64,000 bases of DNA. Source: Agromyces sp. S2-1-8 (GTDB taxonomy: Bacteria; Actinomycetota; Actinomycetes; Actinomycetales; Microbacteriaceae). The notes beneath the pieces are model-generated. The model was not told the DNA's origin. It saw nothing but the letters and a program-made list of their open reading frames with translations, and searched no databases. A program made the translations under genes and the position numbers. The stretch covers positions 558,001-622,000 of the forward strand of contig NZ_JAJOLP010000001.1 in assembly GCF_021129215.1 (NCBI RefSeq), written 5' to 3'. Positions 1 through 64,000 of the stretch are shown one piece after another (within the stretch, counting starts at the first letter, position 1; every line of letters starts with the position of its first letter).

Positions 1-503
1 ACATCCGGATGCCGCCGTCGCACAGCGACGAGGGCCTGCGAGCGGCCCTCCGCATCCGGAGCGAGCGCCCCGACATCGCGATCGTCGTGCTCTCGCAGTA
101 CGTGCAGCGGCGCTACGCGCTCGAGCTGCTCGGGGGCGAGGCATCCAGGATCGGGTACCTGCTGAAGCAGCGGATCGCCGATGTCGGCGCGTTCCGCGAC
201 GACCTCCGCCGCGTCGCCGAGGGCGGCACGGCGCTCGACCCCGAGGTGGTCGCGGTGCTCATCTCGCGCGCCGGGCGCGGCGGCGGCGACGTGCGGCGAC
301 TCACGCGCCGCCAGCGCGAGGTGCTCGCCTACATGGCGGAAGGTCGGAGCAACGCCTGGATCGGGCAACGGCTCGTGCTCACCGAGAAGGCGATCGTGCA
401 GCACACCTCGGGCATCTACGACGCGCTCGGGCTGCCCGTCACGGCCGACGATCACCGCCGGGTGCTCGCGGTGATCCGGTACCTCGACGGCGCGGCCGAC
501 TGA
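1..503 (+). CDS. LuxR-type response regulator, 5' end outside window
   Basis: C-terminal part of a two-component response regulator; the gene begins before the window. The open frame runs in at base 3 and shows the end of a receiver domain: residues I-R-M-P-P directly follow the position where the phospho-acceptor Asp is expected, so that Asp lies just outside. A strand reading IAIVVLSQY and a lysine in GYLLKQR fit beta4 and the conserved beta5 lysine. The last 65 residues form a LuxR/NarL helix-turn-helix starting at LTRRQREVLAYMAEGRSN. The paired sensor kinase is presumably upstream and not visible. Family assignment is firm; the signal and targets are unknown. Confidence 0.9.
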   Translation, partial: IRMPPSHSDEGLRAALRIRSERPDIAIVVLSQYVQRRYALELLGGEASRIGYLLKQRIADVGAFRDDLRRVAEGGTALDPEVVAVLISRAGRGGGDVRRLTRRQREVLAYMAEGRSNAWIGQRLVLTEKAIVQHTSGIYDALGLPVTADDHRRVLAVIRYLDGAAD

Positions 504-646
504 GCGAGGCGTCGCGAGGCCCCGACCCCCGTTCTGGGTGCCGCCGCCGCGGCGAATGGCGACATGGGTCCATGTCGGCGGCGGCGACGCGCGAGGAGAG
601 TGTGCGATGCGCGCCCCTACGCGAGCCACTCCCGGAAGGATCATCC

Positions 647-1567
647 ATGGCTCTGTCGACCTCCGTCCAGATGACGAACGCCGCGCTCAGCGCGGTGCGC
701 ACCGCCGACCGCGTCTCGCCCGCACTCGCCGCGGGCATCGCCGGCCCCATGTTCGAGCGCACGCGCCCGTCGCGCGTCGTGCATCCGAGCGAGCAGCCCG
801 TGCACCTCGCCGCCGAGCGGCACCCGCTGCCGCTGCCGCACGGCGACGGCGTGCTCTACGAATGGGGCACGGGCCCCCGCACCGTTCTGCTGGTGCACGG
901 CTGGCGCGGCCGCGCCTCGCAGTTCGCGCCGATCATCCGCGAGCTGCGCGCCGCGGGCTTCCACCTCGTCGCATTCGACGCACCGGCGCACGGCGACGCG
1001 GCGGGCCGGCGCACCGACATCCGTTCGTGGGTGGAGGCGATCAACCGGCTGCACCTCGAGTACGGCCGCTTCGAGGCGATCATCGGCCACTCGCTCGGCG
1101 CGCTCACGACGATGACCGCGGTGCGCGACGGCGTCTCGACGCGCGGTGTCGTCGGGCTCGCGCCGATGTCGTCGGGCCGCTACCTGTTCGACGCCTTCGC
1201 GCACGGCGTCGGTCTCAGCGAGCAGGCCGCCGCGATCCAGCGCGAGCGCTACACCCGGCGGGTCTTCCCCGACGCGTCCGACCCGTGGCGTCGTTTCGAC
1301 ACGCTCGCCGCACCGCTGCCGGCGTCGGTCGAGCTGCTGCTGCTGCACGACCGTGAAGACCGCGAGATCGACGCCGCGCAGAGCGAGCTGCTGCACGCAG
1401 CGCACGGCGACCGGTCGAGGATGCTGCTGTCCAGCGGATCCGGTCACGTCAGGCTGCTCGGGGCCGACCGCACGCTCGACGCCGTCACGGCCTTCGTCGG
1501 CGGCGGCGTCGCCGCGGTCGACCGCATCGAGCGGGGCGAGGAGCGGAGCGTGCGCACCGCCGCGTGA
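647..1567 (+). CDS. alpha/beta hydrolase
   Basis: A 306-residue cytoplasmic alpha/beta-fold hydrolase. The oxyanion-side motif LLVHGWRG is near residue 83 and the nucleophile elbow GHSLGA has Ser149. A likely acid Asp lies in LLLLHDREDREI and a catalytic His in GSGHVRLLG, so the Ser-Asp-His triad looks complete. The frame is open from 572, but the ATG at 647 is preferred because GGAAGG lies about seven bases upstream, whereas the earlier ATG has no such site. It stands alone between a response regulator and a MATE exporter on the same strand. Substrate cannot be inferred. Confidence 0.85.
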   Translation: MALSTSVQMTNAALSAVRTADRVSPALAAGIAGPMFERTRPSRVVHPSEQPVHLAAERHPLPLPHGDGVLYEWGTGPRTVLLVHGWRGRASQFAPIIRELRAAGFHLVAFDAPAHGDAAGRRTDIRSWVEAINRLHLEYGRFEAIIGHSLGALTTMTAVRDGVSTRGVVGLAPMSSGRYLFDAFAHGVGLSEQAAAIQRERYTRRVFPDASDPWRRFDTLAAPLPASVELLLLHDREDREIDAAQSELLHAAHGDRSRMLLSSGSGHVRLLGADRTLDAVTAFVGGGVAAVDRIERGEERSVRTAA

Positions 1568-1680
1568 GCCGGGCCGGCGCGCAGCCCGAGCGCCGCGCCG
1601 GTTCCCGAAGACGACCGGATGCCGGAGCGCCCCGGCCGGCATCCGGTCGTGTCACCGGCCCGACGTAGGCTCGAGGGCAC

Positions 1681-3102
1681 ATGAATCGCTCCGACGCCTC
1701 CGAACCGGGCACCGCCGGCACCACGGGCTCGTCGACCGACCCGACCGACCCCGCCGCGAGCTCCGCGGCCGCACGGTCGGCGGGGCGCGCCGTCGACCGC
1801 GACATCCTCCGCCTCGCGATTCCCGCGCTCGGCGCGCTCATCGCCGAACCGCTGTTCCTGCTGGCCGACACGGCGATGGTCGGCCACCTCGGTGCGGAGC
1901 CCCTCGCCGGGCTCGGGCTCGCGAGCGCGGTGCTGCAGACGATCATCGGGCTGATGGTGTTCCTCGCCTACGCCACGACGCCCGCGGTCGCCCGCAGGCT
2001 CGGCGCCGGCGACCTGCGCGGCGCGGTCGCGTCGGGCATCGACGGGCTCTGGCTCGCCCTCGGCATCGGCATCGTGCTCGCCGTCGGCGGGTGGTTCGCG
2101 GCACCGTGGCTCGTGGGGCTGTTCGGGGCGACGAGCGAAGTCACGGCCGAGGCATCCACGTACCTGTCGATCTCGATGGGCGGCCTGCCGGCGATGCTGA
2201 TCGTGTTCGCGGCGACCGGACTCCTGCGCGGCCTGCAGGACACGAAGACCCCGCTCTGGGTCGCGGGCATCGGCTTCGCCGTCAACATCGCGCTCAACTA
2301 CGTGTTCATCTACGTCGCGGGGTGGGGCATCGCGGGCTCGGCCGTCGGCACGGTGATCGCGCAGTGGGGCATGGTCGTCGTCTACCTCGTCGTCGTCGCG
2401 ACGCACGCGCGCCGGGCGGGGGCGAGCCCGTGGCCCCACCACGCCGGGGTGCTGCGCGGGGCGAAGTCGGGCGGCTGGCTGTTCGTGCGCACCGCGAGCC
2501 TGCGCGTCGCGCTGCTGCTCGCCACCTGGGCGGCGACCTCGCTCGGGTCGAACGAGCTCGCCGCGTTCCAGGTCGCGATGACGATCTACTTCACGCTCGG
2601 TTTCGCGCTCGACGCGCTCGCGATCGCCGCACAGGCCCTCGTCGGGCGAGGGCTCGGCGCCGGCGACGTCACGGCCGTCCGGCGCGTGCTGCGACGCTGC
2701 ATCGAGTGGGGCATCGGGTCGGGTGCGGCCATCGGGGCGCTGCTCATCGCGCTCGCCTGGGTGCTGCCCGGGCTGTTCACGAGCTCGGCCGAGGTGGCCG
2801 CCCTGCTGCCGCCGGCGCTCGTCGTGCTCGGCCTGTCGGCACCGCTCGGCGGCCTCGTCTTCGTGCTCGACGGCGTGCTCATCGGCGCCGGCGACGCCCG
2901 CTACCTCGCCTGGACGGGCCTCGTGAACCTCGCCGTGTTCGTGCCGCTCGCCCTCGGCGTCGCGTCGGTGGCCCCGCCGGGTGCCGCGGGGCCCGCCTGG
3001 CTCATGGCGGCGTTCGCCATCGGCTACCTGGCGGCGCGCGCGGTGACCCTCGGGCTCCGGGCGCGCGGCGAGCGGTGGATGGTCACGGGCGCGCCCGCCT
3101 GA
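1681..3102 (+). CDS. MATE family efflux transporter (DinF/NorM type)
   Basis: A 473-residue polytopic membrane protein with about twelve hydrophobic segments after a Ser/Thr/Asp-rich N-terminal tail of about 35 residues. DILRLAIPALGALIAEPLFLL and DTAMVGHLG, near residues 40-65, are the usual MATE helix 1-2 signature, and GLLRGLQDTKTPLW is the conserved loop in the first half. Such proteins export cationic drugs or metabolites using Na+ or H+ gradients; the length and pattern resemble the DinF branch. It ends in a convergent gap facing the M20 hydrolase. Family is clear, substrate unknown. Confidence 0.92.
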   Translation: MNRSDASEPGTAGTTGSSTDPTDPAASSAAARSAGRAVDRDILRLAIPALGALIAEPLFLLADTAMVGHLGAEPLAGLGLASAVLQTIIGLMVFLAYATTPAVARRLGAGDLRGAVASGIDGLWLALGIGIVLAVGGWFAAPWLVGLFGATSEVTAEASTYLSISMGGLPAMLIVFAATGLLRGLQDTKTPLWVAGIGFAVNIALNYVFIYVAGWGIAGSAVGTVIAQWGMVVVYLVVVATHARRAGASPWPHHAGVLRGAKSGGWLFVRTASLRVALLLATWAATSLGSNELAAFQVAMTIYFTLGFALDALAIAAQALVGRGLGAGDVTAVRRVLRRCIEWGIGSGAAIGALLIALAWVLPGLFTSSAEVAALLPPALVVLGLSAPLGGLVFVLDGVLIGAGDARYLAWTGLVNLAVFVPLALGVASVAPPGAAGPAWLMAAFAIGYLAARAVTLGLRARGERWMVTGAPA

Positions 3103-3143
3103 CCTCGACCGGGCCGGTCACGCCCGCTGCCCCGCTGAAGGAG

Positions 3144-3170
3144 GTTCTCGCGCGAGAACGAGGTTGCAAC
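3144..3170. repeat. two adjacent perfect palindromes between convergent genes
   Basis: GTTCTCGCGCGAGAAC (3144-3159) is a perfect 16-bp dyad and GTTGCAAC (3163-3170) a perfect 8-bp dyad. Both are preceded by GAGGTT or AGGTT and are flanked by CTGAAG (3135-3140) and its complement CTTCAG (3174-3179). The site lies between the convergent ends of the MATE and M20 genes. It could act as a bidirectional terminator (6-bp stem with GCGC loop inside a larger stem) or as a protein-binding site; there is no T-tract. Confidence 0.5.
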
Positions 3171-3220
3171 TCGCTTCAGGCGCGACGACTCACCTCAGGC
3201 GCATCGAGACGACCGCGGGT

Positions 3221-4450
3221 CTACCCGACCGACGCACCGAGCCACTCGCGCGCGGCGGCGACGAGGGCCGCGACGCCGCTCTCGAGGGTCGGGTCGATGA
3301 CCGGCGCGAACTTCGGCGAGTGGTTCGAGGGCAGGTTCTCGGGCAGTCGCCCCGCGGCGAGCGCGGCCGGGTCGAACAGCGACGGGTCGAATCCGCCGAG
3401 GAACCAGTAGACGAGCGGCACGCCCGCGGCGGTCGCGAAGACGCCGACGTCCTCGCTGCCCGAGACGACGCCCGGGTCGAACACCCGCCCCTCGCCGAGC
3501 GCACGGCGCAGCGCCGCGGCGGTGCGCTCCGAGGCATCCGCGTCGTTGACGGTGGCCGGGAACCGCGCGCCGTAGTCGAAGTGGGGGTCACGAGGGGCGC
3601 CCGAGGCGGCCGCTTCGCCCGTCGCGATGCGCTCGATCGCGGTGAGCACCTTCGTGCGCACCGACTCGTCGAAGCTGCGCACGTTGATGCCGAGCATCGC
3701 CTCGGACGGGATGATGTTGTGCTTCGTGCCGGCGTGCAACTGCCCGACGGTGACGACGGCGGCATCGGTCGCGGCGATCTCGCGGGCGACGACCCCCTGC
3801 AGCCGCACGGTGATCGCCGCGGCGAGCAGCACCGGGTCGATCGTCGCCTCGGGGCGCGAGCCGTGGCCGCCGACGCCGTGCACGCGCACCGTCAGCTCGT
3901 CGGCCGCCGCCATCGCGACGCCGGCGTGCACGCCCGCGAATCCCGCGGGCAGCGGGGCGACGTGCTGGCCCAGCACGATGTCGGGCCGGGGCACGCGGTC
4001 GAAGAGGCCGTCGGCGACCATCGACTCGGCACCGCCGCCGAGCTCTTCGGCGGGCTGGAAGACGACGACGAGCGCGCCCGACCACCGGGAGCGCTCGGCG
4101 GCCATCCGTTCGGCCGCACCGAGCAGGCACGTCACGTGCACGTCGTGGCCGCATGCGTGCATCACCGGCACGTCGTTGCCGTCGGCGTCCGTCCCGCGTG
4201 CGGTGCTGGCGTATGGCAGTCCGGTGTCCTCGAGCACGGGCAGCGCGTCCATGTCGGCGCGCAGCAGCACCGTCGGGCCGGCGCCGTTCGCGAGCACGCC
4301 CGCGACGCCGGTGGTGCCGAGCCCCGTCACGACGTCGAAACCGAGCCCGGTCAGGGTCTCCGCGACGATGGCGGCGGTGCGGTGCTCCTGGAACGAGAGT
4401 TCGGGGTTGGCGTGCAGGTCGCGGTAGATCGCTGCGAGGTCGAGGCTCAT
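3221..4450 (-). CDS. M20 family amidohydrolase / N-acyl amino acid hydrolase
   Basis: A 409-residue metallo-amidohydrolase of the M20D (hippurate hydrolase, indole-acetyl-amino-acid hydrolase, N-acyl amino acid deacylase) type. Visible motifs are LLRADMDALPV, the metal-binding HACGHDVH, the catalytic and metal-binding pair in QPAEELGGGAESM, LGQHVAP, and a late GSEDVGVFA. It starts at an ATG 33 bases after the stop of the upstream LacI-type gene, so the two are probably one transcript and this enzyme is the likely target of that regulator. It would release amino acids from N-acylated or small peptide substrates in the cytoplasm; the exact substrate is unknown. Confidence 0.9.
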   Translation of the reverse strand: MSLDLAAIYRDLHANPELSFQEHRTAAIVAETLTGLGFDVVTGLGTTGVAGVLANGAGPTVLLRADMDALPVLEDTGLPYASTARGTDADGNDVPVMHACGHDVHVTCLLGAAERMAAERSRWSGALVVVFQPAEELGGGAESMVADGLFDRVPRPDIVLGQHVAPLPAGFAGVHAGVAMAAADELTVRVHGVGGHGSRPEATIDPVLLAAAITVRLQGVVAREIAATDAAVVTVGQLHAGTKHNIIPSEAMLGINVRSFDESVRTKVLTAIERIATGEAAASGAPRDPHFDYGARFPATVNDADASERTAAALRRALGEGRVFDPGVVSGSEDVGVFATAAGVPLVYWFLGGFDPSLFDPAALAAGRLPENLPSNHSPKFAPVIDPTLESGVAALVAAAREWLGASVG

Positions 4451-4483
4451 GCGGTCAGCCTACGACCGGCCCTCGCTCTGCCC

Positions 4484-5560
4484 TCAGCGGGCGGGCGGCG
4501 GGGCGGTCGTGTCGCCGACGTGCAGGGTGCTCGTGAAGCAGACCGACTCGGGCGACTCGCCCGCGAGCAGGCTCACGACCGCCTCGCCGGCGGCCCGCCC
4601 CTTCGCGACCGACGGCTGCGAGAGCGTCGTCAGGTCGTGCTGCAGCCCGTCGACGCGGATGCCGTCGAACCCGATGACGCTGAGCTCGGCCGGCACGGCG
4701 ATGCCGAGCTCCTCGGCGGCGCGGATCACGCCGGCCGCGAGCAGGTCGCTCTGCGCGATGATCGCAGTCGGACGCGTCGCGGGGTCGGCGAGCAGCGCGC
4801 GGGCGGCCTCGAGGCCCTCTTCGATCGAGCTCGCCCCGGCGACCTGGCCGGTGATGTCGGGGAAGATCTCGCGGGCCCCCGCGAGCCGGTCGCGTGCGGT
4901 CGCCGCGGTGCCCGACTGCTCGAGCTCGGGGGTGAGCGGCCCGCGCGTTCGCGCCGCGTCGAAGGGCAGCGTCACGAGTGCGACGCGCGTGTGCCCGAGC
5001 TTGCGCAGGTAGTCGGCGCCCCGCCGGGTGGCCTGGTGGTTGTCGATCGAGATCTCGGGCAGGCCCTCGCCGGTGTCGCCCTCGATGGCGACGGCGGGGA
5101 TGCCTCGGCGCCGGAGCGCCTCGATCGACACCGCCAGTCGCGGGCTGCACCCGATGAGCACGACCGCATCGACGGGGGCGCTCTCGATGTTGACGGCGTT
5201 CTCGCCGGGTTCGCCGGTGTCGGTGAGCAGCAGCAGGCCGGCGCCGAGCGGGGCGATGCCCTCGGTGATGCCGTCGAGCATCTGGATCTTCACCGGGTCG
5301 AGGAACGCCGCTCGCACCCGCTCCTCGAGCACGACGCCGACGATGCCCGACCGCCCCTGCCGCAGCGAGCGGGCGCGCGGGTCGGGCCCGCCGTAGCCGA
5401 GCGCGGCGGCCGCGTCGAGCACGCGCTGCTTCGTCGCGTCCGAGACGGGGCCGGACCCGCTGAATGCGAGCGAGGCCGTCGACGCGGAGACGCCGGCCTT
5501 CGCGGCGACGTCGGCGAGCGTCGGCCGGGAGGCGGCCGGGGCTGCGGGTTCGGGCTGCAT
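4484..5560 (-). CDS. LacI family transcriptional regulator
   Basis: A 358-residue LacI/GalR repressor. The HTH begins TLADVAAKAGVSASTASLAFSG around residue 13, followed by the hinge helix (RARSLRQGRSG) and a periplasmic-binding-like effector domain ending in IGFDGIRVDGL...LTTLSQP. The frame is open further upstream, but this ATG puts the HTH at the normal N-terminal position. It probably heads an operon with the M20 hydrolase. A dyad with a central CG, CGAATCGATTCG, lies 17-28 bases upstream of the start and is a likely autoregulatory operator. The same core recurs inside a 26-bp palindrome upstream of the MFS gene at 14294, suggesting a second target. Confidence 0.9.
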   Translation of the reverse strand: MQPEPAAPAASRPTLADVAAKAGVSASTASLAFSGSGPVSDATKQRVLDAAAALGYGGPDPRARSLRQGRSGIVGVVLEERVRAAFLDPVKIQMLDGITEGIAPLGAGLLLLTDTGEPGENAVNIESAPVDAVVLIGCSPRLAVSIEALRRRGIPAVAIEGDTGEGLPEISIDNHQATRRGADYLRKLGHTRVALVTLPFDAARTRGPLTPELEQSGTAATARDRLAGAREIFPDITGQVAGASSIEEGLEAARALLADPATRPTAIIAQSDLLAAGVIRAAEELGIAVPAELSVIGFDGIRVDGLQHDLTTLSQPSVAKGRAAGEAVVSLLAGESPESVCFTSTLHVGDTTAPPPAR

Positions 5561-5576
5561 GCGCCCGATTCTAGGC

Positions 5577-5588
5577 CGAATCGATTCG
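5577..5588. promoter_or_regulatory. candidate LacI-family operator (autoregulation)
   Basis: CGAATCGATTCG is a perfect 12-bp palindrome with the central C-G step typical of LacI-family operators, just upstream of the regulator gene that starts at 5560. With the following A it forms a 13-mer found again at 14227-14239. Binding is inferred, not shown. Confidence 0.6.
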
Positions 5589-5631
5589 AAGACGTCCGGG
5601 CCCGCCGCCGCACCGCGTCGCGACGGCGGCG

Positions 5632-6063
5632 TCAGGCCTGCTCCGAGAGTTCCTTCACCTTCGCGACGAGCGTGTCCCACATCGCCTTCGAGTGCTGCGC
5701 GGCCTCGGCCGTCGGATTGTTGTCCTGGGTGAGCGTCAGCTCGGTCGCCCCGCCGGCATCTCGCAGGGCCCAGGTCAGGGTGTGGTGGTGCTCGGGCGCA
5801 TCGGCCTCGCCGCTCAGCGGGCTGAAGTGGGTGTGCACGAGGCGCTCGGGCGGTGCGAACTCGAGCACGACGCCGTGGTCCTCGTAGGGCTTCCCCTCCC
5901 AGACTCCGCGCCAGCGGATCGGGCCGCCCACCGACCAATCGGTCACGAGCTCGGTGCCGAACATGAACTCACGCGCCGCGGCCGGGTCGGTCACCACCGC
6001 CCAGACGCGCTCGCGCGGCGCGTCGATCGTGATGCTCGAGACCGCATCGAAGTGCCCAGCCAT
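5632..6063 (-). CDS. SRPBCC / AHSA1 domain protein
   Basis: A 143-residue START-like (SRPBCC, Aha1-C-type) protein: FDAVSSITIDAPRERVWAVV opens the fold, followed by RWRGVWEGKPYEDHGVV and a closing TLTQDN...WDTLVAKVKELSE helix. Such proteins bind hydrophobic ligands or act as small enzymes and are often stand-alone genes. Two ATGs are adjacent; the second (6063) is chosen because the purine-rich GAGGGGAG then sits six bases upstream. It is the last gene before the convergent/tandem kbl end and has no clear functional partner. Function is not predictable beyond the fold. Confidence 0.85.
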   Translation of the reverse strand: MAGHFDAVSSITIDAPRERVWAVVTDPAAAREFMFGTELVTDWSVGGPIRWRGVWEGKPYEDHGVVLEFAPPERLVHTHFSPLSGEADAPEHHHTLTWALRDAGGATELTLTQDNNPTAEAAQHSKAMWDTLVAKVKELSEQA

Positions 6064-6179
6064 CATCGTCTCCCCTCGCTTCGTCGCCGAACGGCGATCT
6101 CCGCTCATGGTTCGGGATTCAGGCTACGCCGGGCCGATCGCGCCGGTCTTGCAGATACGCGACACCGGCGGCGCCGGCC

Positions 6180-7364
<1,185 letters not shown>

Positions 7365-7365
7365 C

Positions 7366-8409
7366 TCAGACCTCCGTCCAGTCGAGGATGACCTTGCCGA
7401 CGCCGCCAGAGGCGGCCACGTCGAACGCCTGCCGCCAGTCGCGTGCGGCGAAGCGGTCGCTGATGATCGACGCCACGCGCGAGCGCAGCTCGCTCGAGGT
7501 CTGCAGCATCGCCGACATCGAGTTCCAGGTCTCGAACATCTCACGGCCGTAGATGCCCTTGAGGGTCAGCATGTGGGTCACGACCTTGCCCCAGTCGATC
7601 GCATAGGGCTCGGAGGGCAGGCCGAGCATCGCGATGCGGCCGCCGTGGTTCATGTTCTCGATCATCTCGGGCAGCGCCTTCGGCGACCCGCTCATCTCGA
7701 AGCCGACGTCGAAGCCCTCGCGCATGCCGAGCCGCGACTGCACCTCGCGCACGCGCTCCTTCGAGACGTCCACGACCGCGTCGGCGCCCATCTCCATCGC
7801 CAGCGAGAGCCGCGACGGCGAGACATCCGAGGCGACGATGAACCGCGCGCCGACGTGGCGGGCGACCGCGATCGACATGAGGCCGATCGGGCCGCAACCC
7901 GTGACGAGCACGTCTTCGCCGACGACCGAGAAGGCGAGGGCGGTGTGCACGGCATTGCCGAACGGGTCGAAGATCGCGCCGACCTCGGGGTCGACGGGCG
8001 AGTGGTGCACCCACACGTTCTCGCCCGGGATCACCACGTACTCGGCGAACGCGCCGTCGCGGTGGAGGCCCACGCCCTGCGTGCGGATGCACATCTGACG
8101 GCGGCCGGCACGGCAGTTGCGGCACATCCCGCAGACGACGTGCCCCTCGCCCGACACGCGGTCGCCGACGGCGACGTCGTGCACGAGCTCGCCGACCTCG
8201 ACGACCTCGCCGTAGAACTCGTGACCGGGGATCAGCGGAGTGCGGATCTCGGACGCGGCCCAGTCGTCCCACTTCTCGATGTGCAGGTCGGTGCCGCAGA
8301 TTCCGGTGCGCAGCACCCGGATCTTCACGTCGGCGGGACCGGGCTCGGGCTCGGGCCGCTCGACGAACTCGAAACCGGCGCCCGGGGCGGCTTTGTAGAG
8401 GGCCTTCAT
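7366..8409 (-). CDS. tdh: L-threonine 3-dehydrogenase
   Basis: A 347-residue zinc-dependent medium-chain dehydrogenase oxidising L-threonine to 2-amino-3-oxobutyrate with NAD+. It has the catalytic zinc Cys in [13 protein letters not shown], the [12 protein letters not shown] helix, a four-cysteine structural zinc lobe around [15 protein letters not shown], and a Rossmann motif [29 protein letters not shown] is characteristic of threonine dehydrogenases as opposed to generic alcohol dehydrogenases. The ATG giving MKALYKA matches the normal start. A 128-base gap separates it from the upstream oxidoreductase, so tdh-kbl may have its own promoter. Confidence 0.95.
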
Positions 8410-8537
8410 CGCTTCGAAAACTCCGTTGTTCGGCGCACGAACCGCTGGGTGCGGCGGCTCATGCGAGTGGTCCGGTGGGTGCGCCGGATGACTCAGCCAT
8501 CGTACCGGCGCGAGGTCGGGGTCGGCGGCGGGACGCC

Positions 8538-9728
8538 TCAGGCCGGCGTCGCGGCCGGCTCGACCTGCCCGGCCTCGAAGTACGCGACGAGTGCGGGGTC
8601 GAGCGGCGGCACCTCGAGCGTGCCGCCGTCGCTGCGCAGCGACTCCGTCGCCCGGATGCCGACGGCGACCGCCTCGCGGGCTGCGACCGGCGAGGTCTCG
8701 GTGAGGCCGCCGTCGCGCACGAAGCGGAGGAACTCGGCGACGAGCAGCGCGTCGGCGCCGTCGTGCCCCACGTCCTCGGGCGACTCGGGCACGATGAAGG
8801 TCTCGTCGGCAGGCGCCGCGCCCTGGTGGCGGCGGTTCCAGAGGCCGACCTCGGAGCCCGAGACGTCGCCGAAGTTCTCGATGCGGCCCTCGGTGCCGAT
8901 GACGGTGTAGTTGCGCCAGTAGTCGGGCGTGAAGTGGCACTGCTGGTAGCTCGCGAGCACGCCGTTGCCGAGCCGCATGTTGACCATCGAGATGTCCTCG
9001 ACGTCGATCACCGGGTTCAGCCCGGTCTGCGCGGTCGGCGGCCAGTTGTCGAGGCTGAACCAGTCGCGCATCCGCTCGCCCGCGCGGTCGCGCCGGTCGT
9101 CGATGTCGCCGTAGACGCTGAGCGAGCCCATGGCCTGCACCTCGGTCGTGTAGGCGCCCGCGAGCCAGTGGATGACGTCGAGGTCGTGCGCGCCCTTCTG
9201 CAGCAGCAGGCCCGTGGTCTTCTCGCGCTCGGCGTGCCAGTCCTTGAAGTAGAAGTCGCCGCCGTTGCCGACGAAGTGGCGGCACCAGATCGCCTTGACC
9301 TCGCCGATGCGGCCCTCGAGGATCAGCCGGCGCATGAGGAGCACGACCGACATGTGGCGCATGTTGTGGCCGACGTAGAGCCGGGTGCCGGTGCGGCGGG
9401 CGGTCTCGAGGATCGCGTCGGCGTCCTCGACGGTCACGGCGAGCGGCTTCTCGCAGAAGACGGGCACCCCCGCCTCGAGCGCCGCGATCGCGACCGACGC
9501 GTGCTGGTGGTCGGGGGTCAGCACCATCACCGCGTCGACGCCGCTCGCGAGCAGCTCGTCGAGCGAGTCGGTGACGGTCGCCTCGGGCAGCGCCGCACGC
9601 GCCTCCGCGCGCGAGCGCTCGGACAGGTCGCAGACGCCCGTCACGCGGGAGCCCCGTCCGGGCCGGTGCGCCTCGTGCACGAGGGTCGCGCGCGCGCCGA
9701 AGCCGACGATGCCGATGTTCAGATCCAC
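8538..9728 (-). CDS. Gfo/Idh/MocA family oxidoreductase
   Basis: A 396-residue NAD(P)-dependent sugar oxidoreductase. The N-terminal Rossmann strand is [20 protein letters not shown], the [12 protein letters not shown] motif (around residue 95) carries the catalytic Lys, and [16 protein letters not shown] supplies the conserved D..H pair of the C-terminal fold. It follows a LacI regulator and an ABC importer in the same direction, separated from the regulator by 49 bases, so it likely oxidises the imported sugar or a derivative. The exact substrate (for example a glycoside or sugar acid) cannot be read from sequence. Confidence 0.9.
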
Positions 9729-9777
9729 GGGGTGGTGCTCCTTCGAGTCTTCCTGCGCGAGTTCGCGTCGCAGGGGG

Positions 9778-10875
9778 TCACAGCGTGCGCACCGCGCGCG
9801 GCGGTGCGTCCAGATCGGTCGAGCCGCCCGGGACGAGCGACCAGGGGAATTCGTGCAGGCGGGGCTCGGTCGCGCCCGAGTCGAGGGCTCGCGCGACGAT
9901 GATCTCGGCCTGCCTGCGATAGAAGTCCGTCGGGCCGACGGTGGTGAGGGTCGGGGCGATCGACTGCGCGTCGGGGGTGTTGCCGACGCCGATCACGGCG
10001 ACGTCGTGCGGCACCCTGAGGCCCAGCATGTGCGCCGCGTTGATCGCCGCGATCGCGGCGAAGTCGGTCGTCGCGTAGATCGCCGTGGGGCGGTCGTCGC
10101 GCGAGAGCAGGGCGACCGCCGCGGCGAACGCGCTCGCCTGCGTGTTCGCGTAGGTCGCGGTGTGCTCGGGCACCACGGGCAGCCCGCGCTCGCGCATGCG
10201 AGCGAGGTACGGGGTGTACCGCGAGTGCTCGGGTGCACGCACGGCGTCCTCGGCCACGAGGCATCCGATCGCGGTGTGCCGTTCGAGCAGGTGGTCCATC
10301 GCGAGGTAGCAGCCGGGGATCGCGTCGGAGCGGATCACGTCGTAGCCGTCGGGCTCGAGCGTCTCGCTGAAGACGACGAGCCGCTGGCCGCGTTCGGCGA
10401 GCGCCTGCAGGTGGCGCCTGACCTCGTCGCTGCCGACCGCGGCGTCGAGGTAGGCGACGTCGCTCTCGACCCGTTCGAGCGCGGCGTACCAGTCGCCGTC
10501 GGCCAGGATCAGCGTCGTGAGGCCGTGCCGGTTCGCCTCGTCGTTGACCGCGGCCGCGACGGCGAGCGACCACGGGTCGCTCAGCATGTGCAGCGAGAGC
10601 TGCACGGTGTCGCTGCGGCCGGTGCGAATCGTGCGGGCGGCGCGGTTGGGCCGGTAGTTCAGCTGCTCGGCGGCCTCGAGCACGCGCTTGGCCGTCGCCT
10701 CGGCGACGCCCGAGCCGCCGCCGGAGCGGCCCGAGAACACGTACGACACCGTCGCCGTCGAGACGCCGGCGAGCTCGGCGACCATCCGCAGCGTGGGGCG
10801 GCGGCGCACGTTCGTGCCCCCTGCCGGGCCGGAGCTTCCGTGCGCCGTCGAGCCTCCCGCATTCGCCCGCACCAT
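9778..10875 (-). CDS. LacI family transcriptional regulator of the sugar ABC operon
   Basis: A 365-residue LacI-type regulator. After a Gly/Ser/Ala-rich N-terminal extension of about 27 residues comes the HTH, PTLRMVAELAGVSTATVSYVFSG, the hinge (NYRPNRAARTIRTGRSD) and the effector-binding domain. The ATG at 10875 is preferred over the preceding GTG because AAGGGG is then seven bases upstream. It lies within an operon of binding protein, two permeases, this gene and an oxidoreductase, overlapping closely with the permease end. It is the natural candidate for the 30-bp palindrome upstream of the operon at 14085-14114. The long extension before the HTH is unusual, so a later start is possible. 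Confidence 0.88.
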   Translation of the reverse strand: MVRANAGGSTAHGSSGPAGGTNVRRRPTLRMVAELAGVSTATVSYVFSGRSGGGSGVAEATAKRVLEAAEQLNYRPNRAARTIRTGRSDTVQLSLHMLSDPWSLAVAAAVNDEANRHGLTTLILADGDWYAALERVESDVAYLDAAVGSDEVRRHLQALAERGQRLVVFSETLEPDGYDVIRSDAIPGCYLAMDHLLERHTAIGCLVAEDAVRAPEHSRYTPYLARMRERGLPVVPEHTATYANTQASAFAAAVALLSRDDRPTAIYATTDFAAIAAINAAHMLGLRVPHDVAVIGVGNTPDAQSIAPTLTTVGPTDFYRRQAEIIVARALDSGATEPRLHEFPWSLVPGGSTDLDAPPRAVRTL

Positions 10876-10879
10876 CACG

Positions 10880-11782
10880 TCACCCCTTCGTTCCCGAGAA
10901 CGCGATGCCCTGGATGAACTGCTTCTGCAGGATCATGAAGGTGACCAGCATGGGCAGCGTCGCCAGCAGTGCGCCCGCCATCAGCACAGGGTAGTCAGTG
11001 CCGTGCAGGCCGACGAGCTGCGACAGGCCCACCGAGAGCGGCATCTTCTCGGGGTCGGTCGTGACCACGAGGGGCCACAGCAGGTCGTTCCACGACCACA
11101 GCACCGTGAACACCGTGAGGGCGACGATGCCGGGCTTGGCGAGCGGCACCATCACGCGCCAGAACGTCTGCCAGGGGTTCGCACCGTCGATGCGGGCCGC
11201 CTCCTCGAGCTCGGCCGGCATCGACATGAAGAACTGCCGCATGAGGAAGGTGCCGAAGGCGCTGAAGATGCCGGGCACGATGAGCGCCTGCAGGGTGTTG
11301 AGCCAGCCCAGGTTCTGGATGATCTCGTACTGCGGCAGCAGGTAGAGCTGCGAGGGCACCATGAGCACCGAGAGGAACAGCACGAAGACGACGTTGCGGC
11401 CCCTGAAGGGGATGCGCGCGAAGGCGTAGCCCGCCATCGTGCACAGCACCACCTGGCCGAGGGTGCGGCCGACGGTGAGCAGCACCGAGTTGAGGAACAT
11501 CTGGCCGAACGGCATCGACTCGAAGACCTCGGCGAAGTTCGTCCACACCCACGGATCGGGGAACACCACGGGCGGCACCTGCACCGAGTCCTGGAACGTC
11601 TTGAACGCGGTCAGCGTCTGCCACACGAACGGGAAGACCATGAGCACCGCGCCGCCGGCGAGCAGCAGGTGCACGACCCAGTGGCCGCGGTTGCGGCCGC
11701 CGCGGGTGCGGGCGGGGCGAGGGGCGGATGCCTCGGGCGGGGCGCCCGTCATGGCACGGGTGTCGACGGCGAGGTCACTCAT
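10880..11782 (-). CDS. carbohydrate ABC transporter permease (MalG type)
   Basis: A 300-residue inner-membrane subunit with six predicted helices and a variable cytoplasmic N-tail rich in Ala, Arg and Pro. The EAA loop that docks onto the ATPase reads EEAARIDGANPWQTFWRVMVPLAKPG (split here at the family pattern EAA...G...P). It overlaps the MalF-type gene by eight bases and is followed almost immediately by the LacI gene. No ATPase is encoded in this operon, so it probably uses a shared MsmK/UgpC-like ATPase, possibly the one at 46719-47795. Sugar specificity unknown. Confidence 0.93.
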   Translation of the reverse strand: MSDLAVDTRAMTGAPPEASAPRPARTRGGRNRGHWVVHLLLAGGAVLMVFPFVWQTLTAFKTFQDSVQVPPVVFPDPWVWTNFAEVFESMPFGQMFLNSVLLTVGRTLGQVVLCTMAGYAFARIPFRGRNVVFVLFLSVLMVPSQLYLLPQYEIIQNLGWLNTLQALIVPGIFSAFGTFLMRQFFMSMPAELEEAARIDGANPWQTFWRVMVPLAKPGIVALTVFTVLWSWNDLLWPLVVTTDPEKMPLSVGLSQLVGLHGTDYPVLMAGALLATLPMLVTFMILQKQFIQGIAFSGTKG

Positions 11783-12749
11783 AGTGCACCCACTTCTTCT
11801 GCAGACGGAACTGCACGACCGTCAGGATGAGGATGATGATGAGCAGCAGGAACGCGATCGCGGCCGCGTACCCCTGCTGGTTGTCGAGGAAGCCCGCCTC
11901 GTAGAAGAGGTAGACGATCGTGCGGGTGCTCGGCATCGCGGGGTTCGACCGGCCGAGCATCATGTAGATGAGGTCGAAGACCTGCAGCGCGCCGATCACG
12001 CTGATGACGCTCACGAAGAAGATGCTGGGGCTCAGCAGCGGGATCGTGATCGAGAAGAACTTGCGCATCGGACCGGCGCCGTCGAGGTCTGCGGCCTCCA
12101 TCACCGTGTCGGGGATGCTCTGCAGGCCCGCGAGGAAGATGACGATGTTGGTGCCGAGGCCGGCCCAGATGCCGACGACCGCGATGGCGACGAGGGCGGT
12201 GTTCGGGTCGGTGAGCCAGCTCTTGCCCTCGATGCCGAACACCGCGAGCGCCGCGTTGAGCACGCCGTAGTCGCCGTTGTAGATCATGCGCCAGACGAGC
12301 GCGATCGCCGCGGGCATCGTCACGACGGGGATGAAGTAGAGGGTGCGGTACACGCCGCGCCCGCGGAGCCCGGTGGTGTTGAGCAGCGCGGCGATGGCGA
12401 TGGCGATCGGGATGCCGACGAGCGCGATCACGGTGTAGACCGCGGTGTTGCGGAGCGCCCCGATGAGCTCCGGGTCCTGGAAGAGGCGGACGTAGTTGTC
12501 GAGGCCGACGAACTGGGAGCCGCCGAACGGGCCCGACTCCGTGAACGACATCAGGAAGGTGCGCACGGTCGGCCACAGGTAGAACGCGAGGAGGCCTGCG
12601 GCGGTCGGACCGATGAAGAGCAGCGCCCACCACGGCGACTGCCCGGGACCCCGGCCGCGTCGCCGCCCCCGGCCGGGAGCGGCCTCGGGCCGCTCCCGGT
12701 CGAGTTCGGAGATCGGCGCGCTCGTGCGCTGCGCGATCAGGTCGGACAT
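11775..12749 (-). CDS. sugar ABC transporter permease (MalF type)
   Basis: A 324-residue permease with six to seven membrane helices, an N-terminal basic tail (PGRGRRRGRGPGQ) and a first helix WALLFIGPTAAGLLAFYLWP. The periplasmic loop FVGLDNYVRLFQDPELIGAL and the EAA motif EAADLDGAGPMRKFFSITIPLL are typical of the MalF/UgpA class. It lies four bases after the binding-protein stop and overlaps the MalG-type gene, so the three are one transcript. It forms the heterodimeric channel with that partner. Confidence 0.93.
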   Translation of the reverse strand: MSDLIAQRTSAPISELDRERPEAAPGRGRRRGRGPGQSPWWALLFIGPTAAGLLAFYLWPTVRTFLMSFTESGPFGGSQFVGLDNYVRLFQDPELIGALRNTAVYTVIALVGIPIAIAIAALLNTTGLRGRGVYRTLYFIPVVTMPAAIALVWRMIYNGDYGVLNAALAVFGIEGKSWLTDPNTALVAIAVVGIWAGLGTNIVIFLAGLQSIPDTVMEAADLDGAGPMRKFFSITIPLLSPSIFFVSVISVIGALQVFDLIYMMLGRSNPAMPSTRTIVYLFYEAGFLDNQQGYAAAIAFLLLIIILILTVVQFRLQKKWVHYE

Positions 12750-12753
12750 GGGA

Positions 12754-14028
12754 TTACTCCGACTCCGCGTCCAGCGCGGCCTGCATCTGCTCGGCGAGCT
12801 GCTGGAGGCCCTCCTCCGGCGAGACCGTGCCGGCCCAGACCTGCGCGAGGACCTCGCTCTCGATCGACGTCCACGCCGAGGTGTTCTTCGAGACGGGGTA
12901 GGCGACGGCCGTGTCGAGCGCGTCGATGTAGACCTGCAGGTCGTACTGCGGGAGCGCGTCGACCCACGCCTGCTGGGTGCCGTTGAAGGCCGGGATGACC
13001 GTGCCGGTCTCCGCCTGGATCTCGGCGGCCTGCTCCGAGCTCGCGAAGGCGGCGAACTGCTTCGCGACGTCGACGTGCTCGCTCTTGGCGTTGGCGACGT
13101 TGCCGATGCCGTGGATGACGCTCTGGTTGCCGGTGGCGCCCTCGGCGAGCGGCGCGACGTCGACCTTGTCGGCGATGTCGGCGTTGTCGGCGTACGCGAC
13201 CGCGGCCCATGAGCCGTTCTGGAACATGGCGACCTTGCCCGAGAGGAAGAAGTCCTCGGGGTTCGTGTCGGTCATCTGCTGGGCCGTCGGTGAGGAGCCG
13301 GCCTCGATGAGGTCGGTCCAGAGCTCGATGCCGGCGAGGGCCTCGGGCGACCCGTAGCCCGACTCGGTACCGTCGGCGTCGATGACCTCGCCGCCCGCCT
13401 GGGCGATCGAGTTGTAGAAGTTCTCCTGGCCGTACTGGCTCGCGGCGATGCCGTACTGGCCCTTCGCCGGGTCGGTCAGCTTCGCGGCGGCGGCCTTCAG
13501 GTCGTCCCAGGTCCAGCCGGCCTCGGGGTAGGCGACGCCCGCCGCGTCGAAGAGCTCCTTGTTGTACCAGAGCGCGACGGTGTCGAAGTCCTTGGGCGCA
13601 CCGTAGAGCGCGCCGTCGTAGGTGTACAGGTCGATGAGGCCCTGCGGGTAGTCGGCGGCGTCGATCCCCTGGTCGTCGAGGGGCGCGAGCACGCCGTTCG
13701 ACGCGTAGAGCTGGAAGTTCGGACCGTTCATCCAGAACACGTCGGGCGCCGATCCGCCCGACACCGAGGTCTGGAGCTTCGTGAAGTACTCCTTGTACGG
13801 CGTGAGCTGGATGTCGACCGTCACGTTCGGGTGCTCCTCGGTGAACGCCGCGGCGATCTCCTCCATCGCGGGCTGCTGGTTCTCGTCCCAGATCCCGTAC
13901 GTGATGGTGACGTCCTCGCCGTCGCCTCCGTTCGAACCCGAGCCGCTGCAGGCGCTCATCGCGAGCGCCGCGGTCGCGGCCACGGCCAGCGCGGCGGCAC
14001 CGCGGCGGGTGATTGCACGTCGAAGCAT
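12754..14028 (-). CDS. extracellular sugar-binding lipoprotein of ABC importer
   Basis: A 424-residue family 1 solute-binding protein. A signal peptide with a basic start (MLRRAITRRG) and hydrophobic core ends in a lipobox AMSAC near residue 26, followed by a Ser/Gly/Asn linker, so it is a membrane-anchored lipoprotein. ITYGIWDENQQPAMEEIAAAF and FWMNGPNFQLYA are typical of ABC sugar binders. An AGGAGG site lies five bases before the ATG. It is the first gene of the operon; a 30-bp palindrome 57-86 bases upstream probably controls it. The sugar is unknown. Confidence 0.94.
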   Translation of the reverse strand: MLRRAITRRGAAALAVAATAALAMSACSGSGSNGGDGEDVTITYGIWDENQQPAMEEIAAAFTEEHPNVTVDIQLTPYKEYFTKLQTSVSGGSAPDVFWMNGPNFQLYASNGVLAPLDDQGIDAADYPQGLIDLYTYDGALYGAPKDFDTVALWYNKELFDAAGVAYPEAGWTWDDLKAAAAKLTDPAKGQYGIAASQYGQENFYNSIAQAGGEVIDADGTESGYGSPEALAGIELWTDLIEAGSSPTAQQMTDTNPEDFFLSGKVAMFQNGSWAAVAYADNADIADKVDVAPLAEGATGNQSVIHGIGNVANAKSEHVDVAKQFAAFASSEQAAEIQAETGTVIPAFNGTQQAWVDALPQYDLQVYIDALDTAVAYPVSKNTSAWTSIESEVLAQVWAGTVSPEEGLQQLAEQMQAALDAESE

Positions 14029-14084
14029 CCGATCCTCCTTTGGATCTGTCTCTCTGGTGAAGGGTGCGGGTGCGGAGCCCGCGA

Positions 14085-14114
14085 GTGTTAATCGTTTAGC
14101 TAAACGATTAACAC
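14085..14114. promoter_or_regulatory. 30-bp perfect palindrome, paired LacI-type operators
   Basis: The half-site GTGTTAATCGTTTAG (14085-14099) is followed directly by its exact complement, giving a perfect 30-bp palindrome in otherwise GC-rich DNA. Each half contains a TTAATCGTTTAG element centred on CG, like a LacI-family operator, and the two centres are about 12 bp apart, one helical turn. It sits upstream of the sugar ABC operon whose fourth gene is a LacI regulator. Autoregulation of that operon is the simplest reading. Confidence 0.75.
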
Positions 14115-14219
14115 GTGACTGTAGGGGAGGCCGGAGGCCGACGCAAGCGCGAGCCGCCGATTGCGGACGATCGGCTCGGCCGCGGCTTGCGGGCGATCCC
14201 GCGGGCGGCTAGGGTTCTC

Positions 14220-14245
14220 GACGAGTCGAATCGATTCGACTCGTC
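14220..14245. promoter_or_regulatory. 26-bp perfect palindrome upstream of MFS gene
   Basis: The half-site GACGAGTCGAATC (14220-14232) is followed by its exact complement, a perfect 26-bp dyad about 50 bases before the MFS start. Its core CGAATCGATTCGA (14227-14239) is identical to the dyad in front of the LacI gene at 4484-5560, so that regulator probably also controls the MFS gene. Confidence 0.7.
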
Positions 14246-14293
14246 CGATCGCCCACCGGAACCCCACCGCCGACCTGAGAAGCAGCACCGACC

Positions 14294-15550
14294 ATGACCG
14301 AGACCTCCGGCAACGCCGCGCCGACGACGCGCCCCGCTCACGAGCTCGTCGCCTGGCGCAACGCGATCTTCGCGATCTTCTTCCTCTCGGGGCTCAGCAT
14401 GGCGAGCTGGGTCGCGCGCATCCCCGCGATCCGCGACGACACCGGGCTCAGCACCCAGGGCGTCGGGCTCGTCATCCTCGGCGGCTCGATCGGCTCGATC
14501 CTCGGTCTCGTCGCGGCCCCCTGGCTGCTCGCGCGCCTGGGCGCCCGCCTCGGCATGATCGCCGCACTCGTGACCGTCTCGGTCGGGCTCGTGTTCGTCG
14601 GCGTCGGCGGCTCCCTGCTGCCCGCCGTGCCCCTCGTCGTCATCGGGCTCGTGCTCTTCGGCCTCGGCAACGGCGCGGTCGACGTGATGATGAACGTCGA
14701 GGGCGCCGAGGCCGAGCGCGAGATCGGCCGCACGGTGATGCCGCTCATGCACGCGTTCTTCTCGTTCGGCACGGTCGCGGGTGCCGCGGTCGCCGCCGCC
14801 GCGTCGGCGATCGACGTGCCGGTGTCGATGCACCTCGGCGTGATGGCACTGCTCATCGCCGCCAGCATCCTCGTGGCCGTGCGCTACGTGCCGCTGCGCG
14901 CCGAGGTCGGCGACGACACGCACGCCGGCGGACCCCGGCCGCCGTGGACCGAGCGGCTCAAGGCGAACCTCGCCGTGTGGGGCGACGTGCGGCTGCTGCT
15001 CATCGGCGTCATCATGCTCGGCATGTCGTTCGCCGAGGGCTCGGCCAACGACTGGCTCGCCCTCGCCGTCGTCGACGGCCACGGCTTCGACGCCACCACC
15101 GGCGCGCTCATGTTCGGCGTTTTCACGGTCTCGATCACGGCCGGCCGGGTCGTCGGCGGTCCGATCCTCGACCGGTTCGGGCGCGTGCCCGTGCTGCGCA
15201 CGCTCGCGATCATCGGCATCGCCGGGCTCTCGCTCTTCATCTTCGGCACCGAGACGTGGATGCTCGTCGTGGGCACCGTGCTGTGGGGCCTCGGCTCGTC
15301 GCTCGGGTTCCCGGTCGGCATGTCGGCCGCGGCCGACCACCCGACCGACTCGGCGGCGCGCGTGAGCGCCGTCGCGATCATCGGCTACTGCGCCTTCCTT
15401 GCCGGGCCACCGCTGCTCGGCTTCATCGGGCAGCACTTCGGCATCCTCAACGCGCTCCTCGTGATCCTCGTGCTGCTCGTGCTCTCGGCGCTGGCGGCGC
15501 CGGCCGCCCGCGAGCAGACGCGGCCCGCGGCATCCGGCTCGCAGGCCTGA
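14294..15550 (+). CDS. MFS transporter (YbjJ-like)
   Basis: A 418-residue major facilitator with twelve predicted helices. IFAIFFLSGLSMASWVARIPAIRD at residues 23-45 is the hallmark of the YbjJ-like branch, and LFGLGNGAVDVMMNVEGAE lies in helix 4-5 as in that group. The cytoplasmic loop RAEVGDDTHAGGPRPPW separates the halves. It is transcribed divergently from the sugar ABC operon and has a 26-bp dyad 49-74 bases upstream. YbjJ-type proteins are putative sugar or small-molecule transporters with no settled substrate. Confidence 0.9.
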   Translation: MTETSGNAAPTTRPAHELVAWRNAIFAIFFLSGLSMASWVARIPAIRDDTGLSTQGVGLVILGGSIGSILGLVAAPWLLARLGARLGMIAALVTVSVGLVFVGVGGSLLPAVPLVVIGLVLFGLGNGAVDVMMNVEGAEAEREIGRTVMPLMHAFFSFGTVAGAAVAAAASAIDVPVSMHLGVMALLIAASILVAVRYVPLRAEVGDDTHAGGPRPPWTERLKANLAVWGDVRLLLIGVIMLGMSFAEGSANDWLALAVVDGHGFDATTGALMFGVFTVSITAGRVVGGPILDRFGRVPVLRTLAIIGIAGLSLFIFGTETWMLVVGTVLWGLGSSLGFPVGMSAAADHPTDSAARVSAVAIIGYCAFLAGPPLLGFIGQHFGILNALLVILVLLVLSALAAPAAREQTRPAASGSQA

Positions 15551-15594
15551 CCGTGACCTGCGCGCCCGCGCGCCCCCGCCGGTAAACTCGTCGG

Positions 15595-16290
15595 GTGCGT
15601 CTCGTCATCGCCCGCTGCTCCGTCGATTACGCGGGGCGGCTGCAAGCCCACCTCCCGCTGGCCACCCGGCTGCTGATGGTGAAGGGCGACGGCAGCCTGC
15701 TGGTGCATTCCGACGGCGGCAGCTACAAGCCCCTCAACTGGATGAGCCCGCCGTGCACACTCGAGACGGCCGAGCCCGACGACGAGCAGCGCGAGGCCGG
15801 CATCGCCGAACTCTGGACGGTCACGCACAAGAAGACCGCCGACCGCCTCATCGTCTCGATCCACGAGGTGCTGCACGACACCTCGCACGAGCTCGGCATC
15901 GACCCCGGCCTCCAGAAGGACGGCGTCGAGGCGCACCTGCAGAAGCTGCTCGCCGAGCAGATCGAACTGCTCGGCGAGGGACACCGGCTGGTGCGCCGCG
16001 AGTACATGACGGCGATCGGCCCGGTCGACATCCTGGCGACGGATGCCTCGGGCGCGAGCGTCGCGGTCGAGCTGAAGCGACGCGGCGACATCGACGGCGT
16101 CGAGCAGCTCACCCGCTATCTCGAGCTCATGAACCGCGACCCGCTGCTCGCGCCGGTGTCTGGCGTGTTCGCCGCGCAGGAGATCAAGCCGCAGGCGCGC
16201 ACGCTCGCCGAGGACCGCGGCATCCGCTGCCTCGTGCTCGACTACGACGCCATGCGCGGCGTCGACGACGGGCATGCTCGGCTGTTCTGA
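15595..16290 (+). CDS. nucS: endonuclease NucS (EndoMS), non-canonical mismatch repair
   Basis: A 231-residue NucS/EndoMS protein, the actinobacterial and archaeal enzyme that cuts both strands at G-T, G-G and T-T mismatches and replaces MutS-MutL. The N-terminal half carries [16 protein letters not shown] and the beta-rich dimerisation domain; the C-terminal RecB-like nuclease has [32 protein letters not shown], in which D, E and K form the catalytic site. The GTG start gives the family's usual N-terminus. A stem-loop 27 bases after the stop may terminate it. A strong marker that the host is an actinobacterium. Confidence 0.96.
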
Positions 16291-16316
16291 CGACGGACTG
16301 CGTCGGCCGCGTCTGG

Positions 16317-16336
16317 ACTGGGACGCTTGACCCAGT
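16317..16336 (+). terminator. stem-loop downstream of nucS
   Basis: ACTGGG (16317-16322), an eight-base loop, and CCCAGT (16331-16336) can pair; the stem may extend by G-U pairs and is followed by TTTCC rather than a full T-run. Its position just after nucS suits a weak intrinsic terminator. Confidence 0.4.
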
Positions 16337-16418
16337 TTCCTGAGCGCGGGCTGCCGGTTCTCTGTGATCCCGCGGCGATGCGAGCAATGCTCGCATTCGA
16401 TGACCCTAGGATGTCACG

Positions 16419-17093
16419 GTGACCTCCCCCGCACCCATGCTCACCCGCACCTGGTCGGCGGTGCTCTTCGACCTCGACGGCACCATCATCGACTCGGCCG
16501 CCGACATCACCGCCTCGCTCGCGCACACGTTCTCCACGCTCGGGCTGCCCGTTCCCGACGACGCGACGCTGCGCTCGTACGTGGGCCCGCCGCTGACGGA
16601 GGTGTTCGGCGCCGGCCACGGCCTCGAGGACGCGCTGGCCGAGGAGGCCGTCGCGACGTATCGCGCGCACTACGCCGACCACGTGCTGTCGTCGCCGGTG
16701 TTCCCCGGCGTGCGGGGCCTCCTCGAGCGGCTGCACGCCGCGGGCGTGCCCGTTGCGCTGGCCACGTCGAAGCCCGAGCACACCGCACGCGCGGTGCTCG
16801 ACAACGCCGGGCTCAGCGAGTACTTCACCGTGATCACCGGGGCCACCACCGACGGCACCCGCGCCACGAAGACGGCCGTCGTCGCCGAGGCGCTCCGCCG
16901 CCTGCAGGCGGAGGGCGTCGACACGTCGCAGTCGGTGATGGTGGGCGACCGCAGCCACGACACGATCGGCGCGCTCGCGAACGGCGTTCCGACCATCCTC
17001 GTCGAGTGGGGGTACGGCTCGCCCGCCGAGGCCGACGACGCCATGGCGATCGTGCATTCGACCGACCAGCTGCGCGGCCTGCTCGTCGGGTAG
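16419..17093 (+). CDS. HAD hydrolase, phosphoglycolate phosphatase-like
   Basis: A 224-residue HAD-superfamily phosphatase. Motif I is VLFDLDGTIIDSA near residue 14 (both nucleophile and acid Asp present), motif II ALATSKPEH, motif III lysine around RATKTAVV, and motif IV MVGDRSHDTIGA. The alpha-helical cap between motifs I and II makes it a class IA (Gph/PGP or pyrophosphatase PpaX-like) enzyme. The GTG start at 16419 is chosen because it gives the normal distance to motif I. It is a single-gene unit followed by two small hairpins. The real substrate may be another sugar phosphate. Confidence 0.88.
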   Translation: MTSPAPMLTRTWSAVLFDLDGTIIDSAADITASLAHTFSTLGLPVPDDATLRSYVGPPLTEVFGAGHGLEDALAEEAVATYRAHYADHVLSSPVFPGVRGLLERLHAAGVPVALATSKPEHTARAVLDNAGLSEYFTVITGATTDGTRATKTAVVAEALRRLQAEGVDTSQSVMVGDRSHDTIGALANGVPTILVEWGYGSPAEADDAMAIVHSTDQLRGLLVG

Positions 17094-17143
17094 CGAGGCG
17101 ACGTTCGAGCCCCTTCGCACTCCCACCGGGATCGTGCCGCCGA

Positions 17144-17174
17144 CCGACCGGAAGGTCGGAGTCTATTCGACTCC
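17144..17174 (+). terminator. two tandem small hairpins after the HAD gene
   Basis: CCGACC-GGAA-GGTCGG (17144-17159) is a perfect stem with a GNRA-type loop, and GGAGTC-TATTC-GACTCC (17158-17174) follows, sharing two bases with the first. No T-tract follows. They lie between the HAD stop and the protease promoter and may end transcription or insulate. Nothing else is recognisable in 17175-17377 except the ribosome site of the protease gene. Confidence 0.4.
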
Positions 17175-17377
17175 CTCGCCTCGCGGAAGCGTTCTCGGAC
17201 ATCGTGACCCGATCGCCGCCGTCTGCATGACGGATGGGCCGAGTTCTCCACAGTTTGAATCTCAGGTCTTCCATAGGCCCGCCCGTTAAGGGCAGGATTC
17301 CGATTACGTCCGTCCACCGACGGGCGCCATGCGTGTTGCCGGCGGTCACCCCCGCCGCGGCACTCGAAGGGAGAAGC

Positions 17378-20200
17378 ATGTCTGGAAACTCCACTCGCGC
17401 GCGCAGGCGCGTGGTGGCGACGACTTCCGTGCTTGCGCTCGCGGCCGCCGGTCTGGCGACCTTCGGCGCAGTGCCCGCGAACGCGACGCCATCGCACATC
17501 TCCGCGCCGGTGATCGGCGACGACGAGTACTACATGAACTACGTCGCGCCTCGCGCCGAAGCCGAACTGACGGGCGACGATGAAGCGGTCGTCGACGTCA
17601 ACGGCAAGAAGTCCGGCGCCCCGAGCGCCGAGACGGCGCTCGAGCTCGCCAAGTCCGTCGACCAGAAGTACGCGCAGGGCAACCCCAAGGCCGCGCATCA
17701 GCTGGCGAAGACCGAGGCCAAGGCGCAGAAGACGGGCAAGAGCCCGAAGGCGCTCAAGAAGGCCAAGGGCACGCAAGAGGCGAAGCTCCTCACGATCCTC
17801 GTCGAGTTCGACGGAACCGAGGACTTCAGCAACCTGCAGGTGCCGACGTCGTTCGGAGCGACCGACTGCAAGCCCGGTGCCGTCCAGTCCGGCCCGCTGC
17901 ACAACAACATCCCCGACCCCGCCACGTACGAGCTCGAGGACAACAACTCGATGTGGGTGCCCGACTTCTCGAGCGAGCACTTCAACAAGATGCTCTTCAC
18001 CGATGAAGGCATCACCGAGCGCGTCCGCACCGACCTGACGGGTCCCGACGGCCAGCCCGGCTTCGACATCTCGGGCTTCACCATGAAGAACATGTACGAG
18101 GAGATGTCGCGCGGCGCCTACACGGTGCACGGCGAGGCGACCCCGTGGATCAAGGTGCCGCACTCGGAGGCGTACTACGGCGCCACGGTCTGCCACCTCA
18201 ACGACGAGGGCGTCTACGAGGCCGGCCCCATGCAGGACATGCAGGGTCACCCCGACAACCCGCTCGGCCCGGGCCAGCTGCCGATCGACGCGGTCGCAGC
18301 GCTCGCGGCGGCACAGCCCGACTTCCCGTGGGCCGACTACGACATCGAAGACCAGGGGGACCGTGACGGCGACGGCAACGTGCTCGAGCCCGACGGCGTG
18401 ATCGACCACGTCGTGCTCGTGCACGCCGGTGAAGACAAGTCGGGCGGCGGCGGCGCCGAGGGCACCTACGCCCTCTGGGCCCACTCCTCCGCCGTCGCAG
18501 GCGGCGCCGACATCCCCGGCACCGACCTCAAGCTGTCGAACTACATCGTGCAGCCCGAGGACTCGGGCGTCGGCGTGTTCGCGCACGAGTACGGCCACGA
18601 CCTCGGCCTGCCCGACCTCTACGACACCTCGAACGTCGCGTCGAGCGACGTCGACTTCTGGGACCTCATGAGCTCGGGTTCGCACTCGGGCCCGATCTTC
18701 CAGTCGATGCCCACCCACATGGGCCTCTGGGACAAGTGGGTGCTCGGCTGGGCCGACCCCGAGGTCGTGTCGCCCGGTGACGACGAGACCACCATCAAGG
18801 TGGGCCAGTCCTCGCGCCCCGCGAAGGGCACCGAAGACGGCATCAAGATCGACCTTCCCGACAAGGTGATCACGCTCGCCGAACCGCACAGCGGTGAGAA
18901 CATGTGGTACTCGGGCGCCGACCAGGACTGGGCCGACCTGCGCCTGGGCCGCACCGTCGAGGTTCCCGCCACCGCTCCGAAGTTCTGGATGTGGAACAAC
19001 TTCGTCATCGAAGAGGACTGGGACTTCGGCTACGTCGAGGTCTCGACCGACGGCGGCACGACGTGGGCCGAGCAGAAGGTCTACGACGCGGCCGGCAACC
19101 TGGTCTCGACCGACGACGGCTACTCCGACCCCAACGGGCGCATGAAGGACTTCGGCGCGGCAGAGGGCGCACCGAAGGTCTACGGCCTCACCGGCTCGAG
19201 CGACGGCTGGCGTCACGACTACGTCGACCTCACCGCCTACGCGGGTCAGACCGTGCAGGTTCGCCTGCGCCTCGCGACCGACGCGGCCTACCAGGACCGC
19301 GGCTGGTTCAGCGACGACTTCTCGGTCACGAGCGGCGACACGGCCGTCTGGAGCGACGACGTCGAGGGTGCCGACGACAACGGCTGGACGAAGGAGGTCG
19401 CCTCCTTCACGACGACCACCGGCCCCGGCTGGCGCAAGGACACCGGCACGTCGGTCAAGGCGCAGTACTACCTGGTCGAGTGGCGCAACTTCGACGGCTT
19501 CGACGAAGGCCTGAAGTACGGCTACAACAGCATCTACCAGGACGGCGCATGGAAGGTCGCGAAGCTCGCCTACAACGCCCCGGGTGCCCTCGTCTGGTAC
19601 CGCGACACGACGTACGGCAACTCGAACATGCCGGCGGCGAACGAAGCGGCCCTGCCGAGCTACGGCGCCAAGGGCGGCCTGCTCATCGTCGACAGCCACT
19701 TCAACCCGCTGCAGCGCACGGGTGAGGCCGCCGACGTCGACCCGTCGACGCTCAACGTGATGGCCTCGCGTGCGCAGTCGTCCAACGCGGCCTTCGGCCT
19801 CGAGAAGACGCACCCGTTCACCGAGTGCATCGCCGACGCCGACTTCAACGAGTACTGCACCGACATCCCCGCGCTCGACCCGGTGAGCACCTTCACCGAC
19901 GACCACGGCTGGGTGCCGGGCTTCGCCCTCCGCGAGTCGGACGGCGCGCTGTTCTACCGCGACCGCGACGCGTCGACCGTCGTGCCGTCGGTGGGCAACG
20001 CGCAGTACAGCACCCCGCTGTACGACCTCGAGGGCAACCGCCTGCCCGACTACGACGGCCTCGACGTGGGCCTCGGCCCGTTCGGCTCGGGCAACCCGGC
20101 CGACGACGGCGTGGGCTACGGCACCGTCGTCCAGGTCAAGAAGGCCTTCAAGGGCAACACCGCGGCGCTCATCCGCGTCGTGCCCCCGACGGTCGACTGA
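17378..20200 (+). CDS. secreted M6-family metalloprotease (immune inhibitor A-like)
   Basis: A 940-residue exported protease. The N-terminus has a basic region (STRARRRVVATTS), a hydrophobic core and a cleavage-like AVPANATP near residue 35. A Lys-rich propeptide (KAEAKAQKTGKSPKALKKAK) precedes the catalytic domain, where HEYGHDLGLPDLYDTSN (from residue 403) provides the zinc ligands as in immune inhibitor A. Downstream DDFSVTSGDTAVWSDDVEG and related stretches are MAM-like/beta-sandwich regions, and GDRDGDGNVLEPDG is a calcium-loop-like stretch. GAAGGGAGAA precedes the ATG. Lysine content is high for this genome, as expected for a secreted protein. It probably digests external proteins. Confidence 0.92.
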   Translation: MSGNSTRARRRVVATTSVLALAAAGLATFGAVPANATPSHISAPVIGDDEYYMNYVAPRAEAELTGDDEAVVDVNGKKSGAPSAETALELAKSVDQKYAQGNPKAAHQLAKTEAKAQKTGKSPKALKKAKGTQEAKLLTILVEFDGTEDFSNLQVPTSFGATDCKPGAVQSGPLHNNIPDPATYELEDNNSMWVPDFSSEHFNKMLFTDEGITERVRTDLTGPDGQPGFDISGFTMKNMYEEMSRGAYTVHGEATPWIKVPHSEAYYGATVCHLNDEGVYEAGPMQDMQGHPDNPLGPGQLPIDAVAALAAAQPDFPWADYDIEDQGDRDGDGNVLEPDGVIDHVVLVHAGEDKSGGGGAEGTYALWAHSSAVAGGADIPGTDLKLSNYIVQPEDSGVGVFAHEYGHDLGLPDLYDTSNVASSDVDFWDLMSSGSHSGPIFQSMPTHMGLWDKWVLGWADPEVVSPGDDETTIKVGQSSRPAKGTEDGIKIDLPDKVITLAEPHSGENMWYSGADQDWADLRLGRTVEVPATAPKFWMWNNFVIEEDWDFGYVEVSTDGGTTWAEQKVYDAAGNLVSTDDGYSDPNGRMKDFGAAEGAPKVYGLTGSSDGWRHDYVDLTAYAGQTVQVRLRLATDAAYQDRGWFSDDFSVTSGDTAVWSDDVEGADDNGWTKEVASFTTTTGPGWRKDTGTSVKAQYYLVEWRNFDGFDEGLKYGYNSIYQDGAWKVAKLAYNAPGALVWYRDTTYGNSNMPAANEAALPSYGAKGGLLIVDSHFNPLQRTGEAADVDPSTLNVMASRAQSSNAAFGLEKTHPFTECIADADFNEYCTDIPALDPVSTFTDDHGWVPGFALRESDGALFYRDRDASTVVPSVGNAQYSTPLYDLEGNRLPDYDGLDVGLGPFGSGNPADDGVGYGTVVQVKKAFKGNTAALIRVVPPTVD

Positions 20201-20223
20201 CCACCGCACCTTCGCAACACCGA

Positions 20224-20257
20224 CGAGGCGTCGGCCCCTCCGGGGGTCGGCGCCTCG
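20224..20257 (+). terminator. strong GC-rich terminator hairpin after the M6 protease
   Basis: CGAGGCG (20224-20230) pairs with CGCCTCG (20251-20257); the stem continues inward through TCGGCCCC and GGGGGTCGG with two G-U pairs, leaving a three- to four-base loop. It begins 24 bases after the protease stop. A long T-tract is absent, as is common in high-GC actinobacteria. Confidence 0.65.
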
Positions 20258-20347
20258 CCGCATGCGTCAGGCGGACGGGAGCGAGCCGACCATCGTGCGG
20301 GCGGGCCGAGCCGAGTCAGGACGTGGCGCGCGACGCGACGCTGCTCG

Positions 20348-20995
20348 CTACTCGACCACCGACGCGGTGACGCCGGCGATGAGCCGCTCGATCGCGGCGG
20401 AGAACTCGGCGTCGCCTTCGCCGTCGAGGTCGAGATGCGCCGTCTGTTCCACGAGCGGGTGGCGCGAGTCCGACCACAGCGTTTCAGATCCGGATGCCTC
20501 GCCCGGAGCCGCGCGACGGGCCGCCTCGAGCGCCGCCTGCCCGAGCGTGAACGCGCGCACGGCGTGGCCCGCGCGTGCGGCGTCGGGGGCGTCGAGTCCC
20601 GACTCGACGAACGCCTCGATGAGCGTCTCGGCCAAGGCGAGGGCGTTCGGTCCGTCGAGCGGCCCGCTCGTCACGAGCACGATCGAGCCGGCATGCTCCG
20701 CGAGGCGCGCCCGGAGGGCGAGCGCGATCGCCACGACCCGCTCGCGCCACGCCGGCGCCGAGGCATCTCCGATCGACTGCGGATGCTTCGCGACGCCCGA
20801 GAGCAGCTGTTCGACCATCGCCTGCAGCAGCGCGTTCTTCGAGGCGAAGTACGTGTACATCGCGGTCGGCGTGAGGCCGAGCGCCGCGGCGACGCCGCGC
20901 ACCGAGACGGCGGCGACGCCCTTCTCCTCGAGGATCTCGAACGCGGCGTCGACGATGTCGGACTGGCTGACGCTGCGCCTGGGGCCGGGTCTCAT
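20348..20995 (-). CDS. TetR/AcrR family transcriptional regulator
   Basis: A 215-residue TetR-type repressor: the N-terminal HTH reads SQSDIVDAAFEILEEKGV...SVRGVAAALGLTPTAMYTYFASKNAL (residues 9-60), and the rest is a helical ligand-binding domain of the TetR_C type. The ATG giving MRPGPRRSVSQ is chosen because it places the HTH close to the N-terminus. It lies on the opposite strand to the protease, and downstream of the GNAT gene on the same strand with about 55 bases between. Effector and targets are unknown. Confidence 0.9.
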   Translation of the reverse strand: MRPGPRRSVSQSDIVDAAFEILEEKGVAAVSVRGVAAALGLTPTAMYTYFASKNALLQAMVEQLLSGVAKHPQSIGDASAPAWRERVVAIALALRARLAEHAGSIVLVTSGPLDGPNALALAETLIEAFVESGLDAPDAARAGHAVRAFTLGQAALEAARRAAPGEASGSETLWSDSRHPLVEQTAHLDLDGEGDAEFSAAIERLIAGVTASVVE

Positions 20996-21050
20996 GTGCG
21001 GTGGTGCTCCTCGGGGTCGACCCTCAACGCTACCGGGCGCGCGGCAGCCT

Positions 21051-21566
21051 TCAGCGCACCAGTCGCACCGTGGAGATGTCCCAGGGCTCGAACGGCAGCT
21101 CGACCCCGTCGGGTTCGAACCCGTTGCGCCGGTAGAACGCGCGGGCCCTCGTCTCACCCGCCATCGCCCAGAGGAACCCCGGCCGGGAACCGATCGCGGC
21201 GTCGAGCAGCGCCTGGCCGAGGCCCGAGCCCTGGTACGCATCGAGCAGGTACAGCCCCTTCAGTTCGAGGTCGCGTGGCGCGTCGGGCTCCTCCGTGCGA
21301 TCGGCCGGTCTCGCGTCGGCGAAGCCGACGATGCGTTCGCCGTCGACGGCGACGACGACGGTGCGCTCGCCGCGCACCGATTCGTCGACGATGCGCTCCC
21401 ACGCCTCGCTGCGCCGGTCGAGCGTCCACGCCTCGATGCGTTCCCGTGCGACGGCGCCCGACGCGATGTAGGTCGACTGGTGGCTCTCCCAGTGCATGCG
21501 CGCGATGAACGGCGCATCGCCCGACCGGGCGTCTCTGATGACCGGGGATGCCGCGGAGCTCGCCAT
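21051..21566 (-). CDS. GNAT family N-acetyltransferase
   Basis: A 171-residue acetyltransferase. PVIRDARSGDAPFIARMHWESHQSTYIASG opens the GNAT fold, LYLLDAYQGSGLGQALLDAAI carries the acetyl-CoA pyrophosphate loop (Q-G-x-G-x-G/A type), and ARAFYRRNGFEPDG is the closing motif. Position 21566 gives the start MASSAASPV. It stands between a TetR regulator and a tyrosine phosphatase on the same strand, with 69 bases on one side, so it might be an independent unit. Acceptor substrate unknown. Confidence 0.88.
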   Translation of the reverse strand: MASSAASPVIRDARSGDAPFIARMHWESHQSTYIASGAVARERIEAWTLDRRSEAWERIVDESVRGERTVVVAVDGERIVGFADARPADRTEEPDAPRDLELKGLYLLDAYQGSGLGQALLDAAIGSRPGFLWAMAGETRARAFYRRNGFEPDGVELPFEPWDISTVRLVR

Positions 21567-21636
21567 CACTCGAGCGTATCGATCGCGGCGCGACGCGACG
21601 AGGTGCTGCACGACGGCGTGCGATGCCACCGCCCGA

Positions 21637-22353
21637 TCAGGCGAGGAGCCGCGCCCGCACGCGGTCGATGCCGTCTGCCTCGAATCCGTTCGCGACGAGG
21701 TAGCCGGCGACGTCGAGGCCGTCGAGGAACTCATCGAGTTCGCGCACCCGACGCTCGTTGAGCACCTCGAACTCGGCCGGCGACACCGTGCGGCCGCCGG
21801 CGCTCGCGTCGCCCGCGAGCCGTTCGTGCGCATCGATCGCGTGCACCGCGCCGAGGTAGTCGGCGACGATCTCGGTGCGGTCGACCTCGCACAACTGCAG
21901 CAGCATCGACGTGATCATGCCGGTCCGGTCGCGACCGTGGGCGCAGTGGAGGAGCAGCGCGCCCGGCCGGGAGTCGCGCGGACCGCCTGAGCCGGCGAGC
22001 GCGTCGAACACCGCGACGATGAGCTCGGGCCAGCGCTCGAGCACCTCGGCGTAGTAGCCGGGCGAGTCGAGCGTCTCCCATCTCGCCATGAACTCGGTGT
22101 TCGACTGGTCCTCCACCGGACGGTGGTGACGCGTGAACGGCTCCTCGATCGCCCTGCCGACCTCGTCGTCGTTGCGCAGGTCGATGATCGTGCGCACGCC
22201 GTTGTCGTACAGCTCGGAACGCCCGGCCTCGCCGAGGCCGTCGAGCATCGCCGACCGGTAGATCCGCCCGTGCCGAGTGGTACCGAGTGCACCGTCGAGC
22301 CCGCCGAGGTCCCACGTGTTCGGCAGCCCGGCCCAGGTCATTCGACGCGTCAT
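21637..22353 (-). CDS. tyrosine-protein phosphatase (DSP-like)
   Basis: A 238-residue protein of the bacterial tyrosine/serine phosphatase family (Tyr_phosphatase-3 type). The signature loop HCAHGRDRTGMI near residue 137 supplies the catalytic Cys and Arg of the CX5R motif, with an upstream LRNDDEVGRA segment where a general-acid Asp is usual and GRIYRSAMLDGLGEAG as the family's N-terminal motif. It presumably dephosphorylates phosphotyrosine or phosphoinositide-like substrates in the cytoplasm. No kinase gene is adjacent. Confidence 0.9.
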   Translation of the reverse strand: MTRRMTWAGLPNTWDLGGLDGALGTTRHGRIYRSAMLDGLGEAGRSELYDNGVRTIIDLRNDDEVGRAIEEPFTRHHRPVEDQSNTEFMARWETLDSPGYYAEVLERWPELIVAVFDALAGSGGPRDSRPGALLLHCAHGRDRTGMITSMLLQLCEVDRTEIVADYLGAVHAIDAHERLAGDASAGGRTVSPAEFEVLNERRVRELDEFLDGLDVAGYLVANGFEADGIDRVRARLLA

Positions 22354-22434
22354 GCGCTCGACGCTATCGGACCGGGTCGCACCGAGCGCATGGGGAGTGC
22401 TCCCCTGCGTTGCCCTCCAGCGCGGGGCAGCGCT

Positions 22435-25400
22435 TCAGTGCAGCGCGCCGGCGCGGTACGCCGCCTCGGTGCGGGTCGCCGCACCCAGCTTGCGAAGGAT
22501 CGACGACACGTGCACGCTCGCCGTCTTCCCGCTGATGAAGAGGCGCTCCCCGATCTGCTTGTTGCTGAGGCCTTCGGCGATGAGCTCGAGCACCTGTCGC
22601 TCGCGGGCGGTCAGCTCGGCGGCGGCACCGGTCGAGGCGGCGACGCCGTCGGTGATGCCGATCACCTCGGCGCCAACGCGCTGGTCGGCCTCGAGCGCCA
22701 GCCCGGCCGCACCGGCGACTCGCATGACCGACGCGAGCACCGCGCCCACGCCGACCGCCTCGGCCTCGTCGTGCGCAGCCTGCAGGGTCGCGCGTGCGGC
22801 GGCCCGATCACCCGCCGCGAGCTCGGCCTGGCCGAGCCTGAGCAGCGCGTACGGCCGGAGGAACGCCTCGGCCGTCGGGTCGGAGGTCGCGGCGACCGCG
22901 GCCCGCCAGGCGGCCGCGTCTGCGCCCACGGCGGACGCTCCGGCGGCGCCGGTGACGCCGGTGCCCGAAGGGTCGTCGGTCGGCGCGGCGAGCTCCGCGT
23001 CGATGAGGGCGGACCAGAGCGGCTGCAGCGGCCACTCGTCGAATTCGTCGATGAGCTCGCGCAGTGCTGGCTCGGCTGCGGCGGCCTCGGCGACGATCGC
23101 CGCCCCCTCGGCATCGGCGGCGCCCGCTCCGGCCTTCGCCGCGGCCACGACGCGGGCCGCCGCCCAGGCGTACGGGAAGCCGAGCGCCACCGCCGGGCGC
23201 TCTCGTGGATCGAAGAGCCCCTGCGTCTCGCGCCAGGCCCTGGCGACGTCGCCGCGCGCGAGCGCGAGCTCGGTCGCGAGCCGGCCCACCGAGAGCCGGG
23301 TCTGCATCTCGATGTTGACGGGATTGACGGTGATCGGGCGGATCGCGCGGAACTCGCGATCGGCGCCCTCCGCGTCGCCCTGCCACAGCCTCGCCCAGAC
23401 CTTCGCCCGAAGCAGGTACACCTTGAACTGCATCGGCGGGTCGAGCGCGAGCGCACGCTCGATGAGCGGCAGCGCCTGCTCCCACTGGCCGAGCGCGTAG
23501 TGCGGGTCGACGGCGTTCGAGGCGAGGATCACGCCCGAACTGCGCTCGAGGCCGAGCTGTCGCGCGCGGGCGAGGCCCGCCTCGGCGAGCTCGACGGCCC
23601 GCGCGTACTCGCCGATCAGGTAGTGCACGTCGGAGGCGTTGACCCAGTACCGCAGCAGTGCGGGCCCGTCGCCCTCCGCGAGCTCCCGACTGCGCTCGAG
23701 GTCGGCGAGGCCGCGTTCGACCTCGCCCAGGTTCACCCGGCACACGGCAGCGACGTTGAGCGACACCGAGGCCGTGCGCGCCGAGCCCTCGCGCAGTGCG
23801 AGTGCGAGTGCGCTCTCGGCCGTCTCGATCGCCTGCCGCAGTCGGCCCTCGATCATCTGCCGGCCGGCGAGCGCCGAGAGCACCGTCGCCCGCATGAGCG
23901 ATGACCGATCGCCGAGCACCTCGAGCGCCTGCTCGAGCAGCGGGATCGAGCCCGGCCGCCCCGCCCCGGCGAGGGTGAGCGCCTCGTCGCGGAGGAGGCG
24001 GGGGAAGTCGGGGTCGTCGGGCGGGCACTCGGCGAGGGCGGACTTCAGCAGGGTGAGGCTGCGCTCGTTCTCGCCCGCGTTGCGCAGATGCGAAGCGGTG
24101 CGGCCCATGAACTCCATGCGGCTCATGCCGGCGATCTGCTCGGCATCGTCGACCACGTCCCACAGGCCCAGCGCCCGCTCGCCGAGCTGCGCGGCCGACG
24201 CGAACGCCGTCGAGCGGCGGGCCTCGTGCATCGCCTGCACGGTGGCGGGGAACGCCTTGGCCGCATTGTTCGCACCCAGCCAGTGGTACGAGATCTCAGC
24301 CGCGAGACGGCGCGTGCCGGCGGCGGCCAGCGACTCGTAGGCCTCGGCGTACCGGGCGTGGTACCGCGCCCGTTCGCCGGGAAGGATGTCGGCCGCGATC
24401 GCCTCGCGGACGAGCGCGTGGCGGAAGCCGTACTCGTCGCCGTCGACGACGAGAACGCCGCCGAGGATCGCCTCGCGCGCTGCCTCATCGAGGCGCTGGC
24501 CCGCGCCGGTCGAGGGATCGGCGTCACCGCCGCGGAAGACCGCGGTGAGCATCGAGTGGTTCACGCGCACGCCGCCGGTCGCGATCAGCCGGAGCAGTTG
24601 CTGCGCCTCGTCGGAGAGGCGCTCGTAGCGTGCGAGCAGCAGCTCGCGCAGGGTGTCGGGAAGGTCGGACTCGTCGCGGCAGCCGTCGAGGCCCACGACC
24701 TCTTCGACGAAGAACGGCACGCCGTCGCTGCGGCGGAAGAGGACGTCGAGCACACCGTCGGTCGGCCACTCGTCGGCGATGGATGCCACGAGCTCGCGCA
24801 CCTCGTCGCGCGAGAGGCGCGCGAGCTCGCGCCGCTCGACCCAGCGGTCGCGCTCGAGCTCGGAGAGGAAGGGCCGCAGGAGATGGCCACGGGTGACGTC
24901 TTCGCTGCGGTAGCTCAGCACGATGAGCACCCGGCTCGACGCGAGCATGCGGGTGAGGAAGCGCAGCAGTGCGAGGCTCGCGGGGTCGATCCAGTGGAGG
25001 TCTTCGACGATGAGCACGATGGGCCGCTCGTGCGAGAGCGTCTCGAGCAGCACCGCGATCGCCTCGTGCAACTGCCCGCTCGCACCCGACCCACCGGCGA
25101 TCGCCACGGTGTCGACGGGCTCGCCGATCGCCCCCAGCTCGGGCAGGAGGGCGACGAATGCGGCGCGGCCCGGGCCGACGATCTCGAGCGCCCGCTCGCC
25201 GCCGACCTCCGCGACCAGGGCGCGGAGCGCCGCCTTGACGGGCGCGTAGGGCGCCGCGACCGCGCCGAGGTCGACGCACTGGCCGAACACGACTCGCGCG
25301 GTGCGCTCGGCGCGCTGCCGGAACTCGCGGATGAGGCGACTCTTGCCGATGCCGGCCTCGCCGCCGATCACGATCGTGCGGGGCACCCCGGCGGCAGCCT

Positions 25401-25584
25401 CGTCGAGGAGGCCGCCGAGCCATGCGAGCTCGGCATCGCGCCCGATCATCGTGGCGCTGGACGCGGCGGTGGTCACCAACACATCGTCCCATGCGCCGGT
25501 GACACCCGCGGTGCGTTCGGCCGAGGCATCCGCGATCGATCGCACGACCGGGAAGATGCTCACGACCGCGGCCGAACCGCTCAC
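22435..25584 (-). CDS. AAA-type LuxR family transcriptional regulator (LAL/MalT-like)
   Basis: A 1049-residue large ATP-binding LuxR regulator. A Walker A motif IGGEAGIGKSRLIREFRQRA is at about residues 73-92 and Walker B IVLIVEDLHWID near residue 195, within a STAND/AAA ATPase domain that starts MIGRDAELAWL. A long helical TPR-like middle region follows (for example RRLAAEISYHWLGANNAAKAF and SLPLLEQALE-type repeats). The last 60 residues are a LuxR HTH, LTARERQVLELIAEGLSNKQIG. The GTG start overlaps the TGA of the small gene upstream by three bases (GTGA), indicating coupled translation. The ligand sensed by the TPR region is unknown. Confidence 0.93.
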   Translation of the reverse strand: MSGSAAVVSIFPVVRSIADASAERTAGVTGAWDDVLVTTAASSATMIGRDAELAWLGGLLDEAAAGVPRTIVIGGEAGIGKSRLIREFRQRAERTARVVFGQCVDLGAVAAPYAPVKAALRALVAEVGGERALEIVGPGRAAFVALLPELGAIGEPVDTVAIAGGSGASGQLHEAIAVLLETLSHERPIVLIVEDLHWIDPASLALLRFLTRMLASSRVLIVLSYRSEDVTRGHLLRPFLSELERDRWVERRELARLSRDEVRELVASIADEWPTDGVLDVLFRRSDGVPFFVEEVVGLDGCRDESDLPDTLRELLLARYERLSDEAQQLLRLIATGGVRVNHSMLTAVFRGGDADPSTGAGQRLDEAAREAILGGVLVVDGDEYGFRHALVREAIAADILPGERARYHARYAEAYESLAAAGTRRLAAEISYHWLGANNAAKAFPATVQAMHEARRSTAFASAAQLGERALGLWDVVDDAEQIAGMSRMEFMGRTASHLRNAGENERSLTLLKSALAECPPDDPDFPRLLRDEALTLAGAGRPGSIPLLEQALEVLGDRSSLMRATVLSALAGRQMIEGRLRQAIETAESALALALREGSARTASVSLNVAAVCRVNLGEVERGLADLERSRELAEGDGPALLRYWVNASDVHYLIGEYARAVELAEAGLARARQLGLERSSGVILASNAVDPHYALGQWEQALPLIERALALDPPMQFKVYLLRAKVWARLWQGDAEGADREFRAIRPITVNPVNIEMQTRLSVGRLATELALARGDVARAWRETQGLFDPRERPAVALGFPYAWAAARVVAAAKAGAGAADAEGAAIVAEAAAAEPALRELIDEFDEWPLQPLWSALIDAELAAPTDDPSGTGVTGAAGASAVGADAAAWRAAVAATSDPTAEAFLRPYALLRLGQAELAAGDRAAARATLQAAHDEAEAVGVGAVLASVMRVAGAAGLALEADQRVGAEVIGITDGVAASTGAAAELTARERQVLELIAEGLSNKQIGERLFISGKTASVHVSSILRKLGAATRTEAAYRAGALH

Positions 25585-25775
25585 CGCAGGGCGAGCTGCG
25601 GAGCGCGGCGGCCGACGTGCCGCCGGCGCCGGACGTGACCGGCCGAGGCCGTGCCCGCGGCGTCCGCCTCGACCGCCTGCTCGTCGACGGCGAGCCGCTG
25701 CGCGAGCCGGCGCTCCGCCAGGAGCACGTTCGCCTCATGCGTGCGGATCGCGACGAGATCTGCCGAGTACTGCAT
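25581..25775 (-). CDS. small protein (64 aa) coupled to the LuxR regulator
   Basis: A 64-residue cytoplasmic protein with no recognised domain. MQYSADLVAIRTHEANVLL is followed by a charged helical stretch (AERRLAQRLAVDEQAVEADA) and a very basic tail (HVRRRRHVGRRAP). It is judged real because a textbook AGGAGG lies five bases before the ATG and its stop overlaps the start of the regulator gene. It may be a leader or partner that tunes the regulator's expression or activity. No assignment to a known family is possible from sequence alone. Confidence 0.65.
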   Translation of the reverse strand: MQYSADLVAIRTHEANVLLAERRLAQRLAVDEQAVEADAAGTASAGHVRRRRHVGRRAPQLALR

Positions 25776-25895
25776 GGTTTCCTCCTGTGTCGGACTCCGA
25801 CCGTTGCGATCGGATGACCTCAGACTCCTCGCTAAGGCGCCTCGGACCCATCGGACGATCGCCCTATTTCGGCGCCGCAGCCGCCGGAGACCGGC

Positions 25896-26027
25896 TTAAG
25901 ACGATCGCGAGCCCGGCGCCGGAAGGGTCTGCCGAGGCCTGCCGAGCCCGTCGAGGCGGACCTCGACGACGGCGGCGACGATCGCCGAGACGGCGAGCAT
26001 TCCGAGGGTGAGCATGAGCATGAGCAT
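25896..26027 (-). CDS. very small membrane protein (43 aa)
   Basis: A 43-residue open frame: MLMLMLTLGMLAVSAIVAAVVEV forms one hydrophobic helix, then RLDGLGRPRQTLP and a short polar tail to a TAA stop at 25896. The pattern of one helix followed by V-R-x-D-G-x-G-R resembles small one-helix proteins common in actinobacteria. TGGAG lies eight bases before the first ATG; two in-frame ATGs follow within six codons. It fills part of the 500-base gap between the LuxR-linked small gene and the gene at 26280; the remaining stretches (25776-25895 and 26028-26279) show only promoter-sized non-coding sequence. Confidence 0.5.
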   Translation of the reverse strand: MLMLMLTLGMLAVSAIVAAVVEVRLDGLGRPRQTLPAPGSRSS

Positions 26028-26279
26028 GAGTGGGTCTCCATTCCGTCAGGAGAGCATTCGGGAGTCTCCGGACCGCGTCATCAGCGCGCGCACCGAATCG
26101 GACCGGGGCCCGCCCGCCGGGGTGGGCCCTGAGGTCGGCGGCGAGTATCGTGATCGACGACGCGGACTGCCGCGACCTCGCTGTCGCCTCGACGCTCGAC
26201 CGCACCGCCGCGATCGGCCCGCGAACCGCCCGTGCACGCAGTAGGAGACCACGCAGTACGAACAGAGCGGAGGCCAGCT

Positions 26280-26675
26280 GTGAACGAGATCGTCACCGTC
26301 ACGCCGTGGCATCCCTGGCCGCTCGCGATCCCCATCGTGATCGCGATCGGCGGCATCGTCGTGTCGAGCATCGGCACGCGCCGGCACTCGAAGCCGGTGC
26401 GCGAGCTCGGCAGCGCGATCTTCTTCCTCGCCGCACTCGGGGCGCTCGCGATGTTCGGCTTCATGCCCGGCTCGTGGGACCAGGGTGCGCGCGCCGACGC
26501 GCTCGTCGGGCTCGGCTACGAGTCGCCGACGTTCTCGGCCGAGCAGATCACCGGCCCGGGCGAACCGGCCGTCATCGCGTTCCAGGCCGAGCGCGACGGC
26601 GAACGGGTGCGAGGGTTCCTCAAGAGCACGGGCGGCGACCAGTGGCAGGTCACCGAGGTCGAAGAAGACGACTGA
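26280..26675 (+). CDS. small membrane protein, first of a tandem pair
   Basis: A 131-residue protein of unknown function. After NEIVTVTPWHPWPL comes a hydrophobic helix (AIPIVIAIGGIVVSSIG), a basic loop GTRRHSKPVRELGS, and a second helix FFLAALGALAMFGF; the C-terminal 75 residues are soluble (GYESPTFSAEQITGPGEPAVIAFQAE and WQVTEVEEDD). A GTG start is chosen with GGAGG six bases upstream. The next gene has the same plan (see 26770), so the pair arose by duplication. It could be a small envelope protein; nothing in the sequence reveals a reaction. Confidence 0.75.
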   Translation: MNEIVTVTPWHPWPLAIPIVIAIGGIVVSSIGTRRHSKPVRELGSAIFFLAALGALAMFGFMPGSWDQGARADALVGLGYESPTFSAEQITGPGEPAVIAFQAERDGERVRGFLKSTGGDQWQVTEVEEDD

Positions 26676-26769
26676 ACGGGATGCCTCGGCGCCGGCGCCG
26701 GCAGCAGGGATGGATGCCCGCGCAGGCGCCCGGTATCGTCGGGTCATCAGGTGAGGCGAGGAGGCCCGA

Positions 26770-27153
26770 ATGACCGAGGTCGTCACCATCGCGGCATGGA
26801 ACCCGTGGCCGCTCGTGATCCCGCTGCTCATCGTGTTCGGCGGCACCGTCGTGGTCGCCATCGGCGTCCGGCGCAGGGGCTCGCGGATGATCGAGCTCGG
26901 CGTGTTCGCGGCGATCGGCGGGCTCGTCGCCGGGGGGCTCATGACCTGGGGGATGTCGCAGGCCTGGGATGCCGAGGCGCAGCGGGTCGCCCTCGCGGAG
27001 CTCGGCTACACCGACGCCGAGGTCACGGCCGGTGAGGAGCGGTCGGGATCGCAGCCCGTGCTCGACTTCGTCGGCGTGCTCGACGGACAGCACGGCGAGC
27101 GGGGCCGGCTGCGCCACGTCTCGGGCGACCGGTGGGAGGTCGTCGAGTTCTGA
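26770..27153 (+). CDS. small membrane protein, second of a tandem pair
   Basis: A 127-residue paralogue of the preceding protein: EVVTIAAWNPWPLVIPLL matches EIVTVTPWHPWPLAIPIV, then IGVRRRGSRMIELG matches IGTRRHSKPVRELG, followed by a second helix and a soluble C-terminal region ending WEVVEF (compare WQVTEV). A GAGGCGAGGAGG stretch precedes the ATG. The pair share direction with a 94-base gap. Function is unknown, but the conserved W-x-PWPL and basic loop suggest a shared fold and membrane location. Confidence 0.75.
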   Translation: MTEVVTIAAWNPWPLVIPLLIVFGGTVVVAIGVRRRGSRMIELGVFAAIGGLVAGGLMTWGMSQAWDAEAQRVALAELGYTDAEVTAGEERSGSQPVLDFVGVLDGQHGERGRLRHVSGDRWEVVEF

Positions 27154-27173
27154 CCGCCTCGGCCGTCAGCGGC

Positions 27174-28490
27174 TCAGGCGAACAGCTTCTGCCCCACGAA
27201 CTCGCCTTCGGAGACGCCGCCGGGCACGGCGAAGATCGCCGAGCCGACGTGCTTCAGGTACTCGTTGAGCCCGTCGGTCGCGAGCGACATCTGGATGTCG
27301 ATGAACTGCTGCGGCGACCGCTGGAACGACAGGAAGAACAGGCCCGCGTCGAGGCGGCCGAGCTCGTCGTTGCCGTCGACGAAGTTGTAACCGCGACGCA
27401 GCATGCGCGCGCCGTTGTTGTTCGACGAGTGCGCGAGGCGAACGTGGGCGTTGGTGTCGATGAGCGGTGCCCCGGTCGCTCCCTCGGCCTCGAAGTCGGG
27501 CTCCGTGAACTCCGTGCCGCCCGAGAGCGGTGCGCCCTCGCCCTTCGACCGGCCGACGAGCATCTCCTGCTCGCCGAGCTGCACGCGGTCCCAGTTCTCG
27601 ATGATCATGCGGATCCGCCGCGCGACGAGGTACGAGCCGCCCGCCATCCACGCAGGCCCGTCGGACTCCGCGACCCAGACCTGCTCGTCGACGACGTCCG
27701 TCTCCTCGGCCTTGACGTTCGCGGTGCCGTCCTTGAAGCCGAACAGGTTGCGAGGCGTCGCCTGTGCGGTCGAGGTCGACGAGGTGCGGCCGAAGCCGAG
27801 CTGCGACCAGCGCAGCGTCGCCCGCCCGAACGCGATGCGGCTGAGGTTGCGGATCGCGTGCACCGCGACCTGCGGGTCGTCGGCGCACGCCTGGATGCAG
27901 AGGTCGCCACCCGTGCGTGCCGGTTCGAGGGCGTCGCCCTGGAAGCGCGGCAGCGGCGCGAGCTCCGGCGGTCGGCGGCTCGCGAGGCCGAAGCGGTCGG
28001 CGCCCGAGGCGTCCTCGAAGATGCCGGGCCCGAAGCCGAAGGTGAGGGTCAGGCCCGCGGCCGGGAGCCCCTGCGCCTCGCCGGTGTCGGCGGGCGGCGC
28101 GTAGTCGGAACCGCCCACGGCGCCGCCCTCCTCGACGTCGAGGCCCTGCGACAGCCGTGCGGCCGCGTTCGTCCAGTCGGTGAGCAGCTCGATGAGGCCC
28201 TCGCGATCGAGCGACGCATCCACGTCGAACGCGGCGAAGTGCAGGCGATCCTGCGCGGGCGTCGTGATGCCCGCCTGGTGCATTCCGTAGAAGGCATACG
28301 AGGATGCCGCAGAGCCGGCGCCGCTCACGGAGGCCGACGCCGACGACATCGCGGCGCCCACCGCGGCGGCCCCGCCGGCGAAGCCGACCGCTGCGCCCGC
28401 GGCGCCCGCACCGAAGAGGCCGAGCAGGCCCCGGCGCGAGACGCTCGGCGTCTCCTCCTGGGGTGCCGACGTGGGCTCCGTGTCAGACAT
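27174..28490 (-). CDS. efeB: deferrochelatase/DyP peroxidase EfeB
   Basis: A 438-residue Dyp-type heme peroxidase exported by the Tat path: the signal has the twin-arginine VSRRGLLGLFGAG near residue 19 and a long Ala/Gly core. The GFKDGTANVK motif carries the distal Asp, NAHVRLAHSSNN holds the proximal heme His, and RRGYNF the conserved Arg region. In EfeUOB it oxidises Fe(II) or takes iron from heme outside the membrane. It is the last gene of the operon, one base after the efeO stop. Assignment is firm from motif and context. Confidence 0.96.
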   Translation of the reverse strand: MSDTEPTSAPQEETPSVSRRGLLGLFGAGAAGAAVGFAGGAAAVGAAMSSASASVSGAGSAASSYAFYGMHQAGITTPAQDRLHFAAFDVDASLDREGLIELLTDWTNAAARLSQGLDVEEGGAVGGSDYAPPADTGEAQGLPAAGLTLTFGFGPGIFEDASGADRFGLASRRPPELAPLPRFQGDALEPARTGGDLCIQACADDPQVAVHAIRNLSRIAFGRATLRWSQLGFGRTSSTSTAQATPRNLFGFKDGTANVKAEETDVVDEQVWVAESDGPAWMAGGSYLVARRIRMIIENWDRVQLGEQEMLVGRSKGEGAPLSGGTEFTEPDFEAEGATGAPLIDTNAHVRLAHSSNNNGARMLRRGYNFVDGNDELGRLDAGLFFLSFQRSPQQFIDIQMSLATDGLNEYLKHVGSAIFAVPGGVSEGEFVGQKLFA

Positions 28491-28491
28491 G

Positions 28492-29700
28492 TCAGACCCC
28501 GAGCACCGTGGCCGTGAGCTGCGAGAGCGGCTCGGCGAGCGCGTTGACCTGGTCGCTCAGCGCCTTCTTGTCGGCGTCGGTGAGCTCGCTGTAGTTCACG
28601 AAGCCCTCCTCGAGCGAGCCGTACTTCGCGAGCTCGGCCTCGAGTGCGGCGAACTGCTCGTCGATCTCGGCCGCGAGCTCGGTGCCCTCGTCGCCCTTCG
28701 ACTCGGCGAGCGGGCGCACCGCGCCGAACGCCACGCCGGCGCCCTGCACGTTCGCCGCGAAGTCCGAGAGGTCGGTGCCGCTCCACCAGTCCTCCTCACC
28801 GGTGATCTTGCCCGAGGCCACCTCGTCGAGCAGCGCGATCGCGCCGTTCGAGATGTCGGCGAGACCGACCGAGAACGACTCGTCGGTGACGAGCTCGTGC
28901 AGCTCGGTGACGTCGGCGACGAGGCCCTCGGCGTACGCCGTGCGCTCCTCGGGCGTCGACGGCGCCCAGCCCTTCAGGGCGTCCTGGCCGTCGGAGTTGA
29001 GGTCGCCGGGCTGCGGCGCCCAGAGGTCCTTCTCGATGCGGTGGAACCCCGTCCACTCGAGGCCGTCGGCGACGGCGTCGACCTCGCGGAAGTCGATCTT
29101 CGGGTCGAGGTCGCCGAACGCCTCGGCGGTCGGCTCGATGCGCTCGTAGGGCACGCGCGCCGCCGCGAACAGCGAGCGCGCCGTCTCGTCGTCGCCCGCC
29201 TTGTACGCGTCGGCGAACTCCTGCACGAGCGGCAGCAGCTCGCTCGTCTGCGAGCGAACGTACGCGAGGTACTCGGTGACGGCCTGGTCGCTGAGCTCCT
29301 GCTCTCCGGAGGACACGGTGGAGGCCTCGCCGGTGACCGTGAACTCGGCGAGCCCGACCGGCGCCCCGACCTGCTGGAACTTGCACGCCGTGTAGTAGGT
29401 GCCCGGTTCGAGCTGCGCCGTGAAGTCGACCTGCTGGCCAGGGGTGACGTTCTCCTTCTCGCCCACGATGCGCAGCTTGTCGTCGGCGAGGATCTCGAAC
29501 TCGTTGACCTCGGTGCCGTTGTTCTCGAGCGCGAAGGTGACCGCGCCGGCGGGGGCGGTGTCGACGGCGACGGCGCAGCCGTCGTCGGTGATGTCGACGC
29601 CGATCGCCTGTGCGAGATCGGCCTTCGCCACGCACCCGGTGAGGGTGAGCGCGGTGAGTGCGGTCACGGCGACGGAGGCCGCGAGGGCACGACGGGTCAT
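28492..29700 (-). CDS. efeO: iron uptake lipoprotein EfeO (cupredoxin-M75)
   Basis: A 402-residue periplasm-side iron-binding lipoprotein. The lipobox LTLTGC is at about residue 23. Residues 30-130 are a cupredoxin-like domain (ITDDGCAVAVDTAPAGAVTFAL...EFTVTGEA), and the rest is the alpha-helical M75/imelysin-like domain containing the HxxE iron motif in WTGFHRIEKDLW. It hands iron from EfeB to the permease EfeU. The ATG is preferred over a far upstream in-frame start because it begins the signal peptide. It sits between efeU and efeB, all read leftward. Confidence 0.96.
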   Translation of the reverse strand: MTRRALAASVAVTALTALTLTGCVAKADLAQAIGVDITDDGCAVAVDTAPAGAVTFALENNGTEVNEFEILADDKLRIVGEKENVTPGQQVDFTAQLEPGTYYTACKFQQVGAPVGLAEFTVTGEASTVSSGEQELSDQAVTEYLAYVRSQTSELLPLVQEFADAYKAGDDETARSLFAAARVPYERIEPTAEAFGDLDPKIDFREVDAVADGLEWTGFHRIEKDLWAPQPGDLNSDGQDALKGWAPSTPEERTAYAEGLVADVTELHELVTDESFSVGLADISNGAIALLDEVASGKITGEEDWWSGTDLSDFAANVQGAGVAFGAVRPLAESKGDEGTELAAEIDEQFAALEAELAKYGSLEEGFVNYSELTDADKKALSDQVNALAEPLSQLTATVLGV

Positions 29701-29735
29701 AGGTGGCTCCTGGTTCGAGGGTGATGAGGGAGGAA

Positions 29736-30590
29736 TCAGTGGGCCGCGACGACGGCCGAGGCCGCCGCCGGGGCGGGCTTGGGAGCATGGCGGCGCCCCA
29801 GCATCACGAGATAGAGCGTCACGGTCACGGCGACGTAGACGACCCAGCCGATGACCTGCGCCCACGTCGGCTGCGGGGTGAAGTTGAAGATGCCGCCGAG
29901 CAGCGAGTCGAGCCAGCCGCCCGCGGGCACGACCGCGGTGAGGTCGTAGGCCGCGGTGCCCCAGCCGGGGATGACCGAGGCCTCCTGCAGGTCGCCGATG
30001 CCGTACGAGAGCACGCCGGCGGCGACGAGGATGAGGAAGAGCCCGGTCCACGTGAAGAACGTGCCGAGGTTGAATCGCACGAGGCCCTTCGAGATGCCCC
30101 ACGAGATGACGACGGCCGTGGCGATGCCCGCGAGGGCGCCGAGCGTGCCGAGCACCGGGTCGCTGCCTCCGGAGACGTTCGCCCACACGAAGAGCGCGGT
30201 CTCGATGCCCTCGCGCCCGACCGACAGGGCGCCGAGCAGCACGAGCGCCCACGTCGAGCGCTCGACCGCGGCATCCACCCGCCCGCGCAGTTCGCTCGAG
30301 AGCGTGCGGCCGTGGGTGCCCATCCAGAAGATCATCCAGGTGACCATCGCGACGGCGACGAGCGACAGCACGCCGCCGAGGATCTCCTGCGCCTGGAACG
30401 TCATCGCGTACGGGCCCCAGGTGAGCAGGGCGCCGACCCCGAGCGAGACCGCAACGGCGATGCCGATGCCGATCCAGAGCCGGCCGCGCAGCTCGCGGTG
30501 CCCGATCTTCGAGAGGTACGCCAGCAGGATGCCGACGATGAGACCGGCCTCGAGGCCTTCGCGAAGGCCGATCAGGTAGTTGGCGAGCAC
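29736..30590 (-). CDS. efeU: iron permease EfeU (FTR1 family)
   Basis: A 284-residue membrane protein with seven predicted helices. It carries the two REGxE iron-binding motifs, REGLEAGLIVG in helix 1 and REGIETALF in helix 4, that define the ferric/ferrous permease FTR1/EfeU family. It starts with GTG, with GGAG six bases upstream. It is the first gene of efeUOB, and a DtxR-type iron box lies 48 bases upstream, so iron-repressed expression is expected. It is the transmembrane subunit of the uptake system. Confidence 0.95.
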   Translation of the reverse strand: MLANYLIGLREGLEAGLIVGILLAYLSKIGHRELRGRLWIGIGIAVAVSLGVGALLTWGPYAMTFQAQEILGGVLSLVAVAMVTWMIFWMGTHGRTLSSELRGRVDAAVERSTWALVLLGALSVGREGIETALFVWANVSGGSDPVLGTLGALAGIATAVVISWGISKGLVRFNLGTFFTWTGLFLILVAAGVLSYGIGDLQEASVIPGWGTAAYDLTAVVPAGGWLDSLLGGIFNFTPQPTWAQVIGWVVYVAVTVTLYLVMLGRRHAPKPAPAAASAVVAAH

Positions 30591-30637
30591 GCGCGTCTCC
30601 AGGGATGAACGATGTGGGGGCTGAGCCGTTGAAGGGC

Positions 30638-30656
30638 TGAGCTAAGGCTAACCTAA
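30638..30656 (-). promoter_or_regulatory. DtxR/IdeR-type iron box of efeUOB
   Basis: Read on the minus strand, TTAGGTTAGCCTTAGCTCA matches the 19-bp DtxR/IdeR consensus TTAGGTTAGSCTAACCTAA at 16 of 19 positions, with the first half perfect. It lies in front of efeU and behind the ptrB promoter, as expected for an iron-responsive repressor site. Confidence 0.85.
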
Positions 30657-30742
30657 GTCGACAGCGGAGCAAACTTCAGTTTCCTTGCCCATGGAGTTCG
30701 AGCGGCCGGCGGCCGTGACCCCCCAACGACCCCCGGAGTAGC

Positions 30743-32887
30743 GTGGACCTCGTGCTGACTCCGCCCAAGACTCCGAAGCGACCGATCGAACGCGTGCACC
30801 ACGGCGACGTCGTCGTCGACGACTACGAGTGGCTGCGCGACAAGGACGACCCCGAGGTCATCGCGCACCTCCACGAGGAGAACGCCTACACGAACGCGAA
30901 GACCGAGCACCTCACGATCCTGCAGGAGCAGGTCTTCGAGGAGATCCGCACCCGCACGAAGGAGACCGACCTCTCGGTCCCGGTGCGCGAGGGCGACTGG
31001 TGGTATTACAGCCGGACCGTGGAGGGGCTCGAGTACCCGATCCACTGCCGCGTCGCGGCGGCAGGCCCCGACGACTGGGAGCCGCCGGTCATGGACGGCT
31101 CGGGCGCGGCGCTTCCGGGCGAGCAGGTGCTGCTCGACGAGAACGTCGAGGCCGAGGGCCACGAGTTCTTCGCGCTCGGCAGCTTCGACGTGTCCACCGA
31201 CGGCGCCCTGCTGCTCTACGGCATCGACGTCGAGGGCGACGAGCGGTACACGATCCGGCTCCGGGCGCTGGATGACTCGGCGCGCGAGTTCGCCGACGAG
31301 ATCGAGGGCACCGCGGCCGGCGCGGTGTTCGACCCGAGCGGACGCTTCGTGTTCTACGCGACCGTCGACGAGTCCTGGCGGCCCGACACGATCCACCGCC
31401 ACGAGGTCGGCGCCGAGGCATCCGGCGACGTGGTCGTGTTCTCGGAACCCGACGAGCGCTTCTGGCTCGGCGTCGGGCTGACCCGCAGCCGCCGCTTCCT
31501 CGTCATCGAGGCGGGGTCGAACGTGACGAGCGAGACCCGGCTGCTGGATGCCTCGGATCCGACGGGTGAGTTCTCGGTCGTGTGGCCGCGCAAGGAGGGC
31601 GTCGAGTACGACGTCGAGCACGTCGTCGCGGGCGGACGCGACCGGCTGCTCATCACCCACAACGACGGCGCGGTGAACTTCGAGCTCGTCTCGGTCGCGG
31701 CCGACGACCCGCAGGGTCCGCGCCGCATGCTGCTGCCGCACAGCGCCGACGTGCGCATCGAGGGCGTCGACGCGTTCCGCGACTTCGTCGCCCTCGAGTA
31801 CCGGCGCGAGGGGCTGCCCCGGGTCGCGGTCGCGAAGGTGCCGGCCGGCGGGCTCCCCACCGATGCGACGCCCGACGACACCCTCCACGAGCTCGCCTTC
31901 GACGAGGAGCTCTTCTCAGTCGGGCTCGCCGGCAACCCCGCGTGGGACCAGCCGACGCTGCGCCTCGGCTACACGAGCTTCACGACCCCGTCGACCGTGC
32001 TCGACCTCGTCGTCGCGACGGGCGAGCGTCGGCTGCGCAAGCGGCAGGCCGTGCTCGGCGACTACGACGCCACCCGCTACGCGCAGCGCCGCGAGTGGGC
32101 GACGGCGACCGACGGCACGCGCATTCCGATCTCGCTCGTGTACCGGCACGACCTCGTCACGCTCGGCGAGCCGGCGCCGACCCTCTTGTACGGTTACGGG
32201 TCGTACGAGCACTCGATCGACCCCGGCTTCGGCATCCCCCGGCTGTCGCTGCTCGACCGCGGCATGGTCTTCGCGGTCGCGCACGTGCGCGGCGGCGGCG
32301 AGATGGGGCGGCTCTGGTACGAGCACGGCAAGAAGCTCGAGAAGCGCAACACCTTCACCGACTTCATCGCGGCCGCCAGGCACCTCGTCGACAACGACAT
32401 CACCGCCCCCGACCGGCTCGTCGCCCAGGGCGGCAGCGCCGGCGGCCTCCTCATCGGCGCAGTCGCGAACCTCGCGCCGAAGTACTTCTCGGGATTCCTC
32501 GCCGAGGTGCCGTTCGTCGACCCGCTCACGTCGATCCTCGATCCGTCGCTGCCGCTGACCGTCATCGAGTGGGACGAGTGGGGCAACCCCCTCGACGACG
32601 AGGAGGTCTACTCGTACATCAAGTCGTACTCCCCCATCGAGAACGTGCACGTCAACCACTACCCGCCGATCCTCGCGGTGACCTCGCTCAACGACACGCG
32701 GGTGCTCTACGTCGAGCCGGCGAAGTGGGTGGCGAAGCTGCGCGACGCGGGCGCCGACCCGCTGCTGAAGATCGAGATGGCCGCCGGGCACGGCGGGGTG
32801 TCGGGCCGTTACGCGGCCTGGCGCGAGCGCGCCTTCGCGTACGCGTGGGTCATCGACGCGGCGGGAGCGCACCCGAGCGGCGAGTGA
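30743..32887 (+). CDS. ptrB: oligopeptidase B (S9 family)
   Basis: A 714-residue cytoplasmic S9A serine peptidase cutting small peptides after Lys or Arg. An N-terminal beta-propeller (residues about 60-420) is followed by the alpha/beta-hydrolase domain with GGSAGG (nucleophile Ser565), SLNDTRVLYVEP (Asp) and AAGHGGVSGRY (His). YSRTVEGLEYPIHCR and HVRGGGEMGRLWYEHGKKLEKRNTF are hallmarks of oligopeptidase B. Full length for the family. The GTG at 30743 is four bases after GGAG; a GTG nine bases later is an alternative start. It is divergent from efeU. Confidence 0.94.
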   Translation: MDLVLTPPKTPKRPIERVHHGDVVVDDYEWLRDKDDPEVIAHLHEENAYTNAKTEHLTILQEQVFEEIRTRTKETDLSVPVREGDWWYYSRTVEGLEYPIHCRVAAAGPDDWEPPVMDGSGAALPGEQVLLDENVEAEGHEFFALGSFDVSTDGALLLYGIDVEGDERYTIRLRALDDSAREFADEIEGTAAGAVFDPSGRFVFYATVDESWRPDTIHRHEVGAEASGDVVVFSEPDERFWLGVGLTRSRRFLVIEAGSNVTSETRLLDASDPTGEFSVVWPRKEGVEYDVEHVVAGGRDRLLITHNDGAVNFELVSVAADDPQGPRRMLLPHSADVRIEGVDAFRDFVALEYRREGLPRVAVAKVPAGGLPTDATPDDTLHELAFDEELFSVGLAGNPAWDQPTLRLGYTSFTTPSTVLDLVVATGERRLRKRQAVLGDYDATRYAQRREWATATDGTRIPISLVYRHDLVTLGEPAPTLLYGYGSYEHSIDPGFGIPRLSLLDRGMVFAVAHVRGGGEMGRLWYEHGKKLEKRNTFTDFIAAARHLVDNDITAPDRLVAQGGSAGGLLIGAVANLAPKYFSGFLAEVPFVDPLTSILDPSLPLTVIEWDEWGNPLDDEEVYSYIKSYSPIENVHVNHYPPILAVTSLNDTRVLYVEPAKWVAKLRDAGADPLLKIEMAAGHGGVSGRYAAWRERAFAYAWVIDAAGAHPSGE

Positions 32888-32896
32888 CGTGATCGT

Positions 32897-33505
32897 TCAC
32901 CGCTGCACGTCGTAGGTGATGTGCGTCACGAGGTCGGTCTGCAGCACGTCGACGGGCGTGAACTCGAGGTCGAGGCCCTCGAACAGGCGTGCGCCCGAGC
33001 CGAGCGTGATCGGCGCGACGCTCACGATGATGCGGTCGATGAGCCCGGCCCTCAGGTACTGCTGCACGGTGCTCGCGCCGCCGGCGATCGAGATGCGGCC
33101 GCCGCCGCCCACGGAGGCCCTCGCCCGGTCGAGCGCGTCGTGGATGCCGGTCGTCACGAAGTGGAACGTCGTGCCGCCCTCCATCTCGACGGGCTCGCGC
33201 GGGTGATGGGTGAGCACGAAGACGGGGCCGTGGTACGGCGGGTCGTCGCCCCACCAGCCCTTCCACGAGTCATCGGGCCACTCGCCTCGTACGGGGCCGA
33301 ACATGTTGCGGCCCATGATGTACGCGCGCGGCGCGAGGATCTGGTCGACGATGGGCTGCGCCTCGTCGGGCTGCTCGAACATCCAGCGGTGCAGCGACTC
33401 GCCGCCCTCGCCGAGCGGATCTTCGAGCGACTGGTTCGGGCCGGCGACGAAGCCGTCGAGTGAAACCGTGATGTTGGCCGTGACCAGGCCGTCGTCGAAC
33501 GTCAT
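32897..33505 (-). CDS. dihydrofolate reductase family protein (RibD C-terminal-like)
   Basis: A 202-residue reductase of the DHFR/RibD-C superfamily. TANITVSLDGFVAGPNQS at residues 8-25 is the family's opening motif, AYIMGRNMFG the nucleotide-binding strand, GGRISIAGGASTVQQYLRAGLID the NADPH glycine motif, and DRIIVSVAPITLGSGARLFEGL the closing stretch. The ATG at 33505 is used because it gives the typical N-terminus; longer starts are possible. It converges on ptrB with nine bases between. The substrate of this class is generally unknown; it is not the housekeeping DHFR. Confidence 0.88.
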   Translation of the reverse strand: MTFDDGLVTANITVSLDGFVAGPNQSLEDPLGEGGESLHRWMFEQPDEAQPIVDQILAPRAYIMGRNMFGPVRGEWPDDSWKGWWGDDPPYHGPVFVLTHHPREPVEMEGGTTFHFVTTGIHDALDRARASVGGGGRISIAGGASTVQQYLRAGLIDRIIVSVAPITLGSGARLFEGLDLEFTPVDVLQTDLVTHITYDVQR

Positions 33506-33630
33506 GCCGAGCACCATACGCCGTGGCGCCGACACCCGCTACGACCCCGACGCGGTCCCATGCGCGCGCATCCATTCAGCGGTGAGCGAGCACGCTTCCG
33601 CGTGTCGGCGGCCGCTGCCAGACTGACGAA

Positions 33631-34950
33631 ATGTCTCTTCTCACCGATCTGAGCGAGCAACTCCCAGGCCGGGCCTTCGGTCCCGGCGCATCCGAATACG
33701 ACACCGGCCGCACCGTCTTCGCGGGCGCCGGCGACCCCGAGGCCGTCGTGCGGCCGCACACGGTCGACGAGATCGCGACCGCGGTGGCCGCGGCATCGTC
33801 GGCCGGCCGTTCCATCGCCGTCCGCAGCGGCGGGCACGGCCTCCTCCCGGTCGACGACGGGCTCGTCGTCGACATGGGCGAGTTCGACACGATCGAGGTC
33901 GACGACGCCGGCCTCGTCACCCTCGGCCCGGCCGCCCACTGGGGCGACGTCGCGGCGGCGCTCGCGCCCCGCGGTCTCGGCATCAGCTCCGGCGACACCC
34001 GCCAGGTGGGCGTCGGCGGGCTTCTGCTCGGCGGCGGCATCGGCTGGCTCGTGCGCACCTACGGCCTCACGATCGACGCGCTCCGCGAGGTCGAACTCGT
34101 GACCGCAGCGGGCGAGGTGCTCATCGTGAACGCCGAGTCGCACCCCGACCTGTTCTGGGCGCTGCGCGGCGGCGGCGGCAACTTCGGCGTCGTCACGCGC
34201 TTCACCGTGCAGGCGAGCTCCGTCGACGGACTCGTCGGCGGTTCGATCCACTTCGACCGCTCCGACGTGCCGACCGTGCTGCGGGCCTGGCGCGAGGTCA
34301 TGCGCGCAGGCTCCGACGACCTGAACTCGTCGATCATGCTCATGCCCCCGATGGGTCCCGAGATGCCCGGCGGCCCGCAGGTCGGCATCGCCCTCCGCGG
34401 AACCGAGGCCGAACTGCGCGAGCTCGCCGCACCGCTGCTCGCGCTGCCGTCGGTCACGAAGGTCGACCTCGCACCGCTCGCGTACGGCGACCTGCTCGAA
34501 GACGCCCCGCCCGGGCGACCGCCGTTCCAGTTCGTGGGCGGCAACGGCTTCGCGCCCGAGGTCTCCGACGAACTGCTCGAGGCGGTCGCCGCGGCGTACG
34601 CGCGCGACGTGCCGACGATGGCGCTGCTGCGCTGGCTCGGCGGCGCGTTCTCGAGGGTCGCTGCCGATGACACGGCGATCGCCCATCGCGACGCCGAGGC
34701 GCTCGTCGTCGTCAACGGCGTGCTGCCGGCCGATGCCGCTCCCGAGCTCGTCACCGCGGTGAAGGCGGGCAGTGATGCGGCGATCGCGTTCACGACCGGT
34801 TCGTACGGCGGCTTCGAGGCGAACCGCAGCGACGAGATCACGGCATCGATGTACCCGCCGGCGACGCTCGAGCGACTCCGCCGCATCAAGGCCGAGGTCG
34901 ACCCGGGCAACGCGTTCCGGCGCAATCACAACATCGCACCGGCGGGCTGA
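33631..34950 (+). CDS. FAD-binding oxidoreductase, berberine bridge enzyme type
   Basis: A 439-residue flavo-oxidase. The FAD-binding p-cresol methylhydroxylase fold shows RPHTVDEIATAVAAA and the flavin-linking His in AVRSGGHGL (about residue 70). The second region reads SSGDTRQVGVGGLLLGGGIGWL with Thr where bicovalent BBE enzymes have Cys, so the flavin is probably attached by the histidine only. The C-terminal BBE domain ends NAFRRNHNIAPA. It is divergent from the RibD-like gene. Such enzymes oxidise sugars or alcohols to lactones or ketones using O2; the substrate here is unknown. Confidence 0.9.
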   Translation: MSLLTDLSEQLPGRAFGPGASEYDTGRTVFAGAGDPEAVVRPHTVDEIATAVAAASSAGRSIAVRSGGHGLLPVDDGLVVDMGEFDTIEVDDAGLVTLGPAAHWGDVAAALAPRGLGISSGDTRQVGVGGLLLGGGIGWLVRTYGLTIDALREVELVTAAGEVLIVNAESHPDLFWALRGGGGNFGVVTRFTVQASSVDGLVGGSIHFDRSDVPTVLRAWREVMRAGSDDLNSSIMLMPPMGPEMPGGPQVGIALRGTEAELRELAAPLLALPSVTKVDLAPLAYGDLLEDAPPGRPPFQFVGGNGFAPEVSDELLEAVAAAYARDVPTMALLRWLGGAFSRVAADDTAIAHRDAEALVVVNGVLPADAAPELVTAVKAGSDAAIAFTTGSYGGFEANRSDEITASMYPPATLERLRRIKAEVDPGNAFRRNHNIAPAG

Positions 34951-35037
34951 GCGACCTCGTGACGCACCCGGGTCGCGGCACCCGCCGCGGCCCGGGTTTC
35001 GTCGTGCCCGGCCCGAACCGTCCTCGGCCGTCATATC

Positions 35038-35069
35038 TGTCAAACTTTGTTAGGACATTCTGTGTAGAC
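35038..35069 (+). promoter_or_regulatory. AT-richer promoter/operator region of the iol operon
   Basis: A locally AT-rich stretch contains TGTCAAAC (35038-35045), TGTTAGGACATTCTG (35048-35062) and GTGTAGAC (35062-35069). The last fits the GT-N-TA-N-AC half-pattern of HutC-type GntR operators, and TGTTAGGACATTCTG matches 12 of 15 bases of a sequence in the GntR promoter at 42566-42580. It lies 63-94 bases upstream of iolC and is the only promoter-like stretch in the 181-base gap. Confidence 0.5.
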
Positions 35070-35131
35070 TGATCGCACCGCGAGCGCCGGGGAAGCGCTC
35101 GCGGCCCCGAGAGAAAGTTGTACGGCGCAGT

Positions 35132-36160
35132 ATGACCAGCACCACCGCAACGAGCCGGTTCGAGATCATCACGATGGGGCGGGTCGGCGTCGATCTCTAT
35201 CCGCTGCAGGACGGCGTGCATCTCGAAGACGTCGACACGTTCTCGAAGTCCGTCGGCGGCAGTGCGACGAACGTCGCCATCGCGGCGGCCCGGCACGGCC
35301 GGTCGAGCGCCGTCATCACGCGCACGGGCGACGACGCCTTCGGCCGCTACATCCGTCGCGAGCTCGGCGGCTTCGGCGTCGACACCGCGTTCGTCGGCAC
35401 CGTCGACGCACTGCAGACGCCCATCACGTTCTGCGAGATCTTCCCGCCCGACCACTTCCCGCTGGTGTTCTACCGCAGCCCGAAGGCGCCCGACCTCGAG
35501 ATCACGGCCGAGAGCCTGCCGCTCGACGCGATCCGTGACGCCGGTGTGTTCTGGGCGACGGTCACGGGCCTCAGCGCAGAGCCGAGCCGCGCCGCGCACC
35601 ACGCCGCGTGGGCCGCCCGCGAGCGGCGGCCGCTCACGATCCTCGACCTCGACTACCGACCCATGTTCTGGTCGTCGCCCGACGAGGCCCGCCGTGAGGT
35701 GAGCCGCGCGCTCGACCACGTCACCGTCGCCGTCGGCAATCAGGAGGAGTGCGAGATCGCCGTCGGCGAGCGCGACCCGCACCGCGCCGCCGACGCGCTG
35801 CTCGCCCGAGGCGTCGAGCTCGCGGTCGTCAAGCGCGGTCCCGACGGCGTGCTCGCGAAGACTCGCGACGAGACGGTCGAGGCCCCGAGCTTCCCGGTCG
35901 ACGTCGTCAACGGGCTCGGTGCGGGCGACGGCTTCGGCGGCGCGCTGTGCCACGGGCTGCTCTCGGGCTGGCCCCTCGATCGCACGATCGCCTTCGCCAA
36001 CGTCGCCGGAGCGATCGTCGCCTCGCGTCGTGAGTGCTCGACGGCGATGCCGACGACCGCCGAGGTCGAGGCCCGGCGCAGTGCCGGTCCCGGACGCGCC
36101 GCGGGCGAAACCGGCCCCGTGAGCCGTCTGCCGGAAGGAGCGTCCGATGTCGCACGGTGA
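35132..36160 (+). CDS. iolC: 5-dehydro-2-deoxygluconokinase (IolC)
   Basis: A 342-residue PfkB-family kinase that phosphorylates 2-deoxy-5-keto-gluconic acid in myo-inositol catabolism. FEIITMGRVGVDLYPLQDGVHLEDV is the characteristic IolC N-terminus, SVGGSATNVAIAAARHG the first PfkB motif, and VDVVNGLGAGDGFGGALCHGLL the second with the catalytic Asp. The last 40 residues (RSAGPGRAAGETGPVS) are an extra tail. It is first in the iolC-aldolase-like-iolB-iolD operon and overlaps the next gene by 14 bases. Assignment is supported by both sequence and context. Confidence 0.93.
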   Translation: MTSTTATSRFEIITMGRVGVDLYPLQDGVHLEDVDTFSKSVGGSATNVAIAAARHGRSSAVITRTGDDAFGRYIRRELGGFGVDTAFVGTVDALQTPITFCEIFPPDHFPLVFYRSPKAPDLEITAESLPLDAIRDAGVFWATVTGLSAEPSRAAHHAAWAARERRPLTILDLDYRPMFWSSPDEARREVSRALDHVTVAVGNQEECEIAVGERDPHRAADALLARGVELAVVKRGPDGVLAKTRDETVEAPSFPVDVVNGLGAGDGFGGALCHGLLSGWPLDRTIAFANVAGAIVASRRECSTAMPTTAEVEARRSAGPGRAAGETGPVSRLPEGASDVAR

Positions 36161-37049
36161 TCGATACCTCGAAGAGGCCCGATTCGGCCGGCTGCGCGAA
36201 CTGCGCGCGGCCGGGCCCGGTGCGATCGCCGACGCCCACGCCGGCCGCACCCGCCGCCCGCTGCTGGGCGAAGACGGGCGCCTCTTCATCCTCGCCGCCG
36301 ATCACCCGGCGCGCGGCGCGCTCGGAGTCGGCGACGAGCCGATGGCGATGGCCGACCGCTACGAGCTGCTCGACCGGCTGGCGCTCGCGCTCTCGCGCCC
36401 GGGCGTCGACGGCGTGCTGGGAACCCCCGACATCGTCGACGACCTCGCGCTGCTCGGCCTCCTCGACGACAAGGTCGTCGTCGGCTCGATGAACCGCGGC
36501 GGCCTCCGCGGCGCGAGCTTCGAGCTCGACGACCGGTTCACGGCCTACGACATCGACGGCATCGTGCGCGACCGGCTCGACTTCGCGAAGACGCTGCTGC
36601 GCATCGACCTCGACGATCCCGCCACGGCCGCGACGATCGGGGCGACCGCCCGAGCCGTGACGGATGCCTCGGCGGCGAGCCTGCCCATCATGCTCGAGCC
36701 GTTCATGAGCACGCGGAGAGACGGCCGCGTCGTGAACGAGCTCAGCACCGAGGCGGTCATCACATCGGTGGCGATCGCGGCGGGTCTCGGGTCGAGCTCG
36801 GCCTGCACGTGGATGAAGCTGCCCGTCGTCGACGACATGGCGCGGGTGATGGCTGCGACCACGATGCCGACGCTGCTGCTCGGCGGCGAGCGCACCGCCG
36901 ACCCCGATGCGGCCTACGCGAACTGGCGCGACGCGCTCGCGCTGCCCGGCGTGCGCGGCCTCGTCGTCGGACGTACGCTCCTGTATCCGCCCGATCACGA
37001 CGTGCAGCACGCCGTCGACACCGCCGCCGCGCTCGTGCACGACGCCTGA
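36147..37049 (+). CDS. Cgl0159-family (beta/alpha)8 protein of inositol catabolism
   Basis: A 300-residue TIM-barrel protein related to class I aldolases. GRLFILAADHPARGALGVG, SMNRGGLRGASFELDDRFTAYD, TLLRIDLDD and the late GLGSSSACTWMKLPVVDDMARV are seen; the Lys in WMKLPV is a candidate Schiff-base residue. In inositol operons of actinobacteria this gene replaces or accompanies IolJ, the 6-phospho-5-dehydro-2-deoxygluconate aldolase, so it may split that intermediate. GGAAGGAG lies just before the ATG, inside the end of iolC. Family is confident, reaction inferred. Confidence 0.85.
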   Translation: MSHGDRYLEEARFGRLRELRAAGPGAIADAHAGRTRRPLLGEDGRLFILAADHPARGALGVGDEPMAMADRYELLDRLALALSRPGVDGVLGTPDIVDDLALLGLLDDKVVVGSMNRGGLRGASFELDDRFTAYDIDGIVRDRLDFAKTLLRIDLDDPATAATIGATARAVTDASAASLPIMLEPFMSTRRDGRVVNELSTEAVITSVAIAAGLGSSSACTWMKLPVVDDMARVMAATTMPTLLLGGERTADPDAAYANWRDALALPGVRGLVVGRTLLYPPDHDVQHAVDTAAALVHDA

Positions 37050-37071
37050 CGCGAGACCTGGGAGACGAGAG

Positions 37072-38052
37072 ATGAGCACCGACGCCGCCTGGTTCCACCC
37101 GCACGGCTCGCTCGCCCGCGACGGCTGGAGCATCGTCGTCGACGATTCGCTGCCCGGCTGGCGGCACACGGGCCTGCGGGTCGCCGAGCTCGGCGACCGC
37201 GGCGATGCGGGTCTCGAGCTGCCCGCGGGTGAGATCGAGCGCCAGCTCGTGCCGCTCGGGGGCGGCGGCGTGCACGTCGAGGTCGTCGACGCCGACGGCA
37301 CCGCTCACGCGTTCGACCTCGACGGCCGCGGCTCCGTATTCGACGGGCCGACCGACACGCTCTACCTTCCCGTCGGGGCGAGCGCCGTCGTCACCGGCCC
37401 CGGCAGGCTCGCGGTGGCCGAGGCGCCCGCGACCACGAGGCATGCGCTTCGGCTCATCGGTCGCGACGAGGCGCCCGTCGAACTGCGCGGCCGCGGGCAG
37501 GCGAGCAGGCAGGTGCACGACCTCGGCACGCCTGCCGTCATGGCGGCCGAGCGGCTCATCGTGTGCGAGGTCATCACGCCCGCAGGCAACTGGTCGTCGT
37601 ACCCGCCGCACAAGCACGACGAGGAGGTGCCCGGCGTCGAGTCGCAGCTCGAGGAGATCTACTACTTCGAGGCGGCCGTCACGCGCGGGGATGCCTCGCG
37701 GCCGGCGCCGCACGGCACCGCCGAGCCGTTCGCGCTGTTCTCCGCGTCATCCTCGTCGGTGACCGAGATCGCGATCGACGAGCGCGTCACGACCGGCGAC
37801 GTCGCGCTGCTGCCCGGCGGCTACCACGGACCGGCCGCCGCGGCGCCGGGCTACGACCTGTACTACCTCAACGTGATGGCCGGCCCCGGCGAGCGCGTCT
37901 GGCGCATCACCGACGAGCCCGCCCACGCCTGGGTGCGCGACACGTGGGACGACGAGACCGTCGACCCGCGGCTGCCGTTCCCGGCGTCGGCTCCGGCCTC
38001 GCACCCGACCGCGGCCACCGCGACCGCGCCGAACGAAGGAACCCCGCAGTGA
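37072..38052 (+). CDS. iolB: 5-deoxy-glucuronate isomerase (IolB)
   Basis: A 326-residue bicupin isomerase converting 5-deoxy-glucuronate to 2-deoxy-5-keto-gluconate. Motifs include LPAGEIERQLVPLGGGG, ICEVITPAGNWSSYPPHKHD and EEIYYFEAA, where His/Glu residues bind the metal, then GDVALLPGGYHGPAAAPGYDLYYLNVMAGP (split). The C-terminal VDPRLPFPA matches IolB. It starts 22 bases after the preceding stop with GGGAGACGAGAG upstream, and its TGA overlaps the GTG of iolD. Confident. Confidence 0.94.
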   Translation: MSTDAAWFHPHGSLARDGWSIVVDDSLPGWRHTGLRVAELGDRGDAGLELPAGEIERQLVPLGGGGVHVEVVDADGTAHAFDLDGRGSVFDGPTDTLYLPVGASAVVTGPGRLAVAEAPATTRHALRLIGRDEAPVELRGRGQASRQVHDLGTPAVMAAERLIVCEVITPAGNWSSYPPHKHDEEVPGVESQLEEIYYFEAAVTRGDASRPAPHGTAEPFALFSASSSSVTEIAIDERVTTGDVALLPGGYHGPAAAAPGYDLYYLNVMAGPGERVWRITDEPAHAWVRDTWDDETVDPRLPFPASAPASHPTAATATAPNEGTPQ

Positions 38053-39947
38053 CCACCAAGCGCATGACCGTCGGCCAGGCCCTCGTCGAGTTCCTGGCCC
38101 ACCAGTGGACCGTCGACGGCGACGTGCGGGAGCGCACGATCCCGGGCGTGATCGGCATCTTCGGGCACGGCAACGTCGCCGGCTTCGGGCAGGCGCTCAT
38201 GGAGTCGAACGCCGCCGACCCCGAGCTCATGCCGTACTACCAGGCGCGCAACGAGCAGGCGATGGTGCACCAGTCGGTCGGCTACGCGCGCATGCGCCGC
38301 CGGCGGGCCACGTTCGCGAGCGCTGCGTCGGTCGGGCCGGGCGCCGCGAACATGCTCACGGGGGCGGCGCTCGCGACGAGCAACCGGCTGCCCGCACTGC
38401 TGCTGCCGAGCGACACGTTCGCGACCCGGGTCGCCGACCCCGTGCTGCAGCAGCTCGAGCTGCCGCACGACACGAGCGTGCAGGTGACCGACGCGTTCCG
38501 GCCGCTGTCGCGGTACTTCGACCGGGTCGAGCGGCCCGAGCAGCTCTTCTCGATCGCCCTCGCCGCGATGCGCGTGCTGACCGACCCGGTCGAGACGGGC
38601 GCCGTGACGATCGCGCTGCCCGAGGACGTGCAGGCCGAGGCGATCGACGTGCCGCTCGCCTTCCTCGCCGACCGCGAGTGGCACGTCCGCCGGCCGGTGC
38701 CCGAGGCGGGCCCGCTCGAGCGCGCGGTCGCGGCGATCCGGGCCGCGAAGCGGCCGTTCATCGTCGCGGGCGGCGGCGTGCTGTACTCGGGCGCCGAGGA
38801 CGTGCTCCGTCGCCTCGTCGAGGCGACCGGCATCCCCGTCGGCACGACCCAGGCGGGCGGCGGCGCCCTGCCGTGGGATCACCCGGCCTACCTCGGCGGC
38901 GTCGGCGCGACCGGCACGACGGCCGCGAACCGGCTCGCCGCCGAGGCCGACCTCGTGATCGGCGTCGGCACCCGGTACAGCGACTTCACGACGGCGAGCC
39001 GCACGGCGTTCCAGCACCCCGACGTGCAGTTCGTGAATCTCAACGTCGCGTCGTTCGACGCGTACAAGCACGGCACGCAGCTGCCGCTCATCGCCGACGC
39101 GCGTGAGGGCCTCGAGGCCCTCGCGCGAGCACTCGAGGGCTACCGCGTGGGCGACGACCTGCGTGAGCGCATGGCGCGCGAGAAGGCCGAGTGGGATGCC
39201 TCGGTCGACGCCGCGTTCGAGCCGTCGGGCCGCGATCGGCCGAGTCAGGCCGAGATCATCGGCGCGGTGCAGGCGGCGAGCGACCCGCGCGACGTGGTCG
39301 TGCAGGCCGCGGGCTCGCTGCCGGGCGACCTGCACCGCATGTGGCGGGTGCGCGACCCGCTCGGCTACCACGTCGAGTACGCGTTCTCGTGCATGGGCTA
39401 CGAGATCGCGGGCGGCCTGGGCGTGCGGCGTGCGGCGCCCGACCGCGACGTCATCGTCATGGTGGGCGACGGCTCGTACCTGATGCTGCACACCGAGCTC
39501 GTGACCGCCGTCGCCGAGGGGCAGAAGCTCATCGTCGTGCTCGTGCAGAACCAGGGCTTCGCCTCGATCGGCAACCTCTCGGAGTCGGTCGGCTCGCAGC
39601 GCTTCGGCACCCGCTACCGGGAGTACGACGAGGTGGCGCGCAACTTCCAGGCCGGTGCGGTGCTGCCCGTCGACCTCGCCGCGAACGCGCGCAGCTACGG
39701 AGTCGACGTGATCGAGATCGCGCCCGGTCCCGACGTGATCGCCGAGCTCGGCCGGGCGATGGCGACTGCGAAGGCCTCGGACACCACGACGCTCATCCAC
39801 GTCGAGAGCGACCCGCTGCTCGGCGGGCCCGACGGCGGCGGCTGGTGGGACGTGCCCATGTCGGAGGTCTCGTCGACGCCGAGCATCCAGGAGGCTCGCG
39901 CCGGGTACGACGAGGCACGCAAGGCGCAGCGCCCGCTGGTCGGCTGA
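38049..39947 (+). CDS. iolD: 3D-(3,5/4)-trihydroxycyclohexane-1,2-dione hydrolase (IolD)
   Basis: A 632-residue thiamin diphosphate enzyme that opens the ring of the inositol-derived trione. MTVGQALVEFLAHQWTVDG and IPGVIGIFGHGNVAGFGQAL are the IolD N-terminal signature; the N-terminal ThDP motif has the catalytic Glu in RNEQAMVHQS, and the C-terminal one reads MVGDGSYLML...LVQNQGFASIG. The GTG start overlaps the iolB TGA (GTGA), supported by the exact family N-terminus. It is the last gene of the operon. iolE, iolG and iolA are not in this operon. Confidence 0.95.
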   Translation: MTTKRMTVGQALVEFLAHQWTVDGDVRERTIPGVIGIFGHGNVAGFGQALMESNAADPELMPYYQARNEQAMVHQSVGYARMRRRRATFASAASVGPGAANMLTGAALATSNRLPALLLPSDTFATRVADPVLQQLELPHDTSVQVTDAFRPLSRYFDRVERPEQLFSIALAAMRVLTDPVETGAVTIALPEDVQAEAIDVPLAFLADREWHVRRPVPEAGPLERAVAAIRAAKRPFIVAGGGVLYSGAEDVLRRLVEATGIPVGTTQAGGGALPWDHPAYLGGVGATGTTAANRLAAEADLVIGVGTRYSDFTTASRTAFQHPDVQFVNLNVASFDAYKHGTQLPLIADAREGLEALARALEGYRVGDDLRERMAREKAEWDASVDAAFEPSGRDRPSQAEIIGAVQAASDPRDVVVQAAGSLPGDLHRMWRVRDPLGYHVEYAFSCMGYEIAGGLGVRRAAPDRDVIVMVGDGSYLMLHTELVTAVAEGQKLIVVLVQNQGFASIGNLSESVGSQRFGTRYREYDEVARNFQAGAVLPVDLAANARSYGVDVIEIAPGPDVIAELGRAMATAKASDTTTLIHVESDPLLGGPDGGGWWDVPMSEVSSTPSIQEARAGYDEARKAQRPLVG

Positions 39948-40058
39948 GCCCGTCGAGCGTTCTCCGGCGCCGACACCTGTACGGGCCGCCCGGGCACCGA
40001 TGGCGTGAGGACCCCGGGCGCAACCACGCACCGGTGGGACTCGATGGGGAGGCCGTCA

Positions 40059-40289
40059 GTGGGTGCTTTCGTCGATAGGGCCCGCGGGGTCGGTGCGGTC
40101 TGCGGAGTCGGCCTGTCGGTGCTGCTTCCGACCGGATGCGCTTCGGTCGGCGTTGCGGGTGCGGCGACCACGGCGCACGGGGCCATCGAGGTGGCGGTGG
40201 TCGAGCCGATGACCGGCGATCATCTCGTGGTGGCGCTTCCCGACGACATGACCGTCGAACGGTTCGTCGAGGCCGTGGCACGTCACTGA
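40059..40289 (+). CDS. small putative lipoprotein (76 aa)
   Basis: A 76-residue protein of unknown function. A GTG start with GGGGAGG six bases upstream gives a short N-tail (GAFVDRARGVGA), a hydrophobic core and a lipobox-like VLLPTGC near residue 28, followed by 48 residues (AHGAIEVAVVEPM and VALPDDMTVERFVEAVARH). A small anchored lipoprotein is likely. An earlier ATG at 40044 is also in frame but has a poorer ribosome site. It follows iolD by 111 bases, and a tiny gene follows. Confidence 0.45.
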   Translation: MGAFVDRARGVGAVCGVGLSVLLPTGCASVGVAGAATTAHGAIEVAVVEPMTGDHLVVALPDDMTVERFVEAVARH

Positions 40290-40400
40290 TTTCGGAGATG
40301 GTGGAACCTTTCGGCCGGTGCCGGACATATCTCTAGTGCGGCGGCCGTCTGCACCGGCCGCCGCACCAGCTTCGCGCCCGGCGTGAGAAAGGAACCGACG

Positions 40401-40499
40401 ATGCTCCCACTCGGGCCGCCCGACTCGACCCAGCCGCCGACTGTGCCGATCGACTTCACGGCGTACCTCCCCGACCCGGCCGACGAACCGACCGATTAG
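40401..40499 (+). CDS. tiny open frame (32 aa), acidic and proline-rich
   Basis: A 32-residue frame, MLPLGPPDSTQPPTVPIDF followed by TAYLPDPADEPTD and TAG. It is preceded by AGGAA at six bases before the ATG, a good ribosome site. It has seven or more prolines and a net negative charge and no recognisable domain. Placed in the gap between the small lipoprotein and the gene at 40562, it may be a real small peptide or chance; sequence alone cannot settle it. Confidence 0.35.
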   Translation: MLPLGPPDSTQPPTVPIDFTAYLPDPADEPTD

Positions 40500-40561
40500 G
40501 CTGACCGCCCATGGCGGCCCGCGCTGTCGACGCCGACGGCGTGCGGGCGTACCCTACGGCC

Positions 40562-40807
40562 ATGGGCGTCACCGGCGAGACCTGGCCGGCACTCGCACTC
40601 GCGAGCATCTTCGTCACGCCGTTCGTGCTCTGCCTCGTCGCGTTGCCCTGGCTCGTGCGCGCGCGGCACCGCCACCGCACGGCCGCTCACATCGTCGGTG
40701 CGGTCGTCACCTCCGACGAGGTGTTCAACCCCGAGGCATCCGCGCCGACGATGGTGCTGGGGGCGCAGACGGCACTGCCGTGGGCGGGCCCGCATCGGCG
40801 ATCGTGA
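40562..40807 (+). CDS. small hypothetical membrane protein (81 aa)
   Basis: An 81-residue protein with one hydrophobic helix, TWPALALASIFVTPFVLCLVALPWLV, then a basic stretch RARHRHRTAAH and a tail. The ATG at 40562 has TACCCT seven bases ahead, the distance expected for a leaderless transcript. Its last 83 bases overlap the 3' end of the convergent membrane-protein gene at 40725-41426. Function unknown; moderately likely to be real because of the helix placement and promoter-like box. Confidence 0.45.
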   Translation: MGVTGETWPALALASIFVTPFVLCLVALPWLVRARHRHRTAAHIVGAVVTSDEVFNPEASAPTMVLGAQTALPWAGPHRRS

Positions 40808-41426
40808 ACACCCGCAGTCGACTGGCCGCCCACACGAGTGCACCCGCCGCGAGCAGCGCGGCGAGCAAGCCGACGACGTGGGCGACGAGCGACGGCAGCC
40901 CCCGCTCGAGCAAGAGGAATCCGTAGGGAACCCAGCCGTCGGTGACGCCGCGTGCGAGCACGACGACGAGCCAGGCGATCGGGTACGGCAGGACGAGCCA
41001 GAGTCGCCGCCACGGCAGCGCCGGTCGGTCGGCGACGAGCATCCAGTCGAGCACGACCGCGACCGGGAAGACGAGGTGGAGCAGGGCGCTCACCCAGGGG
41101 GGCGCCGACCCCGTGCCCGGCACGAGCAGGTTGTAGACGAGTGCGACGACGACGAGGCACGCGACGGCGATGCCGCGCGCCGTCGAGAGCCAGTCGGGCA
41201 CGCGGCGACCTCGGAGCGCGATCGCGCCGGTGCCCACCAGCACGACGCTCGTGAGCAGGCTCGTCTGGTTCGTGAAGTAGCCGAAGAAGTCGAAGGCGCT
41301 GCCGTCGCCGACGGAGACACGGAGTGCGTAGGCGTATCCGAGCACCGCGATGCACACCGCCGCCGCACCGATGCGCGCTCCGGCGATCGCGCGAGCAGCG
41401 TTCGGCGGCCGTCGGCGCGGGGTCAT
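40725..41426 (-). CDS. Pr6Pr family membrane protein
   Basis: A 233-residue polytopic membrane protein with six predicted helices (FAR-17a/AIG1-like or Pr6Pr family). GYAYALRVSVGDGSAFDFFGYFTNQTSLL is the characteristic first loop, then PGTGSAPPWVSALLHLVFPVAVVLDWML and LPYPIAWLVVVLARG. The ATG chosen at 41426 gives MTPRRRPPNAAR. It converges with the small gene at 40562. Role unknown; the family is annotated as integral membrane proteins. Confidence 0.82.
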   Translation of the reverse strand: MTPRRRPPNAARAIAGARIGAAAVCIAVLGYAYALRVSVGDGSAFDFFGYFTNQTSLLTSVVLVGTGAIALRGRRVPDWLSTARGIAVACLVVVALVYNLLVPGTGSAPPWVSALLHLVFPVAVVLDWMLVADRPALPWRRLWLVLPYPIAWLVVVLARGVTDGWVPYGFLLLERGLPSLVAHVVGLLAALLAAGALVWAASRLRVFTIADAGPPTAVPSAPPAPSSARMPRG

Positions 41427-41470
41427 GCGGGCCAGCCTAGTGAGCGCATCGGCGCGGCTCGGAGGACGGT

Positions 41471-41716
41471 TCAGGAGCAGCGGTCGACGAGGTCGTACTG
41501 CATGCCACCGATCGCGGCGGACTCGACGCCCGCGACCTCGTACACGACGCGGATCCCTTCGGCGTGACCCGGTGCTTCTCCGCGTTCGACGATCACAGCG
41601 ACCGACAGCGGGTCCCCCGCCTTCACGGTCGCGCCCCGCGCCGGCACGCGGTCTTCCAGTTCGGGAATCGCCGGCGGATACTCCGCCGCGATGATGGCCC
41701 CCGAGTTCGCGATCAC
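41471..41716 (-). pseudogene. possible remnant of a secreted/lipoprotein domain
   Basis: An 81-residue open frame, MIANSGAIIAAEYPPAIPEL then EDRVPARGATVKAGDPLSVAVIVER and a C-terminal YEVAGVESAAIGGMQYDLVD. It looks like one beta-sandwich domain of an exported protein, but no signal peptide is present: the frame upstream is open for about 25 codons with no start before a TGA, and the GTG start has only weak GAGGG spacing. This could be a decapitated gene or a truly short protein. A frameshift or loss of the N-terminal part is suspected. Confidence 0.4.
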
Positions 41717-41788
41717 CCCTCGCGCCCCGCATCGACCAGCGAAAGCTTCCTCACGATCACCGATGAGCGCGCCGCCGCACCCCGCCGC

Positions 41789-42553
41789 TCACCGATCGAC
41801 GAGCGTCACCTCGAACGAGTACCGGTCGGGTCGGTAGCAGTGCTGGCCGAACTCGACCGCGACGCCCGAGTTGTCGAACGCCGTGCGCGACATCGTGAGC
41901 ACGGGCGCGCCGCGCGAGAGGTCGAGCAGTTCGGCCTCGCCGGCGGTCGCGGCCCGGGCGCCGATGCGCTGCTTGGCGACGCGCATGGTCACGCCGCGGG
42001 CACGCAGCAGCTGGTAGAGCCCGTGCTTCTCCAGCGCCTCGCGGTCGAGGTCGATGAACGGCTCGGGCAGCACGTTGTCGAGGATCGCGAGCGGCACCCC
42101 GTCGGCACTGCGGAGGCGCCGGATGTGCAGCACGGGGCTTCCGAGCTCGACGCCGAGCGCCTCGGCGACCCGCTCGTCGGCGGCGCCCTGCTCGACCGCG
42201 AGCACCGCGGTCTCGGGCTTCTGGCCCGATCGCTCGAGGTCTTCGTAAAGGCTCGTCAGCTCGACGTTGCGCGTGACCTTTCCGTGCACGACCTGCGTGC
42301 CGATGCCGCGCCGGCGCACGAGCAGCCCCTGGTCGACGAGCTCCTGAATGGCACGGCGGATCGTCGGTCGCGACAGCCCGAGGCGGGCCGCGAGCGCCAC
42401 CTCGTTCTCGAGACGCGACCCCGCGGGCAGCGTCTCGTCGCGGATCGCCTGCTCGAGCCGGCTGGAGATCTGGTAGTACAGCGGCACCGGCCCCGAGCGG
42501 TCGAGGTCGAGGAACAGCTCGACGGGAAGTCGCTGCTCGGGGAGCTGGGCCAT
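41789..42553 (-). CDS. GntR/HutC family transcriptional regulator
   Basis: A 254-residue GntR regulator: a winged-helix domain (PLYYQISSRLEQAIRDETLPAG...LSRPTIRRAIQELVDQGLLVRRRGIGTQVV, residues 24-88) is followed by a UTRA/HutC ligand domain (LRSADGVPLAILDNVLPEPF...FGQHCYRPDRYSFEVTLV). It lies at the distal end of the GH38-ABC locus on the same strand, 72 bases after the mannosidase stop, and shares a 15-bp near-repeat in its promoter with iolC. It likely represses inositol and/or glycoside genes; the effector would be a phosphorylated intermediate or sugar. Confidence 0.9.
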   Translation of the reverse strand: MAQLPEQRLPVELFLDLDRSGPVPLYYQISSRLEQAIRDETLPAGSRLENEVALAARLGLSRPTIRRAIQELVDQGLLVRRRGIGTQVVHGKVTRNVELTSLYEDLERSGQKPETAVLAVEQGAADERVAEALGVELGSPVLHIRRLRSADGVPLAILDNVLPEPFIDLDREALEKHGLYQLLRARGVTMRVAKQRIGARAATAGEAELLDLSRGAPVLTMSRTAFDNSGVAVEFGQHCYRPDRYSFEVTLVDR

Positions 42554-42565
42554 CGTTTCTCCAGT

Positions 42566-42583
42566 TGTTCGGATGTTCTGACA
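42566..42583 (-). promoter_or_regulatory. candidate operator in the GntR promoter
   Basis: TGTTCGGATGTTCTGACA on the plus strand lies 13-30 bases before the GntR start. The first 15 bases match the iolC upstream stretch at 35048-35062 in 12 positions, and GTTCTGACA recurs exactly at 53273-53281 before the IolE-like gene. The short gap (72 bases) also follows the mannosidase stop. Binding by this GntR protein is an inference. Confidence 0.45.
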
Positions 42584-42625
42584 GTAGACGGTCGGCGGGT
42601 CTCGCGGTTCACCCGTGACCGAGGG

Positions 42626-45403
42626 TCACGCGGATCGCCGCCGGAACGTCTCGATGCGCGCCGCCCCGATCTCGAACGACGCGAGGTCGACGTCGGTCTC
42701 GAGCGCGGCGCCGGTGAGGTCGGTGCGGTCCCAGACGCCGTCGGCACGGGCGGCGAGCGGCTGCGCCGCACCCCGGTAGTTCACGAATCGCGCCTCGAGC
42801 ACGGGCGCGCCCGAGGCATCCGTCACCGTACGCAGCGACTCGAGCACGACATCGCCGCCGACCTCGAGCACCGGTCCGGCGGGCAGGTCGTCGGCCGCGC
42901 CGGCGGCTCCGCCCGCGCCCGCGACGCCGCCCACGACCGCGGGGCCGCCGCGAGTGCCGCGCACGACCTCGGGTTCGGTGCGCACGAGCTCCGACCAGCG
43001 GGCCGCGCCCGACTCGGCCCAGCCCGCGGCCGAGGGCAGCACGGCGAACGAGGTGCGCACGCGGGTGCCGAGGTACTGCGCACCCGGAACCTCGAACTGG
43101 CCGCCGGCCGGCTCGTCGCGCAGCGGGTGCACGTTGACGCTCATCATGCCGACGGCGCGCACGAGGGTGAGCGCGATCGCATCGTCGCCCGAGCGCTCGT
43201 CGGCGACGACCTCGTACTCCGAGTGCTTCGTCACGATGAGGCTCGCCCGCCCCGCGTGCACGAACCGGGCGGCCGGGTAGGTCGGCAGCGGGAACTCGCC
43301 CCAACCTCCCTCGCCCTCGCGGCCGCGCTCGGTGACGACGTACTGCCCGGCGGCCGACGAACCGGCAAGCGCCCGCTCGGCCGTGGGTACGAGCACGCGC
43401 AGGCGGTGGTCGGCTGCGGGGTTCACGAAGTCGACCTCGACCCGCAGCATCGGCTCGCCCTCGCGCAGTTCGAGCACGGTGTCGACGACGAGCGGCACGG
43501 ATGCCTCGGCGCGGGCGTCGTGGTCGCGGGCGTCGAGCCGTGCGGGCACGGCGTACCGGCGCCGCACGCGCAGCCGCCCGCGCAGCGGGCCCGCTTCGAG
43601 CACCGCGACCTCGACCTCGTCGGGGTCGGTCACGGCCGTCGCCGCGGACACCGGGCCGTAGTTGTAGGAGTCGCCGCGGTCGCCCTCGTCGACCAGCCGC
43701 AGCGCGTCGCGGAGCACGGTGCCGTCGGCGGCCTCGATCGTGACGTTGCCGCGCTCGTCGACGGTGGCGGTGAGCCGCCGGTTCGCAAGGGTGCGGCCGC
43801 TGGCCGTCACCGGGTCGTCGGACACCGTCGCGGTGGCGGGGTCGAGCTCGGCGAGCGCGATGCCGCCGACGTCGACGCCGACGAGTGCGACGCGGCGGGG
43901 GTCGGCCATGATCTCGACCCGCCAGGTGCGCTCGCCGGTCGGGTCGGAGGCGATGCGCCGCTCGAGCTCCTCCGTGAACGCGGCGAGATCGAAGTCGCCG
44001 ACGGGCGCCTCGGCCACCTGGAACCGGACGCCGTGGTCGGTGAAGGTCCAGTCGTTGATGAGCTGGCCGAACAGCTCGCGGCCGTGGATACGGGCGAGCA
44101 GCTTGCGCAGTTCGCGGGTCGCCATGGTCTCGTCGCCGAGCACTTCGGGCAGCGCGTCGAGCAGCTGCACGCCGCTTCCGAGCTCGAGCCGCTCGGGGTC
44201 GTGCAGTCGGATCTCGACGTGCGCCCGCCGCGCGAAGCCGGTCGGGTTCGCGACGACGTGCCGGTCGGGCGTCACCGAGGCGGCGATGCGCTCCATCGTG
44301 CGCAGCACGACGCCGCGGGCGACGTGCGCGGCGGTGGCGAGCCGGCCCTCGACCTCGCTCGCGGTGGCGTCGACGCCGCAACCGGTCACCGAGTCGTGCG
44401 CGGTCGACTCGACGAGCCGGTACCAGGCGGTGTCGAAGAACGCGCGGTGGTCGTCGGAGCCGAACGCGGCGTCGAGCCGCTCGGCGACGCCCAGGCGACG
44501 CTCGGCGTCGGCCATCGCCTGCTTGAGGTTCGTGCGGATCGAGAAGACGCCGGGCAGCAGGTTGCCCCGCGCGTGCGAGCGCAGCTCGCCCGCGACGACG
44601 GGCAGGCCCGCGAGCGCGCCGTCGTCGCCGGCCGCCCACCCGGGTGCGACCCGGCGCACGTAGCCCTCGGCGGTGTCGACGGTGAGCTCGACCTCGCCGT
44701 TCGCCGCCTCGACGACCTGCATGAGATCGGCCGGCGGCGCGCTGTGGTCGGTGCCGAGCATGCCGAGGATCGGCTCAGAGCCGTAGCGGCCCGCGACCTG
44801 GTCGCGATACTCGCGCACGAGTCGGTCGAGCTGCCCCGGCAGGGCGAACAGGTCGAGCGCGTTGCCGTAGCCGTCCATCAGGTACTCGGTGCGCACGGTC
44901 GAGCCGTCGGGCGCGGTCCACGCGAAGGCGTGCGAGTCGACCCGGGCGGGCACTCCGCGCCACAGCATCGCGTCGCGCAGGCCGAAACCGCGCAGGAGCT
45001 GCGGCATCTGCGCCGAGTGGCCGAACATGTCGGGCAGGTACCCGAGCCGCATCTCGGTCCCGAGCCGGCGGCTCGAGCGCAGCCCGAGCTCGAGGTTGCG
45101 CACGATCGTCTCGCCGTCGCACAGGAACTCGTCGAGCAGGATGAGGAACGGCCCCACCGCGAGCTGCCCCCGCTCGACCGCAGCGGCGATGCGCTCGCGC
45201 TGCTCGGGCCGCATCTCGAGGTAGTCGTCGACGGCCGCGGCCTGCCCGTCGAGCGTGAACCGGTAGCCGGGGTTCTGCTCGAGCGTGTCGAGCAGCCGGT
45301 CGACCATGTGCACGAGGCGCAGCCGGAAGACGTCGTGCGGCTCGTACCACTCGCGGTCCCAGTGGGTGTGCGGCACGATCACGAGTTCGTCGGGGGTGTC
45401 CAT
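42626..45403 (-). CDS. GH38 alpha-mannosidase
   Basis: A 925-residue glycoside hydrolase family 38 enzyme that removes alpha-linked mannose with retention. VPHTHWDREWYEP at residues 11-23 binds the active-site metal, LGYLPDMFGHSAQMPQLLRGFG contains the catalytic nucleophile Asp, and STAHDSVTGCGVD a further metal His. The C-terminal half is a beta-sandwich domain (VANPTGFARRAHVEI and following). There is no signal peptide, so it works in the cytoplasm on imported material. It is 54 bases after the CehA gene and belongs to the ABC importer operon. Substrate might be a small mannoside rather than a glycan. Confidence 0.93.
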   Translation of the reverse strand: MDTPDELVIVPHTHWDREWYEPHDVFRLRLVHMVDRLLDTLEQNPGYRFTLDGQAAAVDDYLEMRPEQRERIAAAVERGQLAVGPFLILLDEFLCDGETIVRNLELGLRSSRRLGTEMRLGYLPDMFGHSAQMPQLLRGFGLRDAMLWRGVPARVDSHAFAWTAPDGSTVRTEYLMDGYGNALDLFALPGQLDRLVREYRDQVAGRYGSEPILGMLGTDHSAPPADLMQVVEAANGEVELTVDTAEGYVRRVAPGWAAGDDGALAGLPVVAGELRSHARGNLLPGVFSIRTNLKQAMADAERRLGVAERLDAAFGSDDHRAFFDTAWYRLVESTAHDSVTGCGVDATASEVEGRLATAAHVARGVVLRTMERIAASVTPDRHVVANPTGFARRAHVEIRLHDPERLELGSGVQLLDALPEVLGDETMATRELRKLLARIHGRELFGQLINDWTFTDHGVRFQVAEAPVGDFDLAAFTEELERRIASDPTGERTWRVEIMADPRRVALVGVDVGGIALAELDPATATVSDDPVTASGRTLANRRLTATVDERGNVTIEAADGTVLRDALRLVDEGDRGDSYNYGPVSAATAVTDPDEVEVAVLEAGPLRGRLRVRRRYAVPARLDARDHDARAEASVPLVVDTVLELREGEPMLRVEVDFVNPAADHRLRVLVPTAERALAGSSAAGQYVVTERGREGEGGWGEFPLPTYPAARFVHAGRASLIVTKHSEYEVVADERSGDDAIALTLVRAVGMMSVNVHPLRDEPAGGQFEVPGAQYLGTRVRTSFAVLPSAAGWAESGAARWSELVRTEPEVVRGTRGGPAVVGGVAGAGGAAGAADDLPAGPVLEVGGDVVLESLRTVTDASGAPVLEARFVNYRGAAQPLAARADGVWDRTDLTGAALETDVDLASFEIGAARIETFRRRSA

Positions 45404-45457
45404 GGGCGGCTCCGGGTGAAGAAGGAAGGGGCGGAGGTGAAGGAGAAGGAGTTGGGC

Positions 45458-46714
45458 TCAGGCGCAGAGCGCCATGATGCGGCGGTCGGCGAGCACCAGG
45501 TAGTGGGGCCCGTCAGCCGGGTCGGCCGCGAACGACTCCCGCGCGGCACGCACCGATCGCCGTCGGCCGAAACCGTCGACGAGCACGAGCCCCTCGGCGT
45601 CGACCGCGACGACCTCGTCGCCGAGACGCACGAGGGCGGGTGCGCGCATGAGCTCGGGCATGAGCACCGTGCCGTCGAAGCGACCGCTGCCCGTGACGGC
45701 GGTGCGACCGGCGCGCACCCCCTCGAGGATGGCCTCGGCCGAGGCATCCTCGGCGGCGACCCACGTGGTGGGGGTGCCGGGTCGTTGCGGCTCCTCGAGC
45801 ATGTGCACGTCGCTGCCGCCGAGCAGGGTCGCGCCGGCGGGCCAGGTGCGGAACCAGGCGAACGGCGCCGTCGAGATGAGCTCGAGGAACCACGTCGCGT
45901 GCCACAGCTCGACCGCCGCGGGGCGGCGTTCGAGACGGTGCAGCCACGAGCAGTCGCCCGAGATCGGGTGGTTGATGCTCAGGATGCCTCCGCGCCGGTC
46001 GACCTCGTCGACCCAATGCTGCGCGGGCTCGCGGAAGTCGATCCAGCCGATCTCGCCGAACGCGTTCGCGTGGCCGCGATGGGTCGTGACCTCCTGGCCC
46101 GGCAGCAGCGTGATGCCGTGCTTCGCACCCTCGCCGGGCAGGTGGGCGTGGTGGCTCACGGTGTTGTGGTCGGTCACCGCCATGAAGTCGAGGCCGGATG
46201 CCACGCCGAGTGCCGCGAGCCCGCCGATCGGGAGTCGGCCGTCGGAGTGGATCGTGTGCCCGTGGAAGTCGCCGGCGAACCAGGTCAGTCCCGCCTCGGC
46301 CGGGAGCCCGCGATCGCTGCCGCGCACCTCGCGGGCGACCGGTGCGGCCTCGGGCACCGGTGGCACCGGTCGCGACGAGGGCATCGTGATCTCGACTTCG
46401 ACCTCGACGCCCTGGAGCGGCACGCGGTGGAGACCGAGCACGACGTTCCACTCCCCCGGCTCGAGTTCGCCCGGAAGGTACCCGGGCGTGGCATCCGTCG
46501 CCGTGATGACGTACTCGGTGCGCGCGCCGCCCGACCAGCCGCGCCAGCCGCCGGCACCGGCGCAGCCGAGGTCGATGCCGGACTCGCTCGGGTCGAAGCG
46601 GATGACGACCTCGAGCGAGTCGGTGCCCGCGGGCACCTCGAACGGCACGTTCAGGTACCGATCGGCGTTCTGCACGTCGACCGTGACGGGGACGGTGCGG
46701 CGGATCGTCGTCAC
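45458..46714 (-). CDS. CehA/McbA family PHP metallohydrolase
   Basis: A 418-residue protein with an N-terminal beta-sandwich (about residues 1-135: PVTVDVQNADRYLNVPFEVP, EYVITATDATPGYLPGEL, EWNVVLGLHRVPL) and a PHP-type metallohydrolase domain starting WFAGDFHGHTIHSDGRLPI. Further ligands appear in DFMAVTDHNTVSHHAH, LSINHPISGDC and LLGGSDVHM. CehA-like enzymes hydrolyse esters or phosphoesters with Mn/Fe/Zn. No signal peptide is seen. The GTG start lies four bases before the ATPase stop in this operon; it is likely an esterase or phosphoesterase acting on the imported glycoside. Confidence 0.87.
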   Translation of the reverse strand: MTTIRRTVPVTVDVQNADRYLNVPFEVPAGTDSLEVVIRFDPSESGIDLGCAGAGGWRGWSGGARTEYVITATDATPGYLPGELEPGEWNVVLGLHRVPLQGVEVEVEITMPSSRPVPPVPEAAPVAREVRGSDRGLPAEAGLTWFAGDFHGHTIHSDGRLPIGGLAALGVASGLDFMAVTDHNTVSHHAHLPGEGAKHGITLLPGQEVTTHRGHANAFGEIGWIDFREPAQHWVDEVDRRGGILSINHPISGDCSWLHRLERRPAAVELWHATWFLELISTAPFAWFRTWPAGATLLGGSDVHMLEEPQRPGTPTTWVAAEDASAEAILEGVRAGRTAVTGSGRFDGTVLMPELMRAPALVRLGDEVVAVDAEGLVLVDGFGRRRSVRAARESFAADPADGPHYLVLADRRIMALCA

Positions 46715-46718
46715 CGCG

Positions 46719-47795
46719 TCACCCGATGCGCTCGGTCGACTCGGCGTCGAAGAGCAGGGTCTTCGAACCGGTCGGCACGAGGTAGCCGCGGTCGCCCGGG
46801 GCGGGCTCGTGGTCTTCGGGCACGACGACCTGCAGCTTGTGGCCGTCGACGTGCACCGCGATGAGCACGCTCGCGCCGAGGTTCTCGACGACGCTCACCT
46901 CGGCCGCGATCGCGCCCGGCTCGTCGGCCGTGGTCCAACGCAGGTACTCGGGGCGCACGCCCCACACGACCGACTGGCCCTCGCGCACATGGTCCTCCGT
47001 GCCCGGGGGCAGGGTCGTCGACACGGCGTCGCCGATCGCGATCGCCCCGGCCGAGACGGTGGCCGGCACGAGGTTCATCGGGTTCGATCCGATGAAGCCC
47101 GCCACGAACGTGTTGTTCGGCCGCTGGAAGACCTCGCGCGGCGAGCCGATCTGCTGCAGCTTGCCCGCCTTCATCACCGCGATGCGGTCGGCGAGCGCGA
47201 GCGCCTCGGCCTGGTCGTGGGTCACGAACACCGTGGTCACGCCGAGGTCGCGCTGCAGCTCCTTGAGGAAGGTGCGCGCCTCGAGCCGCAGCCGCGCATC
47301 GAGGTTCGACAGCGGCTCGTCGAGCAGCAGCACGTCGGGCCGGGTGGCGACCGCCCGGGCGAGGGCCACGCGCTGCTGCTGGCCGCCAGAGAGTTGTCCG
47401 GGCCGGCGCTCGATGAGGCCCTGCAGGCTCAGGCCGTCGGCGACCTTCTCCGCCGTCGCACGGCGGTCGTCGCGCTTCACGCGCTTGATGCGCAGCGGGT
47501 AGGCGATGTTGTCCGCGACATCCATGTGCGGGAACAGGGCGTAGTCCTGGAAGACCATCGCGACGCCGCGGGCGCCGGGCTCGGCGTCGGTCACGTCGCG
47601 GTCGCCGATCACGAGCTGCCCCGATGAGATCGCCTCGAGGCCCGCGATCGAGCGCAGCAGGGTGGTCTTGCCGCAGCCCGAGGGGCCGAGCAGGGCGAAG
47701 AACTCGCCGTCGTTGATCTCGACGTCGACCTCGTCGACGCCGCGCACCCCGCCGGGGTACTCCTTGACGAGTCGGGTGGCGTTGATGCCGGCCAT
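46719..47795 (-). CDS. sugar ABC transporter ATP-binding protein (UgpC/MsmK type)
   Basis: A 358-residue ATPase subunit with Walker A GPSGCGKTTLLRSIAG, signature LSGGQQQRVALARAVA, Walker B VLLLDEPLSNLDARL and switch His in VFVTHDQAEA. The C-terminal 110 residues are a TOBE/regulatory domain (WGVRPEYLRW). It overlaps the MalG-type permease stop by one base (ATGA/TGATG). This is the only sugar-importer ATPase in the window, so it may also serve the importer at 10880-14028 that lacks one. Confidence 0.94.
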   Translation of the reverse strand: MAGINATRLVKEYPGGVRGVDEVDVEINDGEFFALLGPSGCGKTTLLRSIAGLEAISSGQLVIGDRDVTDAEPGARGVAMVFQDYALFPHMDVADNIAYPLRIKRVKRDDRRATAEKVADGLSLQGLIERRPGQLSGGQQQRVALARAVATRPDVLLLDEPLSNLDARLRLEARTFLKELQRDLGVTTVFVTHDQAEALALADRIAVMKAGKLQQIGSPREVFQRPNNTFVAGFIGSNPMNLVPATVSAGAIAIGDAVSTTLPPGTEDHVREGQSVVWGVRPEYLRWTTADEPGAIAAEVSVVENLGASVLIAVHVDGHKLQVVVPEDHEPAPGDRGYLVPTGSKTLLFDAESTERIG

Positions 47796-48658
47796 CAGGA
47801 CTTGATACCTCCATGGAAGCGGAAACCGTAGCGACGGTTCACGACGAAGTAGATGATGAGGACGGGAGCGGAGAACAGCAGGGCGAAGGCCGAGATGAGC
47901 CGGAGGTCGGCCTGTCCGCTCTCGGTGTAGAAGGTGTACATGAGCACGGCGGCCGGCTGCAGGTCGGGGCTGCGCAGCAGGATGAACGGCACCAGGAAGT
48001 TGCCCCACACCTGCACGATCGTCCAGATCGCGATGAACGCGAGGCCCGGCCGCGCGATCGGCACGACGACGTCGCGGAGGATGCGGAAGGGACCTGCGCC
48101 GTAGAGCCGGGCCGACTCCTCGTACGACTTCGGGATCGAATCCATGAAGTCCTTGAGGATGAAGATGACGGTGGGCAGGATGCCGCCGGCCAGCACGAGC
48201 AGCACGCCCGTGTAGGTGTTGATGAGCCCCAGCGAGGTGATGATCTGGAACGTCGGCACCATCGCGGCCGTGCCGGTCACGATCGACGAGAGCAGCAGCA
48301 GCCCGTAGAGGATGCCGTCGCGCCCCGGGATGCGGATGCGACTCATCGCGTAGGCGGCGAGCGCGCCGAGCACGACGACGATGATCATCGTGCCCACGCC
48401 GAGCAGCAGCGAGTTGCCGATCGAACGCATGGCGTACGGGTTCTGGAAGAGGCGCGCGAAGTTGTCGAGCGTCCAGTCGGGCCACTCGAGCGAGAGCGTC
48501 GGGGTCGCGTCGAACGGCGCGAGCACGAGCCACACGAGCGGCAGCGCGAACAGCAGGCCGACGATCGTCAGCACGAGGCCGAAGGCGACGCGGGCGAGGT
48601 AGTGCCGCACGGTCGTGTTCGACGCGACCTTGCGCACGGTTTCGGTGCTGCCGGTCAT
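47795..48658 (-). CDS. carbohydrate ABC transporter permease (MalG type)
   Basis: A 287-residue membrane subunit with six helices and the EAA loop EESARLYGAGPFRILRDVVVPIARPG that contacts the ATPase. The N-terminal helix is FGLVLTIVGLLFALPLVWLVLAP. It overlaps its MalF-type partner upstream by four bases and the ATPase downstream by one, so translation is tightly coupled. Length and topology are those of the family. It forms the channel for the sugar delivered by the lipoprotein at 49587-50990. Confidence 0.93.
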   Translation of the reverse strand: MTGSTETVRKVASNTTVRHYLARVAFGLVLTIVGLLFALPLVWLVLAPFDATPTLSLEWPDWTLDNFARLFQNPYAMRSIGNSLLLGVGTMIIVVVLGALAAYAMSRIRIPGRDGILYGLLLLSSIVTGTAAMVPTFQIITSLGLINTYTGVLLVLAGGILPTVIFILKDFMDSIPKSYEESARLYGAGPFRILRDVVVPIARPGLAFIAIWTIVQVWGNFLVPFILLRSPDLQPAAVLMYTFYTESGQADLRLISAFALLFSAPVLIIYFVVNRRYGFRFHGGIKS

Positions 48659-49587
48659 CCCTTCTTCCTTCCTCTCGACACGCGGATGTAGGCGAGCGCG
48701 ATGACGAGGTTGATGAGCAGCATGATGAGCGAGATCGCGGCGCCGAGGCCGAGCTGGCCGCCGGGGATCGCCGTCTCGTAGATGTACACCGAGAGGATCT
48801 CGGTCTTGCCGTTCGGGCCGCCCGCCGTGACGAGGTAGGGCGTGAAGGTGTTGAACGTCCACAGCGTGATGAGCAGCGTGTTCGTGAGGATGTGACCCTT
48901 GATGTTCGGGATGATCACGTCGCGCAGCTGCTGCCATCCCGAGGCGCCGACCATCTTCGCGCTCTCGATCTGCGACGGTGGCACGGCGCTCAGCGCCGAC
49001 GAGAACAGCTGCATCGAGAAGGCGGTGCCCACCCAGATGTTGAAGAGGATGATCGCCTCCATCGGATGCTCGATCAGCCACGCGTAGCCGTCGGTGCCGA
49101 GAAGTCCGTTGAGGGTGCCCGAGCGCCGGTCCATGAGCACGAGCCAGAGGAACGAGGCGACGGAGGCCGGGATCACCCAGGCGGCGAGCACGAGGCCCTC
49201 GATGAGGGCCTTCACCCAGCCGTGGATGTTGCGGACCGACCATGCGAGCGCGAAGCCGATGAGGGTCTGGCCCACGATGCCCGAGGCGACCACGAAGACG
49301 AGGGTCAGCCACAGCGAGTTCCAGAACGACGGGTCGGTGAGCGCCTCGACGTAGTTGTCGAGGCCGACGAACTCGGGCGACGCGGCCTGCAGGCCGGTCA
49401 GCCGGTAGTCGGTCATGCCGAGCCAGATGGTCCAGACCGCCGGGAACAGCAGGAACAGCCCGATGAGGGTGAGGGCGGGGGCGACGAAGATGCCGGCGCG
49501 GGCCGTGCCGAGGCCCGCGACGTCGTCGGCCCGCCGACGGCGGGGAGCCGTGAGGCTCCCCGCCGGGGTGGTGGTGCTCGCCGTCAT
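48655..49587 (-). CDS. sugar ABC transporter permease (MalF type)
   Basis: A 310-residue membrane subunit. GIFVAPALTLIGLFLLFPAVWTIWLGMTD begins the core, FVGLDNYVEALTDPSFWNSL is the periplasmic loop, and the EAA-type loop is ESAKMVGASGWQQLRDVIIPNIKG. About six helices are predicted, with a basic N-terminal tail (TAPRRRRADD). It overlaps the binding-protein stop by one base and the next permease by four. It is the partner of the MalG-type subunit. Confidence 0.93.
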   Translation of the reverse strand: MTASTTTPAGSLTAPRRRRADDVAGLGTARAGIFVAPALTLIGLFLLFPAVWTIWLGMTDYRLTGLQAASPEFVGLDNYVEALTDPSFWNSLWLTLVFVVASGIVGQTLIGFALAWSVRNIHGWVKALIEGLVLAAWVIPASVASFLWLVLMDRRSGTLNGLLGTDGYAWLIEHPMEAIILFNIWVGTAFSMQLFSSALSAVPPSQIESAKMVGASGWQQLRDVIIPNIKGHILTNTLLITLWTFNTFTPYLVTAGGPNGKTEILSVYIYETAIPGGQLGLGAAISLIMLLINLVIALAYIRVSRGRKKG

Positions 49588-50990
49588 CAGTCACCCGAGA
49601 CCGCGTCGTCGCCGACGATGTCCTTGAGCGAGTCGACGTAGGTCGCCAGGGCGTCGTCGACGCTCGTGCCCGACACCACGTCGAGGCTTGCCTGCTGCAT
49701 CGCGGTCGAAACCTGCGGGTACGCCGCGAGCGGCGGCCGGTACGCGGTGATCGGCAGCACCTCTTCGCTCACGTAGGTCAGCATCGGGTCTTCGGAGAGG
49801 ATCTCGTCATTGACGTCGGTGCGCGGCGTGATCGAGATAGTGCCCTCGTTGCGGGCCTCGTAGGCCTCCTTCGAGTTCATGAAGGCGAGCAGGTCCCACG
49901 CGAGCTCGGGGTGGTCGCTGTTGGGGTTGAGCACACGACCCGTGCCGCCCGACATCGACACGAAGTCCTGGTCGTCGATGCCCGAACCGGGCTCCATCGC
50001 GGGGATCTTGGTGTAGCCGACGACGTCGTCGCGGTTCGCCATCGGCGCGGTGCCGACGCCCTCTTCGGGATTGATGACGCTGCGCCAGAAGTAGTCGCCC
50101 TCGAGCAGGATGCCGATCTGGTTCGCGGCGAACATCTGGAACGAGGTGTCGCGTCCGGACGCCTCCTGCTGCAGCACGGCGTCGCCGAGGCCCTCGTCGA
50201 CGTAGATCGTCTTGTAGAGGTCGAGCACGTCGCGCATGCCGTCGGTGTCGCCGACCCACTTGTCTTCCTCGTAGACCTGCTCGCCGGTGCCGACGAGCAT
50301 CGGCAGCATGCCCTGCATGGTCGTCGCCTCGCCCATCGCCGTGCCGGCGTTGAGCTGGATCGGGGTCACGCCGTCGAGCTTCTTGAGCGCCTTGCCGGCC
50401 TCGATCACCTCGTCCCAGCTCTCGGGCTGCCAGTCCGCCGGCAGGCCCGCCTGCTCGAACAGGTCCTTGTTGTAGTAGAGCACGCGGCCGTCGGCGCCCT
50501 GCGGCACGCCGTAGCGGTCGCCGTCGAACGAGACGGCGTTCTGCACGGCCTCGGGGATCTGGTCCCAGCCCTCCCAGCCGTCGACGGCGTCGCCGCCGAC
50601 GTCGCTGAGCGGCTTGATGTAGCCGGCCTCGGCGAACTCGCCGACCCAGATGCCGTCCATGCCGATGATGTCGGCGCCCTCGCCCGACTGCAGGTCGAGC
50701 GCGATCTTGGTCTTGTAGTTCTCGTCGTCGACGCCCTGGGGCTCGAACTCGACGGTGACGTCCTTGCCCTCCTCCTTCATGGCGTCCTCGAACTGGGGGA
50801 TCACCCAGTCGGTGACCCAGTCGGCCTCGGCAGCGTTCTTGCCGCCGGTGATGGCGTTCGCCGTGATCGTGAGGGTGACGGGACCGTTCTCGTCACCGTT
50901 CGAGTCACCGGAGCATCCGGTGAACACGAGTGCGCCGGCTGCGGCGAGTGCGATCGCCGCGACGGTCTTGCGCCTTGCGTGGTGGATCAT
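49587..50990 (-). CDS. extracellular sugar-binding lipoprotein of second ABC importer
   Basis: A 467-residue solute-binding lipoprotein. The signal (MIHHARRKTVAAIALAAAGAL) ends in a lipobox VFTGC near residue 26, then an Asp/Asn/Gly linker. GADIIGMDGIWVGEFAEAGYIKPLSD and YYNKDLFEQAGLPADWQPESWDEV are typical of ABC extracellular sugar binders. It captures the substrate outside the membrane. A hairpin in the 97-base gap before it (51067-51085) may let it be expressed differently from the two enzyme genes ahead. Substrate unknown; the enzyme neighbours suggest a mannoside or inositol-linked sugar. Confidence 0.93.
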   Translation of the reverse strand: MIHHARRKTVAAIALAAAGALVFTGCSGDSNGDENGPVTLTITANAITGGKNAAEADWVTDWVIPQFEDAMKEEGKDVTVEFEPQGVDDENYKTKIALDLQSGEGADIIGMDGIWVGEFAEAGYIKPLSDVGGDAVDGWEGWDQIPEAVQNAVSFDGDRYGVPQGADGRVLYYNKDLFEQAGLPADWQPESWDEVIEAGKALKKLDGVTPIQLNAGTAMGEATTMQGMLPMLVGTGEQVYEEDKWVGDTDGMRDVLDLYKTIYVDEGLGDAVLQQEASGRDTSFQMFAANQIGILLEGDYFWRSVINPEEGVGTAPMANRDDVVGYTKIPAMEPGSGIDDQDFVSMSGGTGRVLNPNSDHPELAWDLLAFMNSKEAYEARNEGTISITPRTDVNDEILSEDPMLTYVSEEVLPITAYRPPLAAYPQVSTAMQQASLDVVSGTSVDDALATYVDSLKDIVGDDAVSGD

Positions 50991-51066
50991 CTTCGACCTC
51001 TCTCTGGTTCGCGGCCGGCAGGGTGACCGGCGCGCGGGTGGTGCTGCGGGTTCGGGTCTTGCATGT

Positions 51067-51085
51067 CCCGAGCGCGAGGCTCGGG
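51067..51085 (-). terminator. intra-operon hairpin
   Basis: CCCGAGC-GCGAG-GCTCGGG is a perfect seven-base stem with a five-base loop, immediately after the TAA of the Gfo/Idh gene and before the binding-protein gene. It may act as an attenuator or protect the mRNA 3' end within the operon. Confidence 0.45.
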
Positions 51086-51086
51086 G

Positions 51087-52301
51087 TTACGAGGCGGATG
51101 CCTCGGTGCCGGCGCCGATCGGCGTGCCGGCGGAATCGGCGAGGGCGCGGAGCATCCGCTGGCCCACGACGATGTCGGCGGCGCCCTCGTCGACCGAGGG
51201 GCCCGGTGCCGGACGACCTGCGACGAGCGCCGCGAAGGCGCGGAGCTCGTGCTCGAACGCCTCCTCCTGCATCCACCGCGTCTCGGAGCGCCGGGCGCCG
51301 AGGCGGTCGGCGTTCTCGACGACGGTGAGCACGGTGGGCACGTTGAGCACGTACGGCACCGCGAAGACGAGCGAGATGCTGCCCTCCTCGTGGTGGAACG
51401 TGACCGTCTCGCGGTACTCGGGGTAGCGCGGGATGAAGTGCCAGTCGACCGACCAGGGCACGTCGGCGTGCTCGGCGAGGGTGCCGCCCAGGCTCAGCGA
51501 TCCCGGGAACCCGCCCGTGTGACGGGCCCGGTCGACCGCCCCGATGCCGCCCACGAGGTACCGCAGCAGGCCGATGTCGTGCACGATCGAGCCGAGCACG
51601 ACGTTCGTGTAGAGCTTCGGCAGGTCGCCCGCCGCCTCGCCGATCGCGGTCCCGACCGAGGCATCCGTCGCGGCTGTGAGGGCCGCGAGCAGGTCGGCGG
51701 GCACGTCGGCGGGCGGAGCCTGCAGGTTCGCGAACGCGAGCTGGGCCCCGTCGGCCGGATGCAGCACCTCGACCGTGACCGCGCGCAGCTCGACGCTCTG
51801 CAGCAGGGCCTTCACCTCGGCCGAGGCCGGGTCGTGCTCCTTCATGTAGCCGACCCGCACCCAGTCGGCGAGGTCGACGCCGCGCTCGGCGGCGAGGGCG
51901 CGGAGCGACTCGACCTCGGCGAGCGAGAACGCGAGGGGCTTCTCCGCGAGCACGCGGATGCCGGCGCCGACGAGCTTCGCGACGTCGGGCGCGTGCGAGC
52001 CGGAGGTCGCGAGCACGGCGCCGTCGACGGCGACCTCGCCCGCGACGACGGCGTCGATGAGCGCGTCGATCGAGTCGAACGCGGCGACGCCCGTGCCGGA
52101 TGCCTCGGCCATGCCCCGCGCGCGCGACGTTGAGAGATCGACGACGGCGGTGAGGGCGATGCGGTCGGCGTTGCGCCGGATGAGCGGGAGGTGCACGCTC
52201 TGGCTGATGGCGCCGAGGCCGATGACGGCGAGGTTCACGCGCTCGTGGGTCGCGGCATCCGCCTGCTCGCTCGTGCGGTCGGGGGCGTCGAAGCCGGTCA
52301 T
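51087..52301 (-). CDS. Gfo/Idh/MocA family oxidoreductase of the glycoside locus
   Basis: A 404-residue NAD(P)-dependent sugar oxidoreductase. LAVIGLGAISQSVHLPLI is the Rossmann motif, LAEKPLAFSLAEVESL the EKP motif with catalytic Lys, and NVVLGSIVHDIGLLRYLVGG the substrate-site H-D region. Its ATG overlaps the TGA of the IolE-like gene by four bases. In combination with a TIM-barrel isomerase, such enzymes make and process 3-keto-glycosides, or act as inositol dehydrogenases (IolG). Which of these applies cannot be told, though the adjacent mannosidase and separate iol operon make both attractive. Confidence 0.9.
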   Translation of the reverse strand: MTGFDAPDRTSEQADAATHERVNLAVIGLGAISQSVHLPLIRRNADRIALTAVVDLSTSRARGMAEASGTGVAAFDSIDALIDAVVAGEVAVDGAVLATSGSHAPDVAKLVGAGIRVLAEKPLAFSLAEVESLRALAAERGVDLADWVRVGYMKEHDPASAEVKALLQSVELRAVTVEVLHPADGAQLAFANLQAPPADVPADLLAALTAATDASVGTAIGEAAGDLPKLYTNVVLGSIVHDIGLLRYLVGGIGAVDRARHTGGFPGSLSLGGTLAEHADVPWSVDWHFIPRYPEYRETVTFHHEEGSISLVFAVPYVLNVPTVLTVVENADRLGARRSETRWMQEEAFEHELRAFAALVAGRPAPGPSVDEGAADIVVGQRMLRALADSAGTPIGAGTEASAS

Positions 52302-53212
52302 GCGAACCACCGCCGCAGGCGCTCGCGGTTGGCCGCTTGATCCGTTCGGGCGCGGTCGACGTCGGCCGCGCTCTGCAGGATGACGTCCTGCTCGACGACG
52401 AGCCAGCCGGCGTAGCCCGAGTCGACGATCTGGTCGACGATGCGGTCGACCTCGAGGTCGCCGTCGCCGAGGGCCACGAACACACGGCGCTGCCAGACGT
52501 CGCGCATCGGGTCGTCGGAGCCGGCGGCCGAGGCGAGCACCGAGCGATCGGCGTCCTTGAGGTGCACGTGGTTGATGCGGTCCGCCCAGCGCGAGAAGTC
52601 GGCGACGGGGTCGCCGCCGCCGATGAGCAGGTGGCCGGTGTCGAAGGTCAGGTCGATGTCGGTGTCGGCGAGCAACCGTTCGATCTCGTGCGGAGTCTCG
52701 ACGTACGTGCACGCGTGGTGGTGGAACGTCGGTTCGAGGCCGGCGGCGCGGGTCGCATCGGCGGCGCGCTGCACGCGGGCGGCGAACCGGGCCCACCGGT
52801 CGTCGTCGAGCTCGAGCTCGGGGGCGCCGCCCGGGCGGGCCTTGCGCTCGGCGGAGCCGGAGTCGGCGATCGTGGGCTTCGGCGCGAGCGCGCCGGCGGG
52901 CGCTGCGGCAGCGGCGGCGGCGAACAGGTCGAGCACGTGCGCGAGCCCCGCGAAGGATGCCTCGAACTCGTCGTCATCGGCGGCGAAGGGCAGGTCGACC
53001 CATCCGCCTGCGAGGGCCAGGCCGTGTCGGCCGAGCAGGGCGGGCAGCGTCTCGCGGTCGCCGAAGAGGCCGACGGGGCCGAGATCGATGCCGTCGTACC
53101 CCGCCTCGGCGACCCAGCCGGCGAGTTGCTCACCGTCGGGCAGCGGAACGAGATCGGGAATGGACAGTTCGAAGACGCCGTAGCTGACGGGGGCGTTCGC
53201 TGTTCGGATCAA
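52298..53212 (-). CDS. IolE-like sugar phosphate isomerase/epimerase (AP_endonuc_2 TIM barrel)
   Basis: A 304-residue TIM-barrel protein of the xylose-isomerase-like superfamily that includes inosose dehydratase IolE and 3-keto-sugar isomerases. Seen are ANAPVSYGVFEL at the first strand, GYDGIDLGPVGLFGD, the metal ligands in FHHHACTYVETPHE, DIDLTFDTGHLLIGGGD and NHVHLKD, and the closing GWLVVEQD. The start is a TTG: a GAGAGGAA site lies six bases ahead and no ATG fits. It is the first gene of the operon. IolE is missing from the iol operon in this window, so it might fill that role, but a keto-glycoside role is equally open. Confidence 0.86.
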   Translation of the reverse strand: MIRTANAPVSYGVFELSIPDLVPLPDGEQLAGWVAEAGYDGIDLGPVGLFGDRETLPALLGRHGLALAGGWVDLPFAADDDEFEASFAGLAHVLDLFAAAAAAAPAGALAPKPTIADSGSAERKARPGGAPELELDDDRWARFAARVQRAADATRAAGLEPTFHHHACTYVETPHEIERLLADTDIDLTFDTGHLLIGGGDPVADFSRWADRINHVHLKDADRSVLASAAGSDDPMRDVWQRRVFVALGDGDLEVDRIVDQIVDSGYAGWLVVEQDVILQSAADVDRARTDQAANRERLRRWFA

Positions 53213-53227
53213 CCGAGGTTCCTCTCA

Positions 53228-53260
53228 ACCGCGGAGACGCACCTGCGCTGTCTCCGCGGT
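53228..53260 (-). promoter_or_regulatory. leader hairpin in front of the IolE-like gene
   Basis: ACCGCGGAGAC (53228-53238) and GTCTCCGCGGT (53250-53260) form a perfect 11-base inverted repeat with an 11-base loop. On the mRNA the stem ends two bases before the GAGAGG ribosome site of the TTG-start gene, so it could either bind a regulator or expose/hide the site. The region is only 126 bases between two genes. Confidence 0.5.
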
Positions 53261-53274
53261 CAAGGGTACTAGGT

Positions 53275-53299
53275 TCTGACATATTCACAACATGACAGA
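53275..53299 (-). promoter_or_regulatory. promoter-proximal imperfect dyad of the glycoside operon
   Basis: TCTGACAT (53275-53282) is mirrored by ATGACAGA (53292-53299) with seven of eight paired bases. The stretch is AT-rich and overlaps GTTCTGACA, found also before the GntR gene. It lies 63-87 bases upstream of the first operon gene and could be the main regulatory site. Confidence 0.45.
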
Positions 53300-53338
53300 C
53301 AAAGTCTGTGGATCGTCCGCATCCGAGCCCGACTCCGA

Positions 53339-53950
53339 TCACTCCCCCGGCGGATCGGCGTGCAACTCGACATCCGCCGGCGCCAACGCCCAGCGCGGGA
53401 AGCGCACTTCGAGACCGGCCCGCAGCGGCGCACACAGCATCGGCCCAGCCTGCGCGTCGCCGGCGGTGAACGGCGCGACCCGCAACGTGCGCCAGGGCCC
53501 GCCGTCGGCTCGCGCCCGAAGCGTGACGGCGTCACCGGTTTCGCCGCCACGGCTCGCGCGGATGGTCACGAGGCGTCCCGCCCATTCGGGCACGGGCGCG
53601 AGCGACCAGTCGGACACCCCGTTCGTGACGACCGCCCCGAGGTGCAGCACTCCGTCGCTCACTTCGATGCCCGCCTTCACCCACTGGGCCTCGTTGGCGA
53701 AGAGCAGCAGCCCGGCCTGGTCGTAGAGCCCCGTGAGCGACGACGTGTCGAAGTCGACCTCCACGGCGGTGTCGGCGGGCCACTCGGCGAGCAGTCCGTG
53801 ACCGTCGTCGTGCACGAACCCGTAGTGGGTCGTCCGCCAGTAGTCGCTGCCTTCGAGCGCCTGCGCGACGAGCGCGCCGTCTTCGACGCGAGTCGACGCC
53901 GGCTCCCTCGTCCAGTGCCCCTCGCTCCACGTCACCGTTCGCCCGATCAT
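53339..53950 (-). CDS. DUF1349 domain protein
   Basis: A 203-residue protein of the DUF1349 family (concanavalin-like beta-sandwich, YteR/regulator-of-beta-glucosidase-associated proteins). ALEGSDYWRTTHYGFVHDDGHGLL, EVDFDTSSLTGLYDQAGLLLFANEAQWVKAGIE and DWSLAPVPEW are typical. It has no signal peptide. It precedes the glycoside operon on the same strand but with 126 bases and a promoter between, so it may be separate. Its family is often linked to sugar loci; an enzymatic role is not established. Confidence 0.88.
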   Translation of the reverse strand: MIGRTVTWSEGHWTREPASTRVEDGALVAQALEGSDYWRTTHYGFVHDDGHGLLAEWPADTAVEVDFDTSSLTGLYDQAGLLLFANEAQWVKAGIEVSDGVLHLGAVVTNGVSDWSLAPVPEWAGRLVTIRASRGGETGDAVTLRARADGGPWRTLRVAPFTAGDAQAGPMLCAPLRAGLEVRFPRWALAPADVELHADPPGE

Positions 53951-54020
53951 GCGCCCACGCTACCCGTGCCCCGTGTCCCGGGCGACGTGCGGCCGGGGCC
54001 CGGCCGCCCCGGCCGAGCGA

Positions 54021-54371
54021 TCAGGCGTCGAGCAGTGGCGCAGCGGCGGCCTCGAGCGCTCCCGGCACGAGCCGGTAGTACGCCCACGTGCCGCGCTTCG
54101 AGCGGGAGAGGAACCCGGCCTCGGTGAGGATCTTGAGGTGGTGCGAGACCGTCGGCTGGCTCAGTCCGACGGGTTCGATGAGGTCGCAGACGCACGCCTC
54201 CTGCCCCGCCGAGGCGGCGACGATCGAGACGAGCCGCAGCCGCACCGGGTCAGCGAGCGCCTTCAGCCGGCGTGCGAACCGCTCGGCCTCGTCGGCGGTG
54301 ATCGTCTCGCGCACGAGCGGCGCGCAGCATGCCTCGGTACTGACATCGCGGACCTCGAGCATCGTGACCAT
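54021..54371 (-). CDS. arsR: ArsR family arsenic-responsive repressor
   Basis: A 116-residue ArsR/SmtB winged-helix repressor. RLKALADPVRLRLVSIVAAS begins the HTH, and ACVCDLIEPVGLSQPTVSHHLKILTEAGFL carries the recognition helix and the C-x-C arsenite site in helix alpha3; a second CC pair lies at residues 15-16. A TAGTAT box seven bases before the ATG at 54371 suggests a leaderless transcript. It faces the flavoprotein gene across a short region full of ATCGATAT repeats. It would release DNA on binding As(III). Confidence 0.94.
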   Translation of the reverse strand: MVTMLEVRDVSTEACCAPLVRETITADEAERFARRLKALADPVRLRLVSIVAASAGQEACVCDLIEPVGLSQPTVSHHLKILTEAGFLSRSKRGTWAYYRLVPGALEAAAAPLLDA

Positions 54372-54401
54372 GCATCGATACTACTCGATATTGACAACCA
54401 T

Positions 54402-54411
54402 CGATATATCG
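54402..54411. promoter_or_regulatory. small dyad in the ars divergent promoter
   Basis: CGATATATCG is a perfect 10-bp palindrome between TTGACA (54391-54396) and the larger inverted repeat. It repeats the TCGATAT word and may be a second contact site for ArsR. Confidence 0.4.
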
Positions 54412-54416
54412 CGGCA

Positions 54417-54446
54417 TCCTGATATCGAAGTTCATCGATATCAGGA
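54417..54446. promoter_or_regulatory. ArsR operator: 12-6-12 inverted repeat
   Basis: TCCTGATATCGA (54417-54428) and TCGATATCAGGA (54435-54446) are exact complements separated by AGTTCA. The right arm runs into the AGGAGG ribosome site of the flavoprotein gene, and a TTGACA lies 20 bases upstream of the left arm, so bound ArsR would block this promoter. Strong candidate operator for the adjacent arsR. Confidence 0.75.
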
Positions 54447-54453
54447 GGATGCA

Positions 54454-55779
54454 GTGACGCTGCTCGACTTGACCACCCGACCCGTGACGAACGACCGGCT
54501 GTCCACACTGCCCGTCGTGATCATCGGTGCCGGCCCGATCGGCCTCGCCGCTGCGGCGAACCTGGTGGAGCGCGGTATCGACTTCGTCGTGCTCGAGGCG
54601 GGTGACGACATCGCCGACAGCGTGCGCGCCTGGGGTCACACGCGGCTGTTCTCGCCGTGGAAGCACCTGGTCGACCCGGCGTCGCGCCGCCTCCTCGAGG
54701 CCGAGGGCTGGGCGCTGCCGGCCCTCGAGCGCGCGCCTGCGGGCAGAGAGCTCGTCGACGCGTACCTCCTGCCGCTGAGCCGCCTCGAACCGATCGCGTC
54801 GCGCATCCGCACCGGTGCCGAGGTGCTCGCGGTCAGCCGCGAGGGAATGGACCGCACGCGCACCGCGAACCGGTCGGCCACGCCGTTCCTCGTCCGACTC
54901 CGCACGGTCACCGGGGTGGAGGAACTGACCGCCCGCGCGGTCATCGACGCCTCGGGCACGTATCGTTCGCCGAACTCGTTGAACTCGAGCGGGCTCGACC
55001 TGCTCGGCTTCGACGAGATCGCCGATCGCGTGCAGCCGGCCCTGCCCGACGTGCTCGGCCGCGACCGCGACGCGTTCGCGGGGCGGCACACCACCGTCGT
55101 CGGCGCCGGGCACTCGGCGGCCAACACGCTCCTCGCGCTCGTCCAGCTCGCACGCGAGGTGCCGGGCACCGAGGTGAGCTGGCTGATCCGCAACGCCAAG
55201 GCCGTGCGCGTCTCGTCGTCGGCCGATGACGAGCTCGCCGACCGCGCCAAGCTCGGCGGCCGCGTCGATGCCGCGGTCCGCCGCGGAGACATCCGGCTCG
55301 TCGACGGATTCGAGATCCTCCGCGCCCGTCGCGCCGGCGACGGCGCCGAGCTCGTCGGACAGCACGGCGGCGAGCTCGCCGTGCACGCGACCGACGTGGT
55401 GGTGAACGCGACCGGCTTCCGGCCGAACCTCGACCTGCTGCGCGAGATCCGCCTCGAGCTCGACGAGATCGTCGAGGCCCCCAAGCGCCTCGCGCCGCTC
55501 ATCGACCCGAACGTCCACTCGTGCGGCACGGTCGAGCCGCACGGCTTCGCCGAGCTCACCCACCCCGAGCACGGGTTCTTCATCGTCGGCATGAAGTCGT
55601 ACGGCCGCGCCCCCACCTTCCTGCTGGCCACCGGCTACGAGCAGGTGCGGTCGGTCACGGCGTGGCTCGCGGGCGACCTCGCCTCGGCGTCCAACGTCGA
55701 ACTCGTGCTGCCGGCGACGGGCGTGTGCTCGACCGACCTCGGCGGCTCGTCGAGCTGCTGCTCGGGCCCGACGTGCTGA
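54454..55779 (+). CDS. FAD/NAD(P)-binding flavoprotein of the ars operon (ArsO-like)
   Basis: A 441-residue flavin-dependent oxidoreductase/monooxygenase-like protein. Dinucleotide motif 1 is VVIIGAGPIGLAAAANLVE (residue 20), a second Rossmann is TTVVGAGHSAANTLLAL, and a late ATG-like VVVNATGFRPNLDLL matches the FAD-binding family. The C-terminal tail has five cysteines (VCSTDLGGSSSCCSGPTC), an unusual possible metalloid-binding end. The GTG start has AGGAGG five bases upstream. Such genes accompany arsR and arsN in arsenic loci and may oxidise or process organoarsenicals; the reaction is not known here. Confidence 0.85.
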   Translation: MTLLDLTTRPVTNDRLSTLPVVIIGAGPIGLAAAANLVERGIDFVVLEAGDDIADSVRAWGHTRLFSPWKHLVDPASRRLLEAEGWALPALERAPAGRELVDAYLLPLSRLEPIASRIRTGAEVLAVSREGMDRTRTANRSATPFLVRLRTVTGVEELTARAVIDASGTYRSPNSLNSSGLDLLGFDEIADRVQPALPDVLGRDRDAFAGRHTTVVGAGHSAANTLLALVQLAREVPGTEVSWLIRNAKAVRVSSSADDELADRAKLGGRVDAAVRRGDIRLVDGFEILRARRAGDGAELVGQHGGELAVHATDVVVNATGFRPNLDLLREIRLELDEIVEAPKRLAPLIDPNVHSCGTVEPHGFAELTHPEHGFFIVGMKSYGRAPTFLLATGYEQVRSVTAWLAGDLASASNVELVLPATGVCSTDLGGSSSCCSGPTC

Positions 55780-56279
55780 TCCGCCCGATGCGCGCCGCGG
55801 ACTGGCCCATGGTCGGGGAGATCTTCGACCAGGGCATCCGCGGCGGTGAGGCCACGTTCGAAACGACGGCGCCGAGCTGGGAGGCGTTCGACGCCGGCAA
55901 GATCGCCTCGCCGCGCCTGGTCGCCGAAGTCGACGGCCTCGTGCTCGGGTGGGCGGCCGCGTCGCCGGTGTCGGGCCGCCCGGTCTACCGCGGCGTCATC
56001 GAGCACTCGGTCTACGTGCACGAGGATGCGCGCGGCAGAGGCATGGGCCGCGCACTCCTCGCCGCGTTCGTCTCCGCGGCCGACGAGTCCGGGTTCTGGA
56101 CGATTCAGTCGAGCATCTTCCCTGAGAACATCGCGAGCCTCCGGCTACATGAGCAGGCGGGATTCCGCGTCGTCGGTCGACGTGAGCGCATCGCTCGCTC
56201 GACGCTCGGCCCGCACGCCGGGCACTGGCGCGACACCGTCCTCATCGAGCGCCGCTCGACCCGGAACGGCGTCGGCTGA
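55773..56279 (+). CDS. arsN1: ArsN1-type GNAT acetyltransferase
   Basis: A 168-residue GNAT enzyme of the phosphinothricin/arsinothricin acetyltransferase group. LIRPMRAADWPMVGEIFDQGI opens it, EHSVYVHEDARGRGMGRALLAAFV carries the acetyl-CoA loop, and SIFPENIASLRLHEQAGFRVVGRRERI is the typical PAT signature. The GTG start overlaps the flavoprotein gene by seven bases. It would acetylate the amino group of a glutamate-analogue toxin such as arsinothricin, giving resistance. Context in the ars locus supports ArsN1 over a general PAT. Confidence 0.85.
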   Translation: MLIRPMRAADWPMVGEIFDQGIRGGEATFETTAPSWEAFDAGKIASPRLVAEVDGLVLGWAAASPVSGRPVYRGVIEHSVYVHEDARGRGMGRALLAAFVSAADESGFWTIQSSIFPENIASLRLHEQAGFRVVGRRERIARSTLGPHAGHWRDTVLIERRSTRNGVG

Positions 56280-56313
56280 CGCTTCGATGCGCGCAGCACG
56301 TCGTGCGGGTGGT

Positions 56314-56748
56314 TCAGTCCGAGTTCGCCGGTCGCGCGTCGGCACGCTGCGGCAGCAGCTCGGCGAGCAGCGCCTCGACGCGGCCGCGGATCTCGTCGCG
56401 GATCGGGCGGACCGCGTCGATGCCCTGGCCGGCCGGGTCGTCGAGCTTCCAGTCCTCATAGCGCTTGCCCGGGAAGATCGGGCAGGCGTCGCCGCACCCC
56501 ATCGTGATCACCACGTCCGAGTCGCGGACCGCCTCGGTGGTCAGCACCTTCGGCACGTTGCTCGCGATGTCGATGCCCTGTTCGGCCATCGCCTCGACCG
56601 CGACCGGATTGATCCGGTCCTTCGGCTCCGATCCCGCGGAAAGCACCTCGACGCGGTCGCCGCCCAGTTCGCGCAGATACCCGGCGGCCATCTGCGACCG
56701 GCCCGCGTTGTGCACGCAGACGAACAGGACGGTGGGCTTCTCGGACAT
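56314..56748 (-). CDS. arsC: arsenate reductase, low-MW phosphatase type
   Basis: A 144-residue LMW-PTP-fold arsenate reductase. The catalytic loop is FVCVHNAGRSQMAAG with Cys11 and Arg17; VVITMGCGDACPIFPGKRYEDWKLDDPAG contains the resolving-type Cys and the conserved D-P acid. It reduces As(V) to As(III) using thioredoxin or mycothiol/mycoredoxin. The ATG is chosen to give MSEKPTVLFVCV. A CCATAGA inverted repeat lies about 35-55 bases upstream. It converges with arsN1. Confidence 0.93.
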   Translation of the reverse strand: MSEKPTVLFVCVHNAGRSQMAAGYLRELGGDRVEVLSAGSEPKDRINPVAVEAMAEQGIDIASNVPKVLTTEAVRDSDVVITMGCGDACPIFPGKRYEDWKLDDPAGQGIDAVRPIRDEIRGRVEALLAELLPQRADARPANSD

Positions 56749-56781
56749 CGCAGATCCTCTCCTCGGGCTCGAGCACTTCAA

Positions 56782-56801
56782 CCATAGACCATCATCTATG
56801 G
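56782..56801. promoter_or_regulatory. CATAGA-N6-TCTATG operator before arsC
   Basis: CCATAGA (56782-56788), CCATCA, TCTATGG (56795-56801): a perfect seven-base inverted repeat with six-base spacer. An almost identical element lies at the start of the arsR-arsC fusion gene (57723-57740), which links both genes to one regulator. Confidence 0.7.
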
Positions 56802-56837
56802 ATGACGGGACACCGTGCCCGCCAATTCAGCCGTTGT

Positions 56838-57725
56838 TCACGCGGCAGACCGCCCCAGGGACGCGATGAGCTCGCGCACGCGCCGATCGATGTCGTCGCG
56901 AATCGCGCGCACCTCGGCGAGTGGTCGCCCAACCGGATCGTCGAGCTCCCAGTCGAGATACCGGGTGCCGGGGTAGACGGGGCAGGCGTCGCCGCAGCCC
57001 ATGGTGATCACCACGTCGGCCGCACGCACCACCTCGTCGGTCAGCGGCTTCGGGAACTCGCCGCCGAGCGGCACCCCGATCTCCTCCAACGCTGCGGCGA
57101 TCGTCGGCGCCACGGTCGCCGCAGGCTCGGAACCTGCCGTTCGCACCTGCACGCGGTCGCCGGCGAGCCGGCGAAGCAGTGCCGCCGCCATCTGCGAACG
57201 CCCCGCGTTCTGCACGCACACGAACAGCACGGCCGGCGCTCCGCCGGGGTCCCGGTCTCGCGCCGCGACCGCGGCCAGCCGCTGCTCCGAGAACTCGGCC
57301 GTGCGCGATGCCAACCGCGCACCGCCACCCACCCGGGCGAGCAGCAGGCGGCTCTCGTCGACGAAGCGTTCGACGGTCTCCCGGTTGAACGTTCCGGCGA
57401 ACCGGACGGACAGGTCGTCGACGATCCGCGCGAAGACGGGATCATCGGGCTCGGCGCCGGATTCCGACCCGAGCAGCTCGAGCACGCGATCGAGGTGCTC
57501 CGGCGCGATCGAGTACCAGACCCGGCGGCCCTCGGGACGGCGCTCGAGCACGCCCGCCTCCGTCAGCACCTTCGCGTGATGGGTGATCGTGGGCTGTCTC
57601 AGGCCGAGCCGTTCGGCCATCCGCGTCACGGTCTCGCGCCCATCGGGCTGATCGAGGATGAGCTGCAGCATCCCAGCACGGGTCGGGTCGGAGACCGTGG
57701 CCGAGAGCTGGTGGGCTGGACTCAT
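56838..57725 (-). CDS. ArsR-ArsC fusion: HTH regulator joined to arsenate reductase
   Basis: A 295-residue fusion. Residues 1-90 are an ArsR-type winged helix (TVSDPTRAGMLQLIL...GLRQPTITHHAKVLTEAGVLERRPEGRRVWYSI), residues 95-155 a helical linker (FARIVDDLSVRFAGTFNRETVERFVDE) like the three-helix dimerisation domain seen before some ArsC proteins, and 165-290 a low-MW phosphatase arsenate reductase (FVCVQNAGRSQMAAAL, Cys170; MGCGDACPVYPG). No cysteine is present in the first 160 residues, so metalloid sensing by the classical Cys site is not possible there. Its own operator overlaps the ATG (leaderless transcript likely). It could couple catalysis to regulation. Confidence 0.92.
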   Translation of the reverse strand: MSPAHQLSATVSDPTRAGMLQLILDQPDGRETVTRMAERLGLRQPTITHHAKVLTEAGVLERRPEGRRVWYSIAPEHLDRVLELLGSESGAEPDDPVFARIVDDLSVRFAGTFNRETVERFVDESRLLLARVGGGARLASRTAEFSEQRLAAVAARDRDPGGAPAVLFVCVQNAGRSQMAAALLRRLAGDRVQVRTAGSEPAATVAPTIAAALEEIGVPLGGEFPKPLTDEVVRAADVVITMGCGDACPVYPGTRYLDWELDDPVGRPLAEVRAIRDDIDRRVRELIASLGRSAA

Positions 57726-57740
57726 AGACAAGAGTCTATG
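57723..57740. promoter_or_regulatory. CATAGA-N6-TCTATG operator at the fusion gene start
   Basis: CATAGA (57723-57728), CAAGAG, TCTATG (57735-57740): a perfect dyad that includes the start codon. On the minus strand TAGACT is a TANNNT -10 box seven bases before the ATG, typical of a leaderless promoter. Matches the element before arsC. Confidence 0.7.
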
Positions 57741-57742
57741 CC

Positions 57743-58402
57743 TCACGCGTCGTGTTCGTCGGCCCCCTCGAGCAGCATGCCGACCGGCGTCGCGCACGTG
57801 TCGCCACGCCATGCCTCGAGGCCCTCGCGCACCGCGAAGACGACGATCACGAGCGCCGCCACCGAGTCGGCCCACGCCCAGCCGAACAGCGAGTTGAGCA
57901 GCAGGCCGAGCAGCGTGGCGGCCGAGAGATAGGTGCAGATGAGCGTCTGCTTGCTGTCGGCGACGGCGGTCGCCGAGCCGAGTTCGCGCCCGGTGCGGCG
58001 CTCGGCGAGCGACAGGAACGGCATGACGACCACGCTCAGCGCGGTGATCGCGATGCCGAGCGCCGAATGCTCGGCCTCGGGCAGCACCCCGACGAGGCTG
58101 AGCACCGCGTTCACCCCGACGTAGGCGGCGAGCGCGAAGAAGGCGAACGCGATCACCCGCAGGGTGGGCTGCTCGTACTTCTCGGGTTCGCGGCGCGTGA
58201 ACTGCCAGGCGACCGCCGCCGCCGAGAGCACCTCGACGAGCGAGTCGAGCCCGAATCCGAGCAGGGCCACCGAGGATGACGCGGCACCGGCCGCGATCGA
58301 GACCGCCGCCTCGACGAGGTTGTACCCGATGGTGATCGCGACGATCCAGCGGATGCGCCGATGGAGCACCGCCCGGCGATCGTCGCTCAGTGTCGCGCTC
58401 AT
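57743..58402 (-). CDS. cation transporter, CDF-like
   Basis: A 219-residue membrane protein of the cation diffusion facilitator-like group, with six predicted helices: WIVAITIGYNLVEAAVSIAAG, SSVALLGFGLDSLVEVLSA, and so on. The D/E residues in GFGLDSLVE and WADSVAAL are typical metal positions. It lacks the cytoplasmic C-terminal domain of large CDFs. It is 17 bases upstream of the fusion gene start, with an operator between, so the two may or may not be co-transcribed. It could export divalent cations or metalloids; it is the only efflux-type gene in the ars locus. Confidence 0.82.
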   Translation of the reverse strand: MSATLSDDRRAVLHRRIRWIVAITIGYNLVEAAVSIAAGAASSSVALLGFGLDSLVEVLSAAAVAWQFTRREPEKYEQPTLRVIAFAFFALAAYVGVNAVLSLVGVLPEAEHSALGIAITALSVVVMPFLSLAERRTGRELGSATAVADSKQTLICTYLSAATLLGLLLNSLFGWAWADSVAALVIVVFAVREGLEAWRGDTCATPVGMLLEGADEHDA

Positions 58403-58418
58403 GCGGATGCCTCGCCCA

Positions 58419-59087
58419 TCAGCCGACGTACCCCCGGAAGGGATCGGCCTCCTCGCCGCGGCGCTCGCGCTCGGACTCGGCCTCGCGCAGGTCGCGCTCG
58501 AGATCGCCCAGCAGGTCGCGGAGGCGGTCGTCGCGCTCGGCCTCGTAGGTCTCGTCGACCTCGATCTCGGGCCAGCCGCTGCCCCACTCCCGGGCGAGCC
58601 GCGCGTCGATCGCCCCGGCGACGTCGTCCCAGGCCTCGTTGCGAGCGCGTTCGGCGAAGGACGCGAGGTACTCGGGATCACCCCGTCGCGTCCACAGCTC
58701 TTTCGCGATCGCCGCGTAGACCTGTTCGCGGCGTCGGAGGTTCGCGGCGTCGGCGCGGCGGTAATCGTGCTCGTTCGACGCGCGACCCTCGCGCTTGGCG
58801 GCGACGCTGCGGTCGTCGGCGGTGCGCTCGGCGACCTCGTCGGCCTCCTGCACGAGCTCGTAGAGCACCTCGCGGGCGGCGGCCGCGGCGCGGTCGTTGT
58901 CGAAGGGCTCGTCGCCGCGCAGGGCGTGCATCACGAAGCGGTTGCGCAGGGCCATCCGACCTGCGGCCTCGGCGACGAGCAGGCCCTCGGCGAGCATCTC
59001 GTCGAACGTGGGAGGAACCACCTCGGGCAGGGCGCTGCGGTCGAACGGCTTGAACCGCTTCGCTCGCCTCCTGCGCCAGAACGCCAT
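58419..59087 (-). CDS. conserved hypothetical protein (222 aa), charged helical
   Basis: A 222-residue soluble protein rich in Arg, Glu, Asp and Ala, predicted mostly helical. MAFWRRRRAKRFKPFDRSALP begins it, then PPTFDEMLAEGLLVAEAAG, and a repeating charged stretch (VAAKREGRASNEHDYRRADAAN). No catalytic motif is recognisable. It is 16 bases upstream of the cation transporter gene and may be transcribed with it. Proteins like this are widespread in actinobacteria without a known role. A copy of the GGATGCCTCG word lies in the gap to the next gene. Confidence 0.78.
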   Translation of the reverse strand: MAFWRRRRAKRFKPFDRSALPEVVPPTFDEMLAEGLLVAEAAGRMALRNRFVMHALRGDEPFDNDRAAAAAREVLYELVQEADEVAERTADDRSVAAKREGRASNEHDYRRADAANLRRREQVYAAIAKELWTRRGDPEYLASFAERARNEAWDDVAGAIDARLAREWGSGWPEIEVDETYEAERDDRLRDLLGDLERDLREAESERERRGEEADPFRGYVG

Positions 59088-59197
59088 GCTTCACGCCCCT
59101 CGAACACCGATGTCCGACGCCACTCGACGTCGGAGAACGAGCCTATCGCGGGCGAGTGACGGGCGGTCGTGTCGGCGGCCGGTCGTACCGTTGCCGC

Positions 59198-59785
59198 ATG
59201 GTTGAGAGGGATGCCTCGGCCGCGCGCTGCTCGATCGTCGAGGCCGACGGCGTGCACTGCTCGCGGCCCGTCGCTGCCGGCACGCCGATCGCGCTCTGCG
59301 CGGGGCACCTGCTCGTCGCCTACGACTGGGTCGCGCGTGAGGTCGGCGAGCTCGACCTGCTGCCGGGGCCGTGTCCGGCGTGCGGGGCCCGGGTCGGAGT
59401 GCACTACCCCTCCGGTTGGATCTGCGCCGACTGCGAATGGCGCTACGGCGAGCTGCCCGATCGAGCGCTCGGCGACGACCCCGTCGAGGTCGTCTACTAC
59501 CTGCGCTATCGCGACCGGGTGAAGATCGGCACCTCGGCGAACCCGCGGCAGCGCGTCGCGAGCCTGCCGCACGACGAGGTGCTCGCGTTCGAACGCGGCG
59601 GCCGGCGACTCGAACGGCGTCGGCACGAGCAGTTCGCGCGGTACCGCGGTGCCGGCACCGAGTGGTTCGACGTGCACGACGTGCTGCTCGAGCACATCGC
59701 CGGGCTCGCCGTCGGTGTCGACGACCCCTGGGCGCAGTACGACCGCTGGGTGAGTCGGCATCTCGCCCGGCCGCGGCTCGACTGA
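59198..59785 (+). CDS. GIY-YIG / T5orf172-type nuclease domain with zinc-binding N-terminus
   Basis: A 195-residue protein. The N-terminal 95 residues hold several Cys/His clusters (RCSIVEADGVHC, CAGH, CPACGARVGVHYPSGWICADC) that could bind zinc. Residues about 100-160 form a T5orf172/GIY-YIG-like domain: VVYYLRYRDRVKIGTSANPRQRVASL, with the conserved G-T and R, and ARYRGAGTEWFDV with the Glu-W tail. The ATG at 59198 has TACCGT seven bases upstream. Such domains cut or bind DNA in phage and mobile contexts, but here the gene is chromosomal-looking. Exact role unknown. Confidence 0.78.
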   Translation: MVERDASAARCSIVEADGVHCSRPVAAGTPIALCAGHLLVAYDWVAREVGELDLLPGPCPACGARVGVHYPSGWICADCEWRYGELPDRALGDDPVEVVYYLRYRDRVKIGTSANPRQRVASLPHDEVLAFERGGRRLERRRHEQFARYRGAGTEWFDVHDVLLEHIAGLAVGVDDPWAQYDRWVSRHLARPRLD

Positions 59786-59859
59786 GCAGACCGGCGGCGA
59801 CTTCTCCACAACCCGCGCATTCGGCCCCACGGGCGGGCTCACGTCGCTAGTCTTCGACG

Positions 59860-60705
59860 ATGGATCGAGTGACGGTGCGCCGAGCGCTGCGTTCGGCGGC
59901 GACGGCTGCGGCGCTCGCGTTCATGCTGACCGGCTGCATCCCCGCCGCCGGAGACGCACGACCCGTCACCTCGGCTCCACCGACCGATTCGGCCGCGGCG
60001 TTCGGCGACGCCGAGCATGAACCCGACGCCGAAGCCGCGCCGCCGAGCATCGCTGGCCTGGCGCCGGGCACCGTCCTCGCGACCGGAGAGTTCCACGACC
60101 GCGGTACGAGCGGCGCGATCGAGCTCCGGGCGAACGGCACACCCAGCGGGTTCGAGGTCGTGCTCACCGGCATCTCGCCGGCGCCGACCGCCGGCATGAC
60201 GCTGGAGTTGAACTCCGAGCCGTCGACCGCCACCCGGGAGGTGCTGAAGGAGGGCTTCAGCTACTACCGCTACGACCCGCTCGCGACGACGGCCGACCAG
60301 GCCTTCCGCGTACCGACCCCGGGCACGGGCGGGTTCGTGACGAACGACCCGAGCTACCTGCGCACGGCGGTGCTCTGGGCACCGGCGGCCGGAGCGGAGC
60401 GAGGATTCGACGAGGTCGTCGCGACCGCCCCGCTCACCTGGAACCTTCCCGACTTGAACCCCGGCCTGCGGGTGGTCGACCACGGGGCTGCAGAGGGCGC
60501 GACCGGAGAGGCGGTCCTCGACGACGACGGCACGCCGCTCCGCTACCGCATCGCGGCCGGCGACACGTCGATCGGAGTGACCGCCAGATTCGGCGTCACG
60601 GTCGACGATCTCAGGTGGTTGAACCCCGATCGCGCAGGCTCGAAGCTCCTCCTCGCGGATCGCTGGCTCAACCTCTCCCGCGAGGACCGCGGCCTTCGAG
60701 GTTGA
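59860..60705 (+). CDS. LysM-domain lipoprotein
   Basis: A 281-residue exported lipoprotein. The signal is VRRALRSAATAAALAFML with a lipobox MLTGC near residue 25, then a Pro/Ala/Asp-rich linker. Residues 60-225 are an unassigned beta domain (ATGEFHDRGTSGAIELRAN, FRVPTPGTGGFVTNDPSYL). The C-terminal 50 residues are a LysM peptidoglycan-binding motif (RYRIAAGDTSIGVTARFGVTVDDLRWLNPDR). It is convergent with the small zinc-ribbon gene. It likely sits on the cell wall; activity unknown. Confidence 0.88.
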   Translation: MDRVTVRRALRSAATAAALAFMLTGCIPAAGDARPVTSAPPTDSAAAFGDAEHEPDAEAAPPSIAGLAPGTVLATGEFHDRGTSGAIELRANGTPSGFEVVLTGISPAPTAGMTLELNSEPSTATREVLKEGFSYYRYDPLATTADQAFRVPTPGTGGFVTNDPSYLRTAVLWAPAAGAERGFDEVVATAPLTWNLPDLNPGLRVVDHGAAEGATGEAVLDDDGTPLRYRIAAGDTSIGVTARFGVTVDDLRWLNPDRAGSKLLLADRWLNLSREDRGLRG

Positions 60706-60718
60706 GGCGGGTGCGCGG

Positions 60719-60964
60719 CTACGCCGCAGGCACCGGGCAGTGCAGCTGCGTGCGCTCGCCCGAGCGGTCGATCTCGTGCGCCGACATCGCGGCACCGCAG
60801 AGCGGGCAGGCCGGCGGAGCCGCCGGCTTCGGTTCCTCGTCGTACGGACCGAGCGGCGGCGGGCCGATGTACGGCAGCAGCTTCGCGTTGAGGCGGTCGA
60901 TGAATCCGGCGTAGCCGCGCTGCACTCCTGGCTCGACCGGTCGCTTTCTTCGTGTCACAATCAT
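60719..60964 (-). CDS. small zinc-ribbon protein (81 aa)
   Basis: An 81-residue protein. KRPVEPGVQRGYAGFIDRLNAKLLPYIGPPPLGPYDEE is followed by a small cysteine site (CPLCGAAMSAHEIDRSGERTQLHCP) that could bind zinc. The ATG lies in an AT-rich region shared with the divergent MarR gene, so its expression may be controlled by that regulator. Similar short proteins occur in related actinobacteria without known function. Confidence 0.75.
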   Translation of the reverse strand: MIVTRRKRPVEPGVQRGYAGFIDRLNAKLLPYIGPPPLGPYDEEPKPAAPPACPLCGAAMSAHEIDRSGERTQLHCPVPAA

Positions 60965-60975
60965 TAGTGTACTAA
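60964..60975. promoter_or_regulatory. candidate MarR/OhrR operator
   Basis: TTAGTGTACTAA is a short inverted repeat (five-base arms, two-base centre) in the AT-rich gap between the zinc-ribbon gene and the MarR gene. A CATACT box at 60992-60997 places it near the -35 region of the regulator's promoter, and it also touches the start of the divergent gene. Confidence 0.5.
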
Positions 60976-61006
60976 CTATTTGTCCCCACGTCATACTGGA
61001 AGCCTG

Positions 61007-61507
61007 ATGACCGAGCAGACCGCAGCCGCACGAACGGCGATCGCCGAGACATCCACCCCCGCAGACGGCGACGGCGCAGTCGACCTGCTCGCCCTCGAGA
61101 ACCAGGTGTGCTTCGCCCTCGCGGTCGCCGCGCGCGGTGTGATCGGCGTGTACCGGCCGATCCTCGAGCCGCTCGGGCTCACCCACCCGCAGTACCTCGT
61201 GATGCTCGCGCTCTGGCAGCGCAATCCGCGCACGGTGCGCGACCTCGGCGAGGCGCTCCAGCTCGAGCCGGCGACACTGTCGCCCCTGCTGAAGCGCCTC
61301 GAGGCGCAGGGCTACCTCACCCGAGCACGCAACCCGCACGACGAGCGCGCCCTCGACGTCGCCCTCACCGAGAGCGGGCGCGCACTGCGCGAGCGGGCGC
61401 TGTCGATCCCGCCCCAGGTCGTCGACCGGCTCGGCATGAGCCTCGACGAGCTCGGCGCGCTGCGCGACCGGCTCACCGAGGTGATCGCGGCGGTGCAGCG
61501 AGGCTGA
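61007..61507 (+). CDS. MarR family regulator, OhrR-like
   Basis: A 166-residue MarR-type regulator resembling the organic-peroxide sensor OhrR. LENQVCFALAVAARGVIGVYRPILEPLGLTHPQYLVMLALWQ contains Cys35 at the peroxidatic position and the family's Y-P-Q-Y-like stretch; the winged helix is TVRDLGEALQLEPATLSPLLKRLEAQGYLTRARNPHDER. It is divergent from the zinc-ribbon gene and followed by mmsB on the other strand. No ohr gene is adjacent, so its target is unclear. Confidence 0.88.
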   Translation: MTEQTAAARTAIAETSTPADGDGAVDLLALENQVCFALAVAARGVIGVYRPILEPLGLTHPQYLVMLALWQRNPRTVRDLGEALQLEPATLSPLLKRLEAQGYLTRARNPHDERALDVALTESGRALRERALSIPPQVVDRLGMSLDELGALRDRLTEVIAAVQRG

Positions 61508-61520
61508 CGCGGCGCAGGCG

Positions 61521-62441
61521 TCAGGCAGCCGGCGGGGTGAACCCCGGCACGCCGCCGTCGGCGGTCGCGAACTTCGCGATGAGGCTGCAGTCCTTGCCGC
61601 CGAAGCCCTCGGCGATGAGGCGCTCGAACTGCTCGAGCGCAACCCGCGAGGCAGGCATCGGCAGGCCGGCCGTCGTGCCGGCGTCGACCGCGAACGACAG
61701 GTCCTTCTCGGCGAGCGCGGTCGTGAACGTCGCGTCGTAGTTGCGATTCGCCGGACTCGTCTCGACCACGCCGGGTGCCGGGTACCAGAGCCGTAGCGGC
61801 CACGACTCCCCCGACGAGACCGACGCGACCTCGAAGAACCTCTTCGGGTCGAGCCCGAGCGAGTCGGCGAGCGCCGCCCCCTCGGCGACGCCGAGCAACG
61901 ACACGAACAGCATCAGGTTGTTGGCGAGCTTCGCAGCGATGCCGAGCGTCGGCCCGCCGAGTTCGAAGACATGGCCCGCCATCGGCTCGACGAGCTCGCG
62001 GGCGTCGGCGGTGGCATCCGCGTCACCGCCGAGCATGAACGTGAGGCTGCCCGCGGCGGCCCCCGCGATTCCGCCCGAGACCGGCGAATCGACGAAACGG
62101 AACCCGCGCCGTGCCGACTCCTCGTGGCACCAGCGCGACGTCTCGACGTCGACCGTCGACGTGTCGAGCAGCAGCACCCCGGCGGGTGCCGTCGCCCACA
62201 CCCCGCCGTCGCCCGCGTAGACCTCGCGCACGTGTTCACTGCGCGGCAGGCTCGTGAAGACCGCGTCGGCGCCCGCGACCGCCTCGGCGACCGAGTCGAC
62301 CACTGCGACCCCCCGCGACGCCGCGGCCTCCCGCGCCTCCGACATCGGGTCGACGCCGCGCACGGCGTGACCCGCCGCGACGAGATTCGCCGACATGGGT
62401 CCACCCATGTGTCCCAGTCCGATCCAGGCGATGTTCGCCAT
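61521..62441 (-). CDS. mmsB: 3-hydroxyisobutyrate dehydrogenase
   Basis: A 306-residue NAD-dependent 3-hydroxyisobutyrate dehydrogenase of valine breakdown. IAWIGLGHMGGPMSANLVAAGH is the Rossmann motif, FVDSPVSGGIAGAAAGSLTFMLGGD the substrate loop, and GGPTLGIAAKLANNLMLF carries the catalytic Lys; KDLSFAVDAG and GGKDCSLI follow. The ATG (MANIAWIG) is chosen for a standard N-terminus. It shares a direction and pathway with mmsA. A 155-base gap with a small hairpin (62518-62535) separates it from the dehydrogenase. Confidence 0.93.
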   Translation of the reverse strand: MANIAWIGLGHMGGPMSANLVAAGHAVRGVDPMSEAREAAASRGVAVVDSVAEAVAGADAVFTSLPRSEHVREVYAGDGGVWATAPAGVLLLDTSTVDVETSRWCHEESARRGFRFVDSPVSGGIAGAAAGSLTFMLGGDADATADARELVEPMAGHVFELGGPTLGIAAKLANNLMLFVSLLGVAEGAALADSLGLDPKRFFEVASVSSGESWPLRLWYPAPGVVETSPANRNYDATFTTALAEKDLSFAVDAGTTAGLPMPASRVALEQFERLIAEGFGGKDCSLIAKFATADGGVPGFTPPAA

Positions 62442-62517
62442 GGGCCTGCCCTCCCGACCTCGTCGACGTGAAGCGCTCTCCGTCCCCACGATACGCCGAG
62501 GCCGCGCGCGTTGCGGA

Positions 62518-62535
62518 GCGACGGAGGAGCGTCGC
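62518..62535 (-). terminator. small hairpin in the mmsB leader gap
   Basis: GCGACG-GAGGAG-CGTCGC forms a six-base stem with a six-base loop in the 155-base space between mmsB and the alcohol dehydrogenase. It may end or modulate transcription between the two genes; no T-run follows. Confidence 0.3.
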
Positions 62536-62596
62536 GAGTCGGTCGATCGCGCCGGTCTCGAGACGCCGCCGCGCGCCCCCGCGACCGGGGAGACGC

Positions 62597-63712
62597 TCAG
62601 AACCGGATGACCTGCCGGATCGCCCGCCCCTCCGCGAGGGTGTCCATCGCCGCGTTCACGTCGTCGAGCTCGACGGTCGACGAGATGAGCGCCTCGACGG
62701 GCAGCCGGCCCTGCCGCCAGAGTTCGGCATAGCGCGGGATGTCCCGCGACGGGATCGCCGACCCCAGGTACGACCCGATGATCGTGCGCGCCTCGGCCGT
62801 CACGGTCAGCGGCGCGATCTGCGAGACGGCCGATGCGGGCGGCAGCCCCACGGTGACCGTTCGTCCGCCGGGTGCGGTCAGCGCGAACGCCGTCTCGAAT
62901 GCGCGCGGATGGCCCGCCGCCTCCACGACGAGCGGAGCCCGCAGCCCTGCGGCCACCGCCTCGTCGGGCGTGTACGCCGCGTCGGCGCCGAGCTCGAGCG
63001 CCCGCTCGAGCTTGTCGTCGACGCCGTCGACGCCGATGACCCGGCCGTAGCCGAGCGACGCCGCCGTGATGAGCGCGGCCATGCCGACGCCGCCGAGCCC
63101 GACCACGACGATGTCGTCGCCCTCGCGCGCGGCACCCGCGTTGAGCACGGCTCCGCCCCCGGTGAGCACGGCGCACCCGAGCACGGCCGCGACCTCGGGC
63201 GGCACATCGTGCCCGACGACCACCGCCGAGCGCCGGTCGACGACCGCGTGCGTCGCGAACCCCGAGACCCCGAGATGGTGGCGCACGGGCTCGCCGTCGC
63301 GGTGGAGGCGCACGTCGCCGTCGAAGAGCGTGCCCGCCGTGTTCGCGGCGGTGCCCGGAGTGCACGGCAGGGCGCCGCCGGCGAGGCATCCCTCGCACTC
63401 ACCGCAGCGAGGCAGGAAGGCCATCACCACCCGGTCACCCACCGAGAAGCCGGCCGCGGATGCCTCGGCGCCGAGCTCCTCGACGATGCCGGCGGCCTCG
63501 TGGCCGAGCAGCATCGGCACCGGGCGCGGGCGATTGCCGTCGACGACCGAGAGATCCGAGTGGCAGATGCCCGCCGCCTCGATGCGCACGAGCAGCTCGT
63601 CGGGACCGGGGCGTTCGAGCTCGAGCTCGCCGATCGTGATCGGCCGCGACTCGGCGAAGGGCCGGGAACGCCCGAGCTCCTCGAGCACGGCCCCGCGGAT
63701 GCGGATCGACAT
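62597..63712 (-). CDS. zinc-dependent alcohol dehydrogenase
   Basis: A 371-residue class III-like medium-chain dehydrogenase. The catalytic zinc site includes GICHSDLSVVDG and MLLGHEAAGIVEELG, the structural site CGECEGCLAGGALPC, and the NAD motif VVVGLGGVGMAALITAA. It resembles S-(hydroxymethyl)mycothiol or aryl-alcohol dehydrogenases. It lies between mmsA and mmsB in the same direction, 13 bases after the mmsA stop, so a role in branched-chain or related aldehyde metabolism is plausible but not certain. Confidence 0.9.
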   Translation of the reverse strand: MSIRIRGAVLEELGRSRPFAESRPITIGELELERPGPDELLVRIEAAGICHSDLSVVDGNRPRPVPMLLGHEAAGIVEELGAEASAAGFSVGDRVVMAFLPRCGECEGCLAGGALPCTPGTAANTAGTLFDGDVRLHRDGEPVRHHLGVSGFATHAVVDRRSAVVVGHDVPPEVAAVLGCAVLTGGGAVLNAGAAREGDDIVVVGLGGVGMAALITAASLGYGRVIGVDGVDDKLERALELGADAAYTPDEAVAAGLRAPLVVEAAGHPRAFETAFALTAPGGRTVTVGLPPASAVSQIAPLTVTAEARTIIGSYLGSAIPSRDIPRYAELWRQGRLPVEALISSTVELDDVNAAMDTLAEGRAIRQVIRF

Positions 63713-63725
63713 CGCCGCGGCCCCG

Positions 63726-64000
63726 TCAGTGCGTCGGGAAGCCGAGGTCGATCTGCGACTCGCTCGGCTCGGGCCAGCGCGTCGTCACGACCTTGCGTCG
63801 CGTGTAGAAGTTGAAGCTCTCCGGGCCGTACATGTGGGTGTCGCCGAAGAGCGAGTCCTTCCAACCGCCGAACGAGAACGCGCCGACGGGCACCGGAATG
63901 GGCACGTTGACGCCCACCATCCCGACCTCGATGTCGAACTCGAAGCTGCGCGCGGTCTTGCCGTCGCGGGTGAACACGGCGACGCCGTTGGCGAAGCGGC
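63726..64000 (-). CDS. mmsA: methylmalonate-semialdehyde dehydrogenase, 3' part only
   Basis: The C-terminal about 90 residues of a CoA-acylating aldehyde dehydrogenase; the rest lies beyond the window. [68 protein letters not shown] (split) are typical of MmsA/IolA, which acts in valine and inositol breakdown. The neighbouring mmsB and dehydrogenase favour valine, though the same enzyme family also ends the inositol route in this window. Confidence 0.9.

What the first reader, a model, noticed from the sequence alone, without database searches (positions are those of the whole stretch)
137..63467. A non-palindromic 10-mer, GGATGCCTCG, iterated at least 28 times
The word occurs 17 times on the plus strand and 11 on the minus strand, about once per 2.3 kb. 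With a composition of roughly 72% GC, chance would give well under one. It is kept in more than one reading frame and in two intergenic gaps, and it forces GAT and GCA codons that neighbouring genes avoid, so the selection seems to act on DNA, not protein. Its density is like that of DNA uptake sequences or recombination hot-spot (Chi-like) words. Possible roles: uptake or recombination signal, chromosome-orientation word, modification target, or mutational by-product. A stretch from about 16.2 to 20.5 kb (mostly the secreted protease) lacks even the core GGATGCC.
Basis: partly seen in the sequence, partly recalled or inferred. Interest (0 to 1): 0.86.

Follow-up and report, generated by a model that had tools for sequence, protein, structure and literature searches.

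The report
Putative DNA uptake words in Agromyces
A ten-letter DNA word repeated about 1,400 times in a soil bacterium's chromosome, with other spellings in related genera, looks like a 'self' label for taking up related DNA, a device so far described only in two unrelated bacterial families.

Summary
GGATGCCTCG occurs 28 times in the window (shuffles 0.27) and 1,386 times in the genome (688+/698-, reversed control 0). The host is an Agromyces or close kin (Microbacteriaceae). All 60 genus members searched are enriched (104-1,549 copies); 39 genomes of 19 other families in the order hold 0-27. It is one spelling of genus-specific words: GGATGCCGCG, GGATGTCTCG, GGATGACG, GGATGCG, AGGAGGCGC. Codon use does not explain it (127 genic sites, shuffles 3.9). 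It has no strand bias, is 2.3 times denser between genes, and is at chance level on the host's plasmid. Close copies prefer the orientation that forms a hairpin. ComEA, ComEC and Flp/Tad genes are present; RecC is absent. Two Microbacteriaceae are published as naturally transformable (PMC11577799). Best reading: a DNA uptake sequence with dialects, as in Neisseriaceae and Pasteurellaceae, in a Gram-positive family. Uptake was not tested, the reader protein is unknown, and competence genes are too widespread to discriminate. Chi, orientation, methylation and mutational readings fit less well.

The parts
137..146 (-). GGATGCCTCG
   Evidence: genic, antisense
2148..2157 (-). GGATGCCTCG
   Evidence: genic, antisense
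3530..3539 (-). GGATGCCTCG
   Evidence: genic, sense
5098..5107 (+). GGATGCCTCG
   Evidence: genic, antisense
6861..6870 (+). GGATGCCTCG
   Evidence: genic, antisense
10257..10266 (-). GGATGCCTCG
   Evidence: genic, sense
11726..11735 (+). GGATGCCTCG
   Evidence: genic, antisense
16041..16050 (+). GGATGCCTCG
   Evidence: genic, sense
20492..20501 (+). GGATGCCTCG
   Evidence: genic, antisense
25522..25531 (-). GGATGCCTCG
   Evidence: genic, sense
26679..26688 (+). GGATGCCTCG
   Evidence: intergenic
31414..31423 (-). GGATGCCTCG
   Evidence: genic, antisense
31546..31555 (+). GGATGCCTCG
   Evidence: genic, sense
36662..36671 (+). GGATGCCTCG
   Evidence: genic, sense
37689..37698 (+). GGATGCCTCG
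   Evidence: genic, sense
39194..39203 (+). GGATGCCTCG
   Evidence: genic, sense
40732..40741 (-). GGATGCCTCG
   Evidence: genic, sense
42812..42821 (-). GGATGCCTCG
   Evidence: genic, sense
43499..43508 (+). GGATGCCTCG
   Evidence: genic, antisense
45740..45749 (-). GGATGCCTCG
   Evidence: genic, sense
51096..51105 (+). GGATGCCTCG
   Evidence: genic, antisense
51657..51666 (-). GGATGCCTCG
   Evidence: genic, sense
52098..52107 (+). GGATGCCTCG
   Evidence: genic, antisense
52955..52964 (+). GGATGCCTCG
   Evidence: genic, antisense
58405..58414 (+). GGATGCCTCG
   Evidence: intergenic by my gene caller
59209..59218 (+). GGATGCCTCG
   Evidence: intergenic by my gene caller
63382..63391 (-). GGATGCCTCG
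   Evidence: genic, sense
63458..63467 (+). GGATGCCTCG
   Evidence: genic, antisense
6426..6435 (-). second spelling GGATGCCGCG
   Evidence: this spelling is enriched in own genome sample, 69 vs 8.4
7280..7289 (+). second spelling GGATGCCGCG
15526..15535 (-). second spelling GGATGCCGCG
16216..16225 (-). second spelling GGATGCCGCG
21546..21555 (+). second spelling GGATGCCGCG
30267..30276 (-). second spelling GGATGCCGCG
52251..52260 (-). second spelling GGATGCCGCG
54410..54419 (-). second spelling GGATGCCGCG

Best explanation
GGATGCCTCG (preferred context CGGATGCCTCGG, second spelling GGATGCCGCG) is the Agromyces dialect of a DNA uptake sequence used in Microbacteriaceae. Inferred mechanism: an extracellular reader, most likely a minor pilin of the Flp/Tad pilus or a ComEA-linked protein, binds the word in double-stranded DNA from lysed kin; the pilus brings the DNA to ComEA, one strand enters through ComEC, and RecA recombines it. 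Inverted pairs are tolerated between genes because they can double as transcription terminators. Shown here: abundance, no strand bias, dialects, hairpin pairs, no enrichment on the plasmid, presence of the uptake genes.
For: Abundance: 1,386 copies, reversed control 0; 60 of 60 genus members hold 104-1,549. Beyond codons: 127 genic sites vs shuffle mean 3.85, largest 10 of 200. Word sharp: of the one-base variants only GGATGCCGCG is strongly raised (66 vs 8.0; smaller rises such as GGATGCCTCC 12 vs 1.2). Dialects by genome: GGATGTCTCG 56 vs 1.3 (G046), GGATGGCGCG 38 vs 4.3 (G002), GGATGACG 118 vs 33.6 (G005), GGATGCCGC 158 vs 12.5 (sister genus G060), GGATGCG 165 vs 48 (G215), GGAGGCG 158 vs 57.5 (G207); AGGAGGCGC has 1,079-1,612 copies in 4 of 4 g65 genomes, reversed controls 135-283. 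Range: GGATGNCKCG is at least 5 times its control in 51 of 85 genera of the family, one genome each. No strand bias: 92/84; best over any origin 0.5625, equal to the random median. Hairpins: in 12 genomes 52 close pairs in hairpin order vs 16 in the opposite inverted order, chance about 15 each; own <60 bp: 9 vs 1, 7 of the 9 intergenic; 5 of 5 folded give stable stems. Plasmid C2: 2 copies, 28.8 expected at chromosome density. Machinery: ComEA and ComEC, Flp/Tad cluster with an Flp-like pilin resembling that of Micrococcus luteus. Rhodoluna lacicola and Aurantimicrobium photophilum, the former Microbacteriaceae, are naturally transformable (PMC11577799).
Against: No uptake data and no reader protein. 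ComEC is in 245 of 249 family genomes and 95 of 100 relatives, including genomes without the word, so it does not discriminate. A classical type IV pilus marker (PilM_2) is absent from own genome and found in 7 of 60 genus members. 16 of 85 genera show under 3 times control for GGATGNCKCG; G115 and G122 gave no clear word de novo, and G112 and G132 only weak or palindromic ones. G115 even has an 18-fold ratio through a low control, so ratios overstate some genera. Orthologous sites turn over: 20 of 37 kept in related pairs vs 15.0 expected, non-independent. Spacing is near random (CV 0.89). Same-orientation close pairs also occur (12 and 18).
Confidence: 0.74

Rival explanations
1. A Chi-like recombination word that a resection helicase-nuclease (AdnAB, AddAB or RecBCD type) recognises on one strand.
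For: Frequent, non-palindromic, species-variable, chromosome-wide; Chi words differ between species (recalled).
Against: RecC is absent in 60 of 60 genus members and in G060; no strand bias for any origin, whereas Chi is biased in E. coli (recalled); Chi words are 5-8 bases (recalled), this is 10; hairpin pairs are not expected. AddAB and AdnAB were not searched.
Confidence: 0.09
2. A binding word for a chromosome-organising, segregation or regulatory protein (KOPS-, Noc- or nucleoid-protein-like).
For: Chromosome-wide with no enrichment on the plasmid.
Against: No strand bias, which excludes a KOPS-like polar word; spacing close to random without clusters (CV 0.89); hairpin orientation excess; frequent genus-level respelling would need repeated change of a core DNA-binding protein.
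Confidence: 0.1
3. A modification or self-marking target (methyltransferase, BREX-like defence) retained at high density.
For: Non-palindromic words are usual for some methyltransferases (recalled); g64 shows the palindromic CGGATCC[GC].
Against: Such targets are not known to accumulate 250-fold above chance (recalled); hairpin pairs and graded dialects are unexplained. Methylation data were not available.
Confidence: 0.04
4. A by-product of codon or dipeptide preference, mutation bias, or a dispersed mobile repeat.
For: Most genic copies share one reading phase (100 of 117).
Against: Codon shuffles give 3.85 vs 127; copies lie in both orientations and between genes at 2.3 times the genic density; flanks beyond one base on each side are unconserved apart from codon periodicity, so it is not a longer repeat.
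Confidence: 0.02

Closest known systems
DNA uptake sequence (DUS) and its dialects, Neisseriaceae
   Same: 10-12 base word in over a thousand copies, family-wide dialects differing by one or a few bases, two dialects in one genome, inverted pairs able to form stem-loops, some family members without an obvious word (PMC3630211 passages).
   Different: Different sequence; Gram-positive high-GC hosts; own genome lacks PilM_2 of classical type IV pili and carries Flp/Tad genes; no ComP equivalent identified; no uptake test.
Uptake signal sequence (USS), Pasteurellaceae
   Same: Abundant short word with subtypes within a family (PMC3630211 passage).
   Different: 9-base AAGTGCGGT or ACAAGCGGT; Gram-negative hosts.
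Flp/Tad-dependent transformation of Micrococcus luteus
   Same: Actinobacterium with comEA and comEC, tad clusters and a similar Flp pilin (PMC6370729 passages; own pilin).
   Different: The passages seen mention no uptake word for M. luteus; a different family of the same order, not sampled by name here.
Chi and KOPS words
   Same: Short, frequent, non-palindromic.
   Different: Those are strand-biased (recalled); this is not.

Membership tests
DUS/USS uptake sequences | Short word (9-12 bases) hugely over-represented in the chromosome | tested here: met
   1,386 copies, reversed control 0; 159 vs 5.3 expected in 444 kb
DUS/USS uptake sequences | Dialects within a bacterial family | tested here: met
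   weaker for g40 and g64
DUS/USS uptake sequences | Inverted pairs between genes forming stem-loops | tested here: met
   terminator activity not tested
DUS/USS uptake sequences | Enriched in the chromosome, not in foreign DNA | tested here: met
   One plasmid only: 2 vs 28.8, chance level 0.6
DUS/USS uptake sequences | Host carries DNA uptake machinery | tested here: met
   ComEA, ComEC, Tad/Flp; not discriminating, since ComEC is nearly universal
DUS/USS uptake sequences | DNA with the word is preferentially bound, taken up and transformed | not testable with these tools
   Needs an experiment
DUS/USS uptake sequences | Specific receptor (ComP-like minor pilin) | not tested
   Candidate minor pilins only listed
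Chi (RecBCD) | RecBCD present | tested here: not met
   RecC 0 of 60 in the genus; AddAB and AdnAB not searched
Chi (RecBCD) | Bias to the leading strand | tested here: not met
KOPS / chromosome orientation words | Strong strand polarity towards the terminus | tested here: not met
   688/698 overall; 92/84 and any-origin maximum 0.5625
Methyltransferase target | Word is modified in the genome | not testable with these tools
   No methylation data

The most novel reading that the evidence does not exclude
Sequence-selective DNA uptake exists in Gram-positive bacteria: one family, Microbacteriaceae, has spread an uptake word through its genomes and split it into genus dialects, some respelled in the core (GGATGCC to GGAGGCG) and one small-genome genus using an unrelated-looking word (ATCGGTGTT), read by an Flp/Tad- or ComEA-linked receptor unrelated to the ComP minor pilin.
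Probability: 0.6. Interest if true: 0.92.

Novelty: new variant of a known kind. Interest (0 to 1): 0.86.

Why it matters
[quoted passage not shown] A third, unrelated, Gram-positive case with Flp/Tad pili would show that this barrier to gene exchange arose repeatedly, open a natural experiment in dialect splitting across dozens of genera, and give a practical rule (add the host's word) for transforming environmental actinobacteria. It is directly testable because two members of the freshwater clades are already published as naturally transformable.

Tried and rejected
Polar orientation word: rejected, no strand bias for any origin guess. Classical type IV pilus as a correlate: PilM_2 in 7 of 60 genus members, independent of density (present in the densest G046 and in the poor G005). 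ComEC presence as a correlate: useless, nearly universal. Conservation of sites in orthologues: one search was wrong because minus-strand loci were not turned; redone, weak result. Depletion in low-GC3 genes: only the lowest quartile is lower, 0.20 vs 0.29-0.39 per kb. The 16.2-20.5 kb gap: ordinary. A viral-contig search with a window protein found no relative. Origin mapping failed: no dnaA identified in the first 5 kb of C1, so strand bias was tested over all origins. Paper searches for the word or for uptake words in this group: 0 papers; 18 papers hold the string; titles only seen, none on this subject; 1 review; 254 hold 3 of 6 terms, 15 listed, none with the uptake-sequence terms; 0; 0; 1,380 hold 2 of 6 terms, 12 listed, off subject; 2 papers, one useful. 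No claim is made about papers outside that library.
Full report
What is there. GGATGCCTCG occurs 28 times in the window (17+/11-), against 0.27 in shuffles; the core GGATGCC occurs 62 times against 12.2. In the whole genome (4.10 Mb, two contigs) it occurs 688 times forward and 698 reverse; the word read backwards occurs 0 times. In 444 kb of chromosome I found 159 copies against 5.3 expected from an order-3 Markov model; CGGATGCCTCGG has 58 against 0.5. Of the one-base variants only GGATGCCGCG is strongly raised (66 vs 8.0); smaller rises include GGATGCCTCC (12 vs 1.2) and GGATGTCTCG (10 vs 1.7).

Not a coding by-product. With synonymous codons shuffled within genes, 3.85 copies are expected and 127 are seen in 504 kb; for the window's genes 0.54 and 25. 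100 of 117 genic copies share one phase, as expected if the host tolerates the word where Asp-Ala-Ser or Glu-Ala-Ser does little harm (inference). Density is 0.67 per kb between genes and 0.30 in genes (49 and 127 sites).

Where it lives. The best ComEC relatives in named genomes, 8 of 8 loci, are Agromyces at 60-68% identity, which lies in Microbacteriaceae; own genome itself may be left out of that list, so the species is unknown. All 60 genus genomes searched, own included, hold 104 to 1,549 copies (median 435; 16,547 forward and 16,444 reverse in sum), with reversed controls of 0-4 by eye. One other family member holds 9, and 39 genomes of 19 other families in the order hold 0-27.

Dialects. 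De novo word counts in sampled stretches (200-300 kb each for five relatives, 100 kb each for twelve more) give: G046 GGATGCCTCG (94 vs 3.1) with GGATGTCTCG (56 vs 1.3); G002 GGATGCCGCG (83 vs 5.4) with GGATGGCGCG (38 vs 4.3); G005 GGATGACG (118 vs 33.6) with GGATGCCGCG (32 vs 3.4); G017 GTGGATGCCG (67 vs 3.4); sister genus G060 GGATGCCGC (158 vs 12.5). In further genera G104, G161, G177 and G203 use GGATGCCGCG-like words, G215 GGATGCG (165 vs 48), G207 GGAGGCG (158 vs 57.5); G132 shows the palindromic GGATCCG (187 vs 70.8), G112 a weak GGATCCC-like word, G108 ATCGGTGTT (21 vs 1.3); G115, G122 and the other-family G071 show no clear related word. Genome-wide, AGGAGGCGC is raised in 4 of 4 g65 genomes (1,079, 1,612, 1,474 and 1,463 copies; controls 283, 162, 135 and 168) among 249 family genomes; the next largest count is 522 against a control of 325 (G153), and G106 has 151 against 43. 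AACACCGAT is dense in 3 of 4 g40 genomes (270, 152 and 148 copies in 1.3-1.4 Mb) and weaker in the fourth (43); the reversed control is poor for this word because it is rare in GC-rich genomes.

Range. GGATGNCKCG in 249 family genomes: taking one genome for each of 85 genera, 51 have at least 5 times the reversed control, 30 at least 10, 16 at least 20 and 16 under 3. The reversed control is imperfect: about twofold is the usual background, and G115 has a high ratio only through a low control.

Strand and place. On the sampled chromosome 92 copies point one way along the presumed replichores and 84 the other. Over all origin guesses the maximum bias is 0.5625, the median of random strands (95% 0.597). 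Spacing is close to random (CV 0.89). The plasmid C2, read whole, has 2 copies, against 28.8 at chromosome density (P 1.4e-10) and 0.6 by chance.

Hairpins. Close pairs favour the order GGATGCCTCG...CGAGGCATCC. Own genome below 60 bp: 9 such pairs, 1 of the opposite inverted order, 1 direct; 7 of the 9 are intergenic and 2 genic. Over 12 genomes with their own words below 45 bp: 52 against 16, with 12 and 18 direct pairs and about 15 expected per orientation (binomial 1.4e-5). G108 and C2 had no pairs, and G071, G112, G115, G122 and G132 were not counted. Five intergenic pairs fold into stems of -18 to -49 kcal/mol, z -3.0 to -8.9. Inverted pairs of DUS associated with terminators were found in high numbers in the Neisseriaceae genomes with DUS dialects (PMC3630211, passages).

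Machinery. Own genome encodes ComEA (SLBB and HHH domains) next to ComEC (Competence and beta-lactamase-fold domains) (L035). Pilus-type ATPases are at three places. One cluster beside topoisomerase- and thymidylate-kinase-like genes (named from the start of the translation only) carries a TadA-like ATPase, a DUF4244 protein with an Flp-like segment, and TadE- and TadG-like proteins, the last two just under Pfam's cut-off (L165). The Flp-like segment resembles the M. luteus Flp printed in PMC6370729 (passages), whose Flp pili are required for transformation. PilM_2 is absent from own genome and RecC from the genus. Natural transformation of Rhodoluna lacicola and Aurantimicrobium photophilum is published (PMC11577799; abstract, passages and section 16). 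The constructs there carried the strain's own flanking DNA; no uptake word is discussed in the passages seen, and 'motif' does not occur in the text. G108 (1.43 Mb, 51% GC) resembles Rhodoluna in size and GC by recall; its name is not known from any call.

Turnover. In 14 Agromyces aligned over window 51000-53300 there are 12 distinct site positions and 23 sites; related pairs keep 20 of 37 against 15.0 expected from composition-matched 10-mers. Sites come and go, and some positions are patchy among relatives, which fits gain by mutation and recombination but is no proof.

Reading. The combination of a sharp, symmetric, chromosome-wide word, family dialects, hairpin pairs and uptake genes matches DUS and USS point for point except for the untested step, preferential uptake. 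Hence a DNA uptake sequence at 0.74. PMC12616744 (2025, passages) names only Neisseriaceae and Pasteurellaceae as families with such discrimination; paper searches here for such words in Microbacteriaceae, Agromyces or Actinobacteria found none, within an open-access library only.

Noticed in passing
L061, L062 (G017, Agromyces relative): GTATCGAGACC occurs 24 times in two of ten sampled 20 kb stretches, on both strands: a clustered interspersed repeat unrelated to the word.
   Followed up: partly
L070:4096-16450 (G005): Four inverted pairs of CGTCACGTTTG 36 bp apart, kilobases from each other: a small dispersed inverted-repeat element.
   Followed up: partly
L114, L116 (G161): Repeats with CTCAGGGCTT and CACGCTGGCT (12 and 13 copies in 100 kb), confined to two of five stretches.
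   Followed up: partly
L143-L147 (G132, genus g64): CGGATCC[GC] is raised (CGGATCCG 102 vs 26.6); it is palindromic, so it could be a dialect or a modification target.
   Followed up: no
L097:2984, L098:2995, L101:2783: Three Agromyces carry an inverted pair of the words in the opposite order at the same place, about 500 bp upstream of the comEC match, probably inside comEA.
   Followed up: no
L163 (own C1:164001-176000): A poorly coding stretch with a pilus-type ATPase and an Flp pilin and no copy of the word in 12 kb; perhaps a recent arrival.
   Followed up: no
L028, L036 (own plasmid C2): Runs of ten or more G on one strand (14 overlapping matches of G10) in the plasmid.
   Followed up: no
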